Positions 1-64,000 of a stretch of DNA of 64,000 nucleotides are shown here, piece after piece (position 1 is the stretch's first letter; each line of letters begins with the position of its first letter). This stretch comes from Epibacterium ulvae (GTDB taxonomy: Bacteria > Pseudomonadota > Alphaproteobacteria > Rhodobacterales > Rhodobacteraceae). The notes below the pieces were generated by a model that saw only the letters and a program-made list of their open reading frames with translations, did no database searches and had not been told where the DNA came from. The translations under genes were made by a program, and so were the position numbers. The DNA is taken from the NCBI RefSeq assembly GCF_900102795.1, contig NZ_FMWG01000001.1, positions 372,001 through 436,000 of the forward strand, in the 5' to 3' direction.

Positions 1-42
1 GTCGCCGACCTATCCCGCGCGCTCTCTGCTGGCAAGATGTGA
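1..42 (+). CDS. possible C-terminal end of an upstream gene (partial)
   Basis: Frame 1 is open from the window edge for 13 codons (VADLSRALSAGKM) and stops with TGA at 40-42. The composition looks like the helical tail of an ordinary protein. The next gene starts 68 bp downstream on the same strand. With only 13 residues the family cannot be identified, and this could be chance. Confidence 0.3.
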   Translation, partial: VADLSRALSAGKM

Positions 43-110
43 TTACAATGCTCGAAAATACGCCTTTTCGGTGAAGACCTCTGGTCACTGATGTAAAGAG
101 TTATTACATT

Positions 111-1553
111 GTGGTTGAAGCAGGCAAACAGGAGCAGCGCGTGGTCATTTCTTCGTTGGTGGACGGTGTGTCACGCGGTGCGGAAACCGTAACAGATAAA
201 GTATCAGAAACTCTGTTTGACCCAACGATACGTTTGGGCGTCACGGGATTGTCGCGCGCGGGCAAGACCGTCTTCATCACTGCATTGGTGGCAGGCCTGA
301 TGAACCGCAACCGCATGGTGCAGTTAGAGGCCGAACGCGATGGGCGCATTCAGAGCGCGTTTTTGCAACCCCAACCCGATGATACGGTTCCACGCTTTGA
401 TTTTGAAACCCATCTGGCAGCGCTCACGGGGCCCAATCCGCACTGGCCCGAAAGCACGCGTGCCGTTTCGGAACTCAGGCTCAGCCTGTTGGTGCGGCCC
501 TCTGGCTTTTTGTCTGGCCTGAAAGGCCCGCGTCGGGTGCATCTGGATATCGTGGATTACCCCGGTGAATGGCTGCTGGATCTGGCGCTGCTGGATAAAA
601 CCTATGCGCAGTGGTCTTCTGATGCACTGGAGCGTATTCAACAACGCCCCCAAGCTGCTGAATTTCTCGCCGTGTCAGCGCAGTCTGATGGGGGGCTCCC
701 ACATGATGAGCCACGCGCGCAGGCGTTGGCAGCGACCTTTGCAAATTATCTGCAAACGGCGCGCAGGGATGGCTATTCTGATTGTACGCCAGGACGGTTT
801 CTATTGCCGGGGGATCTGGCGGGGTCTCCTGTGCTGACCTTTGCGCCTCTGGCTGCTGGGAAAGCACCGCGTGGCAGTCTGGCACGCGAGATGGAGCGAC
901 GGTTTGAGGCCTATAAAACCCGTGTGGTAAAGCCGTTCTTTCGCGATCACTTTGCCCGCATTGACCGTCAGGTGGTCTTGGTGGATGCGTTAACAGCCAT
1001 TCACAACGGGCCACCCGCTGTGGAAGACATGCGCCGCGGGCTGAGCGATATTCTGGCGGCCTTCCGTCCCGGACGAAATGCCTTTCTCACCCGGCTTTTG
1101 CGCGGCAAACGGGTTGAAAAGATCTTGTTTGCGGCCACTAAAGCGGATCACTTGCACCATCATCAACACCGGCAAATGGCCGATATAATTCAAGCGCTTA
1201 CAAACGAAGCACAGTCGCGGGCGCAGTTCAGTGGCGCTGAAACTGCCGCGCTCTCGATTGCCGCGTTGCGCGCCACAACGGAAGAGATGCGCACTCATAA
1301 TGGAGCAGATCTTCCCTGCGTGCGCGGCACCTTGCTGGACTCTGGCCGTCAGGCGGCCTTTTATCCCGGTGCACTGCCCCAAGATCCACAGCATTTACTG
1401 GCTCCAGCGCGTCAAGGAGCGCAGACTTGGCTTGATGGAGAATTCCAGGCGATGAACTTTGCACCGGCCGCTTTGACGCTTTTGCCGGGAGAGGGACCAC
1501 CCCATGTGCGTCTGGATCGTGCGATTGAATTCCTGATCGGAGATCGCTTGTGA
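111..1553 (+). CDS. ycjX: YcjX-like P-loop NTPase (DUF463)
   Basis: A 480-residue protein of the YcjX/DUF463 family, a GTPase-like P-loop family found next to ycjF in many proteobacteria and associated with envelope stress; its exact function is unsettled. Seen here: the family's N-terminal block ending in the Walker A motif GLSRAGKT (residues 46-53), a switch-like DYPGEW around residue 150 and a TKADH motif near residue 340 that may serve as the base-recognition loop. The start is a GTG at 111; an internal GTG at 141 is possible. The stop overlaps the start of the acetyltransferase gene by 4 bp (GTGA), so translation is probably coupled. YcjF follows after that gene. Confidence 0.9.
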   Translation: MVEAGKQEQRVVISSLVDGVSRGAETVTDKVSETLFDPTIRLGVTGLSRAGKTVFITALVAGLMNRNRMVQLEAERDGRIQSAFLQPQPDDTVPRFDFETHLAALTGPNPHWPESTRAVSELRLSLLVRPSGFLSGLKGPRRVHLDIVDYPGEWLLDLALLDKTYAQWSSDALERIQQRPQAAEFLAVSAQSDGGLPHDEPRAQALAATFANYLQTARRDGYSDCTPGRFLLPGDLAGSPVLTFAPLAAGKAPRGSLAREMERRFEAYKTRVVKPFFRDHFARIDRQVVLVDALTAIHNGPPAVEDMRRGLSDILAAFRPGRNAFLTRLLRGKRVEKILFAATKADHLHHHQHRQMADIIQALTNEAQSRAQFSGAETAALSIAALRATTEEMRTHNGADLPCVRGTLLDSGRQAAFYPGALPQDPQHLLAPARQGAQTWLDGEFQAMNFAPAALTLLPGEGPPHVRLDRAIEFLIGDRL

Positions 1554-2014
1554 AGGCGCAGGTGATACTCCGTGCGGCTGCGCCTCTGGATGCAGGCCGA
1601 CTTGGCGAAATTTTGTACCGGTTTCAACAGGATACACCTTGGATGCCAAAGCTTTACGCCGAGGTCGAAGCGATTTCCTTTTGCGGCACAATGATTGATC
1701 GCGGTTGGGTAACTGTCGCCATAGTAGATGGTGTCATCGCAGGGTTTCTGGCCCGTGATCACGATGAGGTTTGCGCCCTGTATCTGGCTGTTGAATGTCG
1801 GGGGCAGGGGATTGGCGCACGCCTGTTGGTGGCAGCACAGGAGGCCAGTCCCGCGGGCTTGCGTCTTGCGGCCTTTGTGGCCAATCACGGTGCGCGGCAA
1901 TTCTATGTGCGCCACGGGTTTTGCGAGCTGACCACAGGCGATGGCTCGGGCAATGAAGAAGGTTTGCCAGACATCAAAATGCAATGGCAACCGCAGCAAC
2001 AAGAGGTCGCGTAA
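1550..2014 (+). CDS. GNAT-family N-acetyltransferase
   Basis: A 154-residue single-domain GNAT protein. The acetyl-CoA-binding segment is visible at residues 82-95 (LAVECRGQGIGARL, the Q/RxxGxG/A loop), followed by the typical C-terminal FYVRHGF (near residue 122). The substrate is unknown. It is sandwiched between ycjX and the ycjF-like gene with overlaps at both ends (GTGA at 1550 and TAATG at 2012-2016), so it almost certainly belongs to their operon. This suggests that it modifies a partner or substrate of the YcjX/YcjF pair, but that is inference; it may simply be a co-expressed small-molecule acetyltransferase. Confidence 0.85.
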   Translation: MKAQVILRAAAPLDAGRLGEILYRFQQDTPWMPKLYAEVEAISFCGTMIDRGWVTVAIVDGVIAGFLARDHDEVCALYLAVECRGQGIGARLLVAAQEASPAGLRLAAFVANHGARQFYVRHGFCELTTGDGSGNEEGLPDIKMQWQPQQQEVA

Positions 2015-3006
2015 TGGCTGATAAACCTGTCCTTTTTGAGCTGGAGCAAGATGCAGCAGAGGCGGCGCCTGATGTTGCAAATGCCCCGCCGGTGCCGGAT
2101 CTTGATGACCATCCGCGCCTTGCAACTCCACCGCTGGTTCGCTTTGTGAGCCGCCCAAGATCGCGCCTTGTAACGCTGTTTTGGACGGTGCTGGTGGCGC
2201 TGGTCGGTGCGGTTGTGTCGATTGCCGCGTGGGATTTTGCGATGGCCATGCTTGCGCGCTTTCCACCTTTAGGCTGGGCGCTGTCTGCGGGATTTGCCGT
2301 CTTGATCCTCAGCGCTTTTGTCTTGTCCCTGCGCGAGTTGACAGCGTTGCGGCGCTTGCGGCGGGTGGACGATCTGCGGTCGCGTTTAACCTCTGCCGAG
2401 GATGATCTGTCAGCCGCGCGCGGCGCGGTGGCCGATCTGAAAGCCCTGTATTCGTCGCGCGCAGATATGGCCTGGGGGCTTGCGCGTCTTAAGGAACGTG
2501 AAAGCGAAGTCTTTGATGCAGATGCACTTTTTCAGCTGGCCGAAGAGGATTTAATGGCGCCTCTTGATGCGCTGGCATTGGCAGAGGTGCAGGCTGCGGC
2601 GCGGCAGGTTGCTTTGGTGACAGCACTTGTGCCTTTGGCGCTTGCGGATGTGATTACGGCGCTTGTGGCTTCTTTGCGGATGATCCGGCGCATTGCTGAA
2701 ATTTACGGCGGGCGTTCGGGTTTCCTCAGCTCGTGGCGGCTGACGCGTATGGTGCTGGCGCATCTGGCAGCCACCGGAGCGGTCGCTGTGGGGGATGACC
2801 TATTAGAGCATGTGCTGGGTGGATCTGTTTTGTCCAAACTGTCGCGTCGATTTGGCGAAGGGCTGGTGAATGGAGCATTGTCCGCGCGGGTTGGTCTGGC
2901 GGCTATGGAAATCTGCCGCCCGATGCCGTTTTCACCCCGTCACAAACCTTCAACCCGCAAAGTGATCCAAGCCGCTCTTGCAAGCCTGATTTCTAAGGGG
3001 GAATAA
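2014..3006 (+). CDS. YcjF-like inner membrane protein (DUF697/TIGR01620)
   Basis: A 330-residue integral membrane protein of the YcjF family, the usual neighbour of YcjX. The N-terminal ~50 residues are acidic and proline-rich, followed by two membrane segments around residues 60-80 and 90-115, then a soluble helical stretch and a C-terminal DUF697 region with hydrophobic helices (around 200-260). The ATG at 2014 is chosen because it overlaps the preceding stop (TAATG); an in-frame ATG at 1984 would only add ten residues lying inside the acetyltransferase gene. It converges on the truncated haemoglobin gene, with four bases between stops. Confidence 0.85.
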   Translation: MADKPVLFELEQDAAEAAPDVANAPPVPDLDDHPRLATPPLVRFVSRPRSRLVTLFWTVLVALVGAVVSIAAWDFAMAMLARFPPLGWALSAGFAVLILSAFVLSLRELTALRRLRRVDDLRSRLTSAEDDLSAARGAVADLKALYSSRADMAWGLARLKERESEVFDADALFQLAEEDLMAPLDALALAEVQAAARQVALVTALVPLALADVITALVASLRMIRRIAEIYGGRSGFLSSWRLTRMVLAHLAATGAVAVGDDLLEHVLGGSVLSKLSRRFGEGLVNGALSARVGLAAMEICRPMPFSPRHKPSTRKVIQAALASLISKGE

Positions 3007-3010
3007 CGGC

Positions 3011-3421
3011 TTAAAGCAGTTTTGGTGGCTCATCTTTGTGCTGGCGCATCGAGGTAATACCGGTGCGAAACCCTTCGCCAATCCGATCCGCCAAAGCCCC
3101 CCATTGGCGGGCCGTGTGTTCTGGCAATTCCTGCTGCAGGACGTCGTGAAATAGGCCGAGCCAAATCGGAAAATGATCCGCTTTGACATCGGGGCGTGAG
3201 ACATGCACGCGCATCGGATTGCCGCTATAACACCGCTCCCGCAGGATCGCATTGCGCCAAAAGGCGGCGATTTTTTCTTCGTGCTCGGGCCAGTCTTTCA
3301 CATGGTTGGCAAAGACCGGACCCAGCACCGCATCCTTGCGAACAGCGCCGTAAAACACGGCCACAACACGATCAATTTGCGCGGCTGAGATTTCAAATCG
3401 GGCCAAATTTGCATCGCTCAT
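3011..3421 (-). CDS. group III truncated haemoglobin
   Basis: A 136-residue globin of the truncated group III (P) type, a small haem protein whose members handle O2, NO or sulfide-related redox chemistry in the cytoplasm. It shows the FYGAV-x-DAVLGPVF segment near the N-terminus, the conserved FWRNAIL (B/E helix region) and the HFPIWLGLF block (near residue 80) that carries the proximal haem-ligand histidine. The start at 3421 (MSDANLARF) is preferred; an upstream GTG would add eleven unconserved residues. No NO- or O2-responsive regulatory site could be recognised upstream. It stands alone, convergent with the ycjF-like gene. Confidence 0.88.
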   Translation of the reverse strand: MSDANLARFEISAAQIDRVVAVFYGAVRKDAVLGPVFANHVKDWPEHEEKIAAFWRNAILRERCYSGNPMRVHVSRPDVKADHFPIWLGLFHDVLQQELPEHTARQWGALADRIGEGFRTGITSMRQHKDEPPKLL

Positions 3422-3519
3422 AGTGGGGGTGCCTTCCGTGCAGCCTCTGTGCACCCCCTGTACACCGGTTTGATGCCGGGGGAAATGCGGCGATTTGCAC
3501 CTAGACCGATAAACGTTAG

Positions 3520-4854
3520 GTGGTATGCATAGAAAAAACGGGATTAAAACGTGTGACCGGGCAGAAGAAAATATTGGTGTTGGGCGCCTATGGGTTCATT
3601 GGGGTTGAGGTCTGCCGACGATTGCGGCGCGATCACGATGTGCGGGGGCTGGGTCGAAACCCAGAACAGGCAACGCGCGTGTTGCCGGGCGTGCCGTTTC
3701 GTGTCGCCGATCTGAATGATCTGGTGACGCCTGCCGACTGGGTACCGGTGGTGCAGGACATCGACGTGGTGGTGAACTGTGCCGGTGCCTTGCAGGAGGG
3801 TGGGGCGACGGATCTGACCAAGCTGCATGCCACCGCAATTGCGGCATTGGCTGAGGCCTGCGCGACGATGGGCTTGCGGCTGATCCAGATTTCAGCGGCT
3901 GGCGCGCGAAAGGAAGCCGCAACCGAGTTCATGCGCAGCAAGGCGGTGGGTGATCACGCGATTTTGGACCATCTGCCAGAGGCGCATATCCTGCGGCCCG
4001 GGCTGGTGCTGGGGCACTCCAGTTTTGGCGGCACCCGTCTTTTGCGGATGTTGGCAGCGGTGCCTGTGGTTCAGCCTGTTGCGCTGGGCGACTCCCCCAT
4101 TCAAAGCGTTTCTATGGATGATCTGACAGGCGCAGTATCGGCGGCGATTACAGACCAACTGGCACCCGGGATCTATGATCTGGTCGAGGCAGACGCGCAG
4201 TCCTTACGCGATGTTCTGTTGGCAACGCGGGCGCAACTGGGGTTCGCAGCCCCCAGGCGCGTGATCCAATTGCCCAACTGGGCGCTGTCCGTGACTCGGC
4301 GGGGGGCCGATGGGTTGGGGCGGCTGGGCTGGCGGTCTCCATTGCGCTCCACCGCGATTGCGGTTTTGGCAGATGGCGTGCGCGGGGATCCAGCCCCTTA
4401 TCGGCAGGCGATGGGCAAAGACCTACAATCGCTTGCGCAGATCCTGCAGGATTTTCCGATGCGCCGAGAGCATCGGTTGGACGCGCGAATGGCGCTTTTC
4501 CTGCCGGTGGCGGTTGCGCTGCTGAGCCTGTTCTGGCTGATCTCTGGTGTCGTGGGGCTCTGGCAACTCAACACTGCGGCGGAGGTCTTGGTGCTGGTGG
4601 GCTGGCCTGCGGCGTTGGCAAAGATCAGCGTTGTGTTCTGGAGCCTTGTGGATCTGGCTTTGGCCGGTTTGATCCTGTGGCGCCCTTGGGCCGGGCGGGC
4701 CTGTTTGGCCATGGCGGGGGTGGCGCTGTTTTACCTGCTGGCGGCAACGGTTACCGCGCCGGGTCTGTGGGCGGATCCACTGGGCCCATTGGCTAAGATT
4801 TTGCCGGTTCTGTTGGCCTCGGTCGCCACCTATTGGACGCTTGAGGAGCGGTAA
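3520..4854 (+). CDS. SDR-family NAD(P)-binding protein fused to a DoxX-like membrane domain
   Basis: A 444-residue two-domain protein. Residues 17-310 form an atypical/extended short-chain dehydrogenase (NmrA-like) with the nucleotide-binding loop GAYGFIG at 22-28 and a VVNCAGALQEGG strand near residue 90. The last ~125 residues contain four hydrophobic segments and resemble the DoxX-like domain found fused to such SDRs. The substrate is unknown; related proteins act like complex I assembly or quinone-linked SDRs. The start is ambiguous: GTG at 3520 has no clear ribosome site, and a GTG at 3553 (VTGQKK) would also fit. The next gene starts five bases after its stop, so the two are likely an operon. 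Confidence 0.82.
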   Translation: MVCIEKTGLKRVTGQKKILVLGAYGFIGVEVCRRLRRDHDVRGLGRNPEQATRVLPGVPFRVADLNDLVTPADWVPVVQDIDVVVNCAGALQEGGATDLTKLHATAIAALAEACATMGLRLIQISAAGARKEAATEFMRSKAVGDHAILDHLPEAHILRPGLVLGHSSFGGTRLLRMLAAVPVVQPVALGDSPIQSVSMDDLTGAVSAAITDQLAPGIYDLVEADAQSLRDVLLATRAQLGFAAPRRVIQLPNWALSVTRRGADGLGRLGWRSPLRSTAIAVLADGVRGDPAPYRQAMGKDLQSLAQILQDFPMRREHRLDARMALFLPVAVALLSLFWLISGVVGLWQLNTAAEVLVLVGWPAALAKISVVFWSLVDLALAGLILWRPWAGRACLAMAGVALFYLLAATVTAPGLWADPLGPLAKILPVLLASVATYWTLEER

Positions 4855-4858
4855 AGGG

Positions 4859-5332
4859 ATGTTTGAAGAGATCTTGCGCTGGCTGCATGTGATTGGGGCC
4901 TGTGTGCTGTTGGGCACGGGGGCTGGGATCGCCTTTTTCATGCTGATGGCCCATCTGAGTCGCGACGCGCGCATCATTGCACATACTGCTGGTGTCGTTG
5001 TGATAGCGGATATGGTTTTTACCACCAGTGCGGTGGTGGTGCAGCCGATTACGGGCTGGTTTCTAGCGCGGGAACTGGGCTGGGAAATGCGCGAAGGCTG
5101 GGTGGCCCTGTCCTTGGCTTTGTATGTCTTTACGGGGGTGTTCTGGCTGCCAGTTGTCTGGATCCAAGCCAAGCTGCGTAACATCGCGCGGGTCTGCGTG
5201 GAGCAGAGGACAGAACTGCCACAACGCTATTTCAAATTGTTCCGGATCTGGTTTGCCTGTGGCTTTCCAGCCTTTGCGGCGGTTCTCACTATCCTATGGC
5301 TGATGTTGGCCCGCCCTTTGATCGTGTTCTGA
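4859..5332 (+). CDS. DUF2269-family integral membrane protein
   Basis: A 157-residue polytopic membrane protein with four predicted hydrophobic helices (about residues 8-28, 42-64, 80-102, 128-150), matching the DUF2269 family of small inner-membrane proteins of unknown function. Conserved family features seen are the N-terminal LRWLHVIGA with a histidine in helix 1, the QPITGW motif in helix 2 and the conserved helix-3/4 turn. It starts at ATG 4859, four bases after the SDR/DoxX gene, with GGGAT as the weak ribosome site. Co-occurrence with the SDR/DoxX gene suggests a shared membrane redox role, but the sequence does not show the reaction. Confidence 0.8.
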   Translation: MFEEILRWLHVIGACVLLGTGAGIAFFMLMAHLSRDARIIAHTAGVVVIADMVFTTSAVVVQPITGWFLARELGWEMREGWVALSLALYVFTGVFWLPVVWIQAKLRNIARVCVEQRTELPQRYFKLFRIWFACGFPAFAAVLTILWLMLARPLIVF

Positions 5333-5408
5333 GCCTTTACCTGCCGTTTTACTCGGCCTATAACGCCCCCATGCTACATCGCCATGCGATCATTATTCGA
5401 ATTATATC

Positions 5409-5438
5409 CCCGGCGCTCTAACCGTTTGAGCCGCCGGG
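5409..5438 (+). promoter_or_regulatory. hairpin in the ileS leader
   Basis: A GC-rich stem of ten base pairs with a one-base bulge (CCCGGCGCTC at 5409-5418 against GAGCCGCCGGG at 5428-5438) and a nine-base loop lies about 75 bases before ileS. No run of T follows, so it is not a canonical terminator for the DUF2269 gene. It may be a leader structure or a weak 3'-end stabiliser. No T-box features were seen. Confidence 0.4.
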
Positions 5439-5512
5439 TAAAGGTGCTTGAGCCATCGCACCGAAGCGAATATTCCCATTCCAGACCAGATCATCGATAA
5501 GGACGCCGCGAT

Positions 5513-8488
5513 ATGTGCGCCGATACGCCTGAAACACCCGATTACAAAGACACTCTGAACCTGCCCAAGACAGATTTCCCCATGCGCGCAGGCCTGCCCA
5601 AGCGCGAGCCTGCCTGGCTGGAGCGTTGGGAGAAGATTGGGGTCTATGACCGTCTGCGCGAAAAGGAAGGGCGTACGCCGTTTACGCTGCATGATGGGCC
5701 TCCCTATGCGAACGGGCATCTGCACATTGGGCATGCGCTGAACAAGACCATTAAGGATATGATCGTGCGCAGCCATCAGATGATGGGGTTTGATGCGCGC
5801 TATGTGCCGGGTTGGGATTGCCATGGTCTGCCGATCGAATGGAAGATCGAAGAGAAGTACCGCAAGAAGGGCAAGAACAAAGACGCAGTGGACGTGGTCG
5901 AGTTCCGCCGGGAATGCCGTGATTTTGCCGCCGAGTGGGTGGATATCCAGCGCGATGAGTTCAAGCGTCTGGGCATCACCGGCAATTGGGAAAACCCCTA
6001 TCTGACCATGGATTACCATGCCGAGGCGGTGATCGCCGGGGAGTTCCAGAAGTTCCTGATGAACGGCACGCTGTATCAGGGATCAAAACCTGTGATGTGG
6101 TCGCCGGTTGAAAAAACAGCGTTGGCAGAGGCTGAGGTTGAGTATCATGACAAGGAAAGCTTTACCATTTGGGTGAAGTTTAAAGTCAATTTAGATAACT
6201 GGCCCGAGACGACATACGAGACTGAAGAAGACGAGTTTTTCGGCGAACAGATGTATCTACATCTGCAAGACGCGCAAGTGGTGATCTGGACGACGACACC
6301 GTGGACTATGCCGTCCAACAAGGCGGTCGTGTACGGCAAAGACATCTCTTACGGTCTCTATGAAGTCACTGGCGTGCCCGAGGAATGCTGGGCTGCCGTA
6401 GGCGACAAGTTCTTGCTGGCGGATAATCTGGCTGCAGATGTTCTAGGCCGCGCGCGCCTGAACGATGATCAGTGGACGCGCGTTTGCGATGTTTCACATG
6501 AGTCACTTGCCAAACTGCAATTGACCCACCCGCTGGCGGGTGCGGAAGGGTCCAACGGCGAATGGGATGACTTCCGTGATTTCCGCGCAGCTGAGTTTGT
6601 GACTGATACCGAAGGCACCGGTTTTGTACACTGCGCGCCCTCTCACGGTATGGAGGAATTCGAGCTCTACCGTGATCTGGGCATGTTGGAGCAGGTCATC
6701 ACGTATAATGTGATGGACGATGGGGGCTTCCGCGCGGATCTGCCGTTCTTTGGTGGCAAATATATCCTGAACCGCAAGGGCGGCGAGGGGGATGCCAATA
6801 AGGCGGTGATCGACAAGCTGGTTGAGGTTGGCGGCCTACTGGCGCGTGGCAAGATCAAGCACTCATATCCGCATTCGTGGCGGTCAAAGGCGCCGATCAT
6901 CTATCGCAACACGCCGCAGTGGTTTGCGAGTGTGGATCGCAAGCTGGATGACGGCATGGGTGAGATGGGCGACAGCATCCGTGAACGCGCGCTGCGCTCA
7001 ATCGATGAGCTGGTGAAATGGACGCCGCAAACTGGACGCAATCGTCTGCATTCCATGATCGAGGCGCGCCCGGATTGGGTGCTGTCGCGCCAGCGCGCCT
7101 GGGGTGTGCCGCTGACCTGTTTTACCAAGAAAGACACGCTGCCCACCGCAGATGATTTCTTGCTGCGCAATGATCAGGTGAACGCCCGTGTGATTGCGGC
7201 CTTTGAAGAGCATGGCGCGGATGTCTGGTATAAGGATGGGTTCAAGGCCGAGGTTCTGGACGGTATCGTAGATCCCGAAGCCTATGATCAGGTTTTTGAC
7301 GTGTTGGATGTGTGGTTTGACAGTGGGTCAACCCATGCCTTTGTGCTGCGTGACCGGGAAGACGGGACGGAAGACGGCATTGCTGATGTCTATATGGAAG
7401 GCACCGACCAGCACCGCGGTTGGTTCCACTCTTCCCTGTTGCAGGCCTGTGGCACGAAGGGACGGGCACCTTATCGCAATGTGGTAACGCATGGGTTCAC
7501 GCTGGATGCGAAGGGCATGAAGATGTCTAAATCGCTGGGCAATACCATCGTGCCGGAAAAGGTTGTGCAGCAATATGGCGCGGATATCTTGCGCCTTTGG
7601 GTGGCGCAGACCGATTACACTGCGGATCAGCGGATTGGTCCTGAGATCCTGAAAGGCACCGCCGACAGCTATCGTCGTTTGCGCAATACGATGCGGTTTA
7701 TGCTGGGGTCGTTAGGTGATTTCAGCGAAGATCAGCGGGTCGCGGCTGCGGATATGCCCGAGCTGGAGCAATGGGTTCTGCACCGTCTGGCCGAGCTGGA
7801 TCATGTGGTGCGTGAAGGGTATAAATCGTTTGACTTCAATGGTGTGTGGCAAGCGATCTTTAACTTTGCCACGGTGGATCTGTCATCTTTCTATTTCGAT
7901 ATCCGTAAGGACGCGCTGTATTGCGATGGTGACACGCCAAATGCCCGCGCGGCGCGCACGGTTTTGGATATTCTCTTCCATCGTCTGACCACTTGGCTGG
8001 CACCGGTTCTGGTGTTCACCATGGAAGAGATCTGGTTGGAGCGCTATCCGGGCGATGACAGTTCGATCCACCTGACAGATATGCCTGAAACCCCGCGCGA
8101 CTGGTTGAATGAACCATTGGCGGCGAAATGGGCACAGGTGCGTCAAGCACGGCGTGTGGTGACATCCGCGCTTGAAGTGCAGCGGACTGATAAGGTGATT
8201 GGCGCATCCCTAGAGGCCGCACCCGTGGTACACGTGCGGGATGAGGCGGTTCTGGCGGCGTTGCAATCGGTGAACTTTGCCGATGTTTGCATCACCTCAG
8301 ATGTAAGCCTGACCAATGATCCGAGCCCAGCAGAGGCGTTTCGAATGCCAGAGGTTGACGGTATTTCAGTGGTCTTTGAAAAAGCCGAAGGCGCGAAATG
8401 TCAACGGTGCTGGAAAATCCTGCCGGATGTTGGGCAATTTGCGCATGCGGGGGTCTGTGGCCGCTGCAGCGCTGCGCTGTCTGAGTAA
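5513..8488 (+). CDS. ileS: isoleucine--tRNA ligase
   Basis: A 991-residue class I aminoacyl-tRNA synthetase that charges tRNA-Ile with isoleucine in the cytoplasm. The HIGH motif is at residues 71-74 inside PPYANGHLHIGHALNK, and the KMSKS loop is at 670-674. The editing (CP1) domain lies between, with the WTTTPWTMP signature. The C-terminal zinc ribbon is intact (CQRC at 963-966 and CGRC near 983-986), as in the bacterial-type enzyme. The length is normal for alphaproteobacteria. The ATG at 5513 has AAGGA nine bases upstream. The gene is apparently monocistronic, with a structured leader and a downstream hairpin. Confidence 0.97.
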   Translation: MCADTPETPDYKDTLNLPKTDFPMRAGLPKREPAWLERWEKIGVYDRLREKEGRTPFTLHDGPPYANGHLHIGHALNKTIKDMIVRSHQMMGFDARYVPGWDCHGLPIEWKIEEKYRKKGKNKDAVDVVEFRRECRDFAAEWVDIQRDEFKRLGITGNWENPYLTMDYHAEAVIAGEFQKFLMNGTLYQGSKPVMWSPVEKTALAEAEVEYHDKESFTIWVKFKVNLDNWPETTYETEEDEFFGEQMYLHLQDAQVVIWTTTPWTMPSNKAVVYGKDISYGLYEVTGVPEECWAAVGDKFLLADNLAADVLGRARLNDDQWTRVCDVSHESLAKLQLTHPLAGAEGSNGEWDDFRDFRAAEFVTDTEGTGFVHCAPSHGMEEFELYRDLGMLEQVITYNVMDDGGFRADLPFFGGKYILNRKGGEGDANKAVIDKLVEVGGLLARGKIKHSYPHSWRSKAPIIYRNTPQWFASVDRKLDDGMGEMGDSIRERALRSIDELVKWTPQTGRNRLHSMIEARPDWVLSRQRAWGVPLTCFTKKDTLPTADDFLLRNDQVNARVIAAFEEHGADVWYKDGFKAEVLDGIVDPEAYDQVFDVLDVWFDSGSTHAFVLRDREDGTEDGIADVYMEGTDQHRGWFHSSLLQACGTKGRAPYRNVVTHGFTLDAKGMKMSKSLGNTIVPEKVVQQYGADILRLWVAQTDYTADQRIGPEILKGTADSYRRLRNTMRFMLGSLGDFSEDQRVAAADMPELEQWVLHRLAELDHVVREGYKSFDFNGVWQAIFNFATVDLSSFYFDIRKDALYCDGDTPNARAARTVLDILFHRLTTWLAPVLVFTMEEIWLERYPGDDSSIHLTDMPETPRDWLNEPLAAKWAQVRQARRVVTSALEVQRTDKVIGASLEAAPVVHVRDEAVLAALQSVNFADVCITSDVSLTNDPSPAEAFRMPEVDGISVVFEKAEGAKCQRCWKILPDVGQFAHAGVCGRCSAALSE

Positions 8489-8511
8489 AATTCATACGGT
8501 TTTTATGGTTT

Positions 8512-8537
8512 CAGGGCGCGGTTTTCGCGCCCTGTTT
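8512..8537 (+). terminator. probable intrinsic terminator of ileS
   Basis: A perfect 9-bp GC stem (CAGGGCGCG / CGCGCCCTG, 8512-8520 and 8526-8534) with a five-base loop sits 24 bases after the ileS stop, followed by only a short TTT. The short T tract makes it a weaker terminator than usual. Confidence 0.6.
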
Positions 8538-8805
8538 GACAAGTGTGAGCACTATTTTCGGGATTTTTCGAGAATGATTTCTTGTTAAGATTGTGCGGTG
8601 TCTCGGATGGCGCATAGACCAGCTGCGGCGGTGTATTTCCTAGAAACTGGTTTAAAAATATCACGCTACCTCAGTGTTAACACGTCTTAATTGTGGCGAA
8701 GATTGACGAAAATAGGGCAAATGATTAAGGAATGGTTAACAAAAAGCAGATTTTCCAAGTCGTAAGAGCGATGCTTGGCGCCAGTATTGAGGAAATGCGT
8801 TAACT
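8538..8805. promoter_or_regulatory. AT-rich regulatory region with a CtrA-type box
   Basis: This stretch is clearly AT-richer than its flanks and contains no plausible coding frame. At 8725-8740 it carries TTAA-GGAATGG-TTAAC, an exact match to the alphaproteobacterial CtrA full-site consensus TTAA-N7-TTAAC, 65 bases before the next start codon. A second, imperfect pair of half sites (TTAA-N6-TTAA) lies at 8677-8690. The spacing suits control of the membrane-protein gene at 8806. Binding is inferred from the motif alone. Confidence 0.55.
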
Positions 8806-9741
8806 ATGTTGAAGCAAAAGACAGGACTTTCCACATCCGCGACCACCGACACATCAAAGAGTGACGGTGTTCAGATCAAGAGTGTCTCTGCGTCCGGGAA
8901 TATTAAGATCGGGCTGAAAGAGGTCAAAGTTGTCTCAAGCATCAAAACTGCGAGTGGCCAAGGTAAGAGCGCTACAGTTGTGTCAGCGGATGCCAATAAG
9001 AAGGACGCTTTGCAGAAAGAAACAGCGCCGAAGCAAGGGGCTAAGGCTGCGGTTTCTGTCACAAGCCATGATAAGAGCGAAGACGATGTAAAGGCTATAG
9101 AGCCTGTTTCAGTGCTTCAATCTGCGGCGCAGCAGATCTCTCCTTCGGTGAAGAAAGCAAAGAAAAAACGCGAACTGTCTTCGCTGACGAAACTGGGGGC
9201 TATGGCGGCGTCTCTGGGTGGTGTGGCGCTGTTGCTTGGCGTTTCTTATTTTGGGGGCGAGACACCACAACAGCCTGTGGCAGCTGTTCAGAGCGCTGCG
9301 GTTGCGCCGGTGTTACCTGCGGTGGTTGAACCGGCTGCTGCCGCTCCGGCACAGATCAAGATTAACGAAGCCGAGCTTGGCCTTTTGCTGGGGGCGGCGC
9401 AAGCCGCTGAGTTGAACACCCCCAACAGCAGCGCGCCTGTTGCCCCGGCTGAGGTTGATGCGATGGTTTCTAAAATTACGGCCGGGACTTTGGCGGCCTT
9501 GCGTTCGCCAACACCAAAAGCTGAAGCACAGCCCGTAGCCCCGACAGCCAGCGCTGAGGTGCTGACCGGGCTGGTACAATTGGTAATAACAGCGGTTGCG
9601 GAAGGCAAAAGCGAAGATCAGATCAACGAAATGCTCAACACTGGATACGCCAATGGTGAGATTGCGGTGCCGTCGGTGCTGGTTGATGCCCATGGCCGGG
9701 TCAGCACTGCTACGTTGATGGCGCTTTTGGTGGCCGAGTAA
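8806..9741 (+). CDS. single-pass membrane protein of unknown function
   Basis: A 311-residue protein I do not recognise. Residues 1-125 are Ser/Thr/Lys-rich, low-complexity and probably cytoplasmic; a lysine cluster (KKAKKKR, around 117-123) precedes one membrane segment (about 130-150, LGAMAASLGGVALLLGVSYF). An Ala/Pro/Val-rich linker follows and then a ~100-residue C-terminal part with short amphipathic helices, presumably periplasmic (N-in topology). There is no signal peptide. It starts at ATG 8806, 65 bases after a CtrA-type box. The two LysM/solute-binding genes follow after a structured gap, so a functional link is plausible but unproven. The domain plan (charged, TM, Pro/Ala linker) recalls TonB/TolA-like spanning proteins without sharing their sequence. 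Confidence 0.75.
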   Translation: MLKQKTGLSTSATTDTSKSDGVQIKSVSASGNIKIGLKEVKVVSSIKTASGQGKSATVVSADANKKDALQKETAPKQGAKAAVSVTSHDKSEDDVKAIEPVSVLQSAAQQISPSVKKAKKKRELSSLTKLGAMAASLGGVALLLGVSYFGGETPQQPVAAVQSAAVAPVLPAVVEPAAAAPAQIKINEAELGLLLGAAQAAELNTPNSSAPVAPAEVDAMVSKITAGTLAALRSPTPKAEAQPVAPTASAEVLTGLVQLVITAVAEGKSEDQINEMLNTGYANGEIAVPSVLVDAHGRVSTATLMALLVAE

Positions 9742-9745
9742 AGCA

Positions 9746-9803
9746 ACCCAGATACACATATAACGCGCGCATCTGGGTCTTGGATATCCAGTCCGGATGC
9801 GCG
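9746..9803 (+). promoter_or_regulatory. two mutually exclusive hairpins before the LysM genes
   Basis: Stem 1 pairs ACCCAGAT (9746-9753) with ATCTGGGT (9771-9778). Stem 2 pairs CGCGCATC (9766-9773) with GATGCGCG (9796-9803). The stems share bases 9771-9773, so only one can form at a time. This is an attenuator-like or processing-site-like arrangement between the membrane-protein gene and the first LysM gene. No T tract follows either stem. Confidence 0.4.
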
Positions 9804-9865
9804 TTTACTATTCCAGATCCGCGCAACGCTGTGCGTGTTGCGTTCAAGACCGTTCAGAGGGACTT

Positions 9866-10945
9866 ATGAAAAAGACGATTGCAGCCGCCGCACTTGGGCT
9901 TAGCGCACTGTTGGCGCAACCCGCAGCCGCAGAAACCTGTGGTGGTGTTTACACTGTTCAAGCCGGTGATAGTCTTTCGGTCATCGCCGAACGCCTTTAT
10001 GAAAATGTCGGTCTGTGGAGTGCGATCCATACGCGTAACATTGATAAGATTGGCCCCAAACCAAACGCGATCCGTGTTGGAATGAAGCTGGAGATGGCGT
10101 GTCTGAATGGTTTGCCAGTTGGCCTGCCTGGCGGCAGAACCATTGCTGAGGCTGCGCCGGTTGCGGCAAAACCTGTTGAAATCGTTGAAGGCGACGCGGC
10201 GATCCGTCACCGGATCAACCTGCTGACCGCGGATGATTTTGCGCCGTTCACTGGTAAAACGCTGCACAATGGCGGCATGATGACGGACATTCTGAATGCT
10301 GCGATGGAGCAGGCCGATCCAGAAGATGGCTTTGCCATCCATTGGGTGGATCTGTGGACTTCACATGAAGAGCCGCTGCTGTCGAACGCTTTGCTGGATG
10401 CCGGTTTCCCGTGGTATCAGCCGGATTGTGCGAATAACGCAACCCATCAGCGGTGCCGGAACTTCCTGTTTTCTGATCCGATGTTTGAAGTTCTGGTGTT
10501 GATGTTCACACCTAAAGATCGGCCTATTTCGTTTGAAAAAGACGAAGATCTTTTGGGGAAAACATTCTGTCGCCCACAAGGCTATGAACGGTACCTCTTT
10601 GATCAAGACGGCCGCAACTGGCTGCGCGAAGGCAAGGTTAAATTGATCCAGCCCCTGACCCCGACCGAGTGCTATGAAATGGTGCTTGCTGGTGAGGCAG
10701 ACGCTGTTGTGATGAATGAATTCACCGGCCGCGCCCAGTTGAAAGAGATCGGATTGGACGCGCAATTTGATGTGGTGCCTCAGCCTATTTCGATTCAGGC
10801 GCTGCATGTGATCATTCACAAAAGCCATCCCGAAGCAGAGCAGTTGCTGACAATGATGAATGCAGCTTTGCGTAAAATTCGCGACAATGGCACGTATCAG
10901 TCCATCGTCGAAGACCATATGGCTCGTATCTGGGCTGGATTTTAA
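9866..10945 (+). CDS. secreted LysM protein with a solute-binding domain (first of two paralogues)
   Basis: A 359-residue exported protein: Sec signal peptide at 1-22 (cut after PAAA), a LysM peptidoglycan-binding module at about 29-78 (YTVQAGDSL...) bracketed by cysteines, a short linker, then a family-3-like periplasmic solute-binding domain (about 115-355). It shares six cysteines with the next gene: two flanking LysM, the PDC...RC pair in the first lobe (FPWYQPDC / RCRNFLFSDPM) and the GKTFCRP...EC pair in the second. The ATG at 9866 follows AGAGG and begins a clean signal peptide; the in-frame GTG/ATG codons further upstream lack this. No permease or ATPase gene is adjacent, so it is more likely a wall-anchored sensor or scavenger than part of a classical ABC importer. 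The ligand is unknown. Confidence 0.85.
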   Translation: MKKTIAAAALGLSALLAQPAAAETCGGVYTVQAGDSLSVIAERLYENVGLWSAIHTRNIDKIGPKPNAIRVGMKLEMACLNGLPVGLPGGRTIAEAAPVAAKPVEIVEGDAAIRHRINLLTADDFAPFTGKTLHNGGMMTDILNAAMEQADPEDGFAIHWVDLWTSHEEPLLSNALLDAGFPWYQPDCANNATHQRCRNFLFSDPMFEVLVLMFTPKDRPISFEKDEDLLGKTFCRPQGYERYLFDQDGRNWLREGKVKLIQPLTPTECYEMVLAGEADAVVMNEFTGRAQLKEIGLDAQFDVVPQPISIQALHVIIHKSHPEAEQLLTMMNAALRKIRDNGTYQSIVEDHMARIWAGF

Positions 10946-10957
10946 CGAGGGTTTGTG

Positions 10958-12049
10958 ATGATCACCAAGTTAACCCGGCTTGTATCTCCGATTGCATTGG
11001 CGGTGGGGCTGTTGCCATCAGCTGCATTGGCGATTTGTGACGTGGACTATGTGGCGCGTCCCGGAGACAATCTGTTTTCGATTGCAGATGAACATTATGG
11101 CGACCGTGACAAGTGGCGGCTGATCTTTGAGCAAAACACACGGATGCTGGCGGGGTCCACGGTGATTCCGGGGCGCACGTTGCGTATCCCTTGTCCTGAA
11201 GAGGAAGCTACAGCTTCTGCCCCAGCCGTGCCGACACCCGCGCAACCTTCTGCGCCTGCGCAGCCCGCACCGGCGGTTTCTACAGCCCCCGCACCGCGCC
11301 AATCGGTTGAGTTAACTTTGCTGACAGGCAATGGATTTGCGCCATTTACCGGGGAAAATCTGCCAGGGCAGGGCATGGTAACTGAGCTGTTCACAGCTGC
11401 AATGCAATTGGCGCCGTCGCAAGTGTCATATGACATTACATGGGATGACAATTGGGACAGCCATCTGTTTCCAAAGCTGAATGACAAACAGTTTGATATG
11501 GGGTTTCCTTGGGTCAAACCGGATTGCATTCAGACGCCGGATCATGAACGCTGTGTGAACTTTCACTTTTCTGATCCGTTGATTAGCTTGCCTGTCATGC
11601 TGTTTGTCAAAGCGGGGAACGAGTTTAGCTACACCTCTGATGCAGATGTTGTGGGTAAGACCCTGTGTCGTCCAGAAGGGTATTACACCCATGATCTGGA
11701 CACCGAGGCACGCCGTTGGTTGAGCGATGGTAAGGTTACGCTGGTGCAGCCGGAAAGCGTTCAGGCCTGTTTTTCACTGCTGAACGAAGAGCGGGTGGAC
11801 GCGGTGGCTTTGAACCTGTTCGAAGGGGCAAACACCATCGTCAAGGAGAACCTACGTGACACCGTTGTGCCGCTGGAGCGGCCTTTGTCAGAGGTGGGGC
11901 TGCATGTGGTCATTTCGAAAAGCCATTGGCGCGGCACATCTCATCTGTACCGCGTGAATGCTGGGCTTAAAAAACTGCGCGAAAATGGGCAGTTTGAAGC
12001 GATCATGAACAAACATCTGGAATTGTTCTGGGCTGATCTGCGGTCTTGA
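10958..12049 (+). CDS. secreted LysM protein with a solute-binding domain (second paralogue)
   Basis: A 363-residue paralogue of the preceding protein, 12 bp downstream in the same operon. It has a signal peptide at 1-26 (cut after AALA), LysM at about 31-78 (YVARPGDNL... TLRIPC) flanked by Cys27 and the closing cysteine, a 40-residue Pro/Ala linker, then the solute-binding domain. The signature pieces FPWVKPDC, RCVNFHFSDPL and GKTLCRPEGYY match the first copy almost position for position, while the linker is much longer. ATG 10958 has ACGAGG seven bases upstream; the adjacent GTG at 10955 is an alternative. Divergence between the copies suggests an old duplication with different ligands or partners. 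The protein is probably periplasmic and bound to peptidoglycan. Confidence 0.85.
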   Translation: MITKLTRLVSPIALAVGLLPSAALAICDVDYVARPGDNLFSIADEHYGDRDKWRLIFEQNTRMLAGSTVIPGRTLRIPCPEEEATASAPAVPTPAQPSAPAQPAPAVSTAPAPRQSVELTLLTGNGFAPFTGENLPGQGMVTELFTAAMQLAPSQVSYDITWDDNWDSHLFPKLNDKQFDMGFPWVKPDCIQTPDHERCVNFHFSDPLISLPVMLFVKAGNEFSYTSDADVVGKTLCRPEGYYTHDLDTEARRWLSDGKVTLVQPESVQACFSLLNEERVDAVALNLFEGANTIVKENLRDTVVPLERPLSEVGLHVVISKSHWRGTSHLYRVNAGLKKLRENGQFEAIMNKHLELFWADLRS

Positions 12050-12053
12050 TGCG

Positions 12054-12455
12054 TCAGACGTAGATATTCAGCTGTGTTGCGGGCATCGCTTCGGCGTGTC
12101 CAAGTAATTTGACAACAACGGGGCTGGCCTTGTGGGCCGGTTCCGCGTTGAGCTTCCAGAGGGCAGTGTTCTGGGCAGGCTCTGCTGGCGCATGATCGAG
12201 GCGATGTCTCATGGCTTGTTCGAGACCCGCTGTATGTGGTGGGCGGTATTTCTGCTGGAACATAGACATATCTGAGTGTTCGGGCTCTGCGCGCCGTGTC
12301 ATTTGCGCAGGGCGTTGCGTCTCAAGACCTTGTCGGTCATCCGTGGCGCTTTGATGCGACTTTTGCACCGCTGGCACGGCTTGGGTATTGGTATTGCCGG
12401 GTGTCTGACGAAAGATGTTCAGATGGCCGGTGTTCATGATTGGCATCATGGGCAT
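12054..12455 (-). CDS. hypothetical protein
   Basis: A 133-residue frame on the minus strand, convergent with the LysM pair (four bases between stops) and divergent from ogt. It is Gln/His/Pro/Ala-rich without membrane segments or a signal peptide, and ends in QLNIYV. An AGG just upstream of the ATG cluster (12455, 12449, 12446) could be a ribosome site. No family is recognised. The fit between two neighbours and the absence of an alternative frame support it modestly; its low-complexity composition argues for caution. Confidence 0.45.
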   Translation of the reverse strand: MPMMPIMNTGHLNIFRQTPGNTNTQAVPAVQKSHQSATDDRQGLETQRPAQMTRRAEPEHSDMSMFQQKYRPPHTAGLEQAMRHRLDHAPAEPAQNTALWKLNAEPAHKASPVVVKLLGHAEAMPATQLNIYV

Positions 12456-12527
12456 TAACCTATGCTAACGAATCCTAAACCTCTTTTACGTGAATTTTAG
12501 GCATTGGGGGCAGGAACCACCTGGGCT

Positions 12528-12556
12528 GGTTAATGAAATGCACGCATTTGTTAACC
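12528..12556. promoter_or_regulatory. imperfect palindrome between divergent genes
   Basis: GGTTAA-TG-AAATGC, an AC centre, then GCATTT-G-TTAACC: two 6-bp arms separated by a small asymmetric bulge, in the 175-bp divergent region between the hypothetical gene at 12455 and ogt at 12631. The symmetry suits a dimeric regulator. The right arm also contains TTAACCAT, which resembles a CtrA half site. No known operator is assigned. Confidence 0.35.
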
Positions 12557-12630
12557 ATGGTCAGGGCAAATGGCTCATATTTTGGGGAAAATCATGGAAA
12601 GTGCCGCGTTTTCTGAGGAGATAACTTAAA

Positions 12631-13095
12631 GTGTCACAATTTTTGCAAGTTCCCTCCCCCGTCGGAGTATTAACGCTTGAGGCGGAGCAGGAGAGAATTG
12701 TGGCGCTGCGATGGGGGGAGGCAGAGCTGGCCTGTGATGATCCCTCGGCTGTTTTGCAAGAGGGCGCCGCGCAGTTAGAGGCTTATTTCAAAGGACAGCT
12801 CAGCGCCTTTGATCTGCCGTTACATGTCAAAGGATCTGATTTTCAAAAGGCAGTCTGTGCGCAGATGTCTGCAATCCCACTGGGAGAGACCCGAACTTAT
12901 GGGGAGATTGCCAAAGAGCTTGGTCAGGCGGCCCAGCCAGTTGGAAATGCCTGTGGCGCAAATCCGATCCCAATCATCATCCCGTGCCATCGCGTTCTTG
13001 GCGCAAATGGGTTGGGTGGATTTTCAGGCGCGGGTGGGGTGGAGACCAAAGTGACCTTGCTGCGCCATGAAGGCGCAGCGGGATTGTTGATCTGA
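12631..13095 (+). CDS. ogt: methylated-DNA--[protein]-cysteine S-methyltransferase
   Basis: A 154-residue suicide DNA-repair protein that removes methyl groups from O6-methylguanine (and O4-methylthymine). The active-site segment IPCHRVLGANG is present with the acceptor Cys119, followed by the conserved GGFSGAGGVETK. The helix-turn-helix region (QMSAIPLGETRTYGEIA) precedes it. There is no Ada N-terminal regulatory domain, so it is the Ogt type. It starts at GTG 12631, with GAGGAG eleven bases upstream. It converges with pcs. A palindrome upstream could be a regulatory site. Confidence 0.93.
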   Translation: MSQFLQVPSPVGVLTLEAEQERIVALRWGEAELACDDPSAVLQEGAAQLEAYFKGQLSAFDLPLHVKGSDFQKAVCAQMSAIPLGETRTYGEIAKELGQAAQPVGNACGANPIPIIIPCHRVLGANGLGGFSGAGGVETKVTLLRHEGAAGLLI

Positions 13096-13099
13096 TCTC

Positions 13100-13834
13100 T
13101 TAACGGCGCGTGGGAATCAGCTGTTGCGCCACGCCAACGACCAGCAGGTAGACTGAGGTGACAACCAGCCCCCAATGCGCCCAGCTTTCTGGGTGGAAAT
13201 CGACCCAAGCCGCCCAGCCCGCAAAGAATGTCCAGGCCAGCGCGATGGGGAGGGAGACCGTGCGCCAGCGTTCGGTGCGCACGGGGTGAATGAATTTTAA
13301 CGGCAGGAACATTGCGATGGCCAGTACCGTTACCAATGCAAGGCTGGTCCAATGGTTCGGTTCAAGCGCAAAGATCACCAAGACCAGCATATTCCAGCAT
13401 CCGGGAAATCCTGAAAAGGAATTATCCTTTGTCTTCATGCGGGTATCGGCAAAATACATTGCGGAAGCAAATGTGATGACGATGATGGCGACCCAGCCAG
13501 TCCATCCCGTCATCAGCCCTGATTTGAACAGCGCAAAGGCAGGAATAAAAACATAGGTGAGGTAGTCAATGATGAGATCCAAGAGCACCCCGTCAAACTC
13601 GGGCGCGTAGCGGCGCACGTTGTAGTGCCGTGCAAGCGGGCCATCGATGCCGTCGACTGCAAAAGCGACGACGAGCCAGACAAACATCAGATCCCATTTT
13701 GCGTCAACAGCGGCCAGCATGGCCAGCATTGCGAAAACAGCACCTGTTGCGGTGAGAAGATGGACGGAGAGCGCGCGGAGTTGAGGTGTCATCTCCACGT
13801 GATGGCGAATTTCGGCTAGGCCTGCAAGGGGCAT
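13100..13834 (-). CDS. pcs: phosphatidylcholine synthase (CDP-choline route)
   Basis: A 244-residue integral membrane enzyme of the CDP-alcohol phosphatidyltransferase family that condenses choline directly with CDP-diacylglycerol to make phosphatidylcholine, a pathway of many alphaproteobacteria. The CDP-alcohol motif reads DGIDGPLAR...DGVLLDLIIDY, matching the D-G-x2-A-R-x8-G-x3-D-x3-D theme with the Pcs-type spacing; the SFSGFPGCWNML block is a Pcs hallmark. About seven to eight membrane helices are visible. The start at 13834 is the best guess; ATG 13792 (MTPQLRALSVH) is an alternative with GGAG immediately in front. In-frame codons further upstream translate into non-family sequence. Confidence 0.9.
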   Translation of the reverse strand: MPLAGLAEIRHHVEMTPQLRALSVHLLTATGAVFAMLAMLAAVDAKWDLMFVWLVVAFAVDGIDGPLARHYNVRRYAPEFDGVLLDLIIDYLTYVFIPAFALFKSGLMTGWTGWVAIIVITFASAMYFADTRMKTKDNSFSGFPGCWNMLVLVIFALEPNHWTSLALVTVLAIAMFLPLKFIHPVRTERWRTVSLPIALAWTFFAGWAAWVDFHPESWAHWGLVVTSVYLLVVGVAQQLIPTRR

Positions 13835-13874
13835 CTGAGCAAATTCCCGCGAGAGCAGGGTGCGCGCCGACTTG

Positions 13875-14087
13875 TTAGTGCAAGCGGCGCTGCTTTGGGG
13901 CACTGGTTTGAGCAGCAGCGACGTGTAGCGCGCCCAACGGGGCTTCAAACGCAGAAGCTGGCAGTTCAATACGACGACCGCGGGGTGCCCGCACAGGACC
14001 GGGCAACGGATTAGGGAAATTTGGGCTGGCAGGTGCGCCGGTGGCAAGATTGATCAGCACAGCGGCATGCACAGAAGAAGGCAGCAT
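13875..14087 (-). CDS. small hypothetical protein
   Basis: A possible 70-residue protein between xerC and pcs on the same strand. ATG 14087 has a good ribosome site (AAAGGA, about seven bases upstream). The sequence is Pro/Ala-rich (SPNFPNPLPGP), basic at the end, and shows no known motif. It ends 40 bases before the pcs start. Support comes only from the ribosome site, strand and position, and it may be non-coding leader sequence. Confidence 0.35.
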   Translation of the reverse strand: MLPSSVHAAVLINLATGAPASPNFPNPLPGPVRAPRGRRIELPASAFEAPLGALHVAAAQTSAPKQRRLH

Positions 14088-14202
14088 CGGGATTCCTTTC
14101 TGGAAATGGATGCGTTTAGTTGGCCCGAAATCGGTTAACGCCAGCCTGAAGGTTGCTTGCAAACTGTATTGCATTTTATGGAATTTTCTTGGGGCTGTGT
14201 TG

Positions 14203-15126
14203 TCAGGCTTTGGGGTGGGTTTTGTTGTAGACATCCATCAGGCGGGTTGCGTCCACGGCTGTATAGGCCTGTGTGGTCGATAAAGAAGCGTGGCCCAGAA
14301 GTTCTTGAATAGATCTGAGGTCGCCGCCCGCCTCCAGCAAATGTGTTGCAAAACTATGGCGGAGCGCATGCGGTGTTGCGCTTGCCGGCAAGCCCAATTG
14401 TGCACGGGTCTGCGCCATGGCTTTTTGGATGGCGCCGGGACCAAGGGCACCGCCGCGAACGCCGCGGAATAAGGCGCTCTCTGGGTCCAGAGCAAATGGA
14501 TAAAGCGAGAGATAGTGATCTACCGCCGCGCGTGCAGCTGGCAGCACAGGCACAATGCGCTCTTTACCGCCTTTGCCAGTAATGCGCAGCGTGCCCGAGA
14601 GTGGGACATCCGCGCGGCGCAGGCTCAGAGCTTCGGAAATGCGCAACCCGCAGCCATATAGCAATGTGACGACAGCCACATCCCGTGCTGCGACCCAAGG
14701 CGTGGTGGATTGCAGGGCAACCGTATCCAGAACGGCTTTTGCGGCCTGTTGCGGCAAGGGGCGGGGCAGTTTGTTTTGAAACTTTGGAGCGCGTGCCGAA
14801 AGCACTGCTGTGGGTTCAAATCCTTGCCGTTCAGCAAGCCATCGGTAAAAGGTTTTCACCGAGGAGAGCCTGCGCGCCAGAGACCGTGCGCTGATCCCCT
14901 CGCTGCGTGCCGCAGCCATCCAGGCGCGCATATCACCTGTCGTGATGTTTTCGAGCGCACCCAGCCCTTGTGGTCCGCCAAAATGAGCGCTCATAAACCC
15001 TAGAAAATCAGTGACATCACTGCCGTAGGCAATAAGTGTGTTTTCCGATGCGTCCTGCAGCGCTTTGAGGTGTGTGAGCCAATGTTCCAGCGCCGTGCGA
15101 CAGGCTGGGGAAATCTCAAGGTTCAC
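14203..15126 (-). CDS. xerC: tyrosine recombinase XerC
   Basis: A 307-residue tyrosine recombinase that, with XerD, resolves chromosome dimers at dif. It has the N-terminal SAM-like core-binding domain (residues 1-100) and a C-terminal catalytic domain with all expected residues: Arg in YGCGLRISEAL, His and Arg in HALRHSFATHLL, His in LLGHASLSTTQAY and the nucleophilic Tyr in that segment. The start overlaps the DUF484 gene by 4 bp (ATGA at 15123-15126). This DUF484-xerC coupling is common in proteobacteria and supports the XerC rather than XerD or integrase assignment. No phage or integron features are nearby. Confidence 0.93.
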   Translation of the reverse strand: MNLEISPACRTALEHWLTHLKALQDASENTLIAYGSDVTDFLGFMSAHFGGPQGLGALENITTGDMRAWMAAARSEGISARSLARRLSSVKTFYRWLAERQGFEPTAVLSARAPKFQNKLPRPLPQQAAKAVLDTVALQSTTPWVAARDVAVVTLLYGCGLRISEALSLRRADVPLSGTLRITGKGGKERIVPVLPAARAAVDHYLSLYPFALDPESALFRGVRGGALGPGAIQKAMAQTRAQLGLPASATPHALRHSFATHLLEAGGDLRSIQELLGHASLSTTQAYTAVDATRLMDVYNKTHPKA

Positions 15127-15842
15127 GACAGCCAGCTGCGCATGGAGCGTTCAAAGACGCCCGCAAAAAATGTGAGCAGATCTGTTCCGTGCTGCGGGGT
15201 GAATTGATCCGGGTCAGTTGAGCCAAAGATGAGCATGGCGGGCAGGCGACCGTTGCCAAAGTCTAATTCCATAACCGCTTCGGAGTGTATTTCTGCAGCG
15301 ATCGCTCCGTAGATTGCAGCTGATCCGGTTTGCAATGGGCGCAATGTGACCACACGTGCAGCGCCACCGCGTCCTTCGGTGGTGTAGCTTTCTACAAAAC
15401 CGGGCGTGACAATCTTGAGAATATTTTCAAAGCCAGACAGAGGATGTGCGTCTTGTGCCTGCGCACTTTCCAGAACCAGAGTGATGCAATTGACCTGCAG
15501 CACGTCTTTTACGGGGCCTTGCAGGGCATTGAGAAAACTTTTGAAATCCTGTGGTTCCAGCAAGGATAGAATAGCGCGATGGATCTGGTTGGTGCCGGCA
15601 ATATTTTCCGAGGCAGCGGCAACGACAGACCGATAGGTGTCTTCCAATTGATCCAGGCGCGTTTCCATCCGTTCCATCGCAATGCCGCGCAGATCAACGA
15701 TATTGCTGCCCATGGCATGCTCTTTGGCGGAGACCAGCGCATTCATAACGCTTTGATCGTCCAGCACAGCGTCGGGTTTGGCCAGAATTGCGGCGCGGAT
15801 GGTTGCATCTAACGTTGGTGAAACGGGTGCGGAACTGCTCAT
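15123..15842 (-). CDS. DUF484 family protein
   Basis: A 239-residue cytoplasmic protein of the DUF484 family, GAF-like and usually encoded immediately before xerC. Residues 30-90 contain the predicted coiled-coil segment (SNIVDLRGIAMERMETRLDQLE split around residue 55), followed by the GAF-like half with LPAMLIFGSTDPDQFTP near the end. Its function is unknown. ATG 15842 starts the conserved part; an upstream extension would run through a repeat element and is rejected. It is translationally coupled to xerC. Confidence 0.88.
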   Translation of the reverse strand: MSSSAPVSPTLDATIRAAILAKPDAVLDDQSVMNALVSAKEHAMGSNIVDLRGIAMERMETRLDQLEDTYRSVVAAASENIAGTNQIHRAILSLLEPQDFKSFLNALQGPVKDVLQVNCITLVLESAQAQDAHPLSGFENILKIVTPGFVESYTTEGRGGAARVVTLRPLQTGSAAIYGAIAAEIHSEAVMELDFGNGRLPAMLIFGSTDPDQFTPQHGTDLLTFFAGVFERSMRSWLS

Positions 15843-15941
15843 GTTACGAGGGCCTTTTTCGGGTCTTTTGTTCAGCCTATCATGGCTTGTTGGGCTTTGT
15901 CGTAAAAACTTTGCCTCACAGTGGCTGTCTTTGCCATATCT

Positions 15942-16037
15942 CGCAACCGCAGCGCCGCACAGCGGCGCTGCCCGGCCCAAGGCGTGGTCGGGTGCGGACC
16001 TTTGGGCCGTGCACGGGGCAAGGGGCGGGAGAGCCCC
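15942..16037 (+). repeat. dispersed three-hairpin element, copy A
   Basis: This copy lies between the DUF484 and transaldolase genes. It has CGCAACC, hairpin 1 (AGCGCCGC-aca-GCGGCGCT, 15951-15969), linker GCCCAAGG (15975-15982), a middle segment that can fold on itself (GGCCCAAGG against CCTTTGGGCC), and hairpin 3 with GGGGC-GGGAGA-GCCCC at 16022-16037. It shares linkers and order with copies at 26120, 26213, 40801 and 51321. The linker differs by one base from the GCCCAACG of the others. Confidence 0.7.
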
Positions 16038-16062
16038 CTGTTCTGGTGGCATAAGACGCAAA

Positions 16063-16093
16063 GCGCCCGACCTTTATCGGAAAGACCGGGCGC
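16063..16093 (-). terminator. intrinsic terminator downstream of transaldolase
   Basis: Read on the minus strand, GCGCCCG...CGGGCGC (7 bp) with an inner CTTT/AAAG helix is followed by TTTGCGTCTT. It starts 25 bases after the transaldolase stop. Confidence 0.6.
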
Positions 16094-16117
16094 AGTAGAT
16101 GTCTTTTCAGAAGCGCG

Positions 16118-16771
16118 TTACAGAATTTTGATATCTGCGGCTTTGATGTCTTTCAAAAACGCATCCAGACCCTTGTCTGTTAGCGGGTGGTTGACCATCG
16201 CTTTGATCACAGCAGGCGGAGCGGTGATCACGTCGGCACCAATGCGGGCAGAGTCCAGAATATGGTTCACGGATCGAATAGACGCGGCAAGGATTTCAGT
16301 TTCAAAATGGTAGTTGTCATAGACGGTGCGAATGTCTTCGATCAGCTCCATTCCATCTAGGTTGATATCATCCAGACGGCCAATGAAAGGTGAGATAAAG
16401 GTCGCGCCTGCCTTGGCGGCCAAAAGCGCCTGATTGGCTGAGAAACACAGGGTCACGTTTACTTTGTGGCCGTCATCGCTGAGGGTTTTACAGGCTTTCA
16501 GACCATCCCAGGTCAGCGGCACTTTGACGGTGATGTTTTCTGCGATCTCCAGCAGTTTGCGCCCTTCTGCAATCATTGTTTCGGCGTCTACGGCAGTCAC
16601 TTCGGCAGAGACGGGGCCTGCGACGAGATCACAGATTTCTTTGGTCACTTCGATAATGTCGCGGCCGGATTTTTTAATCAGCGAGGGGTTGGTGGTTACA
16701 CCATCCACCATCCCCAGATCATTCAGTTCGGCGATTGCATCGATTTCAGCGGTGTCTACGAAAAATTTCAT
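16118..16771 (-). CDS. tal: transaldolase / fructose-6-phosphate aldolase family (TalC type)
   Basis: A 217-residue short-form transaldolase. The catalytic Schiff-base lysine is Lys83 in [11 protein letters not shown], and the family signature GVTTNPSLI is at 24-32. The C-terminal segment [16 protein letters not shown] is typical. This subfamily transfers dihydroxyacetone units in the pentose phosphate pathway, and some members are fructose-6-phosphate aldolases; sequence alone does not separate these. ATG 16771 is supported by the family N-terminus [10 protein letters not shown]. It is divergent from priA with a 124-bp gap. Confidence 0.92.
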
Positions 16772-16895
16772 TGCGCAGGGTCCTTGTCATGGCTTGGCCT
16801 TGGTTGGTCTTGCCTTTACCTGATAGATCGCAATGCTGGAACCCAAAACAGCGCAGGATGCCTTTTGAGGGGCGTGTAAACCGGCAGGAGAGATC

Positions 16896-19091
16896 GTGGA
16901 CGAACCTGAGTTTTTTCAGCAAGGGGAACGCCTTGGCGTTTTAACCACACAGCCGCTGGACCGGGTTCTGGACTACCGCGCGCCCGAAGGGGGCTGTTTT
17001 CGTGGAGCTTTTGTGGAGGTGCCATTGGGACCGCGCAAGGTGCTTGGCGTGGTTTGGGGGCATGGTGCGGGTGATTTTGATTCGTCCAAACTGCGCGCCG
17101 TCATCCGGGTTTTGGATGTGGCCCCCATGCGCGATGAAATGCGCGCCTTTTTGACCAAGGCTGCAGATTATACGCTGACGCCATTGCCTGCGATGCTGCG
17201 TCTTGCGACCCGTGCGCCGGGTCTGTCGGATCCGCCCTCTATGCGCAAGGTGCTGCGCCCCAGTGATGGCGTACCAGATCGGATGACCGATGCGCGCCAG
17301 CGGGTTTTGGCGGTGACAGAGGAATTTGGTGGATTGTCCTTTACCCCAAAAGAGCTGGCGGACCTTGCTGGGGTCACGCCTTCGGTGGTGAAGGGGCTGG
17401 TGAAACAGGGGGCACTGCGCGAAGAGGATGCGCCGCGCGACCTGCCGTTTCCGCCGTTAAATCCTGATTTGCCCGGCAAAGCGCTGACTGTGGATCAGGC
17501 GGCGGCGGCCTCTGCGTTGAATGCTGGCGTGGTGTCGGGGCGGTACGGCACCACATTGCTGAAAGGTGTAACCGGGTCCGGCAAAACCGAAGTTTATCTG
17601 GAAGCGGTTGCAAGCGCTTTGCGTCAGGGGCGGCAGGCCTTGGTTTTATTGCCGGAAATTGCGCTGACGGCCGAGTTTTTGAAACGTGTCAAAGCGCGCT
17701 TTGGCGCGACGCCTGCGGAATGGCATTCGGGCGTCACAATGACAGAACGCCGCCGCGTATGGAAAATGATCGGGCAGGGCAAGGCGCAGTTGGTGATTGG
17801 GGCGCGATCTGCGCTGTTTTTGCCTTATCGTGATCTCGGCTTGATCATTGTCGATGAAGAGCATGACACTTCATACAAACAAGACGATGGGGTGAGCTAT
17901 AATGCACGTGATATGGCCGTCTTGCGGGCGGCGATGTGTTCTGCGCAGGTGGTGCTGGCCTCAGCCACGCCCAGTCTGGAAACCTGGGCAAATGCAGACA
18001 GTGGGAAATACAAACGTCTGGACCTGACCGCGCGGTTTGGGACTTCTGTGCTGCCTGAAATGCGCGCGATTGATATGCGCGATGAAGAGCTTTTGCCCTC
18101 CACATGGATTTCACCAACCTTAAAGCAGGCGATGAAGCTGCGGCTTGAACGCGGGGAGCAATCGTTGTTGTTCCTCAATCGGCGGGGCTTTGCGCCGCTT
18201 ACGATCTGCCGGGCCTGTGGTGCACAGGTGGCCTGCGACAATTGTGACGCACGTATGGTGGAACACCGTTTTATGAAGCGTCTGATGTGTCATCAGTGCG
18301 GAGAGACCAAGCCGATCCCCGACGCGTGCCCGTCTTGCAAGGTTGAGGGGAAAATGGCCCCTGTTGGGCCAGGCATTGAACGGCTTGGTGAAGAGGCGGC
18401 CGCCCTGTTTCCCGAGGCGCGGATTGCGGTGTTGAGCTCTGACCTGTTTGGATCTGCACGGGCATTGAAACAACGGATTGAAGAAATTGCAGCCGGAGAG
18501 GCCGATATTATCCTTGGCACACAGTTGGTGGCAAAGGGGCATAACTTTCCACTGCTCACGCTGGTGGGCGTGATTGATGCAGACCTTGGCCTGCAGGGGT
18601 CTGACCTGCGCGCGGGTGAACGCACGTTTCAATTGATGCGGCAAGTGTCTGGCCGGGCCGGGCGCGCAGAGCGCCCTGGCGAGGCCCTGTTGCAGAGCTT
18701 TCAGCCAGATCACCCCGTGATCCGGGCGATTTTGTCGGGGGATGAAGAAGAATACTGGCGCACAGAAGCGGAACAGCGCCGTATTGCGGGCGTGCCCCCC
18801 TATGGACGAATGGCGGGGATCATCCTGTCGGGCACCGATCTGGCGCAGGTCTTTGATCTGGGTAATGCTTTGGCGCGCGCGGCTGCTCCGCTGCAGCAGG
18901 TGGGGGCGATGCTTTATGGCCCGGCACCTGCGCCTATTGCGCGGGTGCGCGGCAGGCATCGGGTGCGGATGTTGATCAAGGCAGAAAAAACCGTGCCGTT
19001 GCAGGACGCGATTGCCCGCTGGATCGCACCGTTTCGGATGAAAGGAGACCTGCGGTTGAGCGTGGATATTGATCCGCAGAATTTCTTCTGA
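16896..19091 (+). CDS. priA: primosomal protein N' (PriA helicase)
   Basis: A 731-residue superfamily 2 helicase that restarts collapsed replication forks. Walker A is GVTGSGKT at 224-231 and the Walker B is IIVDEEH (DEEH near residue 325). A zinc-binding module with eight cysteines in CxxC pairs lies near 435-485 (CRACGAQVACDNC, CHQCGE, CPSC). The helicase C motifs ILGTQLVAKGHNFP and QVSGRAGR follow. The N-terminal 3'-DNA-binding domain is present. GTG 16896 has AGGAG ten bases upstream. It is followed by a bidirectional terminator shared with the convergent carbonic anhydrase gene. Confidence 0.96.
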   Translation: MDEPEFFQQGERLGVLTTQPLDRVLDYRAPEGGCFRGAFVEVPLGPRKVLGVVWGHGAGDFDSSKLRAVIRVLDVAPMRDEMRAFLTKAADYTLTPLPAMLRLATRAPGLSDPPSMRKVLRPSDGVPDRMTDARQRVLAVTEEFGGLSFTPKELADLAGVTPSVVKGLVKQGALREEDAPRDLPFPPLNPDLPGKALTVDQAAAASALNAGVVSGRYGTTLLKGVTGSGKTEVYLEAVASALRQGRQALVLLPEIALTAEFLKRVKARFGATPAEWHSGVTMTERRRVWKMIGQGKAQLVIGARSALFLPYRDLGLIIVDEEHDTSYKQDDGVSYNARDMAVLRAAMCSAQVVLASATPSLETWANADSGKYKRLDLTARFGTSVLPEMRAIDMRDEELLPSTWISPTLKQAMKLRLERGEQSLLFLNRRGFAPLTICRACGAQVACDNCDARMVEHRFMKRLMCHQCGETKPIPDACPSCKVEGKMAPVGPGIERLGEEAAALFPEARIAVLSSDLFGSARALKQRIEEIAAGEADIILGTQLVAKGHNFPLLTLVGVIDADLGLQGSDLRAGERTFQLMRQVSGRAGRAERPGEALLQSFQPDHPVIRAILSGDEEEYWRTEAEQRRIAGVPPYGRMAGIILSGTDLAQVFDLGNALARAAAPLQQVGAMLYGPAPAPIARVRGRHRVRMLIKAEKTVPLQDAIARWIAPFRMKGDLRLSVDIDPQNFF

Positions 19092-19160
19092 TTTTCCATA
19101 AGATGGATACTCAAGCGCGGTTTTGGGGAGCGGTTATTGTCTGAAAATGCTTAGATTGAA

Positions 19161-19198
19161 AAAAACGGGCAGAACGCTTTTCACTCTGCCCGACTTTT
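19161..19198. terminator. bidirectional intrinsic terminator (priA / carbonic anhydrase)
   Basis: The stem CGGGCAGA/TCTGCCCG (19166-19173 and 19185-19192) is preceded by a run of A and followed by a T-rich stretch, between two convergent genes. It should work on both strands. Confidence 0.75.
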
Positions 19199-19208
19199 CT
19201 AAAGAAGA

Positions 19209-20057
19209 TCAGTGAATCGGAGACAATAGATTCGGGTTCAAAACCAAGTTGCGAACGCCATGTGCATGGTCTTCTTCAAATGGATTGTCAGCCATCCAAG
19301 CTTCCACTGAGTGAATGTCGAGCTTGACCACGTTGGGGCGCACACTCCAGGTTACCTGAAAGGGGGAGCCTTTCTCGTTGTAGCTGGGGCCAGTGGTTGA
19401 TCCGGCATAGACAACGGGTGTGCCCAGATCGGTGGGTAGATTGGGCACTTGATTGAGCCCATCGATTTCTTCGATATGCGCCATCTTTGTGAAATCGGTG
19501 CCGCTGCCATTCACCAGAACTGCGACGACTGTTTCAACGCGCAGCTGTGGGTTTCCGATGGCATCGCTTAGGCACGTGCCGAGGCTTGGTCCAAGAGTCG
19601 CTTGTGCTGTTGAATGTACAAAGTGGATCTCGATTGTATCACCCGGAACTAAATCGCCATGATCACTTTGCCCAATTTTATGGTCGAGCGGCGCTAGTTC
19701 TGCGGCTGTAAGTTCTCCGTCGTACTTAAAGCCGGTACCGAAACCATGACCATCTCCGTTTCCTGCGTAGGTGGTAAATTCTCCGCCCTTGTGTTCGGCG
19801 TTTTCATGAAAATGTATGTCACAAAGGGTCATTTGCGTCAGGAGTGGTGCAGTTGAGAAAACACGATTATTTGCACCTGTATTCGCATCAATATCCCGAG
19901 GGGATTGCGGGCCAAAGCCTTTGCCATCAGTTGTCGCCGCAAGTTTTGAACGTTGCTCGTCTATGACGTTATCTGGTACTGAATGGGCAGTTGTTTCGGC
20001 TAAAGCTAAGGTTCCGAGCATCGCAGTTGATGCACTGACTAACAGAAATTTATTCAT
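19209..20057 (-). CDS. delta-class carbonic anhydrase-like secreted protein
   Basis: A 282-residue exported protein matching the delta carbonic anhydrase family (CA_like, first known from marine diatoms and present in some marine bacteria). A signal peptide covers about residues 1-20 (ending in LALA). The zinc-ligand region reads LCDIHFHENAEHKGGEF (about 80-96), with the two close histidines and the third after the AE pair. GTGFKYDGELTAAEL and the C-terminal EDHAHGVRNLV block are also typical. It would catalyse CO2 hydration in the periplasm. ATG 20057 is chosen because it gives a clean signal peptide after GAAAG; a TTG eight codons upstream is less likely. Composition is more AT-rich than that of neighbours, which hints at transfer. 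Confidence 0.82.
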   Translation of the reverse strand: MNKFLLVSASTAMLGTLALAETTAHSVPDNVIDEQRSKLAATTDGKGFGPQSPRDIDANTGANNRVFSTAPLLTQMTLCDIHFHENAEHKGGEFTTYAGNGDGHGFGTGFKYDGELTAAELAPLDHKIGQSDHGDLVPGDTIEIHFVHSTAQATLGPSLGTCLSDAIGNPQLRVETVVAVLVNGSGTDFTKMAHIEEIDGLNQVPNLPTDLGTPVVYAGSTTGPSYNEKGSPFQVTWSVRPNVVKLDIHSVEAWMADNPFEEDHAHGVRNLVLNPNLLSPIH

Positions 20058-20285
20058 TCCATGTCTTTCTATATTTGCCAATTTTAAGACTATTGATGCA
20101 TAATAAATGCCCCTATTCTTTTTGACCGTCTAGCCCATGCCTTTCAAAAATTTACCGGTTTTGAGAACTATCGAGGCACCCAAGATGGGAATAGAGCGTT
20201 CAACCTGTATTTTTGCAGCTGTGCTGTGCGCCTTTAGTACAATTCTTTTCTCGCCATGATTGTCAAACAGGCGTAGATCAGAGGC

Positions 20286-21521
20286 ATGTTTGATCGTGTC
20301 TCCCTGTCCGACCTTGATGCGCAGCCAAAATGGCGGCGGCCCATTGTTTTATTGTTCCTGATGGCTTTGACGATGCCGATTGCGTTTAACGCATGGCTGG
20401 CCTTGCTTAATAACTTTGTCATTGAGGTTGCGCAGTTTGATGGGGCAGACATTGGCCTGCTGCACACGGTGCGTGAAATTCCGGGATTTCTGGCCATTGG
20501 GGTGATCGCGGTCATTCTTGTGGTGCGCGAGCAGGTTTTGGCGATGATTTCGCTGATGATGCTGGGGGCCGCCACGGCGGTGACGGCGTGGTTCCCGCAG
20601 ATGGGCGGGATTTTGATGATCACGCTGCTCAGTTCGATCGGGTTTCATTATTATGAAACGGTGAACCAGTCGTTGCAGTTGCAGTGGCTGGATAAAAAAC
20701 GCGCGCCGCAGGTGCTGGGCTGGCTGGTGGCCGCCGGATCTGCTGCAACTTTGGTGGTTTATCTGGGGATTGAACGCCTGTGGAAGCCCTTAGAGCTAAG
20801 CTATGATGTAATCTATATGGCGGCGGGTGGCACGACCTTGGTTGTGGCATTGCTCTGCCTGTTGCTGTTTCCACAGTTTGAAGCACCGACGCCGCAAACC
20901 AAAAAGCTGATCCTGCGCCGTCGCTATTGGCTGTATTATGCCTTGCAGTTCATGGCGGGCGCGCGGCGGCAGATCTTTGTTGTGTTCGCCGGTTTCATGA
21001 TGGTCGAAAAATTCGGCTTTGAAGTGCATGAGCTAACGCGGCTTTATCTGATCAATCTGATTATCAATATGACCGTTGCACCGATGTTGGGAAAAGCCGT
21101 TGCGCATTTCGGAGAGCGGCGCACCCTTATGGTGGAATATGCTGGGTTGGTGATTGTGTTTGCCGCTTATGGCGGGGTCTACTGGTTTGGCTGGGGGCTG
21201 ATGGTTGCCGCGTTTTTATATGTGGTGGATCATATCTTCTTTGCGCTGGCGCTTGCTTTGAAAACCTATTTTCAAAAGATTGCAGATCCTGCGGATATTG
21301 CGCCTACGGCGGCGGTGGCCTTTACCATCAACCATATCGCGGCGGTGGCTTTGCCTGTTCCCTTGGGGCTGTTGTGGCTTGCGTCACCCGGGGCAGTGTT
21401 TGGACTGGCTGCGCTGATGGCAATGGTGTCTTTTGGCTTTTCGTTGCTGATCCCACGTCACCCGGAACCTGGATATGAGACGGTGCTGACGCGGCGCGCT
21501 GTGGCACAGGCTGCAGAATAG
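20286..21521 (+). CDS. MFS transporter
   Basis: A 411-residue membrane protein with about twelve hydrophobic helices in two halves and a cytoplasmic loop around residue 205-220 (PTPQTKKLILRRRYW), a major facilitator superfamily layout. No motif identifies the substrate or the subfamily. The ATG at 20286 has the weak upstream sequence AGAGGC. The gene stands alone: divergent from the carbonic anhydrase gene and 80 bp before prmA on the same strand. A functional tie to the carbonic anhydrase is possible only by position. Confidence 0.8.
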   Translation: MFDRVSLSDLDAQPKWRRPIVLLFLMALTMPIAFNAWLALLNNFVIEVAQFDGADIGLLHTVREIPGFLAIGVIAVILVVREQVLAMISLMMLGAATAVTAWFPQMGGILMITLLSSIGFHYYETVNQSLQLQWLDKKRAPQVLGWLVAAGSAATLVVYLGIERLWKPLELSYDVIYMAAGGTTLVVALLCLLLFPQFEAPTPQTKKLILRRRYWLYYALQFMAGARRQIFVVFAGFMMVEKFGFEVHELTRLYLINLIINMTVAPMLGKAVAHFGERRTLMVEYAGLVIVFAAYGGVYWFGWGLMVAAFLYVVDHIFFALALALKTYFQKIADPADIAPTAAVAFTINHIAAVALPVPLGLLWLASPGAVFGLAALMAMVSFGFSLLIPRHPEPGYETVLTRRAVAQAAE

Positions 21522-21601
21522 CGCGGCACGTTTCATTGTGGGGGCTTGACCTTGTGCGACGTGCGGCCTAGGCGCGAGGCAACAGTTTCAGGAGAGACGT
21601 G

Positions 21602-22468
21602 ATGCCGACCTATACCGCCTTGACCACTCTGACCGGGAAAACCGCCGCCGAAGCGCTGGGCGAAGCGATGGAGCGGCTTCAGCCTGAACCGACCGGTGTA
21701 GGTGTCTTTGAAGTCGAAGATGGATCCGGACTGTGGGAAGTGGGGGGGTATTTTACGGAAACCCCGGATGAGGCAGGTCTGGCACTGTTGGCAACGATGC
21801 ATGAAGCCAAGCCTTTTGCGGTATCTGAACTGCCAGAAACCGATTGGGTGGCACATGTGCGCCGCGAGTTGGCACCGGTGGAAGCAGGGCGTTTCTTTGT
21901 CTTTGGTAGCCATGACGCGGACAAACTGCCCGAGGGCAAAATTCCACTGCTGATCGAGGCTGCAATGGCCTTTGGCACCGGACACCACGGCACCACGTTG
22001 GGCTGCCTGCTCGCGCTGGATCATCTGCTGGATGAAGGGTTTGCGGGTGAGAAAGTGGCGGATATTGGCTGCGGCACGGCGGTGCTGGCGATGGCTGCGG
22101 CACGGGTCTGGGATGGTACCATTGTGGCCAGCGATATTGATCAGGTGGCAGTTGATGTGGCTGAAGCCAATCTGAAAGCAAATGATATGGAAGGCGCGGT
22201 TGCCTGTGTAGAGGCTGCTGGTTTTGACCATGAAATGCTGCAGACTTGCGCACCGTTTGATTTGATCTTTGCAAATATCCTGAAAGGCCCTCTGGTTGCT
22301 CTTTCCCCGGATATGGCTGCGAACCTACGCGCGGGAGGCTATGCGATTCTTTCGGGGATTCTGAACGAGCAGGCCGATGAAGTTGTCGAGGTTTATGCAC
22401 AAAATGGCATCAATCTTGTCGAAAAGAACCAGATTGGTGAGTGGACGACGCTGCTTTTGCGCAAATAA
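21602..22468 (+). CDS. prmA: ribosomal protein L11 methyltransferase
   Basis: A 288-residue SAM-dependent methyltransferase that trimethylates ribosomal protein L11. It has an N-terminal substrate-recognition domain (1-110) and a Rossmann methyltransferase domain with AFGTGHHGTT (about 124-133), the SAM loop VADIGCGTAVLAMAA and the catalytic-region motif FDLIFANIL. ATG 21602 is preceded by GGAGAG; the overlapping GTG at 21599 is less likely. Length fits the shorter alphaproteobacterial form. Confidence 0.9.
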   Translation: MPTYTALTTLTGKTAAEALGEAMERLQPEPTGVGVFEVEDGSGLWEVGGYFTETPDEAGLALLATMHEAKPFAVSELPETDWVAHVRRELAPVEAGRFFVFGSHDADKLPEGKIPLLIEAAMAFGTGHHGTTLGCLLALDHLLDEGFAGEKVADIGCGTAVLAMAAARVWDGTIVASDIDQVAVDVAEANLKANDMEGAVACVEAAGFDHEMLQTCAPFDLIFANILKGPLVALSPDMAANLRAGGYAILSGILNEQADEVVEVYAQNGINLVEKNQIGEWTTLLLRK

Positions 22469-22584
22469 GGCTAATTTCGTCAGGTTTGTGGAAAATTTTA
22501 GAAGACTCACTTACATTCGTTTTGTGAAAGAAGCGGGTGACAGATGACCCGGTGATTGGTTGTTTGAAACGAAGGTGAGAAACG

Positions 22585-22929
22585 ATGGGTGAGCATACAC
22601 ATATCTTTCAATCGCGCGTGAAACGTCTGAATCGCAAATATGAAGCGATGAGCCGTGGCTATGATGCGCGTCTTCAATCTGATGGTCTGATTGTTTTAAA
22701 ACCGCGCCGTGCGAGCTCAAGATTGACGATCCTGCCGTTCTTGCTGCTGATTATTGGATTTGTGCTGTTCAAAAGTGTTGTGCTCGCTTCTGTGGGGGCA
22801 CAGGATTATAGCGAACGTGTTGCGCGCCTCGAAGCTGGCAGCACGGCTGAACAGGTTGGCGCCTTTGTGATGCAGGCTGACCCGGTGACACAGTTGGTTG
22901 CTGATAAGATTGGGCCTGTATTGCCGTAA
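22585..22929 (+). CDS. small single-pass membrane protein, conserved hypothetical
   Basis: A 114-residue protein: a basic cytoplasmic N-terminus (RVKRLNRKYEAMSRGYDARL), one membrane helix at about 48-68 (ILPFLLLIIGFVLFKSVVLA) and a short soluble tail with VARLEAGSTAEQVGAFVMQAD. I know no function. ATG 22585 follows GAAGGTGAG. A strong intrinsic terminator lies 35 bases downstream, so it ends a transcription unit of its own or one shared with prmA. Confidence 0.75.
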   Translation: MGEHTHIFQSRVKRLNRKYEAMSRGYDARLQSDGLIVLKPRRASSRLTILPFLLLIIGFVLFKSVVLASVGAQDYSERVARLEAGSTAEQVGAFVMQADPVTQLVADKIGPVLP

Positions 22930-22965
22930 GACCGGCATACCTTTGGGGAGAGGTGTGGCTCAACA

Positions 22966-23000
22966 AAAACCGCGTGCTGAGGATCAGCCGCGGTTTTTTT
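22966..23000 (+). terminator. intrinsic terminator
   Basis: AAAACCGCG pairs with CGCGGTTTT, with an inner GCTGA/TCAGC helix and a run of seven T after the stem. It follows the small membrane protein gene. Confidence 0.85.
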
Positions 23001-23068
23001 GTGTCAGAAACAAAAACGCCGCTGGTGTGCACCGCGGCGTTTCCATCCAATATGTGTCTGTGGCGCGA

Positions 23069-23287
23069 CTAGCGGTTCATTTTCCCGCAGGCGACCAGCT
23101 CAATTTCAGAGCGGCATAGACCGATGTCCGCCAACTCGCGATCATTGAGTGCTCCCAACGCGTGCCGTGTTTTGCTGGCTTCGCGTTGCGTTTCAATCAG
23201 CGCGACAATGGATCCGACAAACCTACGGGCGCGACCAAAGAAGCCTTCGTTGCCCTGAATAAAAGAGGTATCATTTAAAACTGCCAT
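23069..23287 (-). CDS. DUF1127 domain-containing small protein
   Basis: A 72-residue protein. The C-terminal half carries the DUF1127 pattern: ALGALNDRELADIGLCRSEI, about residues 43-62. Alphaproteobacterial DUF1127 proteins are small Arg-rich proteins, some tied to RNA turnover or phosphate and carbon balance. ATG 23287 has a good AAAGGA ribosome site; upstream in-frame codons translate into non-family sequence. It is divergent from ruvC with a 259-bp gap. Confidence 0.85.
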   Translation of the reverse strand: MAVLNDTSFIQGNEGFFGRARRFVGSIVALIETQREASKTRHALGALNDRELADIGLCRSEIELVACGKMNR

Positions 23288-23486
23288 ATCCGTGTCCTTT
23301 CGTACGTCATGTATCCCCCTACGGGATGGAGCGCATGTATGGAGGCCACCACAGGTTGACAAGAGAAGGCGGCACAATCCCAGTATGCAAAAACCGCATA
23401 GCTTACAGCGGGTCAGGTGGAATGTGGTATTTTTAGGGGAATAGGCGCGGTCGCCATATGCGGTGTTTTGAAAACGGATTGGACAT

Positions 23487-23501
23487 GTTCGCTTTTTGTG
23501 C
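23487..23501 (+). promoter_or_regulatory. degenerate SOS (LexA) box candidate before ruvC
   Basis: GTTC-GCTTTTT-GTGC matches the alphaproteobacterial LexA pattern GTTC-N7-GTTC at seven of eight fixed positions, 46 bases before the ruvC start. A one-mismatch site could arise by chance. Confidence 0.3.
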
Positions 23502-23546
23502 TACGCGTTGAAGAAAAGAAATAATCGTGTAAAGATCGGGCAACGC

Positions 23547-24044
23547 ATGCGAATTTTGGGTATTGATCCAGGGTTGCGCACCTTGGGCTGGGGTGTCATC
23601 AACGCTGAAGGTGTACGGCTGAGTCATGTTGCGAATGGTTTGTGCCAATCCGACGGGGATGATCTTGGTGAGCGGTTGTTGTCGCTACACAATCAGGTGA
23701 CTGAGATCATTGAAGCCTATCAGCCGGATCAGGCTGCGATTGAACAGACCTTTGTAAACAAAGATGGTGCGGGTACGCTAAAGTTGGGACAAGCGCGCGG
23801 TGTTGCCTTGCTGACCTTGGCCAAAGCGGGGCTGCCAGTGGGCGAATATGCGCCGAACCGTGTGAAAAAAACTGTTGTTGGTGTTGGGCATGCAGAAAAA
23901 GAGCAGGTGATCCATATGGTCAAACTGCAATTGCCCGGATGTAATCCAAAAGGTGCCGACGCGGCGGATGCGCTGGCGATTGCCATTTGTCACGCCTATT
24001 ATGGCGGCACGCAGCAGCGGCAATTGAAAGAGGTGCGCGCATGA
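23547..24044 (+). CDS. ruvC: Holliday junction endonuclease RuvC
   Basis: A 165-residue resolvase that cuts Holliday junctions delivered by RuvAB. The first catalytic aspartate is Asp7 in [10 protein letters not shown]; the glutamate is in AAIEQTF and the C-terminal acidic pair is in [18 protein letters not shown] 23547 gives the family N-terminus exactly; the in-frame codon 51 bases upstream would add an unrelated extension. The stop overlaps the ruvA start by 4 bp (ATGA). Confidence 0.96.
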
Positions 24045-24730
24045 TCGGCAAACTGTCGGGGCGAGTGGACTATAAAGCATTGGATCATATTCTGATTGAT
24101 GTGCGCGGTGTTGGCTATCTTGTCTATTGTTCAGATCGCACGATGGCCACTTTGCCGTCGGTTGGTGAAGCTGTTGCACTTTATACCGATATGGTGGTGC
24201 GCGAAGATCTGATGCAGCTTTATGGGTTTACGTCGTTGGTTGAAAAAGAATGGCATCGTTTGCTGACCTCGGTGCAAGGGGTTGGGGCAAAGGTGTCGCT
24301 TGCAATTCTGGGCACGCTTGGCCCCGAGGGTGTGAGCCGTGCCATTGCATTAGGCGATTGGGCGAGTGTAAAGGCGGCCAAAGGGGTTGGTCCAAAGACG
24401 GCACAACGTATTGTTCTGGATCTGAAAGATAAAGCGCCCGGCGTGATGGCCATGGGGGGGACAATCGATCAGGCGATGGATGGGCCGGCGCTGGATGCGG
24501 TGGTAGAACCTGCTGAACCTGCAGCGAAATCCAATAAAACACCACGTAAACCAAAGGCCCCAAGCGGGGCAGCAGCGGCCTCGGCTGGGGCGTTGTCGGC
24601 GCTGGGTAATCTGGGTTATGGCCCCTCTGACGCTGCGGCTGCTGTGGCTGAGGCGGCAGGCAACAACCCGGAGGCGGGCGAGCCTGAACTGATCCGCGCA
24701 GCGCTGCGGCTTTTGGCTCCGAAAGGTTAG
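24041..24730 (+). CDS. ruvA: Holliday junction DNA helicase subunit RuvA
   Basis: A 229-residue tetrameric junction-binding protein. Domain I begins [11 protein letters not shown]; domain II has the helix-hairpin-helix pair ([17 protein letters not shown] and [22 protein letters not shown]). A 35-residue Pro/Ala/Lys-rich linker precedes domain III, the RuvB contact ([17 protein letters not shown]). It is translationally coupled to ruvC and 38 bp before ruvB. Confidence 0.96.
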
Positions 24731-24768
24731 GTGGTGATGTCTGTAAGTGATATCCGGGGTGTTGCAAG

Positions 24769-25797
24769 ATGATCGATGCAGATCCGACCTTGCGCCCAGA
24801 CCCTTTGCCGGAAGATCAAGGCGGCGAAGATCGCGCCTTGCGCCCTCAGGGGCTTGGTGAATTCATCGGACAAGCCGAAGCGCGGGCCAACTTACGTGTG
24901 TTCATTGAAAGTGCGCGTCGGCGCGGCGAAGCCATGGATCACACGTTGTTTTATGGTCCACCCGGTTTGGGCAAGACGACATTGGCGCAGATTGTGGCGC
25001 GTGAGTTGGGGGTGAATTTCCGCATGACGTCTGGGCCGGTGCTGGCCAAGGCCGGGGATTTGGCGGCAATTCTGACCAACCTTGAAGCGCGGGATGTTCT
25101 CTTCATCGATGAAATCCATCGCCTGAACCCTGTTGTGGAAGAGGTGCTGTATCCGGCGATGGAGGATTTCGAACTTGATCTGGTGATTGGTGAAGGGCCC
25201 GCGGCACGCACGGTGCGTATCGAATTGCAGCCCTTTACGCTGGTGGGGGCAACCACACGGATGGGGCTGTTGACGACGCCGTTGCGGGATCGGTTTGGCA
25301 TTCCAACGCGCTTACAGTTTTACACTGAGGATGAGTTGTTTGAAATTGTCAGCCGCAATGCGCGCAAACTTGGCACACCAGCAGATGACGCAGGCGCACG
25401 AGAGATCGCGCGGCGCGCGCGCGGCACGCCAAGGATCGCTGGACGGCTTTTGCGCCGCGTGGTGGACTTTGCGCTTGTCGAGGGCGATGGCCGGATTACT
25501 CAATCACTGGCGGACGGGGCCTTAACACGGTTGAGTGTTGATAATCTTGGCCTGGATGGTGCGGATCGGCGCTATTTGACGTTGATCGCTGAGAATTACG
25601 GCGGTGGCCCGGTGGGGATTGAGACGATGTCAGCGGCGTTGAGCGAAAGCCGTGATGCGTTGGAAGAGGTGATAGAGCCTTACTTGTTGCAGCAAGGATT
25701 GATCCAGCGGACCCCGCGGGGGCGCATGCTGGCCTCAAAGGCCTGGCGGCATTTGGGGTTGGCTCCGCCTAAGACGCAGAATGATTTGTTTTCATAA
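24769..25797 (+). CDS. ruvB: Holliday junction branch migration ATPase RuvB
   Basis: A 342-residue AAA+ motor that drives branch migration with RuvA. Walker A GPPGLGKT is at 63-70, Walker B is LFIDEIHRL, sensor 1 is VGATTR and the arginine finger region is LRDRFG. The C-terminal winged helix ends [13 protein letters not shown], typical for RuvB. Length is standard. It completes the ruvCAB operon. Confidence 0.97.
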
Positions 25798-25811
25798 CTT
25801 TTGAGGTATTT

Positions 25812-26117
25812 ATGTCTGAACTGAAAGAGCTGTCGGATCTTTCGCAACAGGTTTCAGATTTGTATGCCGCGCGGTTTGGAATTGAGCGCGATGCGACCTG
25901 GCATTTGGCAAAGTTGACGGAAGAACTGGGCGAGCTGCAAGCGGCCTATCTGAAGATGGCTGGACAGGGGCGGACGACGTCTTGCCCAGCTGATCTGCGG
26001 CGCGCGATGGAAGATGAGGTGGCTGATATGTTTGCGCAGTTGCTGCTTTTTGCAGATTGGCAGGAGATCGATTTGAAAGAGGCGCTAAGGCGGAAATGGG
26101 CGCCATATCTTAAATAA
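25812..26117 (+). CDS. MazG-like pyrophosphohydrolase
   Basis: A 101-residue all-alpha protein of the MazG/dUTPase-like NTP pyrophosphohydrolase type. The metal-binding pattern EExxE...ExxxD is visible as KLTEELGELQAAYL (about 34-47) and MEDEVADMFAQLL (about 69-81). Such proteins hydrolyse nucleoside triphosphates or related compounds to monophosphate and pyrophosphate; the substrate is not evident. It starts 15 bp after ruvB. The inverted repeat pair (copies B' and B) follows its stop directly. Confidence 0.8.
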   Translation: MSELKELSDLSQQVSDLYAARFGIERDATWHLAKLTEELGELQAAYLKMAGQGRTTSCPADLRRAMEDEVADMFAQLLLFADWQEIDLKEALRRKWAPYLK

Positions 26118-26119
26118 AG

Positions 26120-26198
26120 GACGGTGGTACTCCCGCCCGTCGTTGATCATTTGAACAATGACCATCTCCCGTTGGGCGTGGCACTGCTGGCGCAGTGC
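26120..26198 (-). repeat. dispersed three-hairpin element, copy B' (inverted)
   Basis: In minus orientation: hairpin 1 GCACTGC-gcca-GCAGTGC (26181-26198), linker GCCCAACG (26170-26177), hairpin 2 TGGTCATT/AATGATCA (26144-26164) and hairpin 3 GACGG/CCGTC with GGGCGGGAG in the loop (26120-26141). It begins three bases after the MazG-like stop. It forms a head-to-head pair with copy B, 14 bases away. Confidence 0.75.
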
Positions 26199-26212
26199 TA
26201 GAGGAGGATAAA

Positions 26213-26299
26213 GCGCAACCGCGCCGCGCAAGCGGCGCTTGGCCCAACGCTGATGTGTCGCCCGGCGACAGCCGGGCGGCCAGAAGGGGCGGGAGCCCC
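26213..26299 (+). repeat. dispersed three-hairpin element, copy B
   Basis: GCGCAACC, hairpin 1 GCGCCGC-gcaa-GCGGCGC (26221-26238), linker GCCCAACG (26242-26249), hairpin 2 CGCCCGGC-gaca-GCCGGGCG (26259-26278) and hairpin 3 GGGGC-ggga-GCCCC (26286-26299). It is the clearest copy: all three stems are perfect. It lies in front of the gene at 26390 and is open in that gene's frame by chance. Confidence 0.8.
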
Positions 26300-26389
26300 G
26301 CCTTGCATGGAGACCGACAGACGCTTAGACACGCTGGTGAATGCCCTGAGGAATACACTCGGGACGCTAGCAAGACAGGAGCTATCGGC

Positions 26390-27055
26390 GTGACCTCACT
26401 TTATACACCCGAGCAAATCGAGCAGCTGTTTACTCATGTCGATGGGCGGTATGGCTTTGCACGTTGGGGGCGGCCGATTGCACCGATTGTTTTTGGGGTG
26501 GAAGACGACACGCTGCGCACGGTCAAAGGTGCGGTTGAGGCTGTGGCAACATTTGCAGGCCACCAGATGGCTGAGACGGATCCAGAACTGGGTGCGAACT
26601 TGATGTTCTTTTTCTTCCGGGAGTGGTCGGAGCTTCTGGATGTTCCAGATTTGGATCGTATGATCCCAGGCCTTGCCGATCTGGTGGGCCGTTTGTCTGA
26701 GGCGGATGCGAGCCAGTACCGGGCGTTCCGTTTTGACGACCAAGGGGGGATCCAGGCGGCTTTTGTCTTTTTACGCATGTCTGGAGAGTTGGCAAAGATA
26801 CCGGCTGAAAGCTTGGCGCTGGCGCAGGCGGTTCAGGTTTTTCTCTTGTGGGGCGATCAGGCCTTTGCGCAGGCGTCGCCGCTTGCGGTCTTGCCAGAGA
26901 GTGGCGCAACCATTGTGCGCCCTGAAATTGCTGGTGTGATGGCTGCAGCTTACGATCGTATGATGCCGGTTGCTGCCACGGATGCGAGCCATGCTTTGCG
27001 CCTTTATGCGCGCTTGCAGGCATCCAATTTGACGCCAGCGCCACATGAGAGCTGA
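26390..27055 (+). CDS. conserved hypothetical protein
   Basis: A 221-residue soluble, largely helical protein I cannot assign to a named family. Visible blocks are SLYTPEQIEQLF at the start, RWGRPIAPIVFGVEDDTL (about 23-40) and MFFFFREWSELLDVPDLDRMIPGL (around residue 85, given here as one region). There are no membrane segments or signal peptide. GTG 26390 has AGGAG eight bases upstream. The frame is open for a further 65 codons upstream, but that part translates repeat copy B and is not protein-like, so a longer start would be an annotation error. thpR begins six bases after its stop, so the two probably form an operon. Confidence 0.7.
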   Translation: MTSLYTPEQIEQLFTHVDGRYGFARWGRPIAPIVFGVEDDTLRTVKGAVEAVATFAGHQMAETDPELGANLMFFFFREWSELLDVPDLDRMIPGLADLVGRLSEADASQYRAFRFDDQGGIQAAFVFLRMSGELAKIPAESLALAQAVQVFLLWGDQAFAQASPLAVLPESGATIVRPEIAGVMAAAYDRMMPVAATDASHALRLYARLQASNLTPAPHES

Positions 27056-27061
27056 TCGCCC

Positions 27062-27631
27062 GTGCGATGTTTTCTTGCGCTTCCAGTTGATATTGATACC
27101 GAAGAGGCACTGTCGACCTTACAGGACGAGCTGCAGGTCGGGCGTTTGGTGGATGCGCAAGGGTTTCACATTACCCTGGCCTTTCTGGATGAGCAGGCAG
27201 ACAGCACCTTAGCCAGACTGCATGAAGAATTGTGCCTTCTTGATTTGTCATCTGTAGCACCTCAGATCGTGGGGCTTCAGGTGGACAGTGCTGCAACACC
27301 TCATCTGTTGTGGGCCAGTCTTGCAGAGACGGCGGATCTGCGCAGGATACAGCGCGCGGTGGCTGGGGCAGTGAAATCTGTTGATATTACGCTTCCACGG
27401 CGCAGGTTTCGACCGCATATCACCTTGTCCCGCTTTGGCCGACGTCTTCCTGCAGAGACCCATGCAAAGATTGCGCGGTTTTTGGGAAGATTCGCGACGT
27501 TTCAGCATGATCTTGCGCCGATTGACCGTCTGGTTCTGTACCGGTCAGATTTGACGCCCGATGGCGCGATCTATACGGAATTGGCGGATTATGCTTTGCA
27601 ATCTCGACCTGACGAAGGCGTTTTGACATGA
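27062..27631 (+). CDS. thpR: RNA 2',3'-cyclic phosphodiesterase (2'-5' RNA ligase family)
   Basis: A 189-residue 2H phosphoesterase. Both HxTx motifs are present as HITLAFL (about residue 37) and HITLSRF (about residue 120). The family hydrolyses 2',3'-cyclic phosphate ends of RNA and can ligate 2'-5' bonds; the physiological role is unclear. GTG 27062 fits the family N-terminus (MRCFLALPV). Its stop overlaps the thioesterase start by 4 bp, which links it to the Tol-Pal cluster. Confidence 0.9.
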   Translation: MRCFLALPVDIDTEEALSTLQDELQVGRLVDAQGFHITLAFLDEQADSTLARLHEELCLLDLSSVAPQIVGLQVDSAATPHLLWASLAETADLRRIQRAVAGAVKSVDITLPRRRFRPHITLSRFGRRLPAETHAKIARFLGRFATFQHDLAPIDRLVLYRSDLTPDGAIYTELADYALQSRPDEGVLT

Positions 27632-28014
27632 CACACCATTTTCCAGTTCGCGTATATTACGAAGACACTGATATGGGCGGGATCGTCTATCATGCTAATT
27701 ATCTGCGTTTTATCGAAAGGGCGCGCAGTGATTGGGTACGCAGTTTGGGCGTGGACCAAAATGCCATGCGGGAGATGGGGCTTGTTTATGTGGTGCGCCG
27801 GGTGGAGGCGGATTTTCTTGCCCCAGCGCAATTTGATGACGAACTTGAGGTGCAAACAGAGGTAGCTGAGGTCAGCTCTGCGCGTTTGACGCTGATTCAG
27901 GTGGTGCAAAAAGGCGGGCAGGATCTGTTTCGGGCTCGTGTGACGGTTGTCTGCATGAGTCTTGAAGGCAGCCGCCCACAGCGTTTACCGGCAGAGATTC
28001 GCGCATTGTTGTAA
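27628..28014 (+). CDS. ybgC: Tol-Pal-associated acyl-CoA thioesterase
   Basis: A 128-residue hot-dog fold thioesterase. The active-site block DTDMGGIVYHANYL (about 13-26) is complete, followed by the usual FIERARSDWVRSLG. YbgC hydrolyses short- to long-chain acyl-CoA and is regularly the first gene of tol-pal operons, where it is thought to act near phospholipid synthesis at the membrane. It overlaps thpR by ATGA and lies 116 bp before tolQ. Confidence 0.92.
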   Translation: MTHHFPVRVYYEDTDMGGIVYHANYLRFIERARSDWVRSLGVDQNAMREMGLVYVVRRVEADFLAPAQFDDELEVQTEVAEVSSARLTLIQVVQKGGQDLFRARVTVVCMSLEGSRPQRLPAEIRALL

Positions 28015-28130
28015 CAATTGGCGTGTGCGGGGCGCTTTGCGACGCTGTGACCTTGGCAAGGCCCCAGACTCTGCTGTAGCGTTTTCTGAACGAAGGTCAA
28101 AAAATTGGCCCCAATCGATAGAGCAGGTCT

Positions 28131-28823
28131 ATGGAACATTCTTTAGCACTAGCGCAGGAGATTGATTTCTCCATGTGGGGGCTTTTTGCGCGAGCCACCG
28201 TGACGGTGAAACTGGTTATGCTGATGCTTGTGGCGTCATCTGTCTGGTCCTGGGGGATCATAATTCAGAAACTGATCACCTATCGCAAAGCAAAATCTGA
28301 GGCTGCCACTTTTGATCGGTCCTTTTGGTCTGGTGAACCACTGGACGGTCTTTATGAACAACTGGGCGCGCAGCCGACTGGCCAGTCTGAGCGGATTTTT
28401 GCGGCTGGCATGACGGAATGGCGGCGCAGCCATCGTCAGGACGGCGGGCTGATAGCAGGTGCACAGGCCCGTATTGATCGATCTATGGATGTTGCCATTG
28501 CCAAGGAAAGCGAAGATCTGCAATCGGGGTTGTCAGTGCTCGCGACCGTCGGATCAAGCGCGCCCTTTATTGGCCTCTTTGGCACCGTCTGGGGCATCAT
28601 GACAGCCTTTATCGAAATTGCAGAGCAGCAGAATACCAATCTTGCAGTGGTTGCACCGGGGATTGCTGAGGCGTTGATGGCTACAGGGCTTGGTCTGCTT
28701 GCAGCGATCCCTGCGGTGATTTTTTACAACAAGCTTAGTGCTGACAGTGACCGGATCATCGGAGGCTATGAGGCTTTTGCAGATGAGTTCGCGACCATTC
28801 TGAGCCGCCAGCTGGATAGTTAG
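28131..28823 (+). CDS. tolQ: Tol-Pal system protein TolQ
   Basis: A 230-residue inner-membrane protein of the MotA/TolQ/ExbB family with three membrane helices (about 15-40, 130-155 and 170-195). With TolR it forms the proton channel that energises TolA. The conserved GLFGTVWGIMTAF block in helix 2 and ATGLGLLAAIPAV in helix 3 are present. The start of tolR follows after 11 bp. Confidence 0.95.
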   Translation: MEHSLALAQEIDFSMWGLFARATVTVKLVMLMLVASSVWSWGIIIQKLITYRKAKSEAATFDRSFWSGEPLDGLYEQLGAQPTGQSERIFAAGMTEWRRSHRQDGGLIAGAQARIDRSMDVAIAKESEDLQSGLSVLATVGSSAPFIGLFGTVWGIMTAFIEIAEQQNTNLAVVAPGIAEALMATGLGLLAAIPAVIFYNKLSADSDRIIGGYEAFADEFATILSRQLDS

Positions 28824-28834
28824 GAGAGGCCATT

Positions 28835-29317
28835 ATGGGCGCAGCGCTGCAAGGCAAAGAAGACGATGGACGCCGCCGGGGGCGCAAACGCCGCCGCGCC
28901 CGCGCGATGTCTGAAATCAACGTGACGCCTTTTGTGGATGTGATGTTGGTGCTGTTGATCATCTTTATGGTGGCGGCCCCTTTGTCTGTGGTCGGCGTAC
29001 CCGTCGAGCTACCAAAAACCGCAGCGGGCGCTTTGCCGGGGGATGACGAAGAACCATTGACTGTGACGCTCACTGCGGCCGGAGAGGTGCAGATCCAGAC
29101 CACGCCTGTTGCGCGCGATCAGCTTGTCGCGCGCTTGCAAGGCATTGCCGCTGAGCGCAGCTCTGATCAGGTGTTTTTGCGTGCGGATGGTGCAATTGCT
29201 TATCAGGATGTCATGCAGATCATGGGCGCTTTGAACGCAGGTGGGTTTGCCAATGTCGGGCTTGTTACAGATACAGGCGGCCCGGCGCTGGACGGATCCG
29301 TCAGCGTGGATCAGTAG
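28835..29317 (+). CDS. tolR: Tol-Pal system protein TolR
   Basis: A 160-residue ExbD/TolR-type protein: a basic N-terminus (RRRGRKRRRARAM), one membrane helix with the functional aspartate in INVTPFVDVMLVLLII (about residues 28-43) and a periplasmic domain. It couples proton flow through TolQ to TolA. ATG 28835 has AGGAGA upstream. It is eleven bases from tolQ and twelve from tolA. Confidence 0.94.
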   Translation: MGAALQGKEDDGRRRGRKRRRARAMSEINVTPFVDVMLVLLIIFMVAAPLSVVGVPVELPKTAAGALPGDDEEPLTVTLTAAGEVQIQTTPVARDQLVARLQGIAAERSSDQVFLRADGAIAYQDVMQIMGALNAGGFANVGLVTDTGGPALDGSVSVDQ

Positions 29318-29329
29318 CGGAGCGGTTGG

Positions 29330-30438
<1,109 letters not shown>

Positions 30439-30442
<4 letters not shown>

Positions 30443-31764
30443 GGCAAGTTCTGGCAGGTTTAATGGCTGGCCTTATGGTTCTGGGAACAGGATCTGTGGT
30501 TATGGCGCAATCAGGTCCGCTGCGGATCGAAATCACCGATGGGGTGATCGAGCCCTTACCGATTGCCGTGCCTAATTTTGTCCCTGATAGTCCTGCAGCA
30601 ACTGAATTGGCAGTGAATATTGCCCGCGTTGTTGCAGAAGATCTGACCGGAACCGGGCTGTTTCGTGAAATCCCATCTTCAGCCTATATCTCTCAGGTGA
30701 CGAATTTTGACGCCCCGGTTCAATACGCCGACTGGAAAGCGATCAACGCGCAGGCCCTGGTGACCGGGGCTGTTGGGGTCAATGGCAATCGGTTGACCGT
30801 GCGCTTTCTGGGGCACGATATTTTTGCCCAAGGTGATCTGGGCGAGGGGTTGCAGTTTTCCGGCACCACCGAGGGCTGGCGCCGAATGGCCCATAAGGTG
30901 GCGGATGCAATCTACAGCCGCATCACCGGGGAAAGCGGCTATTTTGACAGCCGCGTTGTTTATGTCAGCGAAAGCGGTGACAAGGCAAACCGGCGCAAGC
31001 GTCTGGCTGTGATGGATTATGATGGCGCGAATGTGCAATATCTCACGGATAGCGCGTCAATTGTACTGGCACCACGGTTTTCACCAACGGGTGATCGGGT
31101 GCTTTATACCAGCTATGAAACCGGGTTTCCCCAGATCCATGTTTTGGACATAGGTCAGGTGCAACGGCGCATTTTATCTTCAGATGATGGGATCATGAGC
31201 TTTGCGCCACGTTTTGCGCCGGATGGACGCACAGTGGTTTATTCGCAATCCCAAGGCGGCAATACGGATCTGTTCCGCATGGATATTTCTACGGGGCAAC
31301 GGAACCGTTTGACCAGTGCGCCTTCCATTGAAACCGCCCCTTCTTTTTCACCTGATGGCAGCCAAATCGTTTTTGAGAGTGACAGATCCGGGTCACAACA
31401 GCTGTATGTGATGTCAGTCAATGGCGGCGAAGCCCGCCGGATTAGTTTTGGCAAGGAGGGGCGTTATGGCACCCCAGTCTGGTCACCTCGTGGCGATTTG
31501 ATTGCCTTTACCAAGCAAAACAAAGGTCGCTTTCATATCGGTGTGATGCGCACAGATGGCAGCGAAGAGCGCCTGTTGACCTCGTCCTTTTTGGATGAGG
31601 GGCCGACCTGGTCTCCAAATGGGCGGGTGATCATGTTTGCGCGCCAATCTCAAGGCGCGGCGGGGCGGTCGACGCTGTATTCCGTGGATATCACGGGGCG
31701 CAATCTGAAACCCGTGCGCACACCGGACGGCGCATCAGATCCGGCGTGGTCTCCGTTGCAATAG
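30439..31764 (+). CDS. tolB: Tol-Pal system protein TolB
   Basis: A 441-residue periplasmic protein that docks on Pal and communicates with TolA. Signal peptide 1-23 (ends VVMAQ), an N-terminal alpha/beta domain (about 25-165) and a six-bladed beta propeller with repeated P-x-[WF]SP-G/D motifs ([44 protein letters not shown] and so on). ATG 30439 overlaps the tolA stop; upstream in-frame starts lie in tolA. Length is typical. Confidence 0.96.
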
Positions 31765-31859
31765 GTGGTGACCACTTGGCTGAGACAGGAATACCTCAAT
31801 AGCGCCCCGTTGTGGGCTGTGTTAATAAAGACGAAACAAGGCAGGATGAGGCAGGGATC

Positions 31860-32390
31860 ATGATGGTCAAGACAAAGGCAATTTTTCTTATTGCGGCGCT
31901 CGGCTTGAGCGCATGTTCAAACGCAATTGGCTGGCGCGGTGATGATACTGCTGCGGGCGCTGGCGCAGGTGCGGGCCTTGGTGCAAATGGCGCTGGGCTT
32001 GGTGCGGGTGTTGCAGACCCACGTAGCCCAGCTTATTTCCAGCAGACTGTCGGCGATCGTGTGCTTTTTGCGGTGAATGATAAAACCTTGAATACCGAGG
32101 CGCGCACGACTTTGGCTGCGCAGGCGGTATGGCTGAGTGCAAACCCAGAATATGCTATCACAATTGAAGGTCATGCGGATGAGCAGGGCACCCGTGAATA
32201 CAACTTGGCGCTTGGCGCGGAACGGGCAAATGCGGCACGTGACTATCTGATTTCAAATGGCGTTGCCGGAAATCGCATCAAAGTTGTGAGCTTTGGCAAA
32301 GAACGTCCCCTTGAAATTTGCTCGGATGAAAGCTGTTATGCGAAAAACCGTCGCGCGGTCTCGGTTATCGCAGGCGGCTTCACCAGCTGA
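31860..32390 (+). CDS. pal: peptidoglycan-associated lipoprotein
   Basis: A 176-residue outer-membrane lipoprotein. The signal peptide ends in a lipobox with the lipidated Cys19 (LGLSAC). A Gly/Ala-rich linker (AGAGAGAGLGANGAGLGAG) follows, then an OmpA-like peptidoglycan-binding domain (about 65-176) with TIEGHADEQGTREYN and the C-terminal KNRRAVSVI. ATG 31860 is chosen, with ATG 31863 equally possible; earlier codons would put a hydrophilic stretch before the signal peptide. It links the outer membrane to peptidoglycan and TolB. Confidence 0.95.
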   Translation: MMVKTKAIFLIAALGLSACSNAIGWRGDDTAAGAGAGAGLGANGAGLGAGVADPRSPAYFQQTVGDRVLFAVNDKTLNTEARTTLAAQAVWLSANPEYAITIEGHADEQGTREYNLALGAERANAARDYLISNGVAGNRIKVVSFGKERPLEICSDESCYAKNRRAVSVIAGGFTS

Positions 32391-32401
32391 GGAGTGCTGT
32401 C

Positions 32402-33259
32402 ATGAGGATCTTTCGACTGTCTGCTGTGGTGCGTGCGGCGATGTTTTCATTGGCTGTGAGCCTGCCTGCATCTGCCCAAGATGCTGAAACACTTGCAGAT
32501 ATCCGTCAGGAATTGACGGTTTTGAACGTCGAGATCCAACGGCTCAAGCGAGAATTGTCAACCACTGGATCGCCTTCGGGGAACTTATCCGGCAGCAGTG
32601 TTCTGGACCGGGTGATTGCCATTGAAGGCCAATTGCAAGCTTTGACTGCCAAAACAGAGCAGCTTGATTTTCGGATCAATCAGATTGTCACAGATGGCAC
32701 CAATCGCATTGGTGATCTGGAGTTCCGTCTGGTTGAACTGGAAGGCGGCGATATCTCGGCCCTTGGAGAAACATCAACCCTTGGCGGGGTCGATGAGGCT
32801 GCGGAGCAATCTGTGGCTGCCGCGGCAGCTCCTGCTGAAACCTCCGGTGAAACAGCACTTGAAGGGCTTGAACTGGCTGTTGGAGAGCGCGCGGATTTTG
32901 AAAGTGCGGAACAAGCCATGACAGATGGGGCCTTTTCCGAAGCGGCTGAAAAGCTGTCACTTTTTAATCAGACCTATCCGGGCAGTCCCTTGGCTGTACG
33001 TGCAGATCTGATGCGGGGACGCGCACTGGATGGGCTTGGCGATACGCGTGAAGCAGCCCGTGCTTATCTGGCGGCATTCAGTGGCAATTCCACAGGGCCG
33101 CAGGCGCCAGAGGCGCTGTTTGAACTGGGGGCCGCGCTTGGCCGTCTGGAGCAGCAAGAACAGGCCTGTATCACCTTGGCAGAGGTTGGGGTGCGCTTTC
33201 CGGGGCATTCTTTTGCTTCAACCGCGGCGTCTGAAAAGGCAAAGCTTGGGTGCCCTTGA
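32402..33259 (+). CDS. cpoB: Tol-Pal system coordinator CpoB (YbgF)
   Basis: A 285-residue periplasmic protein: signal peptide 1-25 (SLPASAQ), an N-terminal coiled coil (about 30-115) and C-terminal TPR repeats (about 160-285) with GAFSEAAEKLSLF and ALGRLEQQEQACITLAEV. CpoB coordinates peptidoglycan synthesis with Tol-Pal during division in other proteobacteria. ATG 32402 follows GAGGAG. Its end overlaps the tilS start by about four to ten bases. Confidence 0.92.
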   Translation: MRIFRLSAVVRAAMFSLAVSLPASAQDAETLADIRQELTVLNVEIQRLKRELSTTGSPSGNLSGSSVLDRVIAIEGQLQALTAKTEQLDFRINQIVTDGTNRIGDLEFRLVELEGGDISALGETSTLGGVDEAAEQSVAAAAAPAETSGETALEGLELAVGERADFESAEQAMTDGAFSEAAEKLSLFNQTYPGSPLAVRADLMRGRALDGLGDTREAARAYLAAFSGNSTGPQAPEALFELGAALGRLEQQEQACITLAEVGVRFPGHSFASTAASEKAKLGCP

Positions 33260-34533
33260 GCACCGATCAAACAATCGGCGCGATCGACTTACAAAACCGC
33301 CTGATTTCGTGTTTGCGCACCTGTGACGCGTTGCAAGAGGCTGCGAATATCGGACTTGCGGTATCAGGTGGTGGCGATTCCATGGCGCTGATGCAGGCCG
33401 CTGCAAAGGCTTTTGCGGGATCGCGGCACAGGTTGTTTGTTGCGACAGTTGATCACCGATTGCGTGCAGGGGCTGCAGATGAGGCGGCTTTTGTCGGGCG
33501 CAGTGCTGCTGCTTTGGGGCTACCCCATGATACGCTGGTTTGGGAAGATTCGTCTGGACCGGGTAATCTGCAGGATCGCGCACGCCGCGCCCGTTACACT
33601 TTGCTGGCTGACTGGGCCAAGGCTAAAGACATCAGCTGTCTTGTGTTGGGACACACGGCAGACGATCAGGCTGAAACCGTTTTGATGCGACTGCGCCGGG
33701 AAGCGGGTGTAGATGGATTGTCGGGCATGGGTGAAACCCGCATGGAACAGGGCGTCATGTTGGTGCGCCCGTTTTTAACTTTGCGACGGTCTGAGTTGCG
33801 CCGTTTTCTGCAAAATCTGGATGTGGATTGGGTGGATGATCCGTCAAATGAGGATCTGGCGTTTGAGCGGATCCGTATGCGACGGGCGACAGCGCAGCTG
33901 GCAGAGCTGGGCGTGAGTGTTGAGAACCTTGCTCAAGTTGCGGAAAATATGTCACGCGTGCGTTCAGCGTTGCAATGGAGCACAGCTCGAGCGGCGCATG
34001 AGTGCGTATCGGTGCGGGCCGGTGCGGTCGTTTTTGAACAGAACAGCTATCAGAGATTACCTGATGAAATTGCGAATCGGTTGCTGAAAGGCGCACTAAA
34101 ATGGCTGACAAGGCAGCCTTATGCGCCGCGACGGGCGGCAATGGATCGCGCTGTCGCAACTGCGCGTACTCATGGTACAACAACTTTGTGTGGGTGCCAG
34201 CTGCAGGTGTCAAAAGGTCGCGTCTGGATTTTCCGGGAATTTAATGCGGTTAACTCGCTAATATGTCGCCTGAATGAGTCTTGGGATGGACGTTGGGAGC
34301 TGTCTGGGCCTGTGGAAACAGGGCAAATTATCAAGGCTTTGGGGCCTCAAGGCCTGCAATACTGTGAAAACTGGCGGGATTTGGACTGTCCCGCAGCCGT
34401 TTTGCATTCTGTTGCAGCGGTTTGGAAGGGAGATGAAATGATGGCTTGCCCAAGTGCCGGTTTGGACAATGGATGGGCTGCCAGTCTCACTCCAAGTGAA
34501 GATGAGTTTTACCAATCGTTTTTATCGCATTGA
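33250..34533 (+). CDS. tilS: tRNA(Ile)-lysidine synthase
   Basis: A 427-residue N-type ATP pyrophosphatase that converts C34 of tRNA-Ile2 to lysidine, allowing AUA reading. The PP-loop SGGGDS is at 39-44 and LGHTADDQAET follows near residue 135. A C-terminal substrate-binding part is present. The start is uncertain: GTG 33250, or TTG 33256 overlapping the cpoB stop as TTGA. Placement between the Tol-Pal genes and ftsH is usual in alphaproteobacteria. Confidence 0.92.
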   Translation: MPLSTDQTIGAIDLQNRLISCLRTCDALQEAANIGLAVSGGGDSMALMQAAAKAFAGSRHRLFVATVDHRLRAGAADEAAFVGRSAAALGLPHDTLVWEDSSGPGNLQDRARRARYTLLADWAKAKDISCLVLGHTADDQAETVLMRLRREAGVDGLSGMGETRMEQGVMLVRPFLTLRRSELRRFLQNLDVDWVDDPSNEDLAFERIRMRRATAQLAELGVSVENLAQVAENMSRVRSALQWSTARAAHECVSVRAGAVVFEQNSYQRLPDEIANRLLKGALKWLTRQPYAPRRAAMDRAVATARTHGTTTLCGCQLQVSKGRVWIFREFNAVNSLICRLNESWDGRWELSGPVETGQIIKALGPQGLQYCENWRDLDCPAAVLHSVAAVWKGDEMMACPSAGLDNGWAASLTPSEDEFYQSFLSH

Positions 34534-34611
34534 ACCTTGGCCAACTATCCCTATTTTAGAAGCAAAGCAGGCGCCCGTGTGAGGCGTCTTGAAGTTTAGG
34601 AGATTTTTCCT

Positions 34612-36525
34612 TTGGGCAATGCAAGAAATATCGCCTTCTGGGTTGTTTTGTTCCTGCTGATCCTCGCGCTGTTTAACTTGTTTGGCGGCGCAGGAAGCAC
34701 GATGCAAAGCCGAGAGCGCACGTATTCGGATTTCGTCACCGCAGTTGAAGGGGGCTCGGTTGGCTCTGTTACGCTGGATGGCGAGCAGGTGCGCTACACC
34801 ACTACAGATGGTCAGCAATTTGTGACAATCCGTCCAGGTGATGCAGAAGTGACTGCGATGTTGATCGCGAACAACATTCCGGTTCGCGCTGAAAAGCAAC
34901 AGCAGTCTGGTTTGCAGTCTTTCCTGATTACACTTTTGCCATTCATTTTGCTGATTGGTGTCTGGGTTTATTTCATGAACCGGATGCAGGGCGGTGGCAA
35001 AGGCGGCGCGATGGGCTTTGGCAAATCTAAGGCAAAAATGCTGACAGAAAAACAGGGTCGCGTGACCTTTGATGATGTAGCGGGCATTGATGAAGCCAAG
35101 GAAGAGCTGGAAGAAATTGTTGAATTCCTGCGCAACCCGCAGAAATTCTCGCGCCTTGGCGGTAAAATCCCCAAGGGTGCTTTGCTTGTCGGTCCTCCGG
35201 GCACTGGTAAAACCTTGCTTGCACGGGCCATTGCAGGTGAAGCCGGTGTGCCATTCTTCACCATTTCCGGTTCTGATTTTGTTGAAATGTTTGTCGGTGT
35301 CGGCGCGAGCCGTGTGCGCGACATGTTTGAACAGGCGAAAAAGAACGCGCCATGTATTGTGTTTATCGATGAAATCGACGCCGTGGGTCGCCATCGTGGG
35401 GCAGGTTATGGCGGTGGCAATGATGAACGCGAGCAGACCTTGAACCAGTTGTTGGTTGAAATGGACGGGTTTGAAGCCAATGAAGGCGTGATCATTCTGG
35501 CCGCAACCAACCGCCGCGATGTACTGGACCCTGCTTTGCTGCGTCCGGGCCGCTTTGACCGTCAGGTTACCGTGGGCAACCCTGATATCAAAGGCCGTGA
35601 GAAGATCCTTGGCGTGCATGCGCGCAAAACACCTCTGGGGCCTGACGTAGATCTGCGCATTATCGCGCGGGGGACGCCGGGGTTCTCTGGGGCGGATCTG
35701 GCCAACCTTGTGAACGAGGCGGCCTTGATGGCGGCACGCGTTGGTCGTCGCTTTGTTACTATGGAAGATTTTGAATCGGCCAAAGACAAGGTGATGATGG
35801 GGGCCGAGCGTCGTTCGATGGTGCTGACGCCTGAACAAAAAGAGATGACGGCTTTCCATGAAGCGGGCCATGCTTTGGTTGGCTTGATGCTGCCCAAATG
35901 TGATCCTGTCTATAAAGCCACAATCATTCCGCGCGGTGGGGCTTTGGGCATGGTGATGAGCCTGCCAGAAATGGACCGCCTGAACTGGCACAAGGATGAG
36001 TGCGAGCAAAAGCTGGCCATGACGATGGCTGGTAAAGCGGCTGAGATTTATAAATATGGTCCCGACCATGTATCAAACGGCCCTGCCGGTGATATCCAGC
36101 AGGCCAGCCAATTGGCACGTGCCATGGTGTTGCGCTGGGGCATGTCGGATAAGATTGGTAACATCGATTATGCCGAAGCGCATGAAGGCTATTCTGGAAA
36201 CACGGCTGGATTCTCAGTCTCAGCTAATACCAAAGAGCTGATCGAGGATGAGGTACGTCGCTTTATTCAGGATGGTTATGATCGTGCTTATGAGATTATC
36301 ACGGAAAACCACGAGGAATTTGATCGCCTTGGCAATGGTTTGCTGGAATATGAAACCCTGACGGGTGAAGAGATCAAGCGTGTGATGCGCGGCGAAGATC
36401 CAAGCGCAGGTGATGATACGGATGATACACCAGAAGACGGTGGAACCTCGGTGACCGCGATCCCCAAAGCCAAGCCTAAGAAAGACGCAGGCGAGGGCGA
36501 CATGGAGCCGGAACCGTCTAACTAA
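34612..36525 (+). CDS. ftsH: ATP-dependent zinc metalloprotease FtsH
   Basis: A 637-residue membrane AAA+ protease that degrades unstable membrane and regulatory proteins. Two membrane helices flank a periplasmic domain (about 5-25 and 100-122). Walker A GPPGTGKT is at 194-201, the Walker [10 protein letters not shown] and SRH motif ([17 protein letters not shown]) follow, and the zinc site HEAGH is at 416-420. The start is a TTG with AGGAGA eight bases upstream; no ATG or GTG gives the family N-terminus. A perfect terminator hairpin lies 30 bases after the stop. Confidence 0.96.
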
Positions 36526-36555
36526 TAGAGAGAGCGAACATCTTAGTTAAAATGA

Positions 36556-36589
36556 AGTCCCGCAAGATACGCTCTTGCGGGACTTTTTG
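36556..36589. terminator. intrinsic terminator after ftsH
   Basis: A perfect 11-bp stem AGTCCCGCAAG / CTTGCGGGACT (36556-36566 and 36574-36584) is followed by TTTTTG. It separates ftsH from the convergent secreted-protein gene. Confidence 0.9.
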
Positions 36590-36626
36590 TCGCTATGGTG
36601 AGCCAGACCGCAGCCCATTTCCCAAT

Positions 36627-37364
36627 TTATTTTATGGTCCCGACCATTGCTTTATCTTCGATGAGCTTCCCATTTTTAATGGGAACCATCCGCACTTCGT
36701 TTCCAGAAATCTTTGTCAGCGTACACCGTTCTCTACCTTCGCTAATGCTAAGGCACAGCGTATCACCAGAGGATTTATAAGGTAGATCCACATCTGCTGC
36801 GCCTAAAAGCGCGGGGCGGCCTTCTTCAGTTACTACGCTAAGAGCAACAGTGCGTTTTGAGTTGAAATCAAAGATGGTTTTGCTGCCTGATAAGCTGGCT
36901 GGCGGGTTCACTTCTTCAACCGTAATCACCCGGCCGTGCAAGGTTCGTGCAAGTTTTCCATCATATTTAACAACATCGCGCAATGGTACGCCTTTTTTGT
37001 CCACGAAAACGGCATCCCAGATGTCAGGGTCGTTGTCTTGGGTTCGCATCACCAACTCATGATCGGTGATTTTGACGACATCCACACACTGCGCCCCGAG
37101 ACTATCATCGAGGCATATTTGTTGCCCTTGAATCTTCCATTTTCCTGAACGATTTGAACCATGGCCGTTCCCTTCTTTCAGGACACCTCCATCAAGAAAT
37201 CTAATAAAATTTCCTTTTGGCTCATTTACAAATGAGATACGTTTGCCGATGAGCTTTCTTTCCAATGCTTTGTCTTCCGGGATGGCAGTGCTGGCATTTG
37301 TATCAGCCTGCATGCATTGTACACATGCCATTAGTATTGCGGCGAAATGTATGAGTTTTTTCAT
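36627..37364 (-). CDS. secreted protein of unknown function
   Basis: A 245-residue exported protein with a signal peptide (1-20, MKKLIHFAAILMACVQCMQA) that I do not recognise. A cysteine at residue 14 or 17 could hint at a lipoprotein, but the lipobox is poor. The rest is beta-rich with two apparently related halves: each has a GKRI/GRVI start, a GKW or GAAD strand and a late CLDDSLGAQC or CLSISEGRERC segment, each with two cysteines. It reads like a duplicated lipocalin-like or DUF-type beta-barrel module. It is noticeably AT-richer than its neighbours and lies beside a non-coding AT-rich gap, which suggests acquisition. No operon partner. Confidence 0.65.
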   Translation of the reverse strand: MKKLIHFAAILMACVQCMQADTNASTAIPEDKALERKLIGKRISFVNEPKGNFIRFLDGGVLKEGNGHGSNRSGKWKIQGQQICLDDSLGAQCVDVVKITDHELVMRTQDNDPDIWDAVFVDKKGVPLRDVVKYDGKLARTLHGRVITVEEVNPPASLSGSKTIFDFNSKRTVALSVVTEEGRPALLGAADVDLPYKSSGDTLCLSISEGRERCTLTKISGNEVRMVPIKNGKLIEDKAMVGTIK

Positions 37365-37817
37365 GATTTTTTACATTCATTATTGATGTGATCATGCGAA
37401 ACCACACGATCATACTAGATAAAAAATGCGGGTGTTCTAACGCCCGCACAGCGTAGTTCATATATTTTTGAATAGGTTAACCGTCAAGCGACGCTGATCT
37501 GACATTTGGTATGGCTCGGACGGATAGCCATCATCCTGTGGTGAGCCAACTTAGCCGCGGCGAAATGCTGAAATGGCTCAGAATATCTCACTCCAAAGGA
37601 CGGCGATAAGCAGGATCGCTCTGCTTGAAACGTGTGGGGTTTTATGTAGTTACCCCCCTGTTTCCGATCCACGACGACCGAGCTGCTACAAAGACGTTTC
37701 GCGCATTGAATCAGTCGGAAATTGATACTGTTTTAGGGCCAAGTTGAGCCATGCTGCCCCTAGGCCAGTGCGGGAGGACGTGCTGGGCGCTGGTTAGGGA
37801 TATATAAGGGTCCGGCG
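37365..37817. other. intergenic region before fhs
   Basis: 453 bp between the divergent secreted-protein gene and fhs. The AT-rich left part holds a small inverted repeat (GCGGGTGTTCTAACGCCCGC, 37427-37446) behind an A run. A 62-codon minus-strand frame at 37484-37672 has no support. The last 80 bases before fhs are GC-rich (GCCAGTGCGGGAGGACGTG and CTGGGCGCTGG). I see no known riboswitch fold or promoter motif that I would trust. Confidence 0.4.
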
Positions 37818-39494
37818 ATGAGCTATAAAACGGATATCGAAATTGCCCGTGAGGCAAACAAGAAGCCGATTCAGGAAATTGGTGCAAAGTTAGGCATCGA
37901 AAGCAATGATCTGCTGCCCTATGGGCATGACAAAGCGAAGGTCAGTCAGGATTTCATAAATTCTGTTCAAGAGCGCGAGAATGGTAAGTTGATTCTTGTG
38001 ACCGCGATTAATCCGACACCAGCGGGTGAAGGGAAGACCACAACTACGGTTGGTCTGGGTGATGGTCTGAATCGGATTGGTAAAAATGCCATGATTTGTA
38101 TTCGTGAAGCCTCCTTGGGCCCAAACTTTGGTATGAAGGGCGGCGCAGCCGGGGGGGGGTACGCTCAGGTTGTTCCGATGGAGGAGATGAACCTGCATTT
38201 TACAGGGGATTTCCACGCAATCACATCAGCGCATTCTTTGCTGTCTGCAATGATCGACAACCATATCTATTGGGGCAATGAGCAGGATATAGATATCCGG
38301 CGTGTTGCATGGCGTCGCGTTGTTGACATGAATGATCGCGCGTTGCGCCAGATCACAGCCTCTCTTGGTGGCGTTGCCAATGGGTTTCCGCGTGAAACTG
38401 GCTTTGACATCACCGTGGCCTCTGAGGTGATGGCAATCTTGTGCCTTGCGACGGATCTGCAGGATCTTGAAAAGCGTCTTGGGGATATCATCGTTGCCTA
38501 TCGTCGTGACAAAACCCCGGTCTATTGCCGCGATATCAAAGCAGAAGGCGCGATGACTGTGTTGTTGAAAGATGCGATGCAGCCCAACCTTGTACAAACG
38601 CTCGAAAACAACCCAGCCTTTGTGCATGGTGGTCCTTTTGCCAATATCGCGCATGGATGTAACTCTGTCATTGCGACTAAAACCGCGTTGAAGGTGGCAG
38701 ACTATGTTGTGACCGAAGCAGGTTTCGGTGCGGATCTTGGTGCTGAGAAGTTTATGAACATCAAATGCCGCAAAGCTGGCATCGCGCCGGACGCGGTTGT
38801 GCTGGTTGCAACCGTGCGTGCGATGAAGATGAACGGCGGTGTTGCAAAAGCTGATCTTGGCGCTGAAAATGTGGATGCAGTGAATAATGGCTGCGCAAAT
38901 CTTGGACGACATATCGAAAATGTGAAGTCCTTTGGCGTGCCTGTTGTTGTCGCCATCAACCATTTTGTCACCGATACTGAAGCCGAAATTCAGGCGGTCA
39001 AAGACTATGTGGCCACACATGGGGTTGAGGCTGTGTTGTCGCGCCATTGGGAATTGGGGTCTGAAGGATCTGCGGATTTGGCAGAAAAAGTTGTCGCATT
39101 GGCTGATTCAGGTGCTGCAACCTTTGCTCCGATCTATCCCGATGACATGCCGTTGTTTGAAAAGGTCGAAACCATCGCAAAACGCATCTATCGCGCGGAT
39201 GAGGTGCTGGCAGACAAGAAAATCCGCAATCAACTGCGCGAATGGGAAGAGGCGGGATATGGCCACCTGCCTGTCTGTATGGCGAAGACACAGTATTCTT
39301 TTTCAACCGATCCGAACCTGCGTGGCGCGCCGACGGGGCATTCTGTTCCAGTGCGTGAAGTGCGTTTGTCTGCGGGGGCAGGATTTATCGTTGTGGTCTG
39401 CGGGGAAATCATGACCATGCCGGGGCTTCCGCGCACGCCTGCGTCAGAATCTATCCGGTTAAATGACGCAGGACAAATCGAAGGCTTGTTCTAA
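37818..39494 (+). CDS. fhs: formate--tetrahydrofolate ligase
   Basis: A 558-residue ATP-dependent enzyme that makes 10-formyl-THF from formate and THF (or runs in reverse). The nucleotide-binding segment [19 protein letters not shown] lies at about 66-84, shown here as two joined motifs PTPAGEGKT and [25 protein letters not shown] and the C-terminal [13 protein letters not shown] are typical. Length matches the family. With FolD two genes downstream it forms the folate one-carbon oxidation/reduction route used by many Roseobacters to handle methyl groups. Spacing of about 50 bp to the next gene suggests an operon. Confidence 0.95.
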
Positions 39495-39547
39495 GACGCA
39501 ATATGCGCTTTCTGCGGTCCAGGGCTTTCTTGGGCTGCAGGAGTTTT

Positions 39548-39856
39548 ATGATGATCAATGCAAAACCACCAAAAGACTGTGAGTCAATGGCAGAACTGCG
39601 GGCGCAAATTGATAGGGTCGATCTTGAGCTTGTGGCTTTGTTCGCGGTGCGTGCGGGCTACATTGATCGGGCGATTGATCTGAAAACTGAAAATGGCTGG
39701 CCTGCGCGTATCCCAGAGCGTGTGGAAGAAGTGGTGATGAACGCGCGTAAAACCGCAGCAGACAAAGGATTGGATCCAGACCTGATTGAACAGCTCTGGC
39801 GGCAGTTGGTGGATTGGTCCATCGCGCGTGAAGCGCAGGTGATCCGAGAGAATTAA
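39548..39856 (+). CDS. chorismate mutase (AroQ class)
   Basis: A 102-residue all-helical AroQ-alpha protein. Conserved positions are visible in AELRAQIDRVDLELVALFAVRAGYIDRA (around 14-42, described as one helix), with the basic residues that bind chorismate, and the C-terminal LIEQLWRQLVDWSIAREA. The same fold includes isochorismate-pyruvate lyases; the sequence does not decide between these. ATG 39548 is supported by GGAG; the upstream frame is not family-like. It sits between fhs and folD, an unexpected place for a shikimate-pathway enzyme, probably simple co-transcription. Confidence 0.85.
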   Translation: MMINAKPPKDCESMAELRAQIDRVDLELVALFAVRAGYIDRAIDLKTENGWPARIPERVEEVVMNARKTAADKGLDPDLIEQLWRQLVDWSIAREAQVIREN

Positions 39857-39894
39857 ACGGAGCTAAAGGGGCTCCGCAGTAAAGGATGCAAAAG

Positions 39895-40794
39895 ATGGCA
39901 GCAAATATTATCGACGGGAAGGCGTTTGCCGCAAAAGTCCGGGAACAGATCAAAGGTCACGTTGACCGGCTGAAAGAAGAGCACAACATTACCCCCGGTC
40001 TGGCGGTTGTGTTGGTTGGGGAAGACCCAGCATCAGAGGTTTATGTCGCAGCCAAGCACAAGCAGACGGTTGAGTCGGGCATGGCCTCTTTCGAACATAA
40101 ACTGCCTGCAGATACCTCCGAGGAAGATCTTTTTGCACTGATTGACACGTTGAATGCAGACCCGAATGTGCATGGAATCCTCTGCCAGTTCCCCGTGCCT
40201 GATCATTTGGATGAGCGCCGAGTTGTTGCCCGTATCGACCCAACGAAGGATGTTGATGGGTTGAGCGTTGTGAATGCGGGGTTGCTGGCAAGTGGTGAAA
40301 AGGGGCTTGTGTCCTGTACTCCGCTGGGTTGTTTGATGCTACTGCGTGATCAGATCGAGAATATGTCTGGCAAGAACGCAGTGGTGATTGGTCGTTCAAA
40401 CCTGTTTGGCAAACCTATGGGACAGCTGCTGTTGCAGCAAAATTGCACAGTGACGATTGCCCATTCTCGCACGCAGGATCTGGCCGACGTTTGCCGTCGT
40501 GCCGATATTCTTGTTGCTGCTGTGGGCCGGGCAGAAATGGTCAAAGGTGACTGGGTGAAACCTGGTGCCACTGTGATTGATGTGGGCATCACACGTATTC
40601 CGCATCCAGATAAGCCAGGTAAAACAAAGCTTCTGGGCGATGTTGACTTTGCCGAAGCCTCCGAGGTTGCAGGTGCCATCACCCCCGTTCCTGGTGGAGT
40701 CGGACCGATGACCATCGCCTGCCTGTTGGCCAATACTGTTACTGCGTGCTGTCGTGCCAATAACCTGTCCGAGCCCGAAGGCCTGACCGTTTAA
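39895..40794 (+). CDS. folD: bifunctional methylene-THF dehydrogenase / methenyl-THF cyclohydrolase
   Basis: A 299-residue enzyme interconverting 5,10-methylene-, methenyl- and 10-formyl-THF with NADP. The catalytic lysine region is [13 protein letters not shown] (about 47-59); the NADP-binding loop is [17 protein letters not shown]; the C-terminal signature is [17 protein letters not shown] 39895 has AAAGGA eight bases upstream; ATG 39886 is an alternative. It works directly with the Fhs encoded upstream. Confidence 0.95.
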
Positions 40795-40800
40795 GATCTG

Positions 40801-40886
40801 GCGCAACCGCGCCGCATGCAAATGCGGCGCTACGCCCAACGGGACGCGATTTGTTTGAAAACAAATTAAGGGCGGGCGGGAGCCCT
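40801..40886 (+). repeat. dispersed three-hairpin element, copy C
   Basis: GCGCAACC, hairpin 1 GCGCCGCAT-gcaa-ATGCGGCGC (40809-40830), linker GCCCAACG (40834-40841), hairpin 2 ATTTGTT/AACAAAT (40849-40866) and hairpin 3 AGGGC-gggcggga-GCCCT (40869-40886). It begins six bases after the folD stop and precedes a separate intrinsic terminator, so it probably forms part of the folD transcript 3' end. Confidence 0.8.
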
Positions 40887-40916
40887 GCGTTTGTTATGAC
40901 CCACTCACATATGTTG

Positions 40917-40948
40917 AAAAACCCACCGGTGGTATGCCGGTGGGTTTT
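40917..40948. terminator. bidirectional intrinsic terminator (folD / icd)
   Basis: AAAACCCACCGG pairs perfectly with CCGGTGGGTTTT around a seven-base-pair-free loop (TGGTATG region). A run of A on one side and T on the other suit termination on both strands. Confidence 0.85.
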
Positions 40949-41001
40949 ATGTTTCAGATTGGATTAGACCAGTGAGGTTTTCTCTCTGGCCTTAATCGAT
41001 A

Positions 41002-43215
41002 TCAGTCGATGATTGCGTTCAGCGTTGCTGATGGGCGCATCACTTTTGCTTTCAATTCAACGCTGGGGCGGTAGTAGCCGCCAATATCAGCCGCTGGGCC
41101 TTGTGCTGCTGCCAGCTCTGCCAAGATCGTGGCTTCACCCTCTGCCAAAGATTTTGCGATCGGGGCAAAATGCGCCGCCAGGTCAGCATCCCCACTCTGT
41201 GCCGCAAGCGCTTCTGCCCAGTAGCGCGCAAACCAATAGTGGCTATCACGGTTGTCAGGTTCACCTACCTTGCGGGACGGAGATTTATTGTTGTCCAGAA
41301 TGCCTTGTGTGGCCACTTCGGCTGCTGCGCCCAGCACGCCTGCTTTGGCGTTGCCTTTCACATCGGCAAGGAAGTTAAGCGATTCACCCAATGCGCAGAA
41401 TTCACCCATGGAATCCCAGCGAAGGTGGTTTTGCTCGACCAGCTGCTGCACATGTTTGGGCGCAGAGCCGCCAGCACCCGTTTCAAACAGACCACCACCC
41501 TGCATCAATTTCACGATCGACAGCATTTTCGCCGATGTGCCCAGTTCCAGAATGGGGAAGAGATCGGTCAGGTAATCGCGCAGCACGTTGCCGGTGATGG
41601 CAATGCTGTCGTTGCCAGCAGTGATGGTTTTCAGCGACTGTGCTGTTGCTTCACGTGGGGCCAGGATTTGGAACAGATCTGCCTTACCTGCCGCTTCAAG
41701 CGCAGGGGTTACGTATTTGATCAGCTCTGCATCATGGGCGCGGTTTGCGTCCAGCCAGAAAATTGCCTCAGAACCGGTCAGACGCTGACGGTCCATTGCC
41801 AGCTCAATCCAGTTTTCAATTGGCGCTTTCTTCACTGTGCAGGCGCGCCAGATGTCACCCGCGTCCACATCGTGCGCATGCAGCGTTTCGCCATTTGTCA
41901 GAACTACGCGAATGGTGCCGTCTGCAGGCGCTTCAAATGTGGTGGGATGCGAGCCGTATTCTTCGGCCTTTTGCGCCATCAGGCCAACGTTTGCAACAGA
42001 GCCTGCAGTGGTCACATCCAGAGCACCATTGGCTTTGAAGAAATTGATGGTTTCATCATAGACGGTTGCATAGCAACGATCGGGGATCACGCAGTTGGTG
42101 TCGCCTTTCTTGCCTTCGCCGTCCCAGCCTTTGCCACCCGCGCGGATGACCGCTGGCATAGAGGCGTCGATGATCACATCAGAAGGCACATGCAGGTTGG
42201 TGATGCCTTTGTCGCTGTCGACCATATACATCGCAGGGCGTTCTGCAGTGACGGCATCAATTGCGGCCATGATATCAGCGTTGTCTTTGACGCGGTCCAG
42301 CAGGTCACCCACGCCAGAATTCGGGTTTACGCCCAGAGCGGCCATGTCGTCGCCGAATTTTTCAAACACAGGCGCCAACCATGCTTTGACAGCGTGGCCA
42401 AAGATGATTGGGTCAGAAACCTTCATCATCGTGGCTTTCATGTGCAAGGAGAACATGGTGCCGTCTGCTTTGGTGTCTTCAATTGCGCCACTCAGGAATG
42501 CGCCCAAGGCTTTTGCGGACATAAAGGTTGCATCTGCGATGGTGCCTTCTGCGAGCGGCCATGCGTCTTTCAGAACGGTTACAGCCCCGTCTTTGGCGAC
42601 AAATTCGATTTTCGCATCACCAGCCTGTGCAGCAGTAATGGTGGCGGCTTTCTCATTTGCATAGAAATCATTGCCGGGCATCGAGGAGACTTTGGTTTTG
42701 CTGTCCGCAGCCCACGCGCCCATGGAATGTGGATTTGCTTGCGCGTAGTTTTTCACTGCGCGGGCGGAGCGACGGTCAGAGTTGCCTTCGCGCAGAACCG
42801 GGTTCACCGCAGAGCCTTTGATCGCATCATATCGCGCGCGAACAGCCTTTTCGTCGTCTGTTTTTGGCTCTTCTGGGTAGGCGGGCAAGGCATAGCCTTG
42901 GCTTTGTAACTCTTCGATGGCGGCGACCAATTGTGGCACAGAGGCCGAGATGTTTGGCAGCTTGATTACATTGGCGTCAGGTGTTTTTACCAATTCGCCC
43001 AGCTCTGCCAGATCATCTGACTGGCGTTGATCTTCGGTCAACGCCTCAGGAAATGCGGAAATGATTCGGGCGGCAAGGGAAATGTCTTTGGTGCCAACAC
43101 TGACGCCTGCGGCGCTGGCAAAGGAGCGAATGATTGGCAAGAAAGAGGCTGATGCCAATTCTGGCGCTTCGTCTACAATGGTATACAGAATGTCTGGGTT
43201 TGAGTTTTCTGTCAT
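41002..43215 (-). CDS. icd: NADP-dependent isocitrate dehydrogenase, monomeric
   Basis: A 737-residue monomeric isocitrate dehydrogenase (type II), producing 2-oxoglutarate, CO2 and NADPH in the TCA cycle. Family blocks include [18 protein letters not shown] at the start, [11 protein letters not shown] (about 130), PNPHS-type [10 protein letters not shown] and [14 protein letters not shown] near the C-terminus. Length agrees with the roughly 740-residue monomeric enzymes. ATG 43215 fits the family; an upstream frame translates leader sequence. Its opposite strand has long open frames that are shadows. Convergent with folD through a shared terminator. Confidence 0.96.
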
Positions 43216-43604
43216 GTTCCATACCCTTTCAGCGATATCGGAGGCGTTAGCGAGGTAAGCGTGAAAGATCCACGCATCGTATAGATGATCAGCGGCGGTC
43301 CAGTATGCACCGAGTGCCGTTTGTCTGCCCCCATGTAAAACAGCAAAGGCTCTTGTGCAATTGGAAGCTGCAGCTTTCGACTGCATCGCACAATAGATGT
43401 GGCTTTCTATCCTTTCGGGTGAACGGATATGTTACAAAAGGTGGGGTAATTCCCGCTTGTTCTATACTTTTGTTGCACAGATATAATTAACTATGCTTTT
43501 GCGTTGTTGCGGCATTGAGTGCAGTTTTTCACCATTGCTAAAGAGACTTGTGACTTCAAAAAGATCGATAACATTTGTTGATTGATAGATGTCTGGGGGA
43601 TGGG
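43216..43604. other. divergent intergenic region (icd / glycosyltransferase)
   Basis: 389 bp between divergently transcribed genes. It becomes AT-rich toward the glycosyltransferase gene. No repeat, RNA or clear operator was recognised; promoters for both genes must lie here but no consensus stands out. Confidence 0.4.
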
Positions 43605-44945
43605 ATGGAAAAGATGACAGTTGAGCCTCAGGGTATGTGTCCAACGCTTTTGATCTATGCACCTGTCCCGCTTTACCGATATGCCGGCGAGTTTTTTGTT
43701 GAAAGCCAAGCGATAAACGGTCTTCGTTTGTGGGCTCAGCATTTTCATCATGTCACAGTGATGATGCCGACTTTGGATCAACCACCGCCACCGGGATGGT
43801 TGCCCGCCTCTCAAAATCAGGACCAGTTGCGGGGCGTTGCGATTGAACCTTTGCCAATGGCGTATCGGCCAGATCAATTTTTGCGGACCTATAGATCTAC
43901 GCGGGCGCGCATTCGCCAGCTGATCATACGGGCGGATGTTTTGAGCTTTGCTATTGGTGGTTTGTTTGGTGATTGGGGCGCTGTAAGTGCCTTTGAAGCA
44001 AAGAAACAAAAGCGTGCTTTTGCGGTCTGGACGGATCGCGTCGAATCTGAGGTTGTACGTACCCAGACAGAGGGGGGGCGCTGGATTGATCGGATGCGGG
44101 CATGGATGACACATCGACCAATGGCCCTGCTTGAAAAACATGTTCTGGGTATGGCGGACCTTGGTTTGTTACATGGTCAGGAAACCTATGAAGCCTATCG
44201 CTCGTTTTGTTCAAATCCACAGCTTGTGCATGATATCCACATCCGGGCAGAGGACCATATTTCAGGTTCGCAGCTGAGCAAAAAAATCGACAAAGTCGCA
44301 GAGGGTCCATTAAATATTATCTATGCCGGGCGCGCGGATGCCATGAAGGGGCCGATTGATTGGATTGCTGTGCTAGAACGTCTTAAGGTTTTGGGCGTTG
44401 ATTTCCGGGCAACCTGGCTTGGCGATGGAGTCGAGTTAACACAGATGCGGCGGCGAGTTGCGCGGTCTCATCTTGAAGATCGTGTGTTTTTGCCGGGACT
44501 TCTGTCACAGCACGATCAAGTGCTTGAGCAACTGCGTGCGGCGCAGGTATTTATGTTTTGCCATAAAACCCCCGAAAGCCCTCGGTGCCTGATCGAGAGC
44601 CTTTGCGCTGGGACACCAATTGTGGGCTATCATGGTGCTTTCGCGCAAGATCTGATTTCTCGCAATGCAGGGGGGATTTTGGTGCCGCGCGGGGATACAG
44701 AGGCGCTGGCGCAGGAAATAGCGGATCTTGCGCAAAACCGTCAGAGGCTTTCTCAACTGATCGGTCAAGCCCGCCGAGATGGGTTGCCGTTTACAGATGA
44801 GAAAGTATTTGCGCACCGGTCCCGCATTATAAAACGCTTCCTAGCACCGGGCAGCGCCACGTCAGCTCAGGTGATTGATGTGCCGCGTCTTCCTGCTGCA
44901 AAAAAACCTAAGAGATGTACGTTAGAGCGGCGCCCGCTGATCTAG
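43605..44945 (+). CDS. glycosyltransferase (GT-B, GT4-like)
   Basis: A 446-residue GT-B glycosyltransferase. The C-terminal nucleotide-sugar-binding half has NIIYAGRADAMKGPIDWI (about 240-257), ATWLGDG and the GT4-type E-x7-E block in SPRCLIESLCAGTPIVGY (about 330-347). The donor and acceptor are unknown; a surface polysaccharide is likely. There is no signal peptide or membrane helix. The start could be ATG 43605 (after GGGGGATGGG), ATG 43614 or TTG 43575. It converges with the SH3 protein gene. Confidence 0.8.
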   Translation: MEKMTVEPQGMCPTLLIYAPVPLYRYAGEFFVESQAINGLRLWAQHFHHVTVMMPTLDQPPPPGWLPASQNQDQLRGVAIEPLPMAYRPDQFLRTYRSTRARIRQLIIRADVLSFAIGGLFGDWGAVSAFEAKKQKRAFAVWTDRVESEVVRTQTEGGRWIDRMRAWMTHRPMALLEKHVLGMADLGLLHGQETYEAYRSFCSNPQLVHDIHIRAEDHISGSQLSKKIDKVAEGPLNIIYAGRADAMKGPIDWIAVLERLKVLGVDFRATWLGDGVELTQMRRRVARSHLEDRVFLPGLLSQHDQVLEQLRAAQVFMFCHKTPESPRCLIESLCAGTPIVGYHGAFAQDLISRNAGGILVPRGDTEALAQEIADLAQNRQRLSQLIGQARRDGLPFTDEKVFAHRSRIIKRFLAPGSATSAQVIDVPRLPAAKKPKRCTLERRPLI

Positions 44946-44959
44946 ATAGGCTAGGCGAA

Positions 44960-45472
44960 TTATTCGCGTATCTCATCCGGGGCAACGCCCCATAGTTGGT
45001 GTTTTTGAACCCAGCCTTTGTAGCCGTCCGCTGAGATTTTACACCAGTCCCTGCTGCATTCTCCAAGACGGGCAACAACGCCAAGTTCAAATGCGGCGGT
45101 GACTTGGGACTGTGGGTCTGGACGTGCATGAACCTGCAAAAGGTCTTCTTCGATTAGAACTGTGCGTGCCCCTGAAAGCAGGGCATAATGCACCCAGCCG
45201 CCAGCGCCATCCCGGTCCTGCACACGGCGCCAATGACCGTATTCTGCGGTGATTTCCAGTGGCATGCCGCGGCGTTTGAAGACCCAGTCTACGCGGTGCG
45301 TCAGTGAGGGACCACGGCGCACGTTGCTTTCAGTAGCTTTCATTGAGACAAAACGCGGGAGCGGTAAGTTTGTTACGGGGCCGCGTTTGTCAGCTGCGAT
45401 TGCAGTGCCGCCTGTCAGGACAGCAAGACCTATTAGCACCGTTGCGCGCAAGCAATAAGTCGAAAATTTCAC
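44960..45472 (-). CDS. secreted SH3-domain protein
   Basis: A 170-residue exported protein: signal peptide about 1-27 (VLTGGTAIAADK) followed by two bacterial SH3-like modules (about 42-100 and 105-165; SNVRRGPSLTHRV, and VHARPDPQSQVTAAFELG). Such proteins bind peptidoglycan or associate with wall enzymes. GTG 45472 starts the signal peptide; a frame open further upstream to 45547 lacks a plausible ribosome site. Its partner is unknown. Confidence 0.8.
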   Translation of the reverse strand: MKFSTYCLRATVLIGLAVLTGGTAIAADKRGPVTNLPLPRFVSMKATESNVRRGPSLTHRVDWVFKRRGMPLEITAEYGHWRRVQDRDGAGGWVHYALLSGARTVLIEEDLLQVHARPDPQSQVTAAFELGVVARLGECSRDWCKISADGYKGWVQKHQLWGVAPDEIRE

Positions 45473-45687
45473 GTGCCTGTTCACTCTTATTGGTGTTTTG
45501 ATTCTGCTCTTTTGCGAAACCTTAGCGCAAATTGCCAGCCTTGCCATCCGGGAACCTTCTCAGTTCTCTGCACTGCTGCTGACTTGCACAAAAGCTGTGC
45601 TCAAAACGACTTGGGTTCTTGTGCCCGCTTGCGTCCTCGTTCACGATGCCATGGAAGGTTGAGACTGCAAAGCGGAGGGGGGCGCAG

Positions 45688-46674
45688 ATGCCAAGAGAAC
45701 GTCTGAGTGTTGTTGTAACGCGACGGTTGCCGGAACCTGTGGAAACCCGGTTGTGCGAATTGTTTGACGTCAAACTGCGCGATGAGGATCGCCCTATGTC
45801 GCGCTCTGAACTGGCGCAGGCTTTGCAAGAGGCGGATGTCTTGGTTCCGACCGTGACCGATACAATAGATGCCGCCCTGTTGGGGCAAGCTGGTGAACAG
45901 CTGAAACTTATCGCCAATTATGGCGCAGGCGTTGATCACATTGACGTCGCCACCGCGCGCGAGCGTGGCGTATTGGTTTCAAACACACCAGGTGTGCTGA
46001 CAGATGACACGGCTGATATGGCTATGGCCTTGATCATGGCGGTTGTTCGTCGGGTGCCCGAAGGGCTTGCCATGATGCAAAAAGGAGAATGGGAAGGCTG
46101 GGCCCCAACCGCACTGATGGGCGGGCGCCTTGCTGGGCGCCGTATTGGGATTCTCGGCATGGGTGGTATTGGTCAGGCTGTGGCGCGTCGCGCGGCAGCT
46201 TTTGGGATGCAAGTTCACTATCACAATCGACGTCGTTTGCATGCTGAAGCTGAAAAGCAGCTTGAGGCCACCTATTGGGAAAGTCTTGATCAGATGGTGG
46301 CTCGTATGGATGTGATTTCCGTCAATTGCCCGTCTACACCTTCGACATTTCATTTGATGAACGCACGCCGCTTGAAGCTGATGAAACCGGATGCGGTGCT
46401 GGTCAATACTTCACGTGGGGAAGTGGTGGATGAAAACGCGCTGACGCGTATGCTGCGTGCAGGTGAAATCGCTGGGGCCGGGCTGGATGTTTATGAGAAT
46501 GGCAGCGCGGTGAACCCACGCTTGCGTGAATTGTCTAATGTCGTCCTTTTGCCGCATATGGGCTCGGCCACCGTGGAGGGGCGGATTGAGATGGGCGAGA
46601 AAGTTTTGTTAAATATCAAAACGTTTGAAGATGGACATCGGCCACCAGATCAGGTGGTACCATCAATGCTGTAG
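45688..46674 (+). CDS. D-isomer-specific 2-hydroxyacid dehydrogenase
   Basis: A 328-residue NAD(P)-dependent dehydrogenase. The nucleotide-binding motif is GILGMGGIGQAVARRA (about 153-168); the catalytic Arg is in VNTSRGEVVDE, Glu in GLDVYENG and His in LLPHMGSATVE. The closest functional guess is glyoxylate/hydroxypyruvate reductase-like (GRHPR type), relevant for serine-cycle or glycine-derived carbon, but the substrate cannot be read from the sequence. ATG 45688 follows GGAGGGG. ggt follows 35 bases after the stop. Confidence 0.88.
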   Translation: MPRERLSVVVTRRLPEPVETRLCELFDVKLRDEDRPMSRSELAQALQEADVLVPTVTDTIDAALLGQAGEQLKLIANYGAGVDHIDVATARERGVLVSNTPGVLTDDTADMAMALIMAVVRRVPEGLAMMQKGEWEGWAPTALMGGRLAGRRIGILGMGGIGQAVARRAAAFGMQVHYHNRRRLHAEAEKQLEATYWESLDQMVARMDVISVNCPSTPSTFHLMNARRLKLMKPDAVLVNTSRGEVVDENALTRMLRAGEIAGAGLDVYENGSAVNPRLRELSNVVLLPHMGSATVEGRIEMGEKVLLNIKTFEDGHRPPDQVVPSML

Positions 46675-46709
46675 GCTGAATTTACGGCCGGAAAAAAGGA
46701 GTGTATTTC

Positions 46710-48506
46710 ATGAAAGTTATAGTTTCGGCAGGGGTGTCCTGTGCATTGCTTGTGGGTGCAGCTTATGCCCAAGAGGCAGCAGATGCGGTTGCGCCGGAAG
46801 AGGCCACTCAAGGAGAAGCGCAGGCTTTGACTGAGGCTGCATTATTTGCACAAGCCAAGAAGGCGGCTGGCAAAGTTGTTGAATCCACAGATTGGATGAT
46901 CGCTGCTGCCAACCCGCTTGCAGTTGAAGCCGGGGCAGCTGTGCTTGACGCTGGTGGAACCGCAGCGGATGCGATGGTGGCGGTACAGACTGTACTGGGC
47001 CTCGTCGAGCCGCAATCTTCGGGTCTGGGCGGCGGCGCCTTTCTTGTTTGGTACGACGCTGAAGCGGGAGAGCTGACCACGCTTGATGCGCGCGAAACTG
47101 CACCTTTGGCTGCGACGCCGTCTCTATTTCAGGATGAAGCAGGCGAACCTTTGAAGTTCTTTGATGCTGTTGTGGGTGGTCTTTCGGTGGGAACACCGGG
47201 AACGCCAGCTTTGCTGGAAGAGGCGCACCGCCGCTGGGGGCGTGCCAATTGGGGATCCTTGTTTGAGGCAGGGATCACGCTTGCCGATAAAGGGTTTGCG
47301 GTTTCCCCGCGCATGGCGCAATCGATCGCCCGCGATGCAGACCGGTTGAGCCGGTTCCCCGAAACAGCAGCTTATTTTGTGCCAAATGGTGCGCCTTTGG
47401 CTGAGGGGCAAATCGTGCAAAACAAAGCTTATGCAAATGTGTTGCGTGCATTGGCGGCAGAAGGTGCAGATGCGTTTTATACCGGTGCAATCGCTGCGGA
47501 CATCGTGAAAACAGTTCAGACCGCTGAGGGCAATCCGGGTGTTCTGTCTGAAACCGATCTGGCGCTTTATACAGTTAAGGAACGTCCAGCCGTTTGTGCG
47601 ACCTACCGCGCGTATGAAGCCTGCGGCATGGGGCCGCCATCCTCGGGTGCGCTTACAGTGGGTCAGATTCTCGGTCTGCTGGGGCAATATGATCTGGCTG
47701 CCCTTGGTGCCGAGAAACCCGAAAGCTGGCGTTTGATCGGGGATGCGTCGCGCCTCGCCTTTGCGGATCGGGGGCGTTACATGGCGGATAGTGATTTTGT
47801 GCCAATGCCAACGCAGGGCCTGGTGGATAATAGCTATCTGGCTGAGCGTGCGAAACTGCTAGCGAGCGAAACCGCGCTTGAGAGTGCAGATCCCGGCACC
47901 CCAGTCTTTGATCATGCAGGGCTTGCACCACGCTGGGCGGATGATCAATCGATTGAGTTTCCATCAACATCACATATTTCAATTGTAGACCAATACGGCA
48001 ACGTCTTGTCGATGACGACCACCATCGAAAACGGATTTGGCTCGCGCCTGATGACAAATGGTTTCTTGCTGAACAATGAGCTGACAGATTTCTCATTCCG
48101 TACGCACAAAGACGGAGTGCCAATCGCAAATCGTCTGGAACCCGGCAAGCGCCCGCGCTCTTCGATGGCGCCGACGATCGTGATGCAAGATGGTAAGCCC
48201 GTGTTGGCGATTGGTTCACCTGGTGGCAGTCGCATCATTGGATATGTTGCCAAAACCATCATCGCTTGGGCGGATTGGGGTATGACGGTGCAAGAAGCGA
48301 TTGAGCTGCCGCATCTTGTGAACCGCTTTGGGACATATGATCTGGAAGAGGGCACAAAGGCTACAGATTTTGAGCAGGGCCTGACCGATCTTGGATATGA
48401 GGTTAATGTGCGCGGGCTAAATTCCGGCCTTCATGCAATTGAAATCGGAGAGACGTTGAAAGGTGGTGCAGACCCACGGCGGGAAGGCATCGCAATCGGC
48501 GGATAA
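46710..48506 (+). CDS. ggt: gamma-glutamyltransferase
   Basis: A 598-residue periplasmic Ntn-hydrolase precursor: signal peptide 1-20 (GAAYAQE), then the large and small chains. Autocleavage is expected before the Thr of the TSHISIVD segment (about residue 417), equivalent to the TTHYSVVD of E. coli Ggt. Other conserved blocks are QSSGLGGGAFLVWY, LNNELTDFSF and PGGSRII. It cleaves glutathione and other gamma-glutamyl compounds. ATG 46710 has AAGGAG nine bases upstream. A terminator follows. Confidence 0.94.
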   Translation: MKVIVSAGVSCALLVGAAYAQEAADAVAPEEATQGEAQALTEAALFAQAKKAAGKVVESTDWMIAAANPLAVEAGAAVLDAGGTAADAMVAVQTVLGLVEPQSSGLGGGAFLVWYDAEAGELTTLDARETAPLAATPSLFQDEAGEPLKFFDAVVGGLSVGTPGTPALLEEAHRRWGRANWGSLFEAGITLADKGFAVSPRMAQSIARDADRLSRFPETAAYFVPNGAPLAEGQIVQNKAYANVLRALAAEGADAFYTGAIAADIVKTVQTAEGNPGVLSETDLALYTVKERPAVCATYRAYEACGMGPPSSGALTVGQILGLLGQYDLAALGAEKPESWRLIGDASRLAFADRGRYMADSDFVPMPTQGLVDNSYLAERAKLLASETALESADPGTPVFDHAGLAPRWADDQSIEFPSTSHISIVDQYGNVLSMTTTIENGFGSRLMTNGFLLNNELTDFSFRTHKDGVPIANRLEPGKRPRSSMAPTIVMQDGKPVLAIGSPGGSRIIGYVAKTIIAWADWGMTVQEAIELPHLVNRFGTYDLEEGTKATDFEQGLTDLGYEVNVRGLNSGLHAIEIGETLKGGADPRREGIAIGG

Positions 48507-48559
48507 TTTCCGCAAATATCAGAGCCACCTTAGTTTTCCTAAGGTGACTGCCAAATAGA

Positions 48560-48600
48560 GACACCGGCGTCAGATATTTAAGGCGTCGGTGTCTTTTATT
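48560..48600 (+). terminator. intrinsic terminator after ggt
   Basis: GACACCGGCG (48560-48569) pairs over ten positions (one G-U) with CGTCGGTGTC (48584-48593), followed by TTTTATT. Confidence 0.85.
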
Positions 48601-48707
48601 TTGTGGATGTTTTGAGGTGTGACAATTATTTGCGCAGAGCGCCGTGGGCGTCGGTTTTGTCGTTTTTTAGGTCGGATGGATTTCGCGGATAGTCCCGTAT
48701 TTTTGCC

Positions 48708-48713
48708 TATACT
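48708..48713 (+). promoter_or_regulatory. possible -10 element before the GcvT-domain dehydrogenase
   Basis: TATACT matches the -10 consensus closely, 16 bases before the first possible start codon. No convincing -35 is placed at 17 +/- 1 bases upstream, so the assignment is weak. Confidence 0.3.
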
Positions 48714-48729
48714 ACGCTAGGATTCTTTA

Positions 48730-51261
48730 ATGGACGTGGAGCGCGGCAATATGAAAACTGAAGTCAAAGCGCTGGTTGTGGGTGGCGGTGCCATCGGTGC
48801 CTCGATTGCGTATCATCTGGCAAAAGCGGGCTGGGATGATGTGATGCTGATCGAACGCGATGAGTTGACCTCAGGCTCTACATGGCATGCGGCGGGCCTG
48901 CTGCCCCTGTTCAATATGTCTTATGCGACGACGCATATTCATAAATACTCGGTTGATTTCTATAAAACGCTTGAAGCGGAAACGGGTCTGAACGCTGGTT
49001 TTGCGGTTGTTGGCAATCTGCGCATGGCGCAGACACAAGAGCGTATGGATGAATATATGCTGTATGCGTCCACTGCGGAAACATGTGGTGTGAACTATGA
49101 ATGGCTTACCCCGGATCAGATCAAAGAGCGCTGGCCTTTGATCAAGACTGAGGATCTGAAAGGCGCGATCTATCACACCGAGGATGGTTATATTAATCCA
49201 GCTGATGTGACGCAGGCGATGGCCAAAGGCGCACGCCAGCGCGGTGTTGATATCGTGCGCAAACTTCAGGCGGACGCTTTCCATTGGACTGGTAGCCATT
49301 GGGAAGTGACTTGCACCAAGATGATTGAAAAAGGCGGCAATCTTGTTCCTTCGGAAGAGCAGGTGGTGATTACGGCTGAACATGTGGTGACGGCGTCCGG
49401 CAATCATGCACAGCGCACGGCCAAGATGTTGGGGATTAAAATTCCGGCGGTTCCAGTCGAACACCAGTTTATCGTGACAGATGTAGATCCTGCTCTGCAG
49501 GCCTATCGCGAAGCTGGTAATCCAGAGCATCCGGTTATTCGCGATGCAGATGCGCAGTCGTATGTGCGCGAAGAACGCGGTGGCTGGATTCTGGGGGTCT
49601 ATGAGAAAAACGCACCGGCCTGTTTTGAACATGGCGTGCCTGACAGTTTCCGCGCCGATCTCTTCCCGTTGGATCTGGAGCGGATCGAAGATCAGTATAT
49701 GGCGATGATCCATCGTATGCCGTCATCCGAGGAATGCGGGCTGAAGGACGATTTTAACGGTCCGATTTGCTATACACCCGATGGCAATCCGCTGGTTGGC
49801 CCAGCACCGGGGCTGCGCAATATGTGGCTGGCAGAGGGCTTCTCGTTTGGGATCACGGCGGCGGGTGGCACGGGGTATTATCTGGCCCAGATGATGGTGA
49901 ATGGCGAAGCCGAAATCGATATGGCGAGCCTTGACCCAAAGCGCTATTCCTCAAACTGGATGACAACCGAATTTGCAGCACGCAAAAATGAAGAGTGCTA
50001 CGACCACGTTTATATCCTGCATCACCCGGACGAAGAACGCCCCGCTGCACGCCCGTTGCGCACCTCGCCTGCATATGATCGTCAAAAGGCGCGCGGTGCG
50101 CAATTTGGTTGGGTTAATGGATGGGAGCGTCCAAATTATTACGGCCCTCTTGATGCACCGGCACATTTTGATGAAGAAAGCCGCTCGTTCCGTCGTGGAA
50201 AGTGGTGGCAACACGCTGTTGATGAAGCCAAGGCAATCCGCGAAGGCGTAGGTTTGGTCGATGCAACGGCCTTTACCAAACATGTGGTAAAAGGGCCTGG
50301 TGCGACGCAGTTCCTGGATTGGTTTACCTGCAATAAACTGCCTAAAGTGGGCCGGATTAACCTGACTTACGCACTGACCTCAGCAGGGACAACCCGTACA
50401 GAATATACCATCGTGCGCAATGGCGAGAATTCTTATTACCTTGTCTCTGCTGGCGCATGGACTGAATATGATGCGGATTATCTGCGCAAAGCGGCTGAAG
50501 ATAAGATGGAAGAGTTCGGCTATATTGAAATTCAGGATGTGACCACACAGTGGGGTGTTTTTGCCATCGCAGGCCCCAAAGCGCGGGATGTGTTGAAAGA
50601 AGTGATCGTAGATGCAGATCCTGAGACAGCCTTGTCGAACAAGCGTTTCCCGTGGCTGTCCGCGCGACAGATTGAGCTGGGCATGTGCCCGGTGAATGCG
50701 ATCCGTGTCGCCTATACCGGTGAACTTGGCTGGGAGCTGCACCACCCGATTGAAATGCAGAATTACCTGTTTGATTTGTTAGAAAAGGCAGGCGAGGCGC
50801 ACGGGATGAAGCTGGTCGGTGCTCGGGCACAAAACTGGCTGCGTCAGGAAAAATCCTATCGTGCATTTGGCACGGAACTGGGTCGCGATGCGACGCCGCA
50901 AGAAGCCGATCTGCCGCGCTTTATTGACCTGTCGAAAGAGTTCCATGGCAAAGGTGCTATGGTAGAAACTGGTGTGCGCTTTAAGTGTGTGACAGTTCTG
51001 ATCGATGGGCCAACTGACGCGGATCCATGGGGGCGTGAGGTGCTTTACGCTGAGGATGGTGTCACACGTGTCGGCCGGTTGACGTCAGGTGGTTATTCTG
51101 TCGCCTTCGAGAAATCTATTGGCATGGGATATGTGCGACCTGAGGATGCGATCGAAGGGACAAAGCTCAAAGTAAAGATGCAGGATCAGCTGTGGGATGC
51201 AGTTGTTACCTGTGACAGCCCTTATGATCCGAAAAATGAAACTATTCGCCAAAATGGCTGA
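48730..51261 (+). CDS. GcvT-family FAD dehydrogenase (dimethylglycine/sarcosine dehydrogenase-like)
   Basis: An 843-residue flavoprotein with FAD-dependent DAO domain (about 12-395; dinucleotide loop VVGGGAIGASIAYHLA), an FAO_M linker (about 395-450), an aminomethyltransferase GcvT domain (about 455-735) and the C-terminal GcvT barrel (about 745-835). Such enzymes oxidatively demethylate N-methylated amines (dimethylglycine, sarcosine) and pass the methyl carbon to THF. The segment GSTWHAAGLLP suits covalent or tight FAD binding (His near residue 55). ATG 48730 follows AGGA; ATG 48751 (MKTEVKAL) is as likely. Fhs and FolD, encoded 9-11 kb upstream, could use the carbon produced. The exact substrate is unresolved. 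Confidence 0.88.
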   Translation: MDVERGNMKTEVKALVVGGGAIGASIAYHLAKAGWDDVMLIERDELTSGSTWHAAGLLPLFNMSYATTHIHKYSVDFYKTLEAETGLNAGFAVVGNLRMAQTQERMDEYMLYASTAETCGVNYEWLTPDQIKERWPLIKTEDLKGAIYHTEDGYINPADVTQAMAKGARQRGVDIVRKLQADAFHWTGSHWEVTCTKMIEKGGNLVPSEEQVVITAEHVVTASGNHAQRTAKMLGIKIPAVPVEHQFIVTDVDPALQAYREAGNPEHPVIRDADAQSYVREERGGWILGVYEKNAPACFEHGVPDSFRADLFPLDLERIEDQYMAMIHRMPSSEECGLKDDFNGPICYTPDGNPLVGPAPGLRNMWLAEGFSFGITAAGGTGYYLAQMMVNGEAEIDMASLDPKRYSSNWMTTEFAARKNEECYDHVYILHHPDEERPAARPLRTSPAYDRQKARGAQFGWVNGWERPNYYGPLDAPAHFDEESRSFRRGKWWQHAVDEAKAIREGVGLVDATAFTKHVVKGPGATQFLDWFTCNKLPKVGRINLTYALTSAGTTRTEYTIVRNGENSYYLVSAGAWTEYDADYLRKAAEDKMEEFGYIEIQDVTTQWGVFAIAGPKARDVLKEVIVDADPETALSNKRFPWLSARQIELGMCPVNAIRVAYTGELGWELHHPIEMQNYLFDLLEKAGEAHGMKLVGARAQNWLRQEKSYRAFGTELGRDATPQEADLPRFIDLSKEFHGKGAMVETGVRFKCVTVLIDGPTDADPWGREVLYAEDGVTRVGRLTSGGYSVAFEKSIGMGYVRPEDAIEGTKLKVKMQDQLWDAVVTCDSPYDPKNETIRQNG

Positions 51262-51286
51262 GCAATTCAAATTGAGAGTGTGACCC

Positions 51287-51313
51287 AAACCCCGGCTCAT
51301 AGTCGGGGTTTTT
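51287..51313 (+). terminator. intrinsic terminator after the GcvT-domain gene
   Basis: AAACCCCG / CGGGGTTT (51287-51294 and 51304-51311) with a nine-base loop, followed by more T. Repeat copy D starts eight bases later. Confidence 0.85.
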
Positions 51314-51320
51314 GATATTC

Positions 51321-51413
51321 GGTGTTCTCCCGCCCGTCACCATTCGTATCAGAGATCCGAAAGGTTCCCGTTGGGCTCAGCAGGCCGCGCCTTTGGCGCG
51401 GCCTGCTGAGCCC
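51321..51413 (-). repeat. dispersed three-hairpin element, copy D (inverted)
   Basis: In minus orientation: hairpin 1 is a perfect 19-bp stem around AAA (51373-51413), linker GCCCAACG (51369-51376), hairpin 2 ACC-t-TTCG against CGAA-t-GGT (51339-51365) and hairpin 3 GGTG/CACC with GGGCGGGAG in the loop (51321-51341). It lies between convergent genes, directly beyond the terminator of the GcvT-domain gene. Confidence 0.75.
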
Positions 51414-51490
51414 CTGTGGCGACGGACATAGTCCGGCGCAAAGCCTCTTTTGTTGAAGACCTGACAAAGCGCGGATCACTTGAAGAGGGA

Positions 51491-52558
51491 TCAAAACCTT
51501 GCAGGTGATAGTGCGGCCAATAACTTTGGATCAAATCCAGTCTCTTCACCTGTAATGATGTCAGAAATCAGTTTGGCAGAGGCTGGAGCGGTCTGGAAAC
51601 CGTATCCGCCTTGCCCGGCATACCATATGAAATGCGGATCACTTGGATCTGCTCCGAACACAGGGTTGCCATCGGGAGCAAAAGATCGGAGTCCGGCCCA
51701 GCTTGTTTCCAAGCGTGTGACTGTAAATTCCACGGCCTCTTCAAAACGAGCGAGCCCTTCTGCCAGTATCATATCATCTGCCCAGGCGTCATGCGGTTTG
51801 GTTGGATCGGCGTCAGCAGGGGAGACCAACAGCTTACCTGATTGTGGTTTTGTATACCATGCTTCCCCTGCCGCCATGATCATTGGCCAGGTCATTGGAT
51901 CATGGCCTTGTGGGGCGGGCAGCTGTGCCATCGAACGTCTTTTCGCGACGAGGCCAACAGGCCTGCATCCGGCGCGTTCTGCGATTTCGTCAGCCCAGGC
52001 ACCTGCTGCATTGATGATATAACGGGCGTAGATTTCTAGTGTGCCCGCGGTCACGCGCCATCCTTGTGAGTGTCTTTCGATACTTTCAACCCCACAGCGA
52101 CAGTGGATTTCGCCACCGTGATTTCGTAGATCACGTGCCCAGTCCTGCATAAGGCGATCTGTATCCAAGTCTGCGGCTTCTGGATGGTATGCTGCACGGT
52201 GCAGATAGGTTGGGTTCAAAACAGGGACAAGATCGCGGGCTTCATTGGCGGAAATCTCTGCACACTGTAAATTGATGCAATCGCGTTCAAACAAGGCGTT
52301 GTCAGCCGCTGGTGCTATCAAAAGGAACCCACGTGGGCTGAGATATCCCCCTGTCTGTAGTGGGGTAGCGCTGGCTCTGCTGAGTTCGACAATCGGAGCC
52401 GGGCCATAGTTTTCTTCAAACATCGCTGCGGATCGCCCTGAGGTGTGATAGCCCAGTGTGTCTTCTTGTTCGAGCAGAACCACAGATCCATGCTTTGCGA
52501 GATGGGCGCCTGCACCAAGCCCGGCAACGCCACCCCCAACAACAAGAAAATCAATCAT
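51491..52558 (-). CDS. FAD-dependent amino-acid oxidase/dehydrogenase (DAO family)
   Basis: A 355-residue flavoprotein of the DAO fold: FAD loop VVGGGVAGLGAGAHLA at 6-21, TSGRSAAMF (about 40-48), the C-terminal GNPVFGADPSDPHFIWYAGQGGYG (about 300-323, given as two motifs GNPVFGADP and WYAGQGGYG). Likely oxidises a glycine-like, D-amino or imino acid; the substrate is not determined. It overlaps the aldo/keto reductase stop by 4 bp (ATGA), so the two are translated together. Confidence 0.88.
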   Translation of the reverse strand: MIDFLVVGGGVAGLGAGAHLAKHGSVVLLEQEDTLGYHTSGRSAAMFEENYGPAPIVELSRASATPLQTGGYLSPRGFLLIAPAADNALFERDCINLQCAEISANEARDLVPVLNPTYLHRAAYHPEAADLDTDRLMQDWARDLRNHGGEIHCRCGVESIERHSQGWRVTAGTLEIYARYIINAAGAWADEIAERAGCRPVGLVAKRRSMAQLPAPQGHDPMTWPMIMAAGEAWYTKPQSGKLLVSPADADPTKPHDAWADDMILAEGLARFEEAVEFTVTRLETSWAGLRSFAPDGNPVFGADPSDPHFIWYAGQGGYGFQTAPASAKLISDIITGEETGFDPKLLAALSPARF

Positions 52559-53496
52559 TCCGTTGTTTCTTCTAGCCGGTCTGTTGCGGGCGCAGGACGC
52601 GGGCTGAGCGCTGCCAACTCCTCATAGAGCGCGGGCGTCAGGGCATAGTGGGCAGCTTTTAGCGAAGGGCGCAGTTGTTCCTCGGAACGGGCTGATAAGA
52701 TGGGAGTCGGGTTGCTCTCATGCGCGGCAGCCCAGGCAACAGCGAGCGTTGCTGGATTGACTCCTTCGCGCTCTGCAACCTTGGTAAGGTTTTTCGCACA
52801 GTCGTACATCCAGCTTTGACCGTAGCGCGCCGCATAGCGTTTGTCTTCAGTCAAGCGCCCGCTCTCACCTTTGGCGTATTTGCCGGTTAGCAGGCCTCCA
52901 CCCAGAGGCGAATAAGGAATAGGTGTAATATCCAGATCTTTGCACATGGGCAGGATTTCAACCTCGGCCTGCCGTTTAACCAACGAGTACATTGGCTGCA
53001 GCACATCAATTTTTAGATCTAACTCCGAGGCTGCCCAAGCGGCTTTTACCACCTGCCAAGCCGCAAAGTTAGATAGGCCTACATAGCGAATGCGATTTTT
53101 CAGTTTTTGCTCTGCAAACCAACCCAGAGTGGCGCGCAGATCAGTGTCTGGATCAAATTGATGCAGATACAAAAGATCAACACTGTCTTGATTGAGGCGC
53201 TGGCGGCTGGTCTCAAACTGCGCGTCAAGATTTGCGGGCCCGGCTCCGCCGCTATAGCCTACTTTGGTTGCAAGCAGTATATCCTCACGGCAGGAGGCGA
53301 TCATCTCACCCAAGAGCGTTTCGCTTTGGCCATCAGTGTACAGCCAAGCCGTGTCAAAGTGGCGAAGACCTGCCGTACGGCAGGCTTCAAACATTTCGCG
53401 CGATGCGGTGGCATCCGCGCGGCCGCCAAATTGCATCGTTCCAAAAACATATTGCCCGTGCGATGCGCCGGATGGTGTTGTTAATACCGCAGTCAT
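52555..53496 (-). CDS. aldo/keto reductase
   Basis: A 313-residue (alpha/beta)8 NADPH-dependent oxidoreductase. Catalytic features: FDTAWLYTDGQSE (Asp, Tyr), LATKVGYS (Lys) and LLYLHQFDPD (His). The cofactor region near the C-terminus (PILSARSEEQLRPSL) is typical. ATG 53496 has AAAAGGAG. The substrate is unknown. It forms an operon with the DAO-family gene downstream. Confidence 0.9.
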   Translation of the reverse strand: MTAVLTTPSGASHGQYVFGTMQFGGRADATASREMFEACRTAGLRHFDTAWLYTDGQSETLLGEMIASCREDILLATKVGYSGGAGPANLDAQFETSRQRLNQDSVDLLYLHQFDPDTDLRATLGWFAEQKLKNRIRYVGLSNFAAWQVVKAAWAASELDLKIDVLQPMYSLVKRQAEVEILPMCKDLDITPIPYSPLGGGLLTGKYAKGESGRLTEDKRYAARYGQSWMYDCAKNLTKVAEREGVNPATLAVAWAAAHESNPTPILSARSEEQLRPSLKAAHYALTPALYEELAALSPRPAPATDRLEETTE

Positions 53497-54040
53497 CAGG
53501 CTGCTCCTTTTAGCATAAGTTCGCTTAAGGCCTAGAGAGTGCCTATGTGTGGGGCAAGTAATTTGACGGTCACGGTACAATATACTCCAAAGACGGATAT
53601 CTTGGCAGTGTGGCTGAGGCCGGTCAAAGATCTGATGTTTCCTAAGAAATTTGACGAATAAAGCAGGCTGCCCACATTTCGCATGTCAGAGATTCGGACA
53701 TATTTGGGTCATAAAGCGGTGATTCCCTGCGTACGGCAAGAGAACGAGAGGCTATATTAAGCTTTGAAGGGGCTTTGTTCATGCTTTGCGGGAGGATATT
53801 TACCTCTTGGAAAGTTATTATTTAACAGGTGATTGAATAAATTTTTTCACTAAGTGTGCAGTTTATGCGTGCAGAACCCCTTATTTTTGCGATTATCACT
53901 TAGAGATTAACCTGGGGGGGTTAGTGATTTGTTACGTCTGCCACATTCTGTCCGCACAGCGGCCACATCAATGCAAATTGAGGCCTCATTCCAGCCACAC
54001 CACTGAAGGAATTTATGAACGTGGGAAGTTGGAGTGGACT
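53497..54040. other. long AT-rich intergenic region
   Basis: 544 bp between the divergent aldo/keto reductase and protease genes. It is AT-rich, especially 53800-53900, with no coding frame I would support. TTAACC at 53908-53913 is a lone CtrA-like half site. No hairpin with a T tract or repeat copy was found. Confidence 0.4.
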
Positions 54041-54754
54041 ATGAGACAACTTTTAGCGGCAGTTGCTGCATGCCTTATGTTAGGCAGTGCTGGTAACGTT
54101 ACCGCCCAGGACCGCGTGGGCACCCAAAGTAAAGTCACCGGATGGGAAGCCGTGGGGCGGCTGAACATCGCAGGTCGCAACATGTGCACAGGTGCTTTGA
54201 TTGCGCCCAACCTTGTGTTGACAGCTGCGCATTGCCTTTATGATCCGTCAAATGGCCGCGCGGTCGATCCAACAACGATCCGGTTTGAGGCGGGTTTGGA
54301 CGGTCGTTATGCGAAAGCCGCGCGAGGGGTTGCGAAGGCTGTGCTTCATCCGCAGTATCGCTACCGTCCACCGGGAAAGGCACAGATTGGTCACGACTTG
54401 GCAGTGCTGCGTCTGGACCGCCCGATCAGCTCGGAGTTTATCCAGCCTTTTGCAACGTCGTCGCAGGCGAACCGCGGGGATGCTGTGGGCGTGATGTCCT
54501 ATAATTATGTTGAGCGTAATCGCCCCAATTGGGAGCAACCGTGCCATGTTATCGCACGCAAAGCGCAAACCCTAGTGATGAATTGCACAGTAGATTTTGG
54601 TGCGTCTGGCGCGCCAGTGTTTGAAGTGCGTCCAGGACGTGCACCGCGACTGATTTCAGTTATTTCGGCGAAAGCCGCCATGGGCAATCAACGTGTGTCG
54701 ATCGGCACGGCCCTGGACAAAAATTTGTGGGAGCTGGTACGCCGCGCTGGATAA
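54041..54754 (+). CDS. secreted trypsin-like serine protease
   Basis: A 237-residue S1-type protease: signal peptide 1-22 (GSAGNVTAQD), then the catalytic triad His in LVLTAAHCLYD, Asp in GHDLAVLRLDRP and Ser in VDFGASGAPVF (the usual GDSGGP has become GASGAP but keeps the Ser). It is probably periplasmic. ATG 54041 is preferred because a frame 39 codons longer lacks a signal at its start. It converges with the type I secretion operon, so a role in processing the exported adhesin can be imagined but is not shown. Confidence 0.87.
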   Translation: MRQLLAAVAACLMLGSAGNVTAQDRVGTQSKVTGWEAVGRLNIAGRNMCTGALIAPNLVLTAAHCLYDPSNGRAVDPTTIRFEAGLDGRYAKAARGVAKAVLHPQYRYRPPGKAQIGHDLAVLRLDRPISSEFIQPFATSSQANRGDAVGVMSYNYVERNRPNWEQPCHVIARKAQTLVMNCTVDFGASGAPVFEVRPGRAPRLISVISAKAAMGNQRVSIGTALDKNLWELVRRAG

Positions 54755-54783
54755 AATCCAACCACACATTCGATCAATCCCAG

Positions 54784-54815
54784 AAAACCCTGCGCCAGAA
54801 TGGCTGCGGGTTTTT
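54784..54815. terminator. intrinsic terminator after the protease gene
   Basis: AAAACCC pairs with GGGTTTT around an inner GCCA/TGGC helix, followed by more T. It is placed between convergent genes. Confidence 0.65.
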
Positions 54816-54898
54816 GGCGTTTAAGGGAAAAGCGGTGTGTTGTTCTTACATTTCATAAGAAACGACTGACTTAAGCCTACACTGTAGGGCACAAAATA

Positions 54899-56068
54899 CT
54901 ATGGCTCGCGTAGCGCGTCTTTGGATTTGTAGAGCGGTTTCAGAAGGTATTGCAGGATCGTTTTGCTGCCCGTCTGCAATTCTGCTGTTGCGCGCATGCC
55001 TGGGCGGATCTGTATTGCGTGCTGACGTTCTGTAAAGCTGCTGCGGTCCACACGCACGGTAACGCGATAAAACGGTTCGGCGCGTGGATTGCGATCGTCT
55101 TCAAAGGTGTCTGCGGACACAAAATCTACCTTACCGCGCAAGGATCCGTAGATCGTATAGTCATAGGCCGAGAGCTTTACTGTGGCGTCTTGTCCGGGTT
55201 GCACGCTCGCGATGTTCTCAGGTTTCACGCGTGCCTCTACGAAAAGCTCTTCCCCCAAAGGAATGATTTCAAAGATTTCTTCACCGGGGCGGATGACGCC
55301 GCCAATTGTGGTGACGGCCATATTGTTGACAATCCCTTGCATCGGCGAGGTGATGATGGTCCGGTCCAACTGGTCACGTGCAATGCGCAGCTCCTGACGA
55401 CGCGATGTTAGCTCCTGAAGAGTGAGCGAATACTCTTCGGCGAGTTGAAGCTCGTTCTGGGTGCCAATCTCAGTGAATTTGGCCTGTGCGTCTGTTACGG
55501 CTTTTTGCGCGTTGTTCACCTCTAGCAAAGCAACGATGTTCTGTTTGTGCAGTCGCTCAAGGTTTTTTAATTCGCTGATCAATTGGTCAAGGATCTGTTT
55601 TGAGCTTTCCCGGCGACTTTGAAAATCCGTTTGGCGGGCTTTGATCAAAGCCTGTTCTGAGGCAAGAATGTGGGGTGAGCGCGCTTTCAGCTCTGCGTTG
55701 ACGTCAAATTCAAAACCACCTGAAACCTCTGCTTCAAGACGGTATTGTTTGATTTCAAGCGCATCGATCTGATCCTGCAGATCGTCCACTTTTGTTTGAA
55801 ACCTAGTGTCTTGTAGCTTTGCCAGAATTTGACCGGCTTGAACAACATCCCCTTGGCGGACTTGTAGTTCTGCAAGAATACCGCCTTCAAGGTTTTGCAC
55901 GATCTGCGCGCGTGAGGACGAGACGACTTCGCCGTCGGCTCGCACGATTTCATCTACCCACGCAAAGGTTGCCCAGCCCAGAAAAACCAAAAGGGCTGCG
56001 CCCACGATATAGATGATACGGCTAGAGAATTGTGCTGCTTGGGCCATATCCTGTTGGGGGGCGTTCAT
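54899..56068 (-). CDS. type I secretion membrane fusion protein (HlyD/LapC type)
   Basis: A 389-residue periplasmic adaptor: one N-terminal membrane helix (about 18-38), lipoyl/barrel-sandwich part (VVSSSRAQIVQNLEGGIL, about 55-72), a long coiled-coil hairpin (about 95-245) and a C-terminal beta-barrel (PGQDATVKLSAYDY and on). It connects the ABC exporter in the inner membrane with the TolC-like channel. It overlaps the ABC gene by 4 bp and is the last gene of the adhesin operon. Confidence 0.92.
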   Translation of the reverse strand: MNAPQQDMAQAAQFSSRIIYIVGAALLVFLGWATFAWVDEIVRADGEVVSSSRAQIVQNLEGGILAELQVRQGDVVQAGQILAKLQDTRFQTKVDDLQDQIDALEIKQYRLEAEVSGGFEFDVNAELKARSPHILASEQALIKARQTDFQSRRESSKQILDQLISELKNLERLHKQNIVALLEVNNAQKAVTDAQAKFTEIGTQNELQLAEEYSLTLQELTSRRQELRIARDQLDRTIITSPMQGIVNNMAVTTIGGVIRPGEEIFEIIPLGEELFVEARVKPENIASVQPGQDATVKLSAYDYTIYGSLRGKVDFVSADTFEDDRNPRAEPFYRVTVRVDRSSFTERQHAIQIRPGMRATAELQTGSKTILQYLLKPLYKSKDALREP

Positions 56069-58392
56069 TTCTTTTCACCAGATGACGCAAGGTGCGCAAG
56101 CACCTGATCCCGTGGCCCATCAACCACCATACGGCCTGCCTGCAGGATTAAGGTACGATTTGTCAGCTGCAGGATTGGCATACGGTGGGTCGCAATTACG
56201 GCGGTACGACCTTGTAACCAGGTGTCCAAACGGCTCACCAATGTGCGTTCGAGGGTTTGGTCAAGCGAGGCAGTCGGCTCGTCCAACAATACAATTGATG
56301 GGTTTTGCAGCCACAGACGGGCCCAGCCGATAGATTGACGTTGACCAATAGACAAGCCACCACCGCTGTCGCCGATCACCAGATCCAGACCTTTGTGGTG
56401 ATTGCGCACATAAGCACCCAGACCGGCAAAATCGAGTGCTGCCATCAGGCGATCGTCATTGCGCTCTAGCAAGTTCATGTTGAGGTTCTCGCGCAAAGTG
56501 CCTGCAAAGAGACGGATATCCTGACTGAGATAGCCAATATGACGGCGCAAATCGCGAGGATCAATTTGGTTCATATCGGTGCCATCAATCATGACGCGAC
56601 CCTGATCAGGCGCATAGAGCCCGGTGAGCAGTTTGAGCAGCGTTGATTTGCCTGAACCATTCACACCAAGGATTGCGACCCGTTGACCAGGAGTGATCGC
56701 GACTGCGGGCACATCGACGGTGGGAGACCCATCGTCATCATAGCGGAAGACCACTTCGCGCAGCTCAAATCGTCCCTCAAAGGATTCACGACGCAGGTAA
56801 CTGCGATCATCTTCTTTTTCCTGGGCAGCTGTTGCGATTGCTTCTAGTCCTTCCAGCGCTCCTTTGACGTTGCTCCACCGTGCAAGCGTGCCTGCAAACT
56901 GTGTGAGTGGCGCAAGGGTGCGGCTGGTTAAGATACCAGTGGCAATGATGGTTCCAACAGTGAATTCGCCCTTGAAGACCATAAATGTCCCAAAAACAAC
57001 GGCAGAAATATAGGTGAATTGCTGGATGCCTTGTGACCAGTAGGTAAGCGCGCTGGACAGGCGACGTTGTTCGGCTGCGGAGTATGAGGACAATGTGTTC
57101 AGCTCATCCCAAAGCCGTAGAACACGATCTTCGCCCCGCTGGGTTTTCAGCGTATCAAGCTCGGTCACCACCTCGTGCAACAGGCGGCCGGCTTTTGCGT
57201 TTGCGCCTTGTGTCTGACGGGTAAGCGCGATCATTTTGCGCTGCATGAAATAGGCCGGTGCCAGCATCAAGATTGCGCCTAGCATCAGCACCCAGACAAT
57301 TGGGCCAGCGATTGAGGCGACCAAAAGCAGGAAGATTGCGATGAACGGGATATCCGCAAGCGTCGAAATCGTGGACGAGGTAAAGAATTCCCGGACGGAG
57401 CCGAAATCGCGCATGGCCGCGAACAGGCCTGAGGGGGGCAGGGGTTTCTTGTCAGAGCGCATGCCAATCAGGCGGCGCATCAGGTTGCGCTGCACAGAGA
57501 GTTCTATCTGACGGCCCGCAGTATCGGTCAAACGCGCCCGCGCCAGCTTCAGGATACCTTCCAGACCGATGGCCAGAAATGCTCCTACAGCAAGCACCCA
57601 AAGTGTTGCTTGCGATTGGTGCGGGACAACACGGTCGTACACTTGAAGCGAGAATAAGGCGACAGAGACCGCAAGGATATTGGCCACAAGTGAGCCAAGC
57701 ATAATTTCGCTCACCTGACGGCGGTATTTGCGGAATTCACCCCAGAACCAATGCTTGCCCCCCAACAGGGGCGTATGGCGCGCGGCCATTTGATCCAAGG
57801 ACGGGCTTGCACCAAGAGTCGCACCTGTAAAGAACGGCTGGAAATCTGAGACAGGGACTTCGGCGCGGTGCTCCGGGCAGGTCAGATCAAAGATGCTGAG
57901 CGTGTCGTTGTCTTGTGCCAGCACCAGAACGCACTGGCCATTGTTCATCATCGCGATGGCAGGCCAGACATCTGGGGTCAGCGAAACGTTTGACGTGATT
58001 GTAGGGTTAAGCCCCGCAGTTTCCACAGCTCGCGCCATGGTTTCAAAGGTCACGTCGCCGGGGTTATTGCTCCAGAGAAAATCGGTGACGTCGCTGATTG
58101 GGGTTTCTACCCCGTTCATCGCATTGAGTGTCGAAACCAATGTTGCCCGGTGCTGAATGCGCGATGAAGCGCCTTCAACCAGCGCATGTACTTCAGATGC
58201 ACTGTCGTCACCGCCTTCTAGACGGATTGTTTCGATCTCTACCTCACCTGACAGAACTGTTGCTTGTGAAGCGTCTGTACTGTCATCGATTGGTGCAGCA
58301 TCGTTTGAAACAGCCCGCAGTTGTGGCTGTTTGCGTCTGCTCGTCTGGTCATCCGTGGTCTGGATACCATCGTTCGGGGTGTGCTCGCTCAA
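56065..58392 (-). CDS. type I secretion ABC transporter (LapB type, degenerate C39 domain)
   Basis: A 775-residue permease-ATPase fusion. After a ~65-residue variable N-terminus comes a C39-like domain (about 70-195) without the catalytic Cys/His pair, as in RTX and Lap adhesin exporters, then six membrane helices (about 225-510) and an ATPase domain with Walker A GVNGSGKST, signature GGGLSIGQRQSIG and Walker B IVLLDEPTASLD. It powers export of the large protein encoded upstream in the operon. It overlaps both neighbours by 4 bp. Confidence 0.94.
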   Translation of the reverse strand: MSEHTPNDGIQTTDDQTSRRKQPQLRAVSNDAAPIDDSTDASQATVLSGEVEIETIRLEGGDDSASEVHALVEGASSRIQHRATLVSTLNAMNGVETPISDVTDFLWSNNPGDVTFETMARAVETAGLNPTITSNVSLTPDVWPAIAMMNNGQCVLVLAQDNDTLSIFDLTCPEHRAEVPVSDFQPFFTGATLGASPSLDQMAARHTPLLGGKHWFWGEFRKYRRQVSEIMLGSLVANILAVSVALFSLQVYDRVVPHQSQATLWVLAVGAFLAIGLEGILKLARARLTDTAGRQIELSVQRNLMRRLIGMRSDKKPLPPSGLFAAMRDFGSVREFFTSSTISTLADIPFIAIFLLLVASIAGPIVWVLMLGAILMLAPAYFMQRKMIALTRQTQGANAKAGRLLHEVVTELDTLKTQRGEDRVLRLWDELNTLSSYSAAEQRRLSSALTYWSQGIQQFTYISAVVFGTFMVFKGEFTVGTIIATGILTSRTLAPLTQFAGTLARWSNVKGALEGLEAIATAAQEKEDDRSYLRRESFEGRFELREVVFRYDDDGSPTVDVPAVAITPGQRVAILGVNGSGKSTLLKLLTGLYAPDQGRVMIDGTDMNQIDPRDLRRHIGYLSQDIRLFAGTLRENLNMNLLERNDDRLMAALDFAGLGAYVRNHHKGLDLVIGDSGGGLSIGQRQSIGWARLWLQNPSIVLLDEPTASLDQTLERTLVSRLDTWLQGRTAVIATHRMPILQLTNRTLILQAGRMVVDGPRDQVLAHLASSGEKK

Positions 58393-59696
58393 ATTCTGTC
58401 CCCGTCTGCCAGGAGTCCTTGATCACGTGCCATTTCTATCTGGATCTGGATCACTTCATATTTTGCTTCAATACGGGCCAGCTCGCGGCGGGTATATTCT
58501 TCATAGATGTTCACAACATCCAGAACCGTCCGTTGACCAGCTTCAAACTGTGCTTTGAACAGCTTGTATGTCTCATAGCTGGTACGGGCAAGGCGCGTTG
58601 TTTCTTCTTCCTGCCGCCGGAAGGAGGTAAGCCGTTGCAGATGGCGACTGTAGGCGCGGCGCGAGTCCTCTTCAGCCTCGGAAATCTGGCGGCGTGCGAT
58701 TTCTTTTGTCGCTTCGATAGCCTTGATTGCAGAAGGGGTACCAAGGCCAAGAGGCTGTCCCAGACCTGCCGTAAGACCTGCGCCAGAGCTTACACCAGAA
58801 CCACCTGTCGTGAGGTTGCCGCTCGCTGAGATTTGCGGCAGCAGGCTGGCTCGTTCAACTTCGGCGCGAGCAATGCTGCGGTTGGCTTCTGATTGCGCCA
58901 GAAGCACACGCATGAAACCGGCCGCTTCGGGGGGCGTGCCAATCACCAATTTTTGCGGTTGAACGTGAAAATCCTGCCCTGTGAGCGCATAAAGTTCGGC
59001 CCGCGCAGTTGACGCGCGTTCCGATGCCGTAGACGCACCTGAGCGAATTCCTGCGATTTTGCTTTGCACGACACGGAGATCTGAATGGTCAGAAACACCG
59101 CCATTCACACGGCCTTGCACAACCCGTTCAAACTCTCCCATCTGGCGGAGGGCTTTTTCACCAAAACGGGCTTGTTCTTCGCCCAACTGGCTTTGGATGT
59201 AAAGGTTCAAGGCGGTTTCAACGCGGGTGTTTTGATCGATTGACAGGTTGACCGCTGCCACTTCAACATCTGCCGCAGCGAACTCACGCTCGAACTTGCG
59301 ACGTCCGTTGTCAAACAACACTTGTTCAATCAAAAGGCCTGCCACCATATCGCCGAGATCTGTCAGACTCACGGTAGGACCAAGCGTTGGGAGCCAGTTT
59401 TTTGATTGCGCCTCTGCGCGCAGTTTCGCGCTAATCAGTTCAGCCTCAGCAGAACGCGCGGATGCTGTCAGCGCGGTTTGCGCAACTGTGTTGTAGATAC
59501 TGGTATCTTCAAGCAGCGAGCGTCGTGCTTTTAATTGCTCAATCAAATCCGATTTTTGTTTCTGGCCAGATTGGTCAAAATTCGTAACGGAATCGACGTT
59601 AAAATCCGGTTCCTTCGCTGTCATGAAGGGCAGTTGTTCGACACAGCCAGCCAATATGCACTGCGAGATGAGAGCGCCAATTGCAAATCGTTTCAT
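58389..59696 (-). CDS. TolC-family outer-membrane channel lipoprotein
   Basis: A 435-residue outer-membrane efflux protein with a lipobox (ILAGC, Cys18) and two OEP repeats (about 60-230 and 235-420) of long helices, giving the TolC trimer with its coiled-coil barrel. It forms the outer-membrane part of the type I system. ATG 59696 has AGGAGG upstream. The start lies 66 bp after the adhesin stop, across a strong hairpin. Confidence 0.9.
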   Translation of the reverse strand: MKRFAIGALISQCILAGCVEQLPFMTAKEPDFNVDSVTNFDQSGQKQKSDLIEQLKARRSLLEDTSIYNTVAQTALTASARSAEAELISAKLRAEAQSKNWLPTLGPTVSLTDLGDMVAGLLIEQVLFDNGRRKFEREFAAADVEVAAVNLSIDQNTRVETALNLYIQSQLGEEQARFGEKALRQMGEFERVVQGRVNGGVSDHSDLRVVQSKIAGIRSGASTASERASTARAELYALTGQDFHVQPQKLVIGTPPEAAGFMRVLLAQSEANRSIARAEVERASLLPQISASGNLTTGGSGVSSGAGLTAGLGQPLGLGTPSAIKAIEATKEIARRQISEAEEDSRRAYSRHLQRLTSFRRQEEETTRLARTSYETYKLFKAQFEAGQRTVLDVVNIYEEYTRRELARIEAKYEVIQIQIEMARDQGLLADGDRI

Positions 59697-59724
59697 CCGA
59701 CCTCCTTGCCCGTGTGGGCATTGC

Positions 59725-59757
59725 GCGCCCGGCAGATGTGGTCAGCCTGCCGGGCGC
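59725..59757 (-). promoter_or_regulatory. intercistronic hairpin between adhesin and TolC genes
   Basis: A perfect 11-bp GC stem (GCGCCCGGCAG against CTGCCGGGCGC) with an 11-base loop sits just after the adhesin stop. No T tract follows and the TolC ribosome site is only ~20 bases further, so it resembles a 3'-end stabiliser or partial terminator setting the adhesin-to-exporter ratio. Confidence 0.55.
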
Positions 59758-59762
59758 GGAGT

Positions 59763-62351
59763 TTAGATAACGACGTTGACGTTTTCTTCGACGATCAGGG
59801 TCGCGCCATCAGTGCCCACTGTGTAGACATTGAAGGTCTCGCCATTGATGTCGCGCTGTTCGGTGAGTGTTGCCCCTGTGACAGTGACCGTGTCGTCATT
59901 GCTGCCTTGGACAACCAAAGTATCTGTATCGCCAGACAGAGCGCGAATGTCGGCTTCGGTGATGGTCAGGTTTGCGTTGTCGCTTTCATCGAGGTTGAGG
60001 CTCTCAATATCAAACGCATCAAGACCTGTGTTGGTCAAAAGATCCCGGCCAGATACCGCATCCTCTAGGACCACAACGCTAGAGGCTGTGTTATTTGCGT
60101 CATCCGTGCCAGTTACCACAAGAACGGAACCATCGGAGATATCGCCAAGGTTATCAACACGGAAGGTTGTCGTGGTTGAAGTCTCACCTGTGATTGCATC
60201 GGTGGATGTGCTGCTGCCAAAGCTGCCATCAACAGCGGTGAGGCTGCCATTGTCCGCCAGAGTACTTACGCTGAGGCCAGAGAGTTCTTCTGCAAAAATG
60301 AGATCTTGAACAGAGCCGTTAACGCGTAAGGAGCTTTCGAAACTTGGCGCGCCTTCGGTATCGACCGCAAAGCTTTCGGTGATGCTGTCGGTGTTGCCTG
60401 CGGCATCGGTTGCGGTAATGGTTGCAATCGATGTGTAAGTGCCTTCTGGGAAGGTGTTTGCTGGAACGGCGACGCTCCATGCTCCGCTTGCATTTACAGT
60501 TGCGTTAAACTGTTGACCTGGCAGGCTATCAAAAGTGACGACGACTGAAGAGCCTGCTTCCACAGTTCCAGTCAGGGTGACTTCTGCTTCGCGTTCTGCT
60601 TCGTTGATGATGTCATCTGCAGTCTGATCGTCTTCTACAGTCAGTTCATTGACCAGACGGTCCACTCGGACATCATGTGTGACGGTATCGCCAACGTTGC
60701 CTGCCGCATCAACGATTGAGATCGTCGCGGTAACATCGGTTTCCCCTGCAGGAATCAGCGATGCTGCATAATCGATCGACCAAGTGCCATCATCCGCAAC
60801 AAGTGCCGTTTGTGTCGTGCCCAACGCGACAACGGTTACTGTTGCGCCAGCTTCGCCTGTACCGGATAGGGTCACGCCATCGGCCGCCTCAGCAGCATTG
60901 ATAACATCGTCCGTTTCTACGGTGCCTACAGTGGCGACAGGTGCGACTGTATCAACTTCAAAGGTGTGTGTGGTGGTAGAGCTGTTGCCATTTGAATCTG
61001 TCGCAGTGACGGTTGCAGTGGCTTCATATTCACCGGCAGTAAACAGGGCTGCGCCAAATGCGGCGGACCATGTGCCGTCTGCTCCGACTGTGGTTGAAAC
61101 CGTTTCGCCAAGCAGTTCTACTGAGAGGGTTGCCCCAGCTTCGCCTGTGCCTGAGATTGTAACACCGTCAGAAACTTCTGCAGCGTTGGCAAAATCATCG
61201 CCTTCCACCGCGTTAAACTCTGTAACTGGCGCATCGGTGTCGACGACCAGCGTTTCGCTGATTGTTGTGGTGTTGCCAAAAGAGTCGCTGCTGGAGATCG
61301 AAACAGCGGTTTCATAAGTCCCGGTCTCAATCTCAGAAGATGTGAATGTCACGCTCCACGTGCCATCTTCGGCGACCGTTGTTTCACGCGTGGTGCCGTT
61401 GATCAGAACCGAGACAGTTGCGCCAGCTTCGCCCGTACCTGCAATAACCGTACCGCTTTCGTGTTCGGACGCATTGATGATCTCACCAACAGACTCAGTA
61501 CCAGCGGTCACTTCTACAGGAGGAGGTGTGGTATCAATATTGACGGACGGGCCGTCCAACTCATGGTTGACCCCGTCCGGGTCATCGACAGTGACAGTCA
61601 CTTCATAGCTGCCGTCGGCTGGGAGATCACCCGGTTGGAAAGAGACACCCCAGATGCCATCGTCATCAATAACAGTTGTTTGTTCAACGCCACCGATGTT
61701 GACGAGTACTTCAGAGCCAGGCGCGCCGGTTCCTGTGATTTCAACGGCTTCTGTTGTGTTTCCTGATACGTTTACAATTGCATCTGGATCATCAACGGTT
61801 GGGACGGTGGTATTGCCGCCATCGCCACTGTCGCTGCTTGACCCATCGCCACCGCCGCTACCAGCTGCGAGCGCGCCTGCACCAATCACGCCTGCGGCCG
61901 CAGCTGCGGTGCCAAGCCCGCCCAAACCACCAAGCAATGGAGCCACAAGAGGAGCGACCACAGGTTCGATGCGATCTAAGCCAAGGAACGTGAGGTCATC
62001 ATAAGCGCTCCACTTCCCAGATAGATCCAATGTTTCGTAAGTGGGAAACAGCATGCCTTCCGCGCGGTCTTCCAGAAGAACTTCGATGAATTCCCCGTCT
62101 TCGCTGAGGAACAGGTTTTTTTGACCCGTGATGCCTTGCGCAAAGTAATTGTCCAGAACCAGCGTTTGCCCATCCACTGTCACAATTTGGAGGTCGTTGC
62201 CGATGCGTTGGTAGCTTTGAACATCCTGAGTGCGGAGATTGAGAGAGATGTCTTTCGCACTTGTCGCATCGACAAGCGGAGCCCCTTCAGCAAACTCACC
62301 ATGTTGTTTCGTACCCGATAGATCACGGGTTATATATGCAACCGTACTCAT
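59763..62351 (-). CDS. Bap-type adhesin with Ig-like repeats, type I secretion substrate
   Basis: An 862-residue acidic extracellular protein. Residues 1-115 match the BapA/LapF-type prefix domain (LRTQDVQSYQRIGNDLQIVT region). A Gly/Ala-rich hydrophobic hinge follows (about 130-170, GGLGGLGTAAAAAGVIGAG). Five Ig-like repeats of ~95 residues occupy about 193-675, each with GTGEAGATV and DGTWSV cores and an N-A-A-E turn. The final ~185 residues have VVVTGTDDAN and NDDTVTVTG strands with no signal peptide, as expected for a C-terminal type I secretion signal. There are no RTX nonapeptides. It is short for this class (many exceed 2000 residues). It opens the export operon; its surface role (adhesion or biofilm) is inferred from the family. 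Confidence 0.85.
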   Translation of the reverse strand: MSTVAYITRDLSGTKQHGEFAEGAPLVDATSAKDISLNLRTQDVQSYQRIGNDLQIVTVDGQTLVLDNYFAQGITGQKNLFLSEDGEFIEVLLEDRAEGMLFPTYETLDLSGKWSAYDDLTFLGLDRIEPVVAPLVAPLLGGLGGLGTAAAAAGVIGAGALAAGSGGGDGSSSDSGDGGNTTVPTVDDPDAIVNVSGNTTEAVEITGTGAPGSEVLVNIGGVEQTTVIDDDGIWGVSFQPGDLPADGSYEVTVTVDDPDGVNHELDGPSVNIDTTPPPVEVTAGTESVGEIINASEHESGTVIAGTGEAGATVSVLINGTTRETTVAEDGTWSVTFTSSEIETGTYETAVSISSSDSFGNTTTISETLVVDTDAPVTEFNAVEGDDFANAAEVSDGVTISGTGEAGATLSVELLGETVSTTVGADGTWSAAFGAALFTAGEYEATATVTATDSNGNSSTTTHTFEVDTVAPVATVGTVETDDVINAAEAADGVTLSGTGEAGATVTVVALGTTQTALVADDGTWSIDYAASLIPAGETDVTATISIVDAAGNVGDTVTHDVRVDRLVNELTVEDDQTADDIINEAEREAEVTLTGTVEAGSSVVVTFDSLPGQQFNATVNASGAWSVAVPANTFPEGTYTSIATITATDAAGNTDSITESFAVDTEGAPSFESSLRVNGSVQDLIFAEELSGLSVSTLADNGSLTAVDGSFGSSTSTDAITGETSTTTTFRVDNLGDISDGSVLVVTGTDDANNTASSVVVLEDAVSGRDLLTNTGLDAFDIESLNLDESDNANLTITEADIRALSGDTDTLVVQGSNDDTVTVTGATLTEQRDINGETFNVYTVGTDGATLIVEENVNVVI

Positions 62352-63066
62352 TTTTTTACCACTCGATAAAGGGTACTCTGATGCCCGCCATGAAAACGGA
62401 TCGCAGTGTTAGCCCTGTGTTCGCCTAATTTTGCTGCAGCTTTATGATTGGCCGCTTTTGGAGCATATTGTGGCAAATTTTAGTCACATGTCTAGCCAAG
62501 CTAAGGCAGGCAGGTGTGTTAAAGTACATTAACCGTGTCTATTCTGCAGCAATCTTGCCCAGAGACTGTGTATAACTCAGGAAGCCGTGAGCGTTATGGG
62601 CTTCAATCCAATGTTATCAATGGTACGCCTCATTGAGAAACGCTGTAACTTTAGCAAAATACCAAGCGTTTATTGCGAATCGTAGTGGCGGCATCTGCTT
62701 GATACGACCTCGGTGCATCACACTATTTCGTTGCCATACGCACAGGCTCTCTCGATCATGTGAGAAGAGATTTATGTTCAAATTTAGCGAATTTAAATAA
62801 AAATAAACTTGTTCCAGATAGCCTGAGAACCACATCTGTAGTAAGATAGAAAAAAAGCAGAGTATCCAATGTGGACATCGTTCCACAGGTGAAGACCCCA
62901 TCTCGCGGGGCGACCTCAGCGCGTGCCACCTAAGCTGGCGCGGAGCAGATATCAGAATTTAAGAACGACGCGGACACCTCATAGCCCACGTGCAGGGCGC
63001 TATTGTCTGCGTGCAATGTAAAACCCCAGGAGGACGGGCACACAAAAGATCAGGAGGCTTGATCAT
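62352..63066. other. AT-rich intergenic region between adhesin operon and prkA
   Basis: 715 bp without a supported gene. At 62519-62533 there is TTAA-N6-TTAAC, one base short of a CtrA-type full site, 168 bp before the adhesin start. A minus-strand frame of 94 codons at 62617-62901 looks like chance or relic sequence. A small hairpin CCCC-N7-GGGG lies near 62888. AT content is high through 62600-62860, possibly the scar of an old insertion. Confidence 0.4.
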
Positions 63067-64000
63067 ATGTCGAATATCGCTGAACTTTTTGCCGAGCAGT
63101 ACGGTCAAACTAAAGAGCAGGAGATGTCCTTGCAGGACTATTTGTCTGCCTGTCGGGATGATCCAAGCATGTACGCCAATGTGGCGGAGCGAATGCTTAA
63201 GGCAATTGGAGACGAGGAGCTGGTTGATACGTCCAAGGACGCAAGGTTAGGCCCGATTTTTCAGAACCGAACGATTAAGCGATACAACGCCTTTAAAGAT
63301 TTCTACGGCATGGAGGACACGATTGAACGTATCGTGGGATATTTCCGCCATGCCGCCCAGGGGTTGGAGGAACGTAAGCAGATCCTCTATCTTCTTGGAC
63401 CTGTAGGCGGGGGGAAGTCATCTCTTGCAGAACGCCTCAAACGACTGATCGAAGACCAGCCAATTTATGTGCTCAAAGCTGGTGATCAGGTTTCTCCGAT
63501 TTTTGAAAGCCCACTTGGCCTGTTTGATCCCATCAAGATGGGCCGGACGCTTGAGAAAGAGTTTGGCATACTGCCGCATCGCTTGCCTGGGTTGATGTCA
63601 CCTTGGGCGGTTGAACGTCTTGATGAATTTGAGGGTGACATCAATAAATTCTCAGTCGTACGTCTCTATCCCTCCCGTTTGCGCCGTATCTGCGTGGCCA
63701 AGGTAGAGCCGGGAGACGAGAATAATCAGGATATTTCAACGCTTGTTGGTAAGGTTGATATCCGTCAGCTTGAACATTTTAGTCAAGACAATCCAGATGC
63801 TTACAGTTTCTCGGGTGGTTTGAACCGCGCGACCCAAGGTGTCTTGGAATTTGTGGAGATGTTTAAGGCCCCCATCAAGATGCTCCATCCGTTGCTGACG
63901 GCAACGCAGGAAGGCAACTATATGGGCACCGAAAGTTTTGGCGCGATTCCCTTTTCAGGTTTGATCCTTGCGCACTCAAACGAAAGCGAATGGCAAACGT
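63067..64000 (+). CDS. prkA: PrkA serine protein kinase (partial, runs off the window)
   Basis: The first 311 codons of PrkA (YeaG), a cytoplasmic AAA-domain serine protein kinase often encoded with DUF444 (YeaH) and SpoVR proteins and linked to stress or nitrogen starvation. The start MSNIAELFAEQYG is conserved and preceded by AGGAGG nine bases upstream. Walker A is GPVGGGKS at 111-118; further on, the conserved FSGGLNRATQGVLEFVEMFK and HPLLTATQEGNY blocks are visible (around residues 240-285). The C-terminal kinase part lies beyond 64000. Confidence 0.93.
   Translation, partial: MSNIAELFAEQYGQTKEQEMSLQDYLSACRDDPSMYANVAERMLKAIGDEELVDTSKDARLGPIFQNRTIKRYNAFKDFYGMEDTIERIVGYFRHAAQGLEERKQILYLLGPVGGGKSSLAERLKRLIEDQPIYVLKAGDQVSPIFESPLGLFDPIKMGRTLEKEFGILPHRLPGLMSPWAVERLDEFEGDINKFSVVRLYPSRLRRICVAKVEPGDENNQDISTLVGKVDIRQLEHFSQDNPDAYSFSGGLNRATQGVLEFVEMFKAPIKMLHPLLTATQEGNYMGTESFGAIPFSGLILAHSNESEWQT

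What the first reader, a model, noticed from the sequence alone, without database searches (positions are those of the whole stretch)
15942..51413. A dispersed three-hairpin element with fixed linkers, five copies in intergenic gaps
Copies lie at 15942-16037 (+), 26120-26198 (-), 26213-26299 (+), 40801-40886 (+) and 51321-51413 (-). Each has the same order: hairpin 1, linker GCCCAACG, hairpin 2, then GGGCGGGAG within hairpin 3. Stem sequences differ between copies yet keep pairing: hairpin 1 is GCGCCGC/GCGGCGC, GCACTGC/GCAGTGC, GCGCCGCAT/ATGCGGCGC or a perfect 19-bp stem, and hairpin 3 is GGGGC/GCCCC, AGGGC/GCCCT or GACGG/CCGTC. Stem variation with preserved pairing and constant single-stranded linkers is the signature of a selected RNA or DNA structure. 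Three copies begin shortly after stop codons. It resembles REP/BIME elements in distribution but has a different architecture, and I do not know it as a named family. Copy A is the weakest (linker GCCCAAGG, less clear middle hairpin).
Basis: seen in the sequence. Interest (0 to 1): 0.75.

Follow-up and report, generated by a model that had tools for sequence, protein, structure and literature searches.

The report
Selected hairpin element at gene ends
A family of marine bacteria carries dozens of copies of a folded two-hairpin element at the ends of genes, above all where two genes run towards each other; natural selection keeps the fold, and it may act as a boundary marker, although what reads it is unknown.

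Summary
The five copies are real. They belong to an unannotated family: 43 model matches in this genome at E<=0.05 and matches in 77 of 390 genomes of the order; named records are mostly Rhodobacteraceae.
Architecture: hairpin P1, 0-4 nt, GCC(C)AAC with a 4-nt bulge, variable hairpin P2, closing GGC, then GGGAG and a C-rich tail.
Pairing is selected: 580 double changes against 196 in shuffles. In a related genome 16 of 18 mapped sites keep both constant boxes intact; about 3 would at the rate of the flanks.
Copies avoid genes and divergent gaps, favour convergent gene ends, and pair head to head.
The GCCCAAC strand is the one that folds (G.T 82, A.C 15), and P1 loops resemble stable DNA rather than RNA hairpins.
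No RAYT in this genome, no integron integrase over cut-off, no transposase among the 14 commonest neighbour families.
Best reading: a REP/BIME-like, structurally selected 3'-boundary element, probably acting as folded DNA. The molecular reader is unknown.

The parts
15952..16031 (+). Copy A: P1 15952-15968, then a GCCCAAGG box, P2, GGGCGGGAG ending at 16031; weakest copy
   Evidence: E=0.0045
26130..26198 (-). Copy B: P1 26181-26198, core GCCCAACG..GGGCGGGAG 26130-26177; tail 12 nt from the stop of the gene at 25812-26117
26221..26295 (+). Copy C: P1 26221-26238, core 26242-26295; head-to-head partner of B
   Evidence: counterparts at the same gap in other genomes
40809..40882 (+). Copy D: P1 40809-40830, core 40834-40882, between convergent folD and monomeric isocitrate dehydrogenase genes
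51327..51409 (-). Copy E: P1 51377-51409 (perfect 15-bp stem, 19 bp if GCCC is included), core 51327-51376, between convergent genes
16032..16038 (+). C-rich tail of copy A (AGCCCCC), possible partner of GGGC in an alternative third hairpin
   Evidence: sequence; tail composition over copies
16118..16771 (-). Transaldolase-family gene (PF00923); tail of copy A faces its stop
15123..15842 (-). DUF484 gene on the P1 side of copy A
25812..26117 (+). MazG-like gene (below the Pfam cut-off) whose stop faces the tail of copy B
39895..40794 (+). folD-type gene (PF00763/PF02882) upstream of copy D
41002..43215 (-). Monomeric isocitrate dehydrogenase gene (PF03971), convergent to folD

Best explanation
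It is a dispersed, lineage-specific gene-end element under purifying selection for structure. SHOWN: one strand (5'-P1-NN-GCCCAAC-P2-GGCGGGAG-3') carries a near-perfect hairpin and a bulged second hairpin; the constant boxes hardly change while stems change in a compensated way; copies lie in intergenic DNA, mostly between converging genes, with the tail close to an opposing stop codon; close pairs are nearly always head to head. INFERRED: the working form is that strand folded as DNA, exposed when the gap is unwound by transcription or replication, and bound through the invariant bulge and GGCGGGAG tail by an unidentified protein. It then acts as a polar boundary that limits run-through or collision at gene ends, comparable to roles in supercoiling and termination that have been hypothesised for REPs. 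It may have begun as a mobile REP-like unit and now be kept in place by function.
For: Covariation: 86.1% of cells paired against 65.1% shuffled; 580 double-change cells against 196 (0 of 500 shuffles) and 109-139 in slid controls (the alignment was fitted to the structure). Retention: of 18 G200 copies mapped into G302 stretches chosen only by synteny, 16 sites have both boxes intact, 1 has one box changed by a base, 1 shows instead an element in the other orientation with a changed box; about 3 intact would be expected at the flank rate of 266/2381 over 15 box positions (my arithmetic). In the opposite, favourably sampled direction 31 of 31 mapped sites hold it. P1 pairs of 30 orthologous pairs show 6 double changes, 5 still paired, against 0.32 expected. 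Same site and orientation with replaced stems in other genera: after the transaldolase gene in 4 of 4 g30 genomes, and both copies of the B/C gap in G117. Context in G200: copies in 50 of 100 convergent gaps, 32 of 257 tandem, 3 of 142 divergent (stretches chosen around copies, so absolute rates are inflated). Strand specificity: G.T 82 against A.C 15 in 232 copies. DNA-type loops in P1: GNA 45, GNYA 36, GNRA 11, UNCG 0 of 232; terminator-like hairpins of G200: UNCG 12, GNRA 9, GNYA 1, GNA 0 of 191. GNA/GNNA loops make extraordinarily stable DNA mini-hairpins (PMC4686876, passages). Head-to-head: 12 of 12 close pairs in G200.
Against: No reader protein was found and no binding, transcript or termination data exist here. 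The folded strand has the leading-strand sequence in only 24 of 75 lone copies of G200 (p=0.0024), that is, it is depleted from the lagging-strand template, where replication would expose it. G.T pairs in P2 (3.7%) are about as common as in terminator hairpins (4.4%), and terminators show the same G.T over A.C excess (85:25), so that measure does not separate DNA from RNA. P2 loops are more mixed than P1 loops (G..A 74, T..C 29) and their commonest G..A tetraloop is GCAA, an RNA-type GNRA (12). Stable G..A loops also occur in RNA (recalled). Sites turn over: A's is shared only with G003 in the genus, B's with no other genome of the genus among those searched.
Confidence: 0.42

Rival explanations
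1. RNA-level 3'-end element: the P1-to-tail strand is transcribed, folds in the 3' UTR and causes or protects a transcript end (a terminator with GGGC-GGGA-GCCC as third hairpin), sparing the opposing gene from antisense transcription.
For: Sense upstream gene in 59 of 80 copies and 59 of 75 lone copies of G200; G.T over A.C asymmetry is also what RNA gives, and terminators show it too (85:25); C-rich tail, with T raised at +6..+15 in the own genome; copy C and its counterparts lie just before what looks by eye like a promoter of the next operon; convergent gaps with an element hold fewer canonical terminators (12/49 against 20/45, p=0.051); a motif with a T-run occupies the same gap in other genera; P2 loops include GCAA.
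Against: T-rich hexamers after the tail are no commoner than in a control stretch in two sets (18/33 v 18/33, 10/52 v 11/52) and modestly commoner in the third (25/101 v 16/101). P1 loops lack UNCG and disfavour GNRA, unlike terminators of G200. Orientation in tandem gaps is not the one a terminator of the upstream gene needs: 16 sense to 13 antisense in lone G200 copies, 6 to 13 in the own genome. In tandem gaps canonical terminators are not fewer where the element is present (12/31 v 72/219, p=0.55). Copy D is followed some 35 nt on by an ordinary hairpin flanked by A- and T-runs (sequence).
Confidence: 0.3
2. REP-like selfish ssDNA element moved in trans by an unknown nuclease or transposase, found at gene ends because insertion there is harmless.
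For: Intergenic, 3'-end and head-to-head arrangement as in REPs (PMC3733652, abstract, one section and passages); the same head-to-head pair at two sites of the own genome with unlike spacer and flanks (92% and 86% identity); copies not shared with most genomes of the genus; DNA-type loops.
Against: Retention with compensated changes at fixed sites; no recent amplification seen (best identity to another copy of the same genome median 0.73-0.79; within-over-between similarity of P2 in three genomes not significant, 130/500); Y1 transposase in 5 of 28 genomes and not in the own one, with no element at E<=0.1 in the nine loci around those genes; no transposase among the 14 most recurrent neighbouring protein clusters; depleted from the lagging-strand template.
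Confidence: 0.2
3. attC-like integron recombination site: GCCCAAC fits the RYYYAAC box.
For: RYYYAAC is described as a distinguishing feature of attC (PMC8632094, passages).
Against: AAC is bulged, with no GTTRRRY partner (GTTRRRY recalled); the right end is GGCGGGAG; 0 of 20 element-bearing genomes have a match over the curated integron-integrase cut-off, though all have the sub-threshold matches also seen in 14 of 14 control genomes; copies are dispersed, not in arrays.
Confidence: 0.01

Closest known systems
REP/BIME and REPIN elements (GTAG and CGTC super-families)
   Same: Short palindromic intergenic units in tens of copies, near 3' ends and convergent genes, head-to-head dimers, hypothesised roles in supercoiling, termination and mRNA stability (PMC3733652, abstract, one section and passages).
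   Different: Two hairpins plus a GGCGGGAG tail; no GTAG foot and no CGTC-type single stem of 8-9 bp; no RAYT in the own genome; stems almost freely replaced while boxes stay fixed.
Bidirectional intrinsic terminators of convergent genes
   Same: Position between converging genes, GC-rich hairpins, C-rich tail, with T-runs in some copies.
   Different: No general U-tract; invariant boxes; P1 loops of DNA type; strand polarity.
Integron attC sites
   Same: RYYYAAC box, single-strand fold, variable stem.
   Different: No GTTRRRY partner, no integrase above cut-off, no arrays.
Rhodobacterales motifs HRC-8-4 and uORFC-8-2
   Same: Structured intergenic motifs confined to Rhodobacterales (PMC8632094, passages).
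   Different: Described as tied mainly to one locus each (cco operons; cysS); ours is dispersed.

Membership tests
REP (GTAG type) | GTAG or GTGG tetranucleotide 0-2 nt 5' of the hairpin | tested here: not met
   The 5' flank of P1 is mixed, often CAACC in the own genome; the constant boxes are GCCCAAC and GGCGGGAG. Definition from PMC6006769 passages.
REP (GTAG type) | Associated RAYT / Y1 transposase gene flanked by the repeats | tested here: not met
   PF01797 absent from the own genome, in 5 of 28 genomes; no model match at E<=0.1 in the nine loci around those genes.
REP (CGTC type) | One 8-9 bp stem with an unpaired CGTC (or variant) at one end and a CCA-like tail | tested here: not met
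   Architecture compared with the family description; two hairpins, other boxes.
REP/BIME in the wide sense | Dispersed, intergenic, palindromic, head-to-head dimers | tested here: met
   0 of 80 and 0 of 99 copies in genes called by my script; 12 of 12 close pairs head to head in G200; six such pairs in the own genome. One tail-to-tail pair seen in G007.
Intrinsic terminator | Stable hairpin followed at once by a U-tract | tested here: not met
   T-rich hexamers not above the control stretch in two sets, 25 v 16 of 101 in the third; T raised at +6..+15 in the own genome. Individual copies do carry C-run plus T-run tails.
Integron attC | RYYYAAC paired with GTTRRRY | tested here: not met
   First box fits, partner missing (GTTRRRY recalled).
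Integron attC | Integron integrase in the genome | tested here: not met
   0 of 20 over the TIGR02249 cut-off; sub-threshold matches in 20 of 20 as in 14 of 14 controls.
Rfam families | Score above a curated gathering threshold | tested here: not met
   0 in the window; nine sub-threshold matches at E 0.42 or more in 231 bases around copies B/C.

The most novel reading that the evidence does not exclude
A new class of polar chromosome-boundary element that works as a single folded DNA strand: kept by strong purifying selection at many convergent gene ends of Rhodobacteraceae, read by a dedicated hairpin-binding protein, and oriented with respect to replication.
Probability: 0.25. Interest if true: 0.82.

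Novelty: new variant of a known kind. Interest (0 to 1): 0.62.

Why it matters
REP-like repeats are often treated as selfish or decaying. Here a REP-like element with a richer architecture is held in place by selection: 16 of 18 sites keep intact boxes between two related genomes, with compensated stem changes, and half of the convergent gaps in the stretches sampled from one genome hold a copy (stretches chosen around copies). Loop chemistry gives a testable hint that the selected molecule is DNA. With tens to about a hundred copies per genome, and named hosts such as Phaeobacter, Leisingera, Ruegeria and Tritonibacter, it makes the question of what dispersed palindromes at gene ends do directly testable.

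Tried and rejected
Rejected: chance; Rfam membership; RAYT or attC membership; recent amplification into species-specific subfamilies (three genomes compared; 103 of 112 inserts of the four genomes could be parsed); phage carriage: 78 viral contigs fit the pattern, none the model at E<=0.05, so those hits look like chance. A first idea, that the reverse complement (gene-sense strand after the stop codon) is the folded RNA, was dropped because of the G.T/A.C asymmetry.

Limits: genes were called by my own simple Markov script, not an annotation. Replication orientation rests on one genome and a GC-skew reading. Stem finders fix the minimum loop at 3. The 80-copy context set holds four of the five window copies (not A). 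In one search the G200 stretches had been chosen around G200 copies, so a G302 copy without counterpart would mostly have fallen among the 6 of 37 unmapped ones; one search was run as the less biased direction, and its two imperfect sites are reported. The box figure (1 change in 450 positions) is conditional on a finder that needs the boxes. In one search, 25 P1 cells with gaps and 7 unpaired cells were set aside. In one search only 12 candidates per genome were scored, and I cannot tell from its list how many of the 390 genomes lie outside family f1.

Paper searches in which I saw no description of this element (listings only, unless named elsewhere): (15 of 228 papers listed); of PMC12306157 I saw the outline and abstract. 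One search was on loop chemistry. Subscription papers and supplements were not searched.
Full report
What is there. The window lies in contig C20 of a 3.99-Mb genome. The five stated copies are present. Aligning copies from the own genome and three relatives gave a common plan: a GC-rich hairpin P1 (7-19 bp in 79 of 80 copies, 5 bp in one; a few with mismatches); 0-4 nt; GCCCAACG or GCCCAAC; a variable hairpin P2; GGGC or GGC; GGGAG; then a C-rich stretch. GCCC pairs with GGGC, leaving a 4-nt bulge (AACG, or CAAC where the outer stem is GCC/GGC).

How many and where. A covariance model R1 (25 copies, 73 positions, 25 pairs) finds the five window copies at E<=0.0045, and nothing else better than E=0.42. 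Own genome: 43 matches at E<=0.05, among 150 scored of 1987 candidates; with copy A this makes the 44 used below. The exact pattern occurs in 13 of 13 genomes of the genus, own included (5-59 copies each), and in 0 of 8 genomes of other families of the class. In the order, 77 of 390 genomes and 25 of 139 genera have a match at E<=0.001, every one labelled family f1; at most 12 candidates per genome were scored. Named hits are mostly Rhodobacteraceae: Phaeobacter, Leisingera, Ruegeria, Tropicibacter, Pseudophaeobacter, Tropicimonas, Gemmobacter and others. G200 and G302 (one genus, not named here) hold 102 and 98 copies of a looser pattern (backward control 1 and 2).

Is the structure selected? 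On 112 aligned copies 86.1% of pair cells are standard pairs (65.1% shuffled) and 580 cells changed on both sides (196 shuffled, 0 of 500 as high; slid controls 109-139). That alignment was fitted to the structure, so orthologous sites were compared. In 20 stretches of G302, 37 copies were found; 31 map to G200 stretches; 30 were found there in the same orientation, and the printed site of the 31st also shows the element. This direction is favoured by sampling, since the G200 stretches had been chosen around G200 copies. In the other direction, 18 G200 copies map into the ten G302 stretches chosen by synteny alone: 16 sites keep both boxes, one has a single changed box letter, and one shows an element in the other orientation with a changed box. 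At the flank rate of 11.2% (266 of 2381 aligned positions) about 3 of 18 would keep 15 box letters. Over 30 orthologous pairs P1 has 6 double changes, 5 still pairing, where 0.32 are expected from independence; P2 has none (0.13 expected); single changes kept pairing (G.T against Watson-Crick) in 13 cases and broke it in 5. Over longer times: all four g30 genomes searched carry a copy in sense right after the transaldolase gene, with P1 and P2 changed in a compensated way. The ruvB gap holds a C-like copy in five Tritonibacter genomes, own included, and, by reading, in G200, G302 and G117; G117 also has a B-like copy at B's place and orientation. B and A show turnover: within the genus A is matched only in G003 and B in none of the others; in the folD gap only G003 has another copy in D's orientation, but nearly 400 nt from folD beside the opposing gene.

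Context. In 80 copies of four genomes: 49 convergent, 19 with the tail facing a stop and P1 facing a start, 10 the reverse, 2 divergent, none in a called gene. Own genome, 44 copies: 25, 13, 6, 0; four of the six reverse cases belong to head-to-head pairs. G200, 99 copies in 60 stretches (1.19 Mb, 58 of them chosen around copies): 75 lone copies, 43 convergent, 16 sense tandem, 13 antisense tandem, 3 divergent; copies in 50 of 100 convergent gaps of 110 nt or more, 32 of 257 tandem, 3 of 142 divergent. In lone convergent cases the tail is the end nearer a stop in 33 and P1 in 9 (medians 24 and 102 nt). All 12 close pairs of G200 are head to head, four sharing one P1; the own genome has six head-to-head pairs. 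One tail-to-tail pair 228 nt apart exists in G007.

Which strand, which molecule? A stem finder that treats G.T and A.C alike gives G.T 82, A.C 15 in 232 copies (P1 23:8, P2 59:7), so the GCCCAAC strand is the folded one. P1 loops begin with G and end with A in 94 copies, against 16 of the complementary type T..C; P2 loops are more mixed, 74 against 29, with GCAA (12) the commonest G..A tetraloop. P1 by class: GNA 45, GNYA 36, GNRA 11, TTT 17, UNCG 0 of 232. Terminator-like hairpins in the same loci: GNRA 12, TTT 6, UNCG 3, GNA 2, GNYA 2 of 379; in G200 3' UTRs UNCG 12, GNRA 9, GNYA 1, GNA 0 of 191; in the own genome none of these classes in 24. GNA and GNNA loops on G-C stems are reported as extraordinarily stable DNA mini-hairpins (PMC4686876, passages; PMC9828363, passages, on GAA in DNA). 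This favours folded DNA. Against: G.T frequency in P2 (3.7%) is close to that of terminator hairpins (4.4%), and the folded strand has the leading-strand sequence in only 24 of 75 lone copies (p=0.0024; 13 of 43 convergent, p=0.014), so it is depleted from the lagging-strand template (one genome, ori and ter from GC skew). Mutation bias (deamination of one strand) could add to the G.T asymmetry but not to the loop asymmetry.

Terminator test. The tail is C-rich (0.54-0.74 C at +1..+5) but T-rich hexamers are no commoner than in a control stretch in two sets and modestly commoner in the third. Canonical terminators are fewer in convergent gaps with an element (12/49) than without (20/45), p=0.051, but not in tandem gaps (12/31 v 72/219, p=0.55); the masked length differs, so this is inconclusive.

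Mobility test. No Y1 transposase in the own genome, 5 of 28 genomes overall, no element at E<=0.1 in the nine loci around those genes. Of the protein clusters recurring near copies, the 14 most frequent were identified by one member each and are ordinary (ABC ATPase, LysR, SDR, EamA, epimerase, AsnC, aminotransferases and others). Within-genome similarity is not raised. One exception: the head-to-head pairs of L014 and L015 match at 92% and 86% in unlike surroundings.

Judgement. A selected, strand-specific 3'-boundary element of REP/BIME kind but not of any REP family tested. That it is real and selected: about 0.97. Folded DNA with a binding protein is the most likely mechanism (0.42); an RNA 3'-end element is the main rival (0.30). 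The binding protein and the boundary effect are inferred, not shown.

Noticed in passing
L390:19764 (+), L423:9604 (-), L301:2464 (+), L310:2460 (-), L180:1371 (+) (positions on the strand read); not in the window: A second repeated gene-end motif, near GCCTCCGGCGGGAG-TATTTTTGGAAAGATGAAG, in several cases after a hairpin. It shares the GGCGGGAG tail and at the ruvB gap stands where other genera carry the element; G200 and G302 carry both. The patterns used gave 0 in the window; 0 papers of the library hold GGCGGGAGTATTTTT.
   Followed up: partly
L165, L166 (JAHVJD010000003.1): A record labelled Nocardioides marinus carries the element pattern in two stretches; the label or assembly may be wrong. 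Not tested.
   Followed up: no
window ~40917-40947 and ~51287-51313: Ordinary hairpins flanked by A- and T-runs lie between the tails of copies D and E and the genes that face them (sequence); the T-run of the one beside E is longer on the plus strand.
   Followed up: no
L289:1472-1605; G200:C1 around 694511, 1760189, 3436692, 3868965: Head-to-head pairs sharing a single P1: GTTGGGC-NNN-P1-NNN-GCCCAAC in L289; three of the four G200 cases have the same 27-nt overlap.
   Followed up: partly
G200, G302, G265: Two folD-type genes per genome, where the other 27 genomes searched show one.
   Followed up: no
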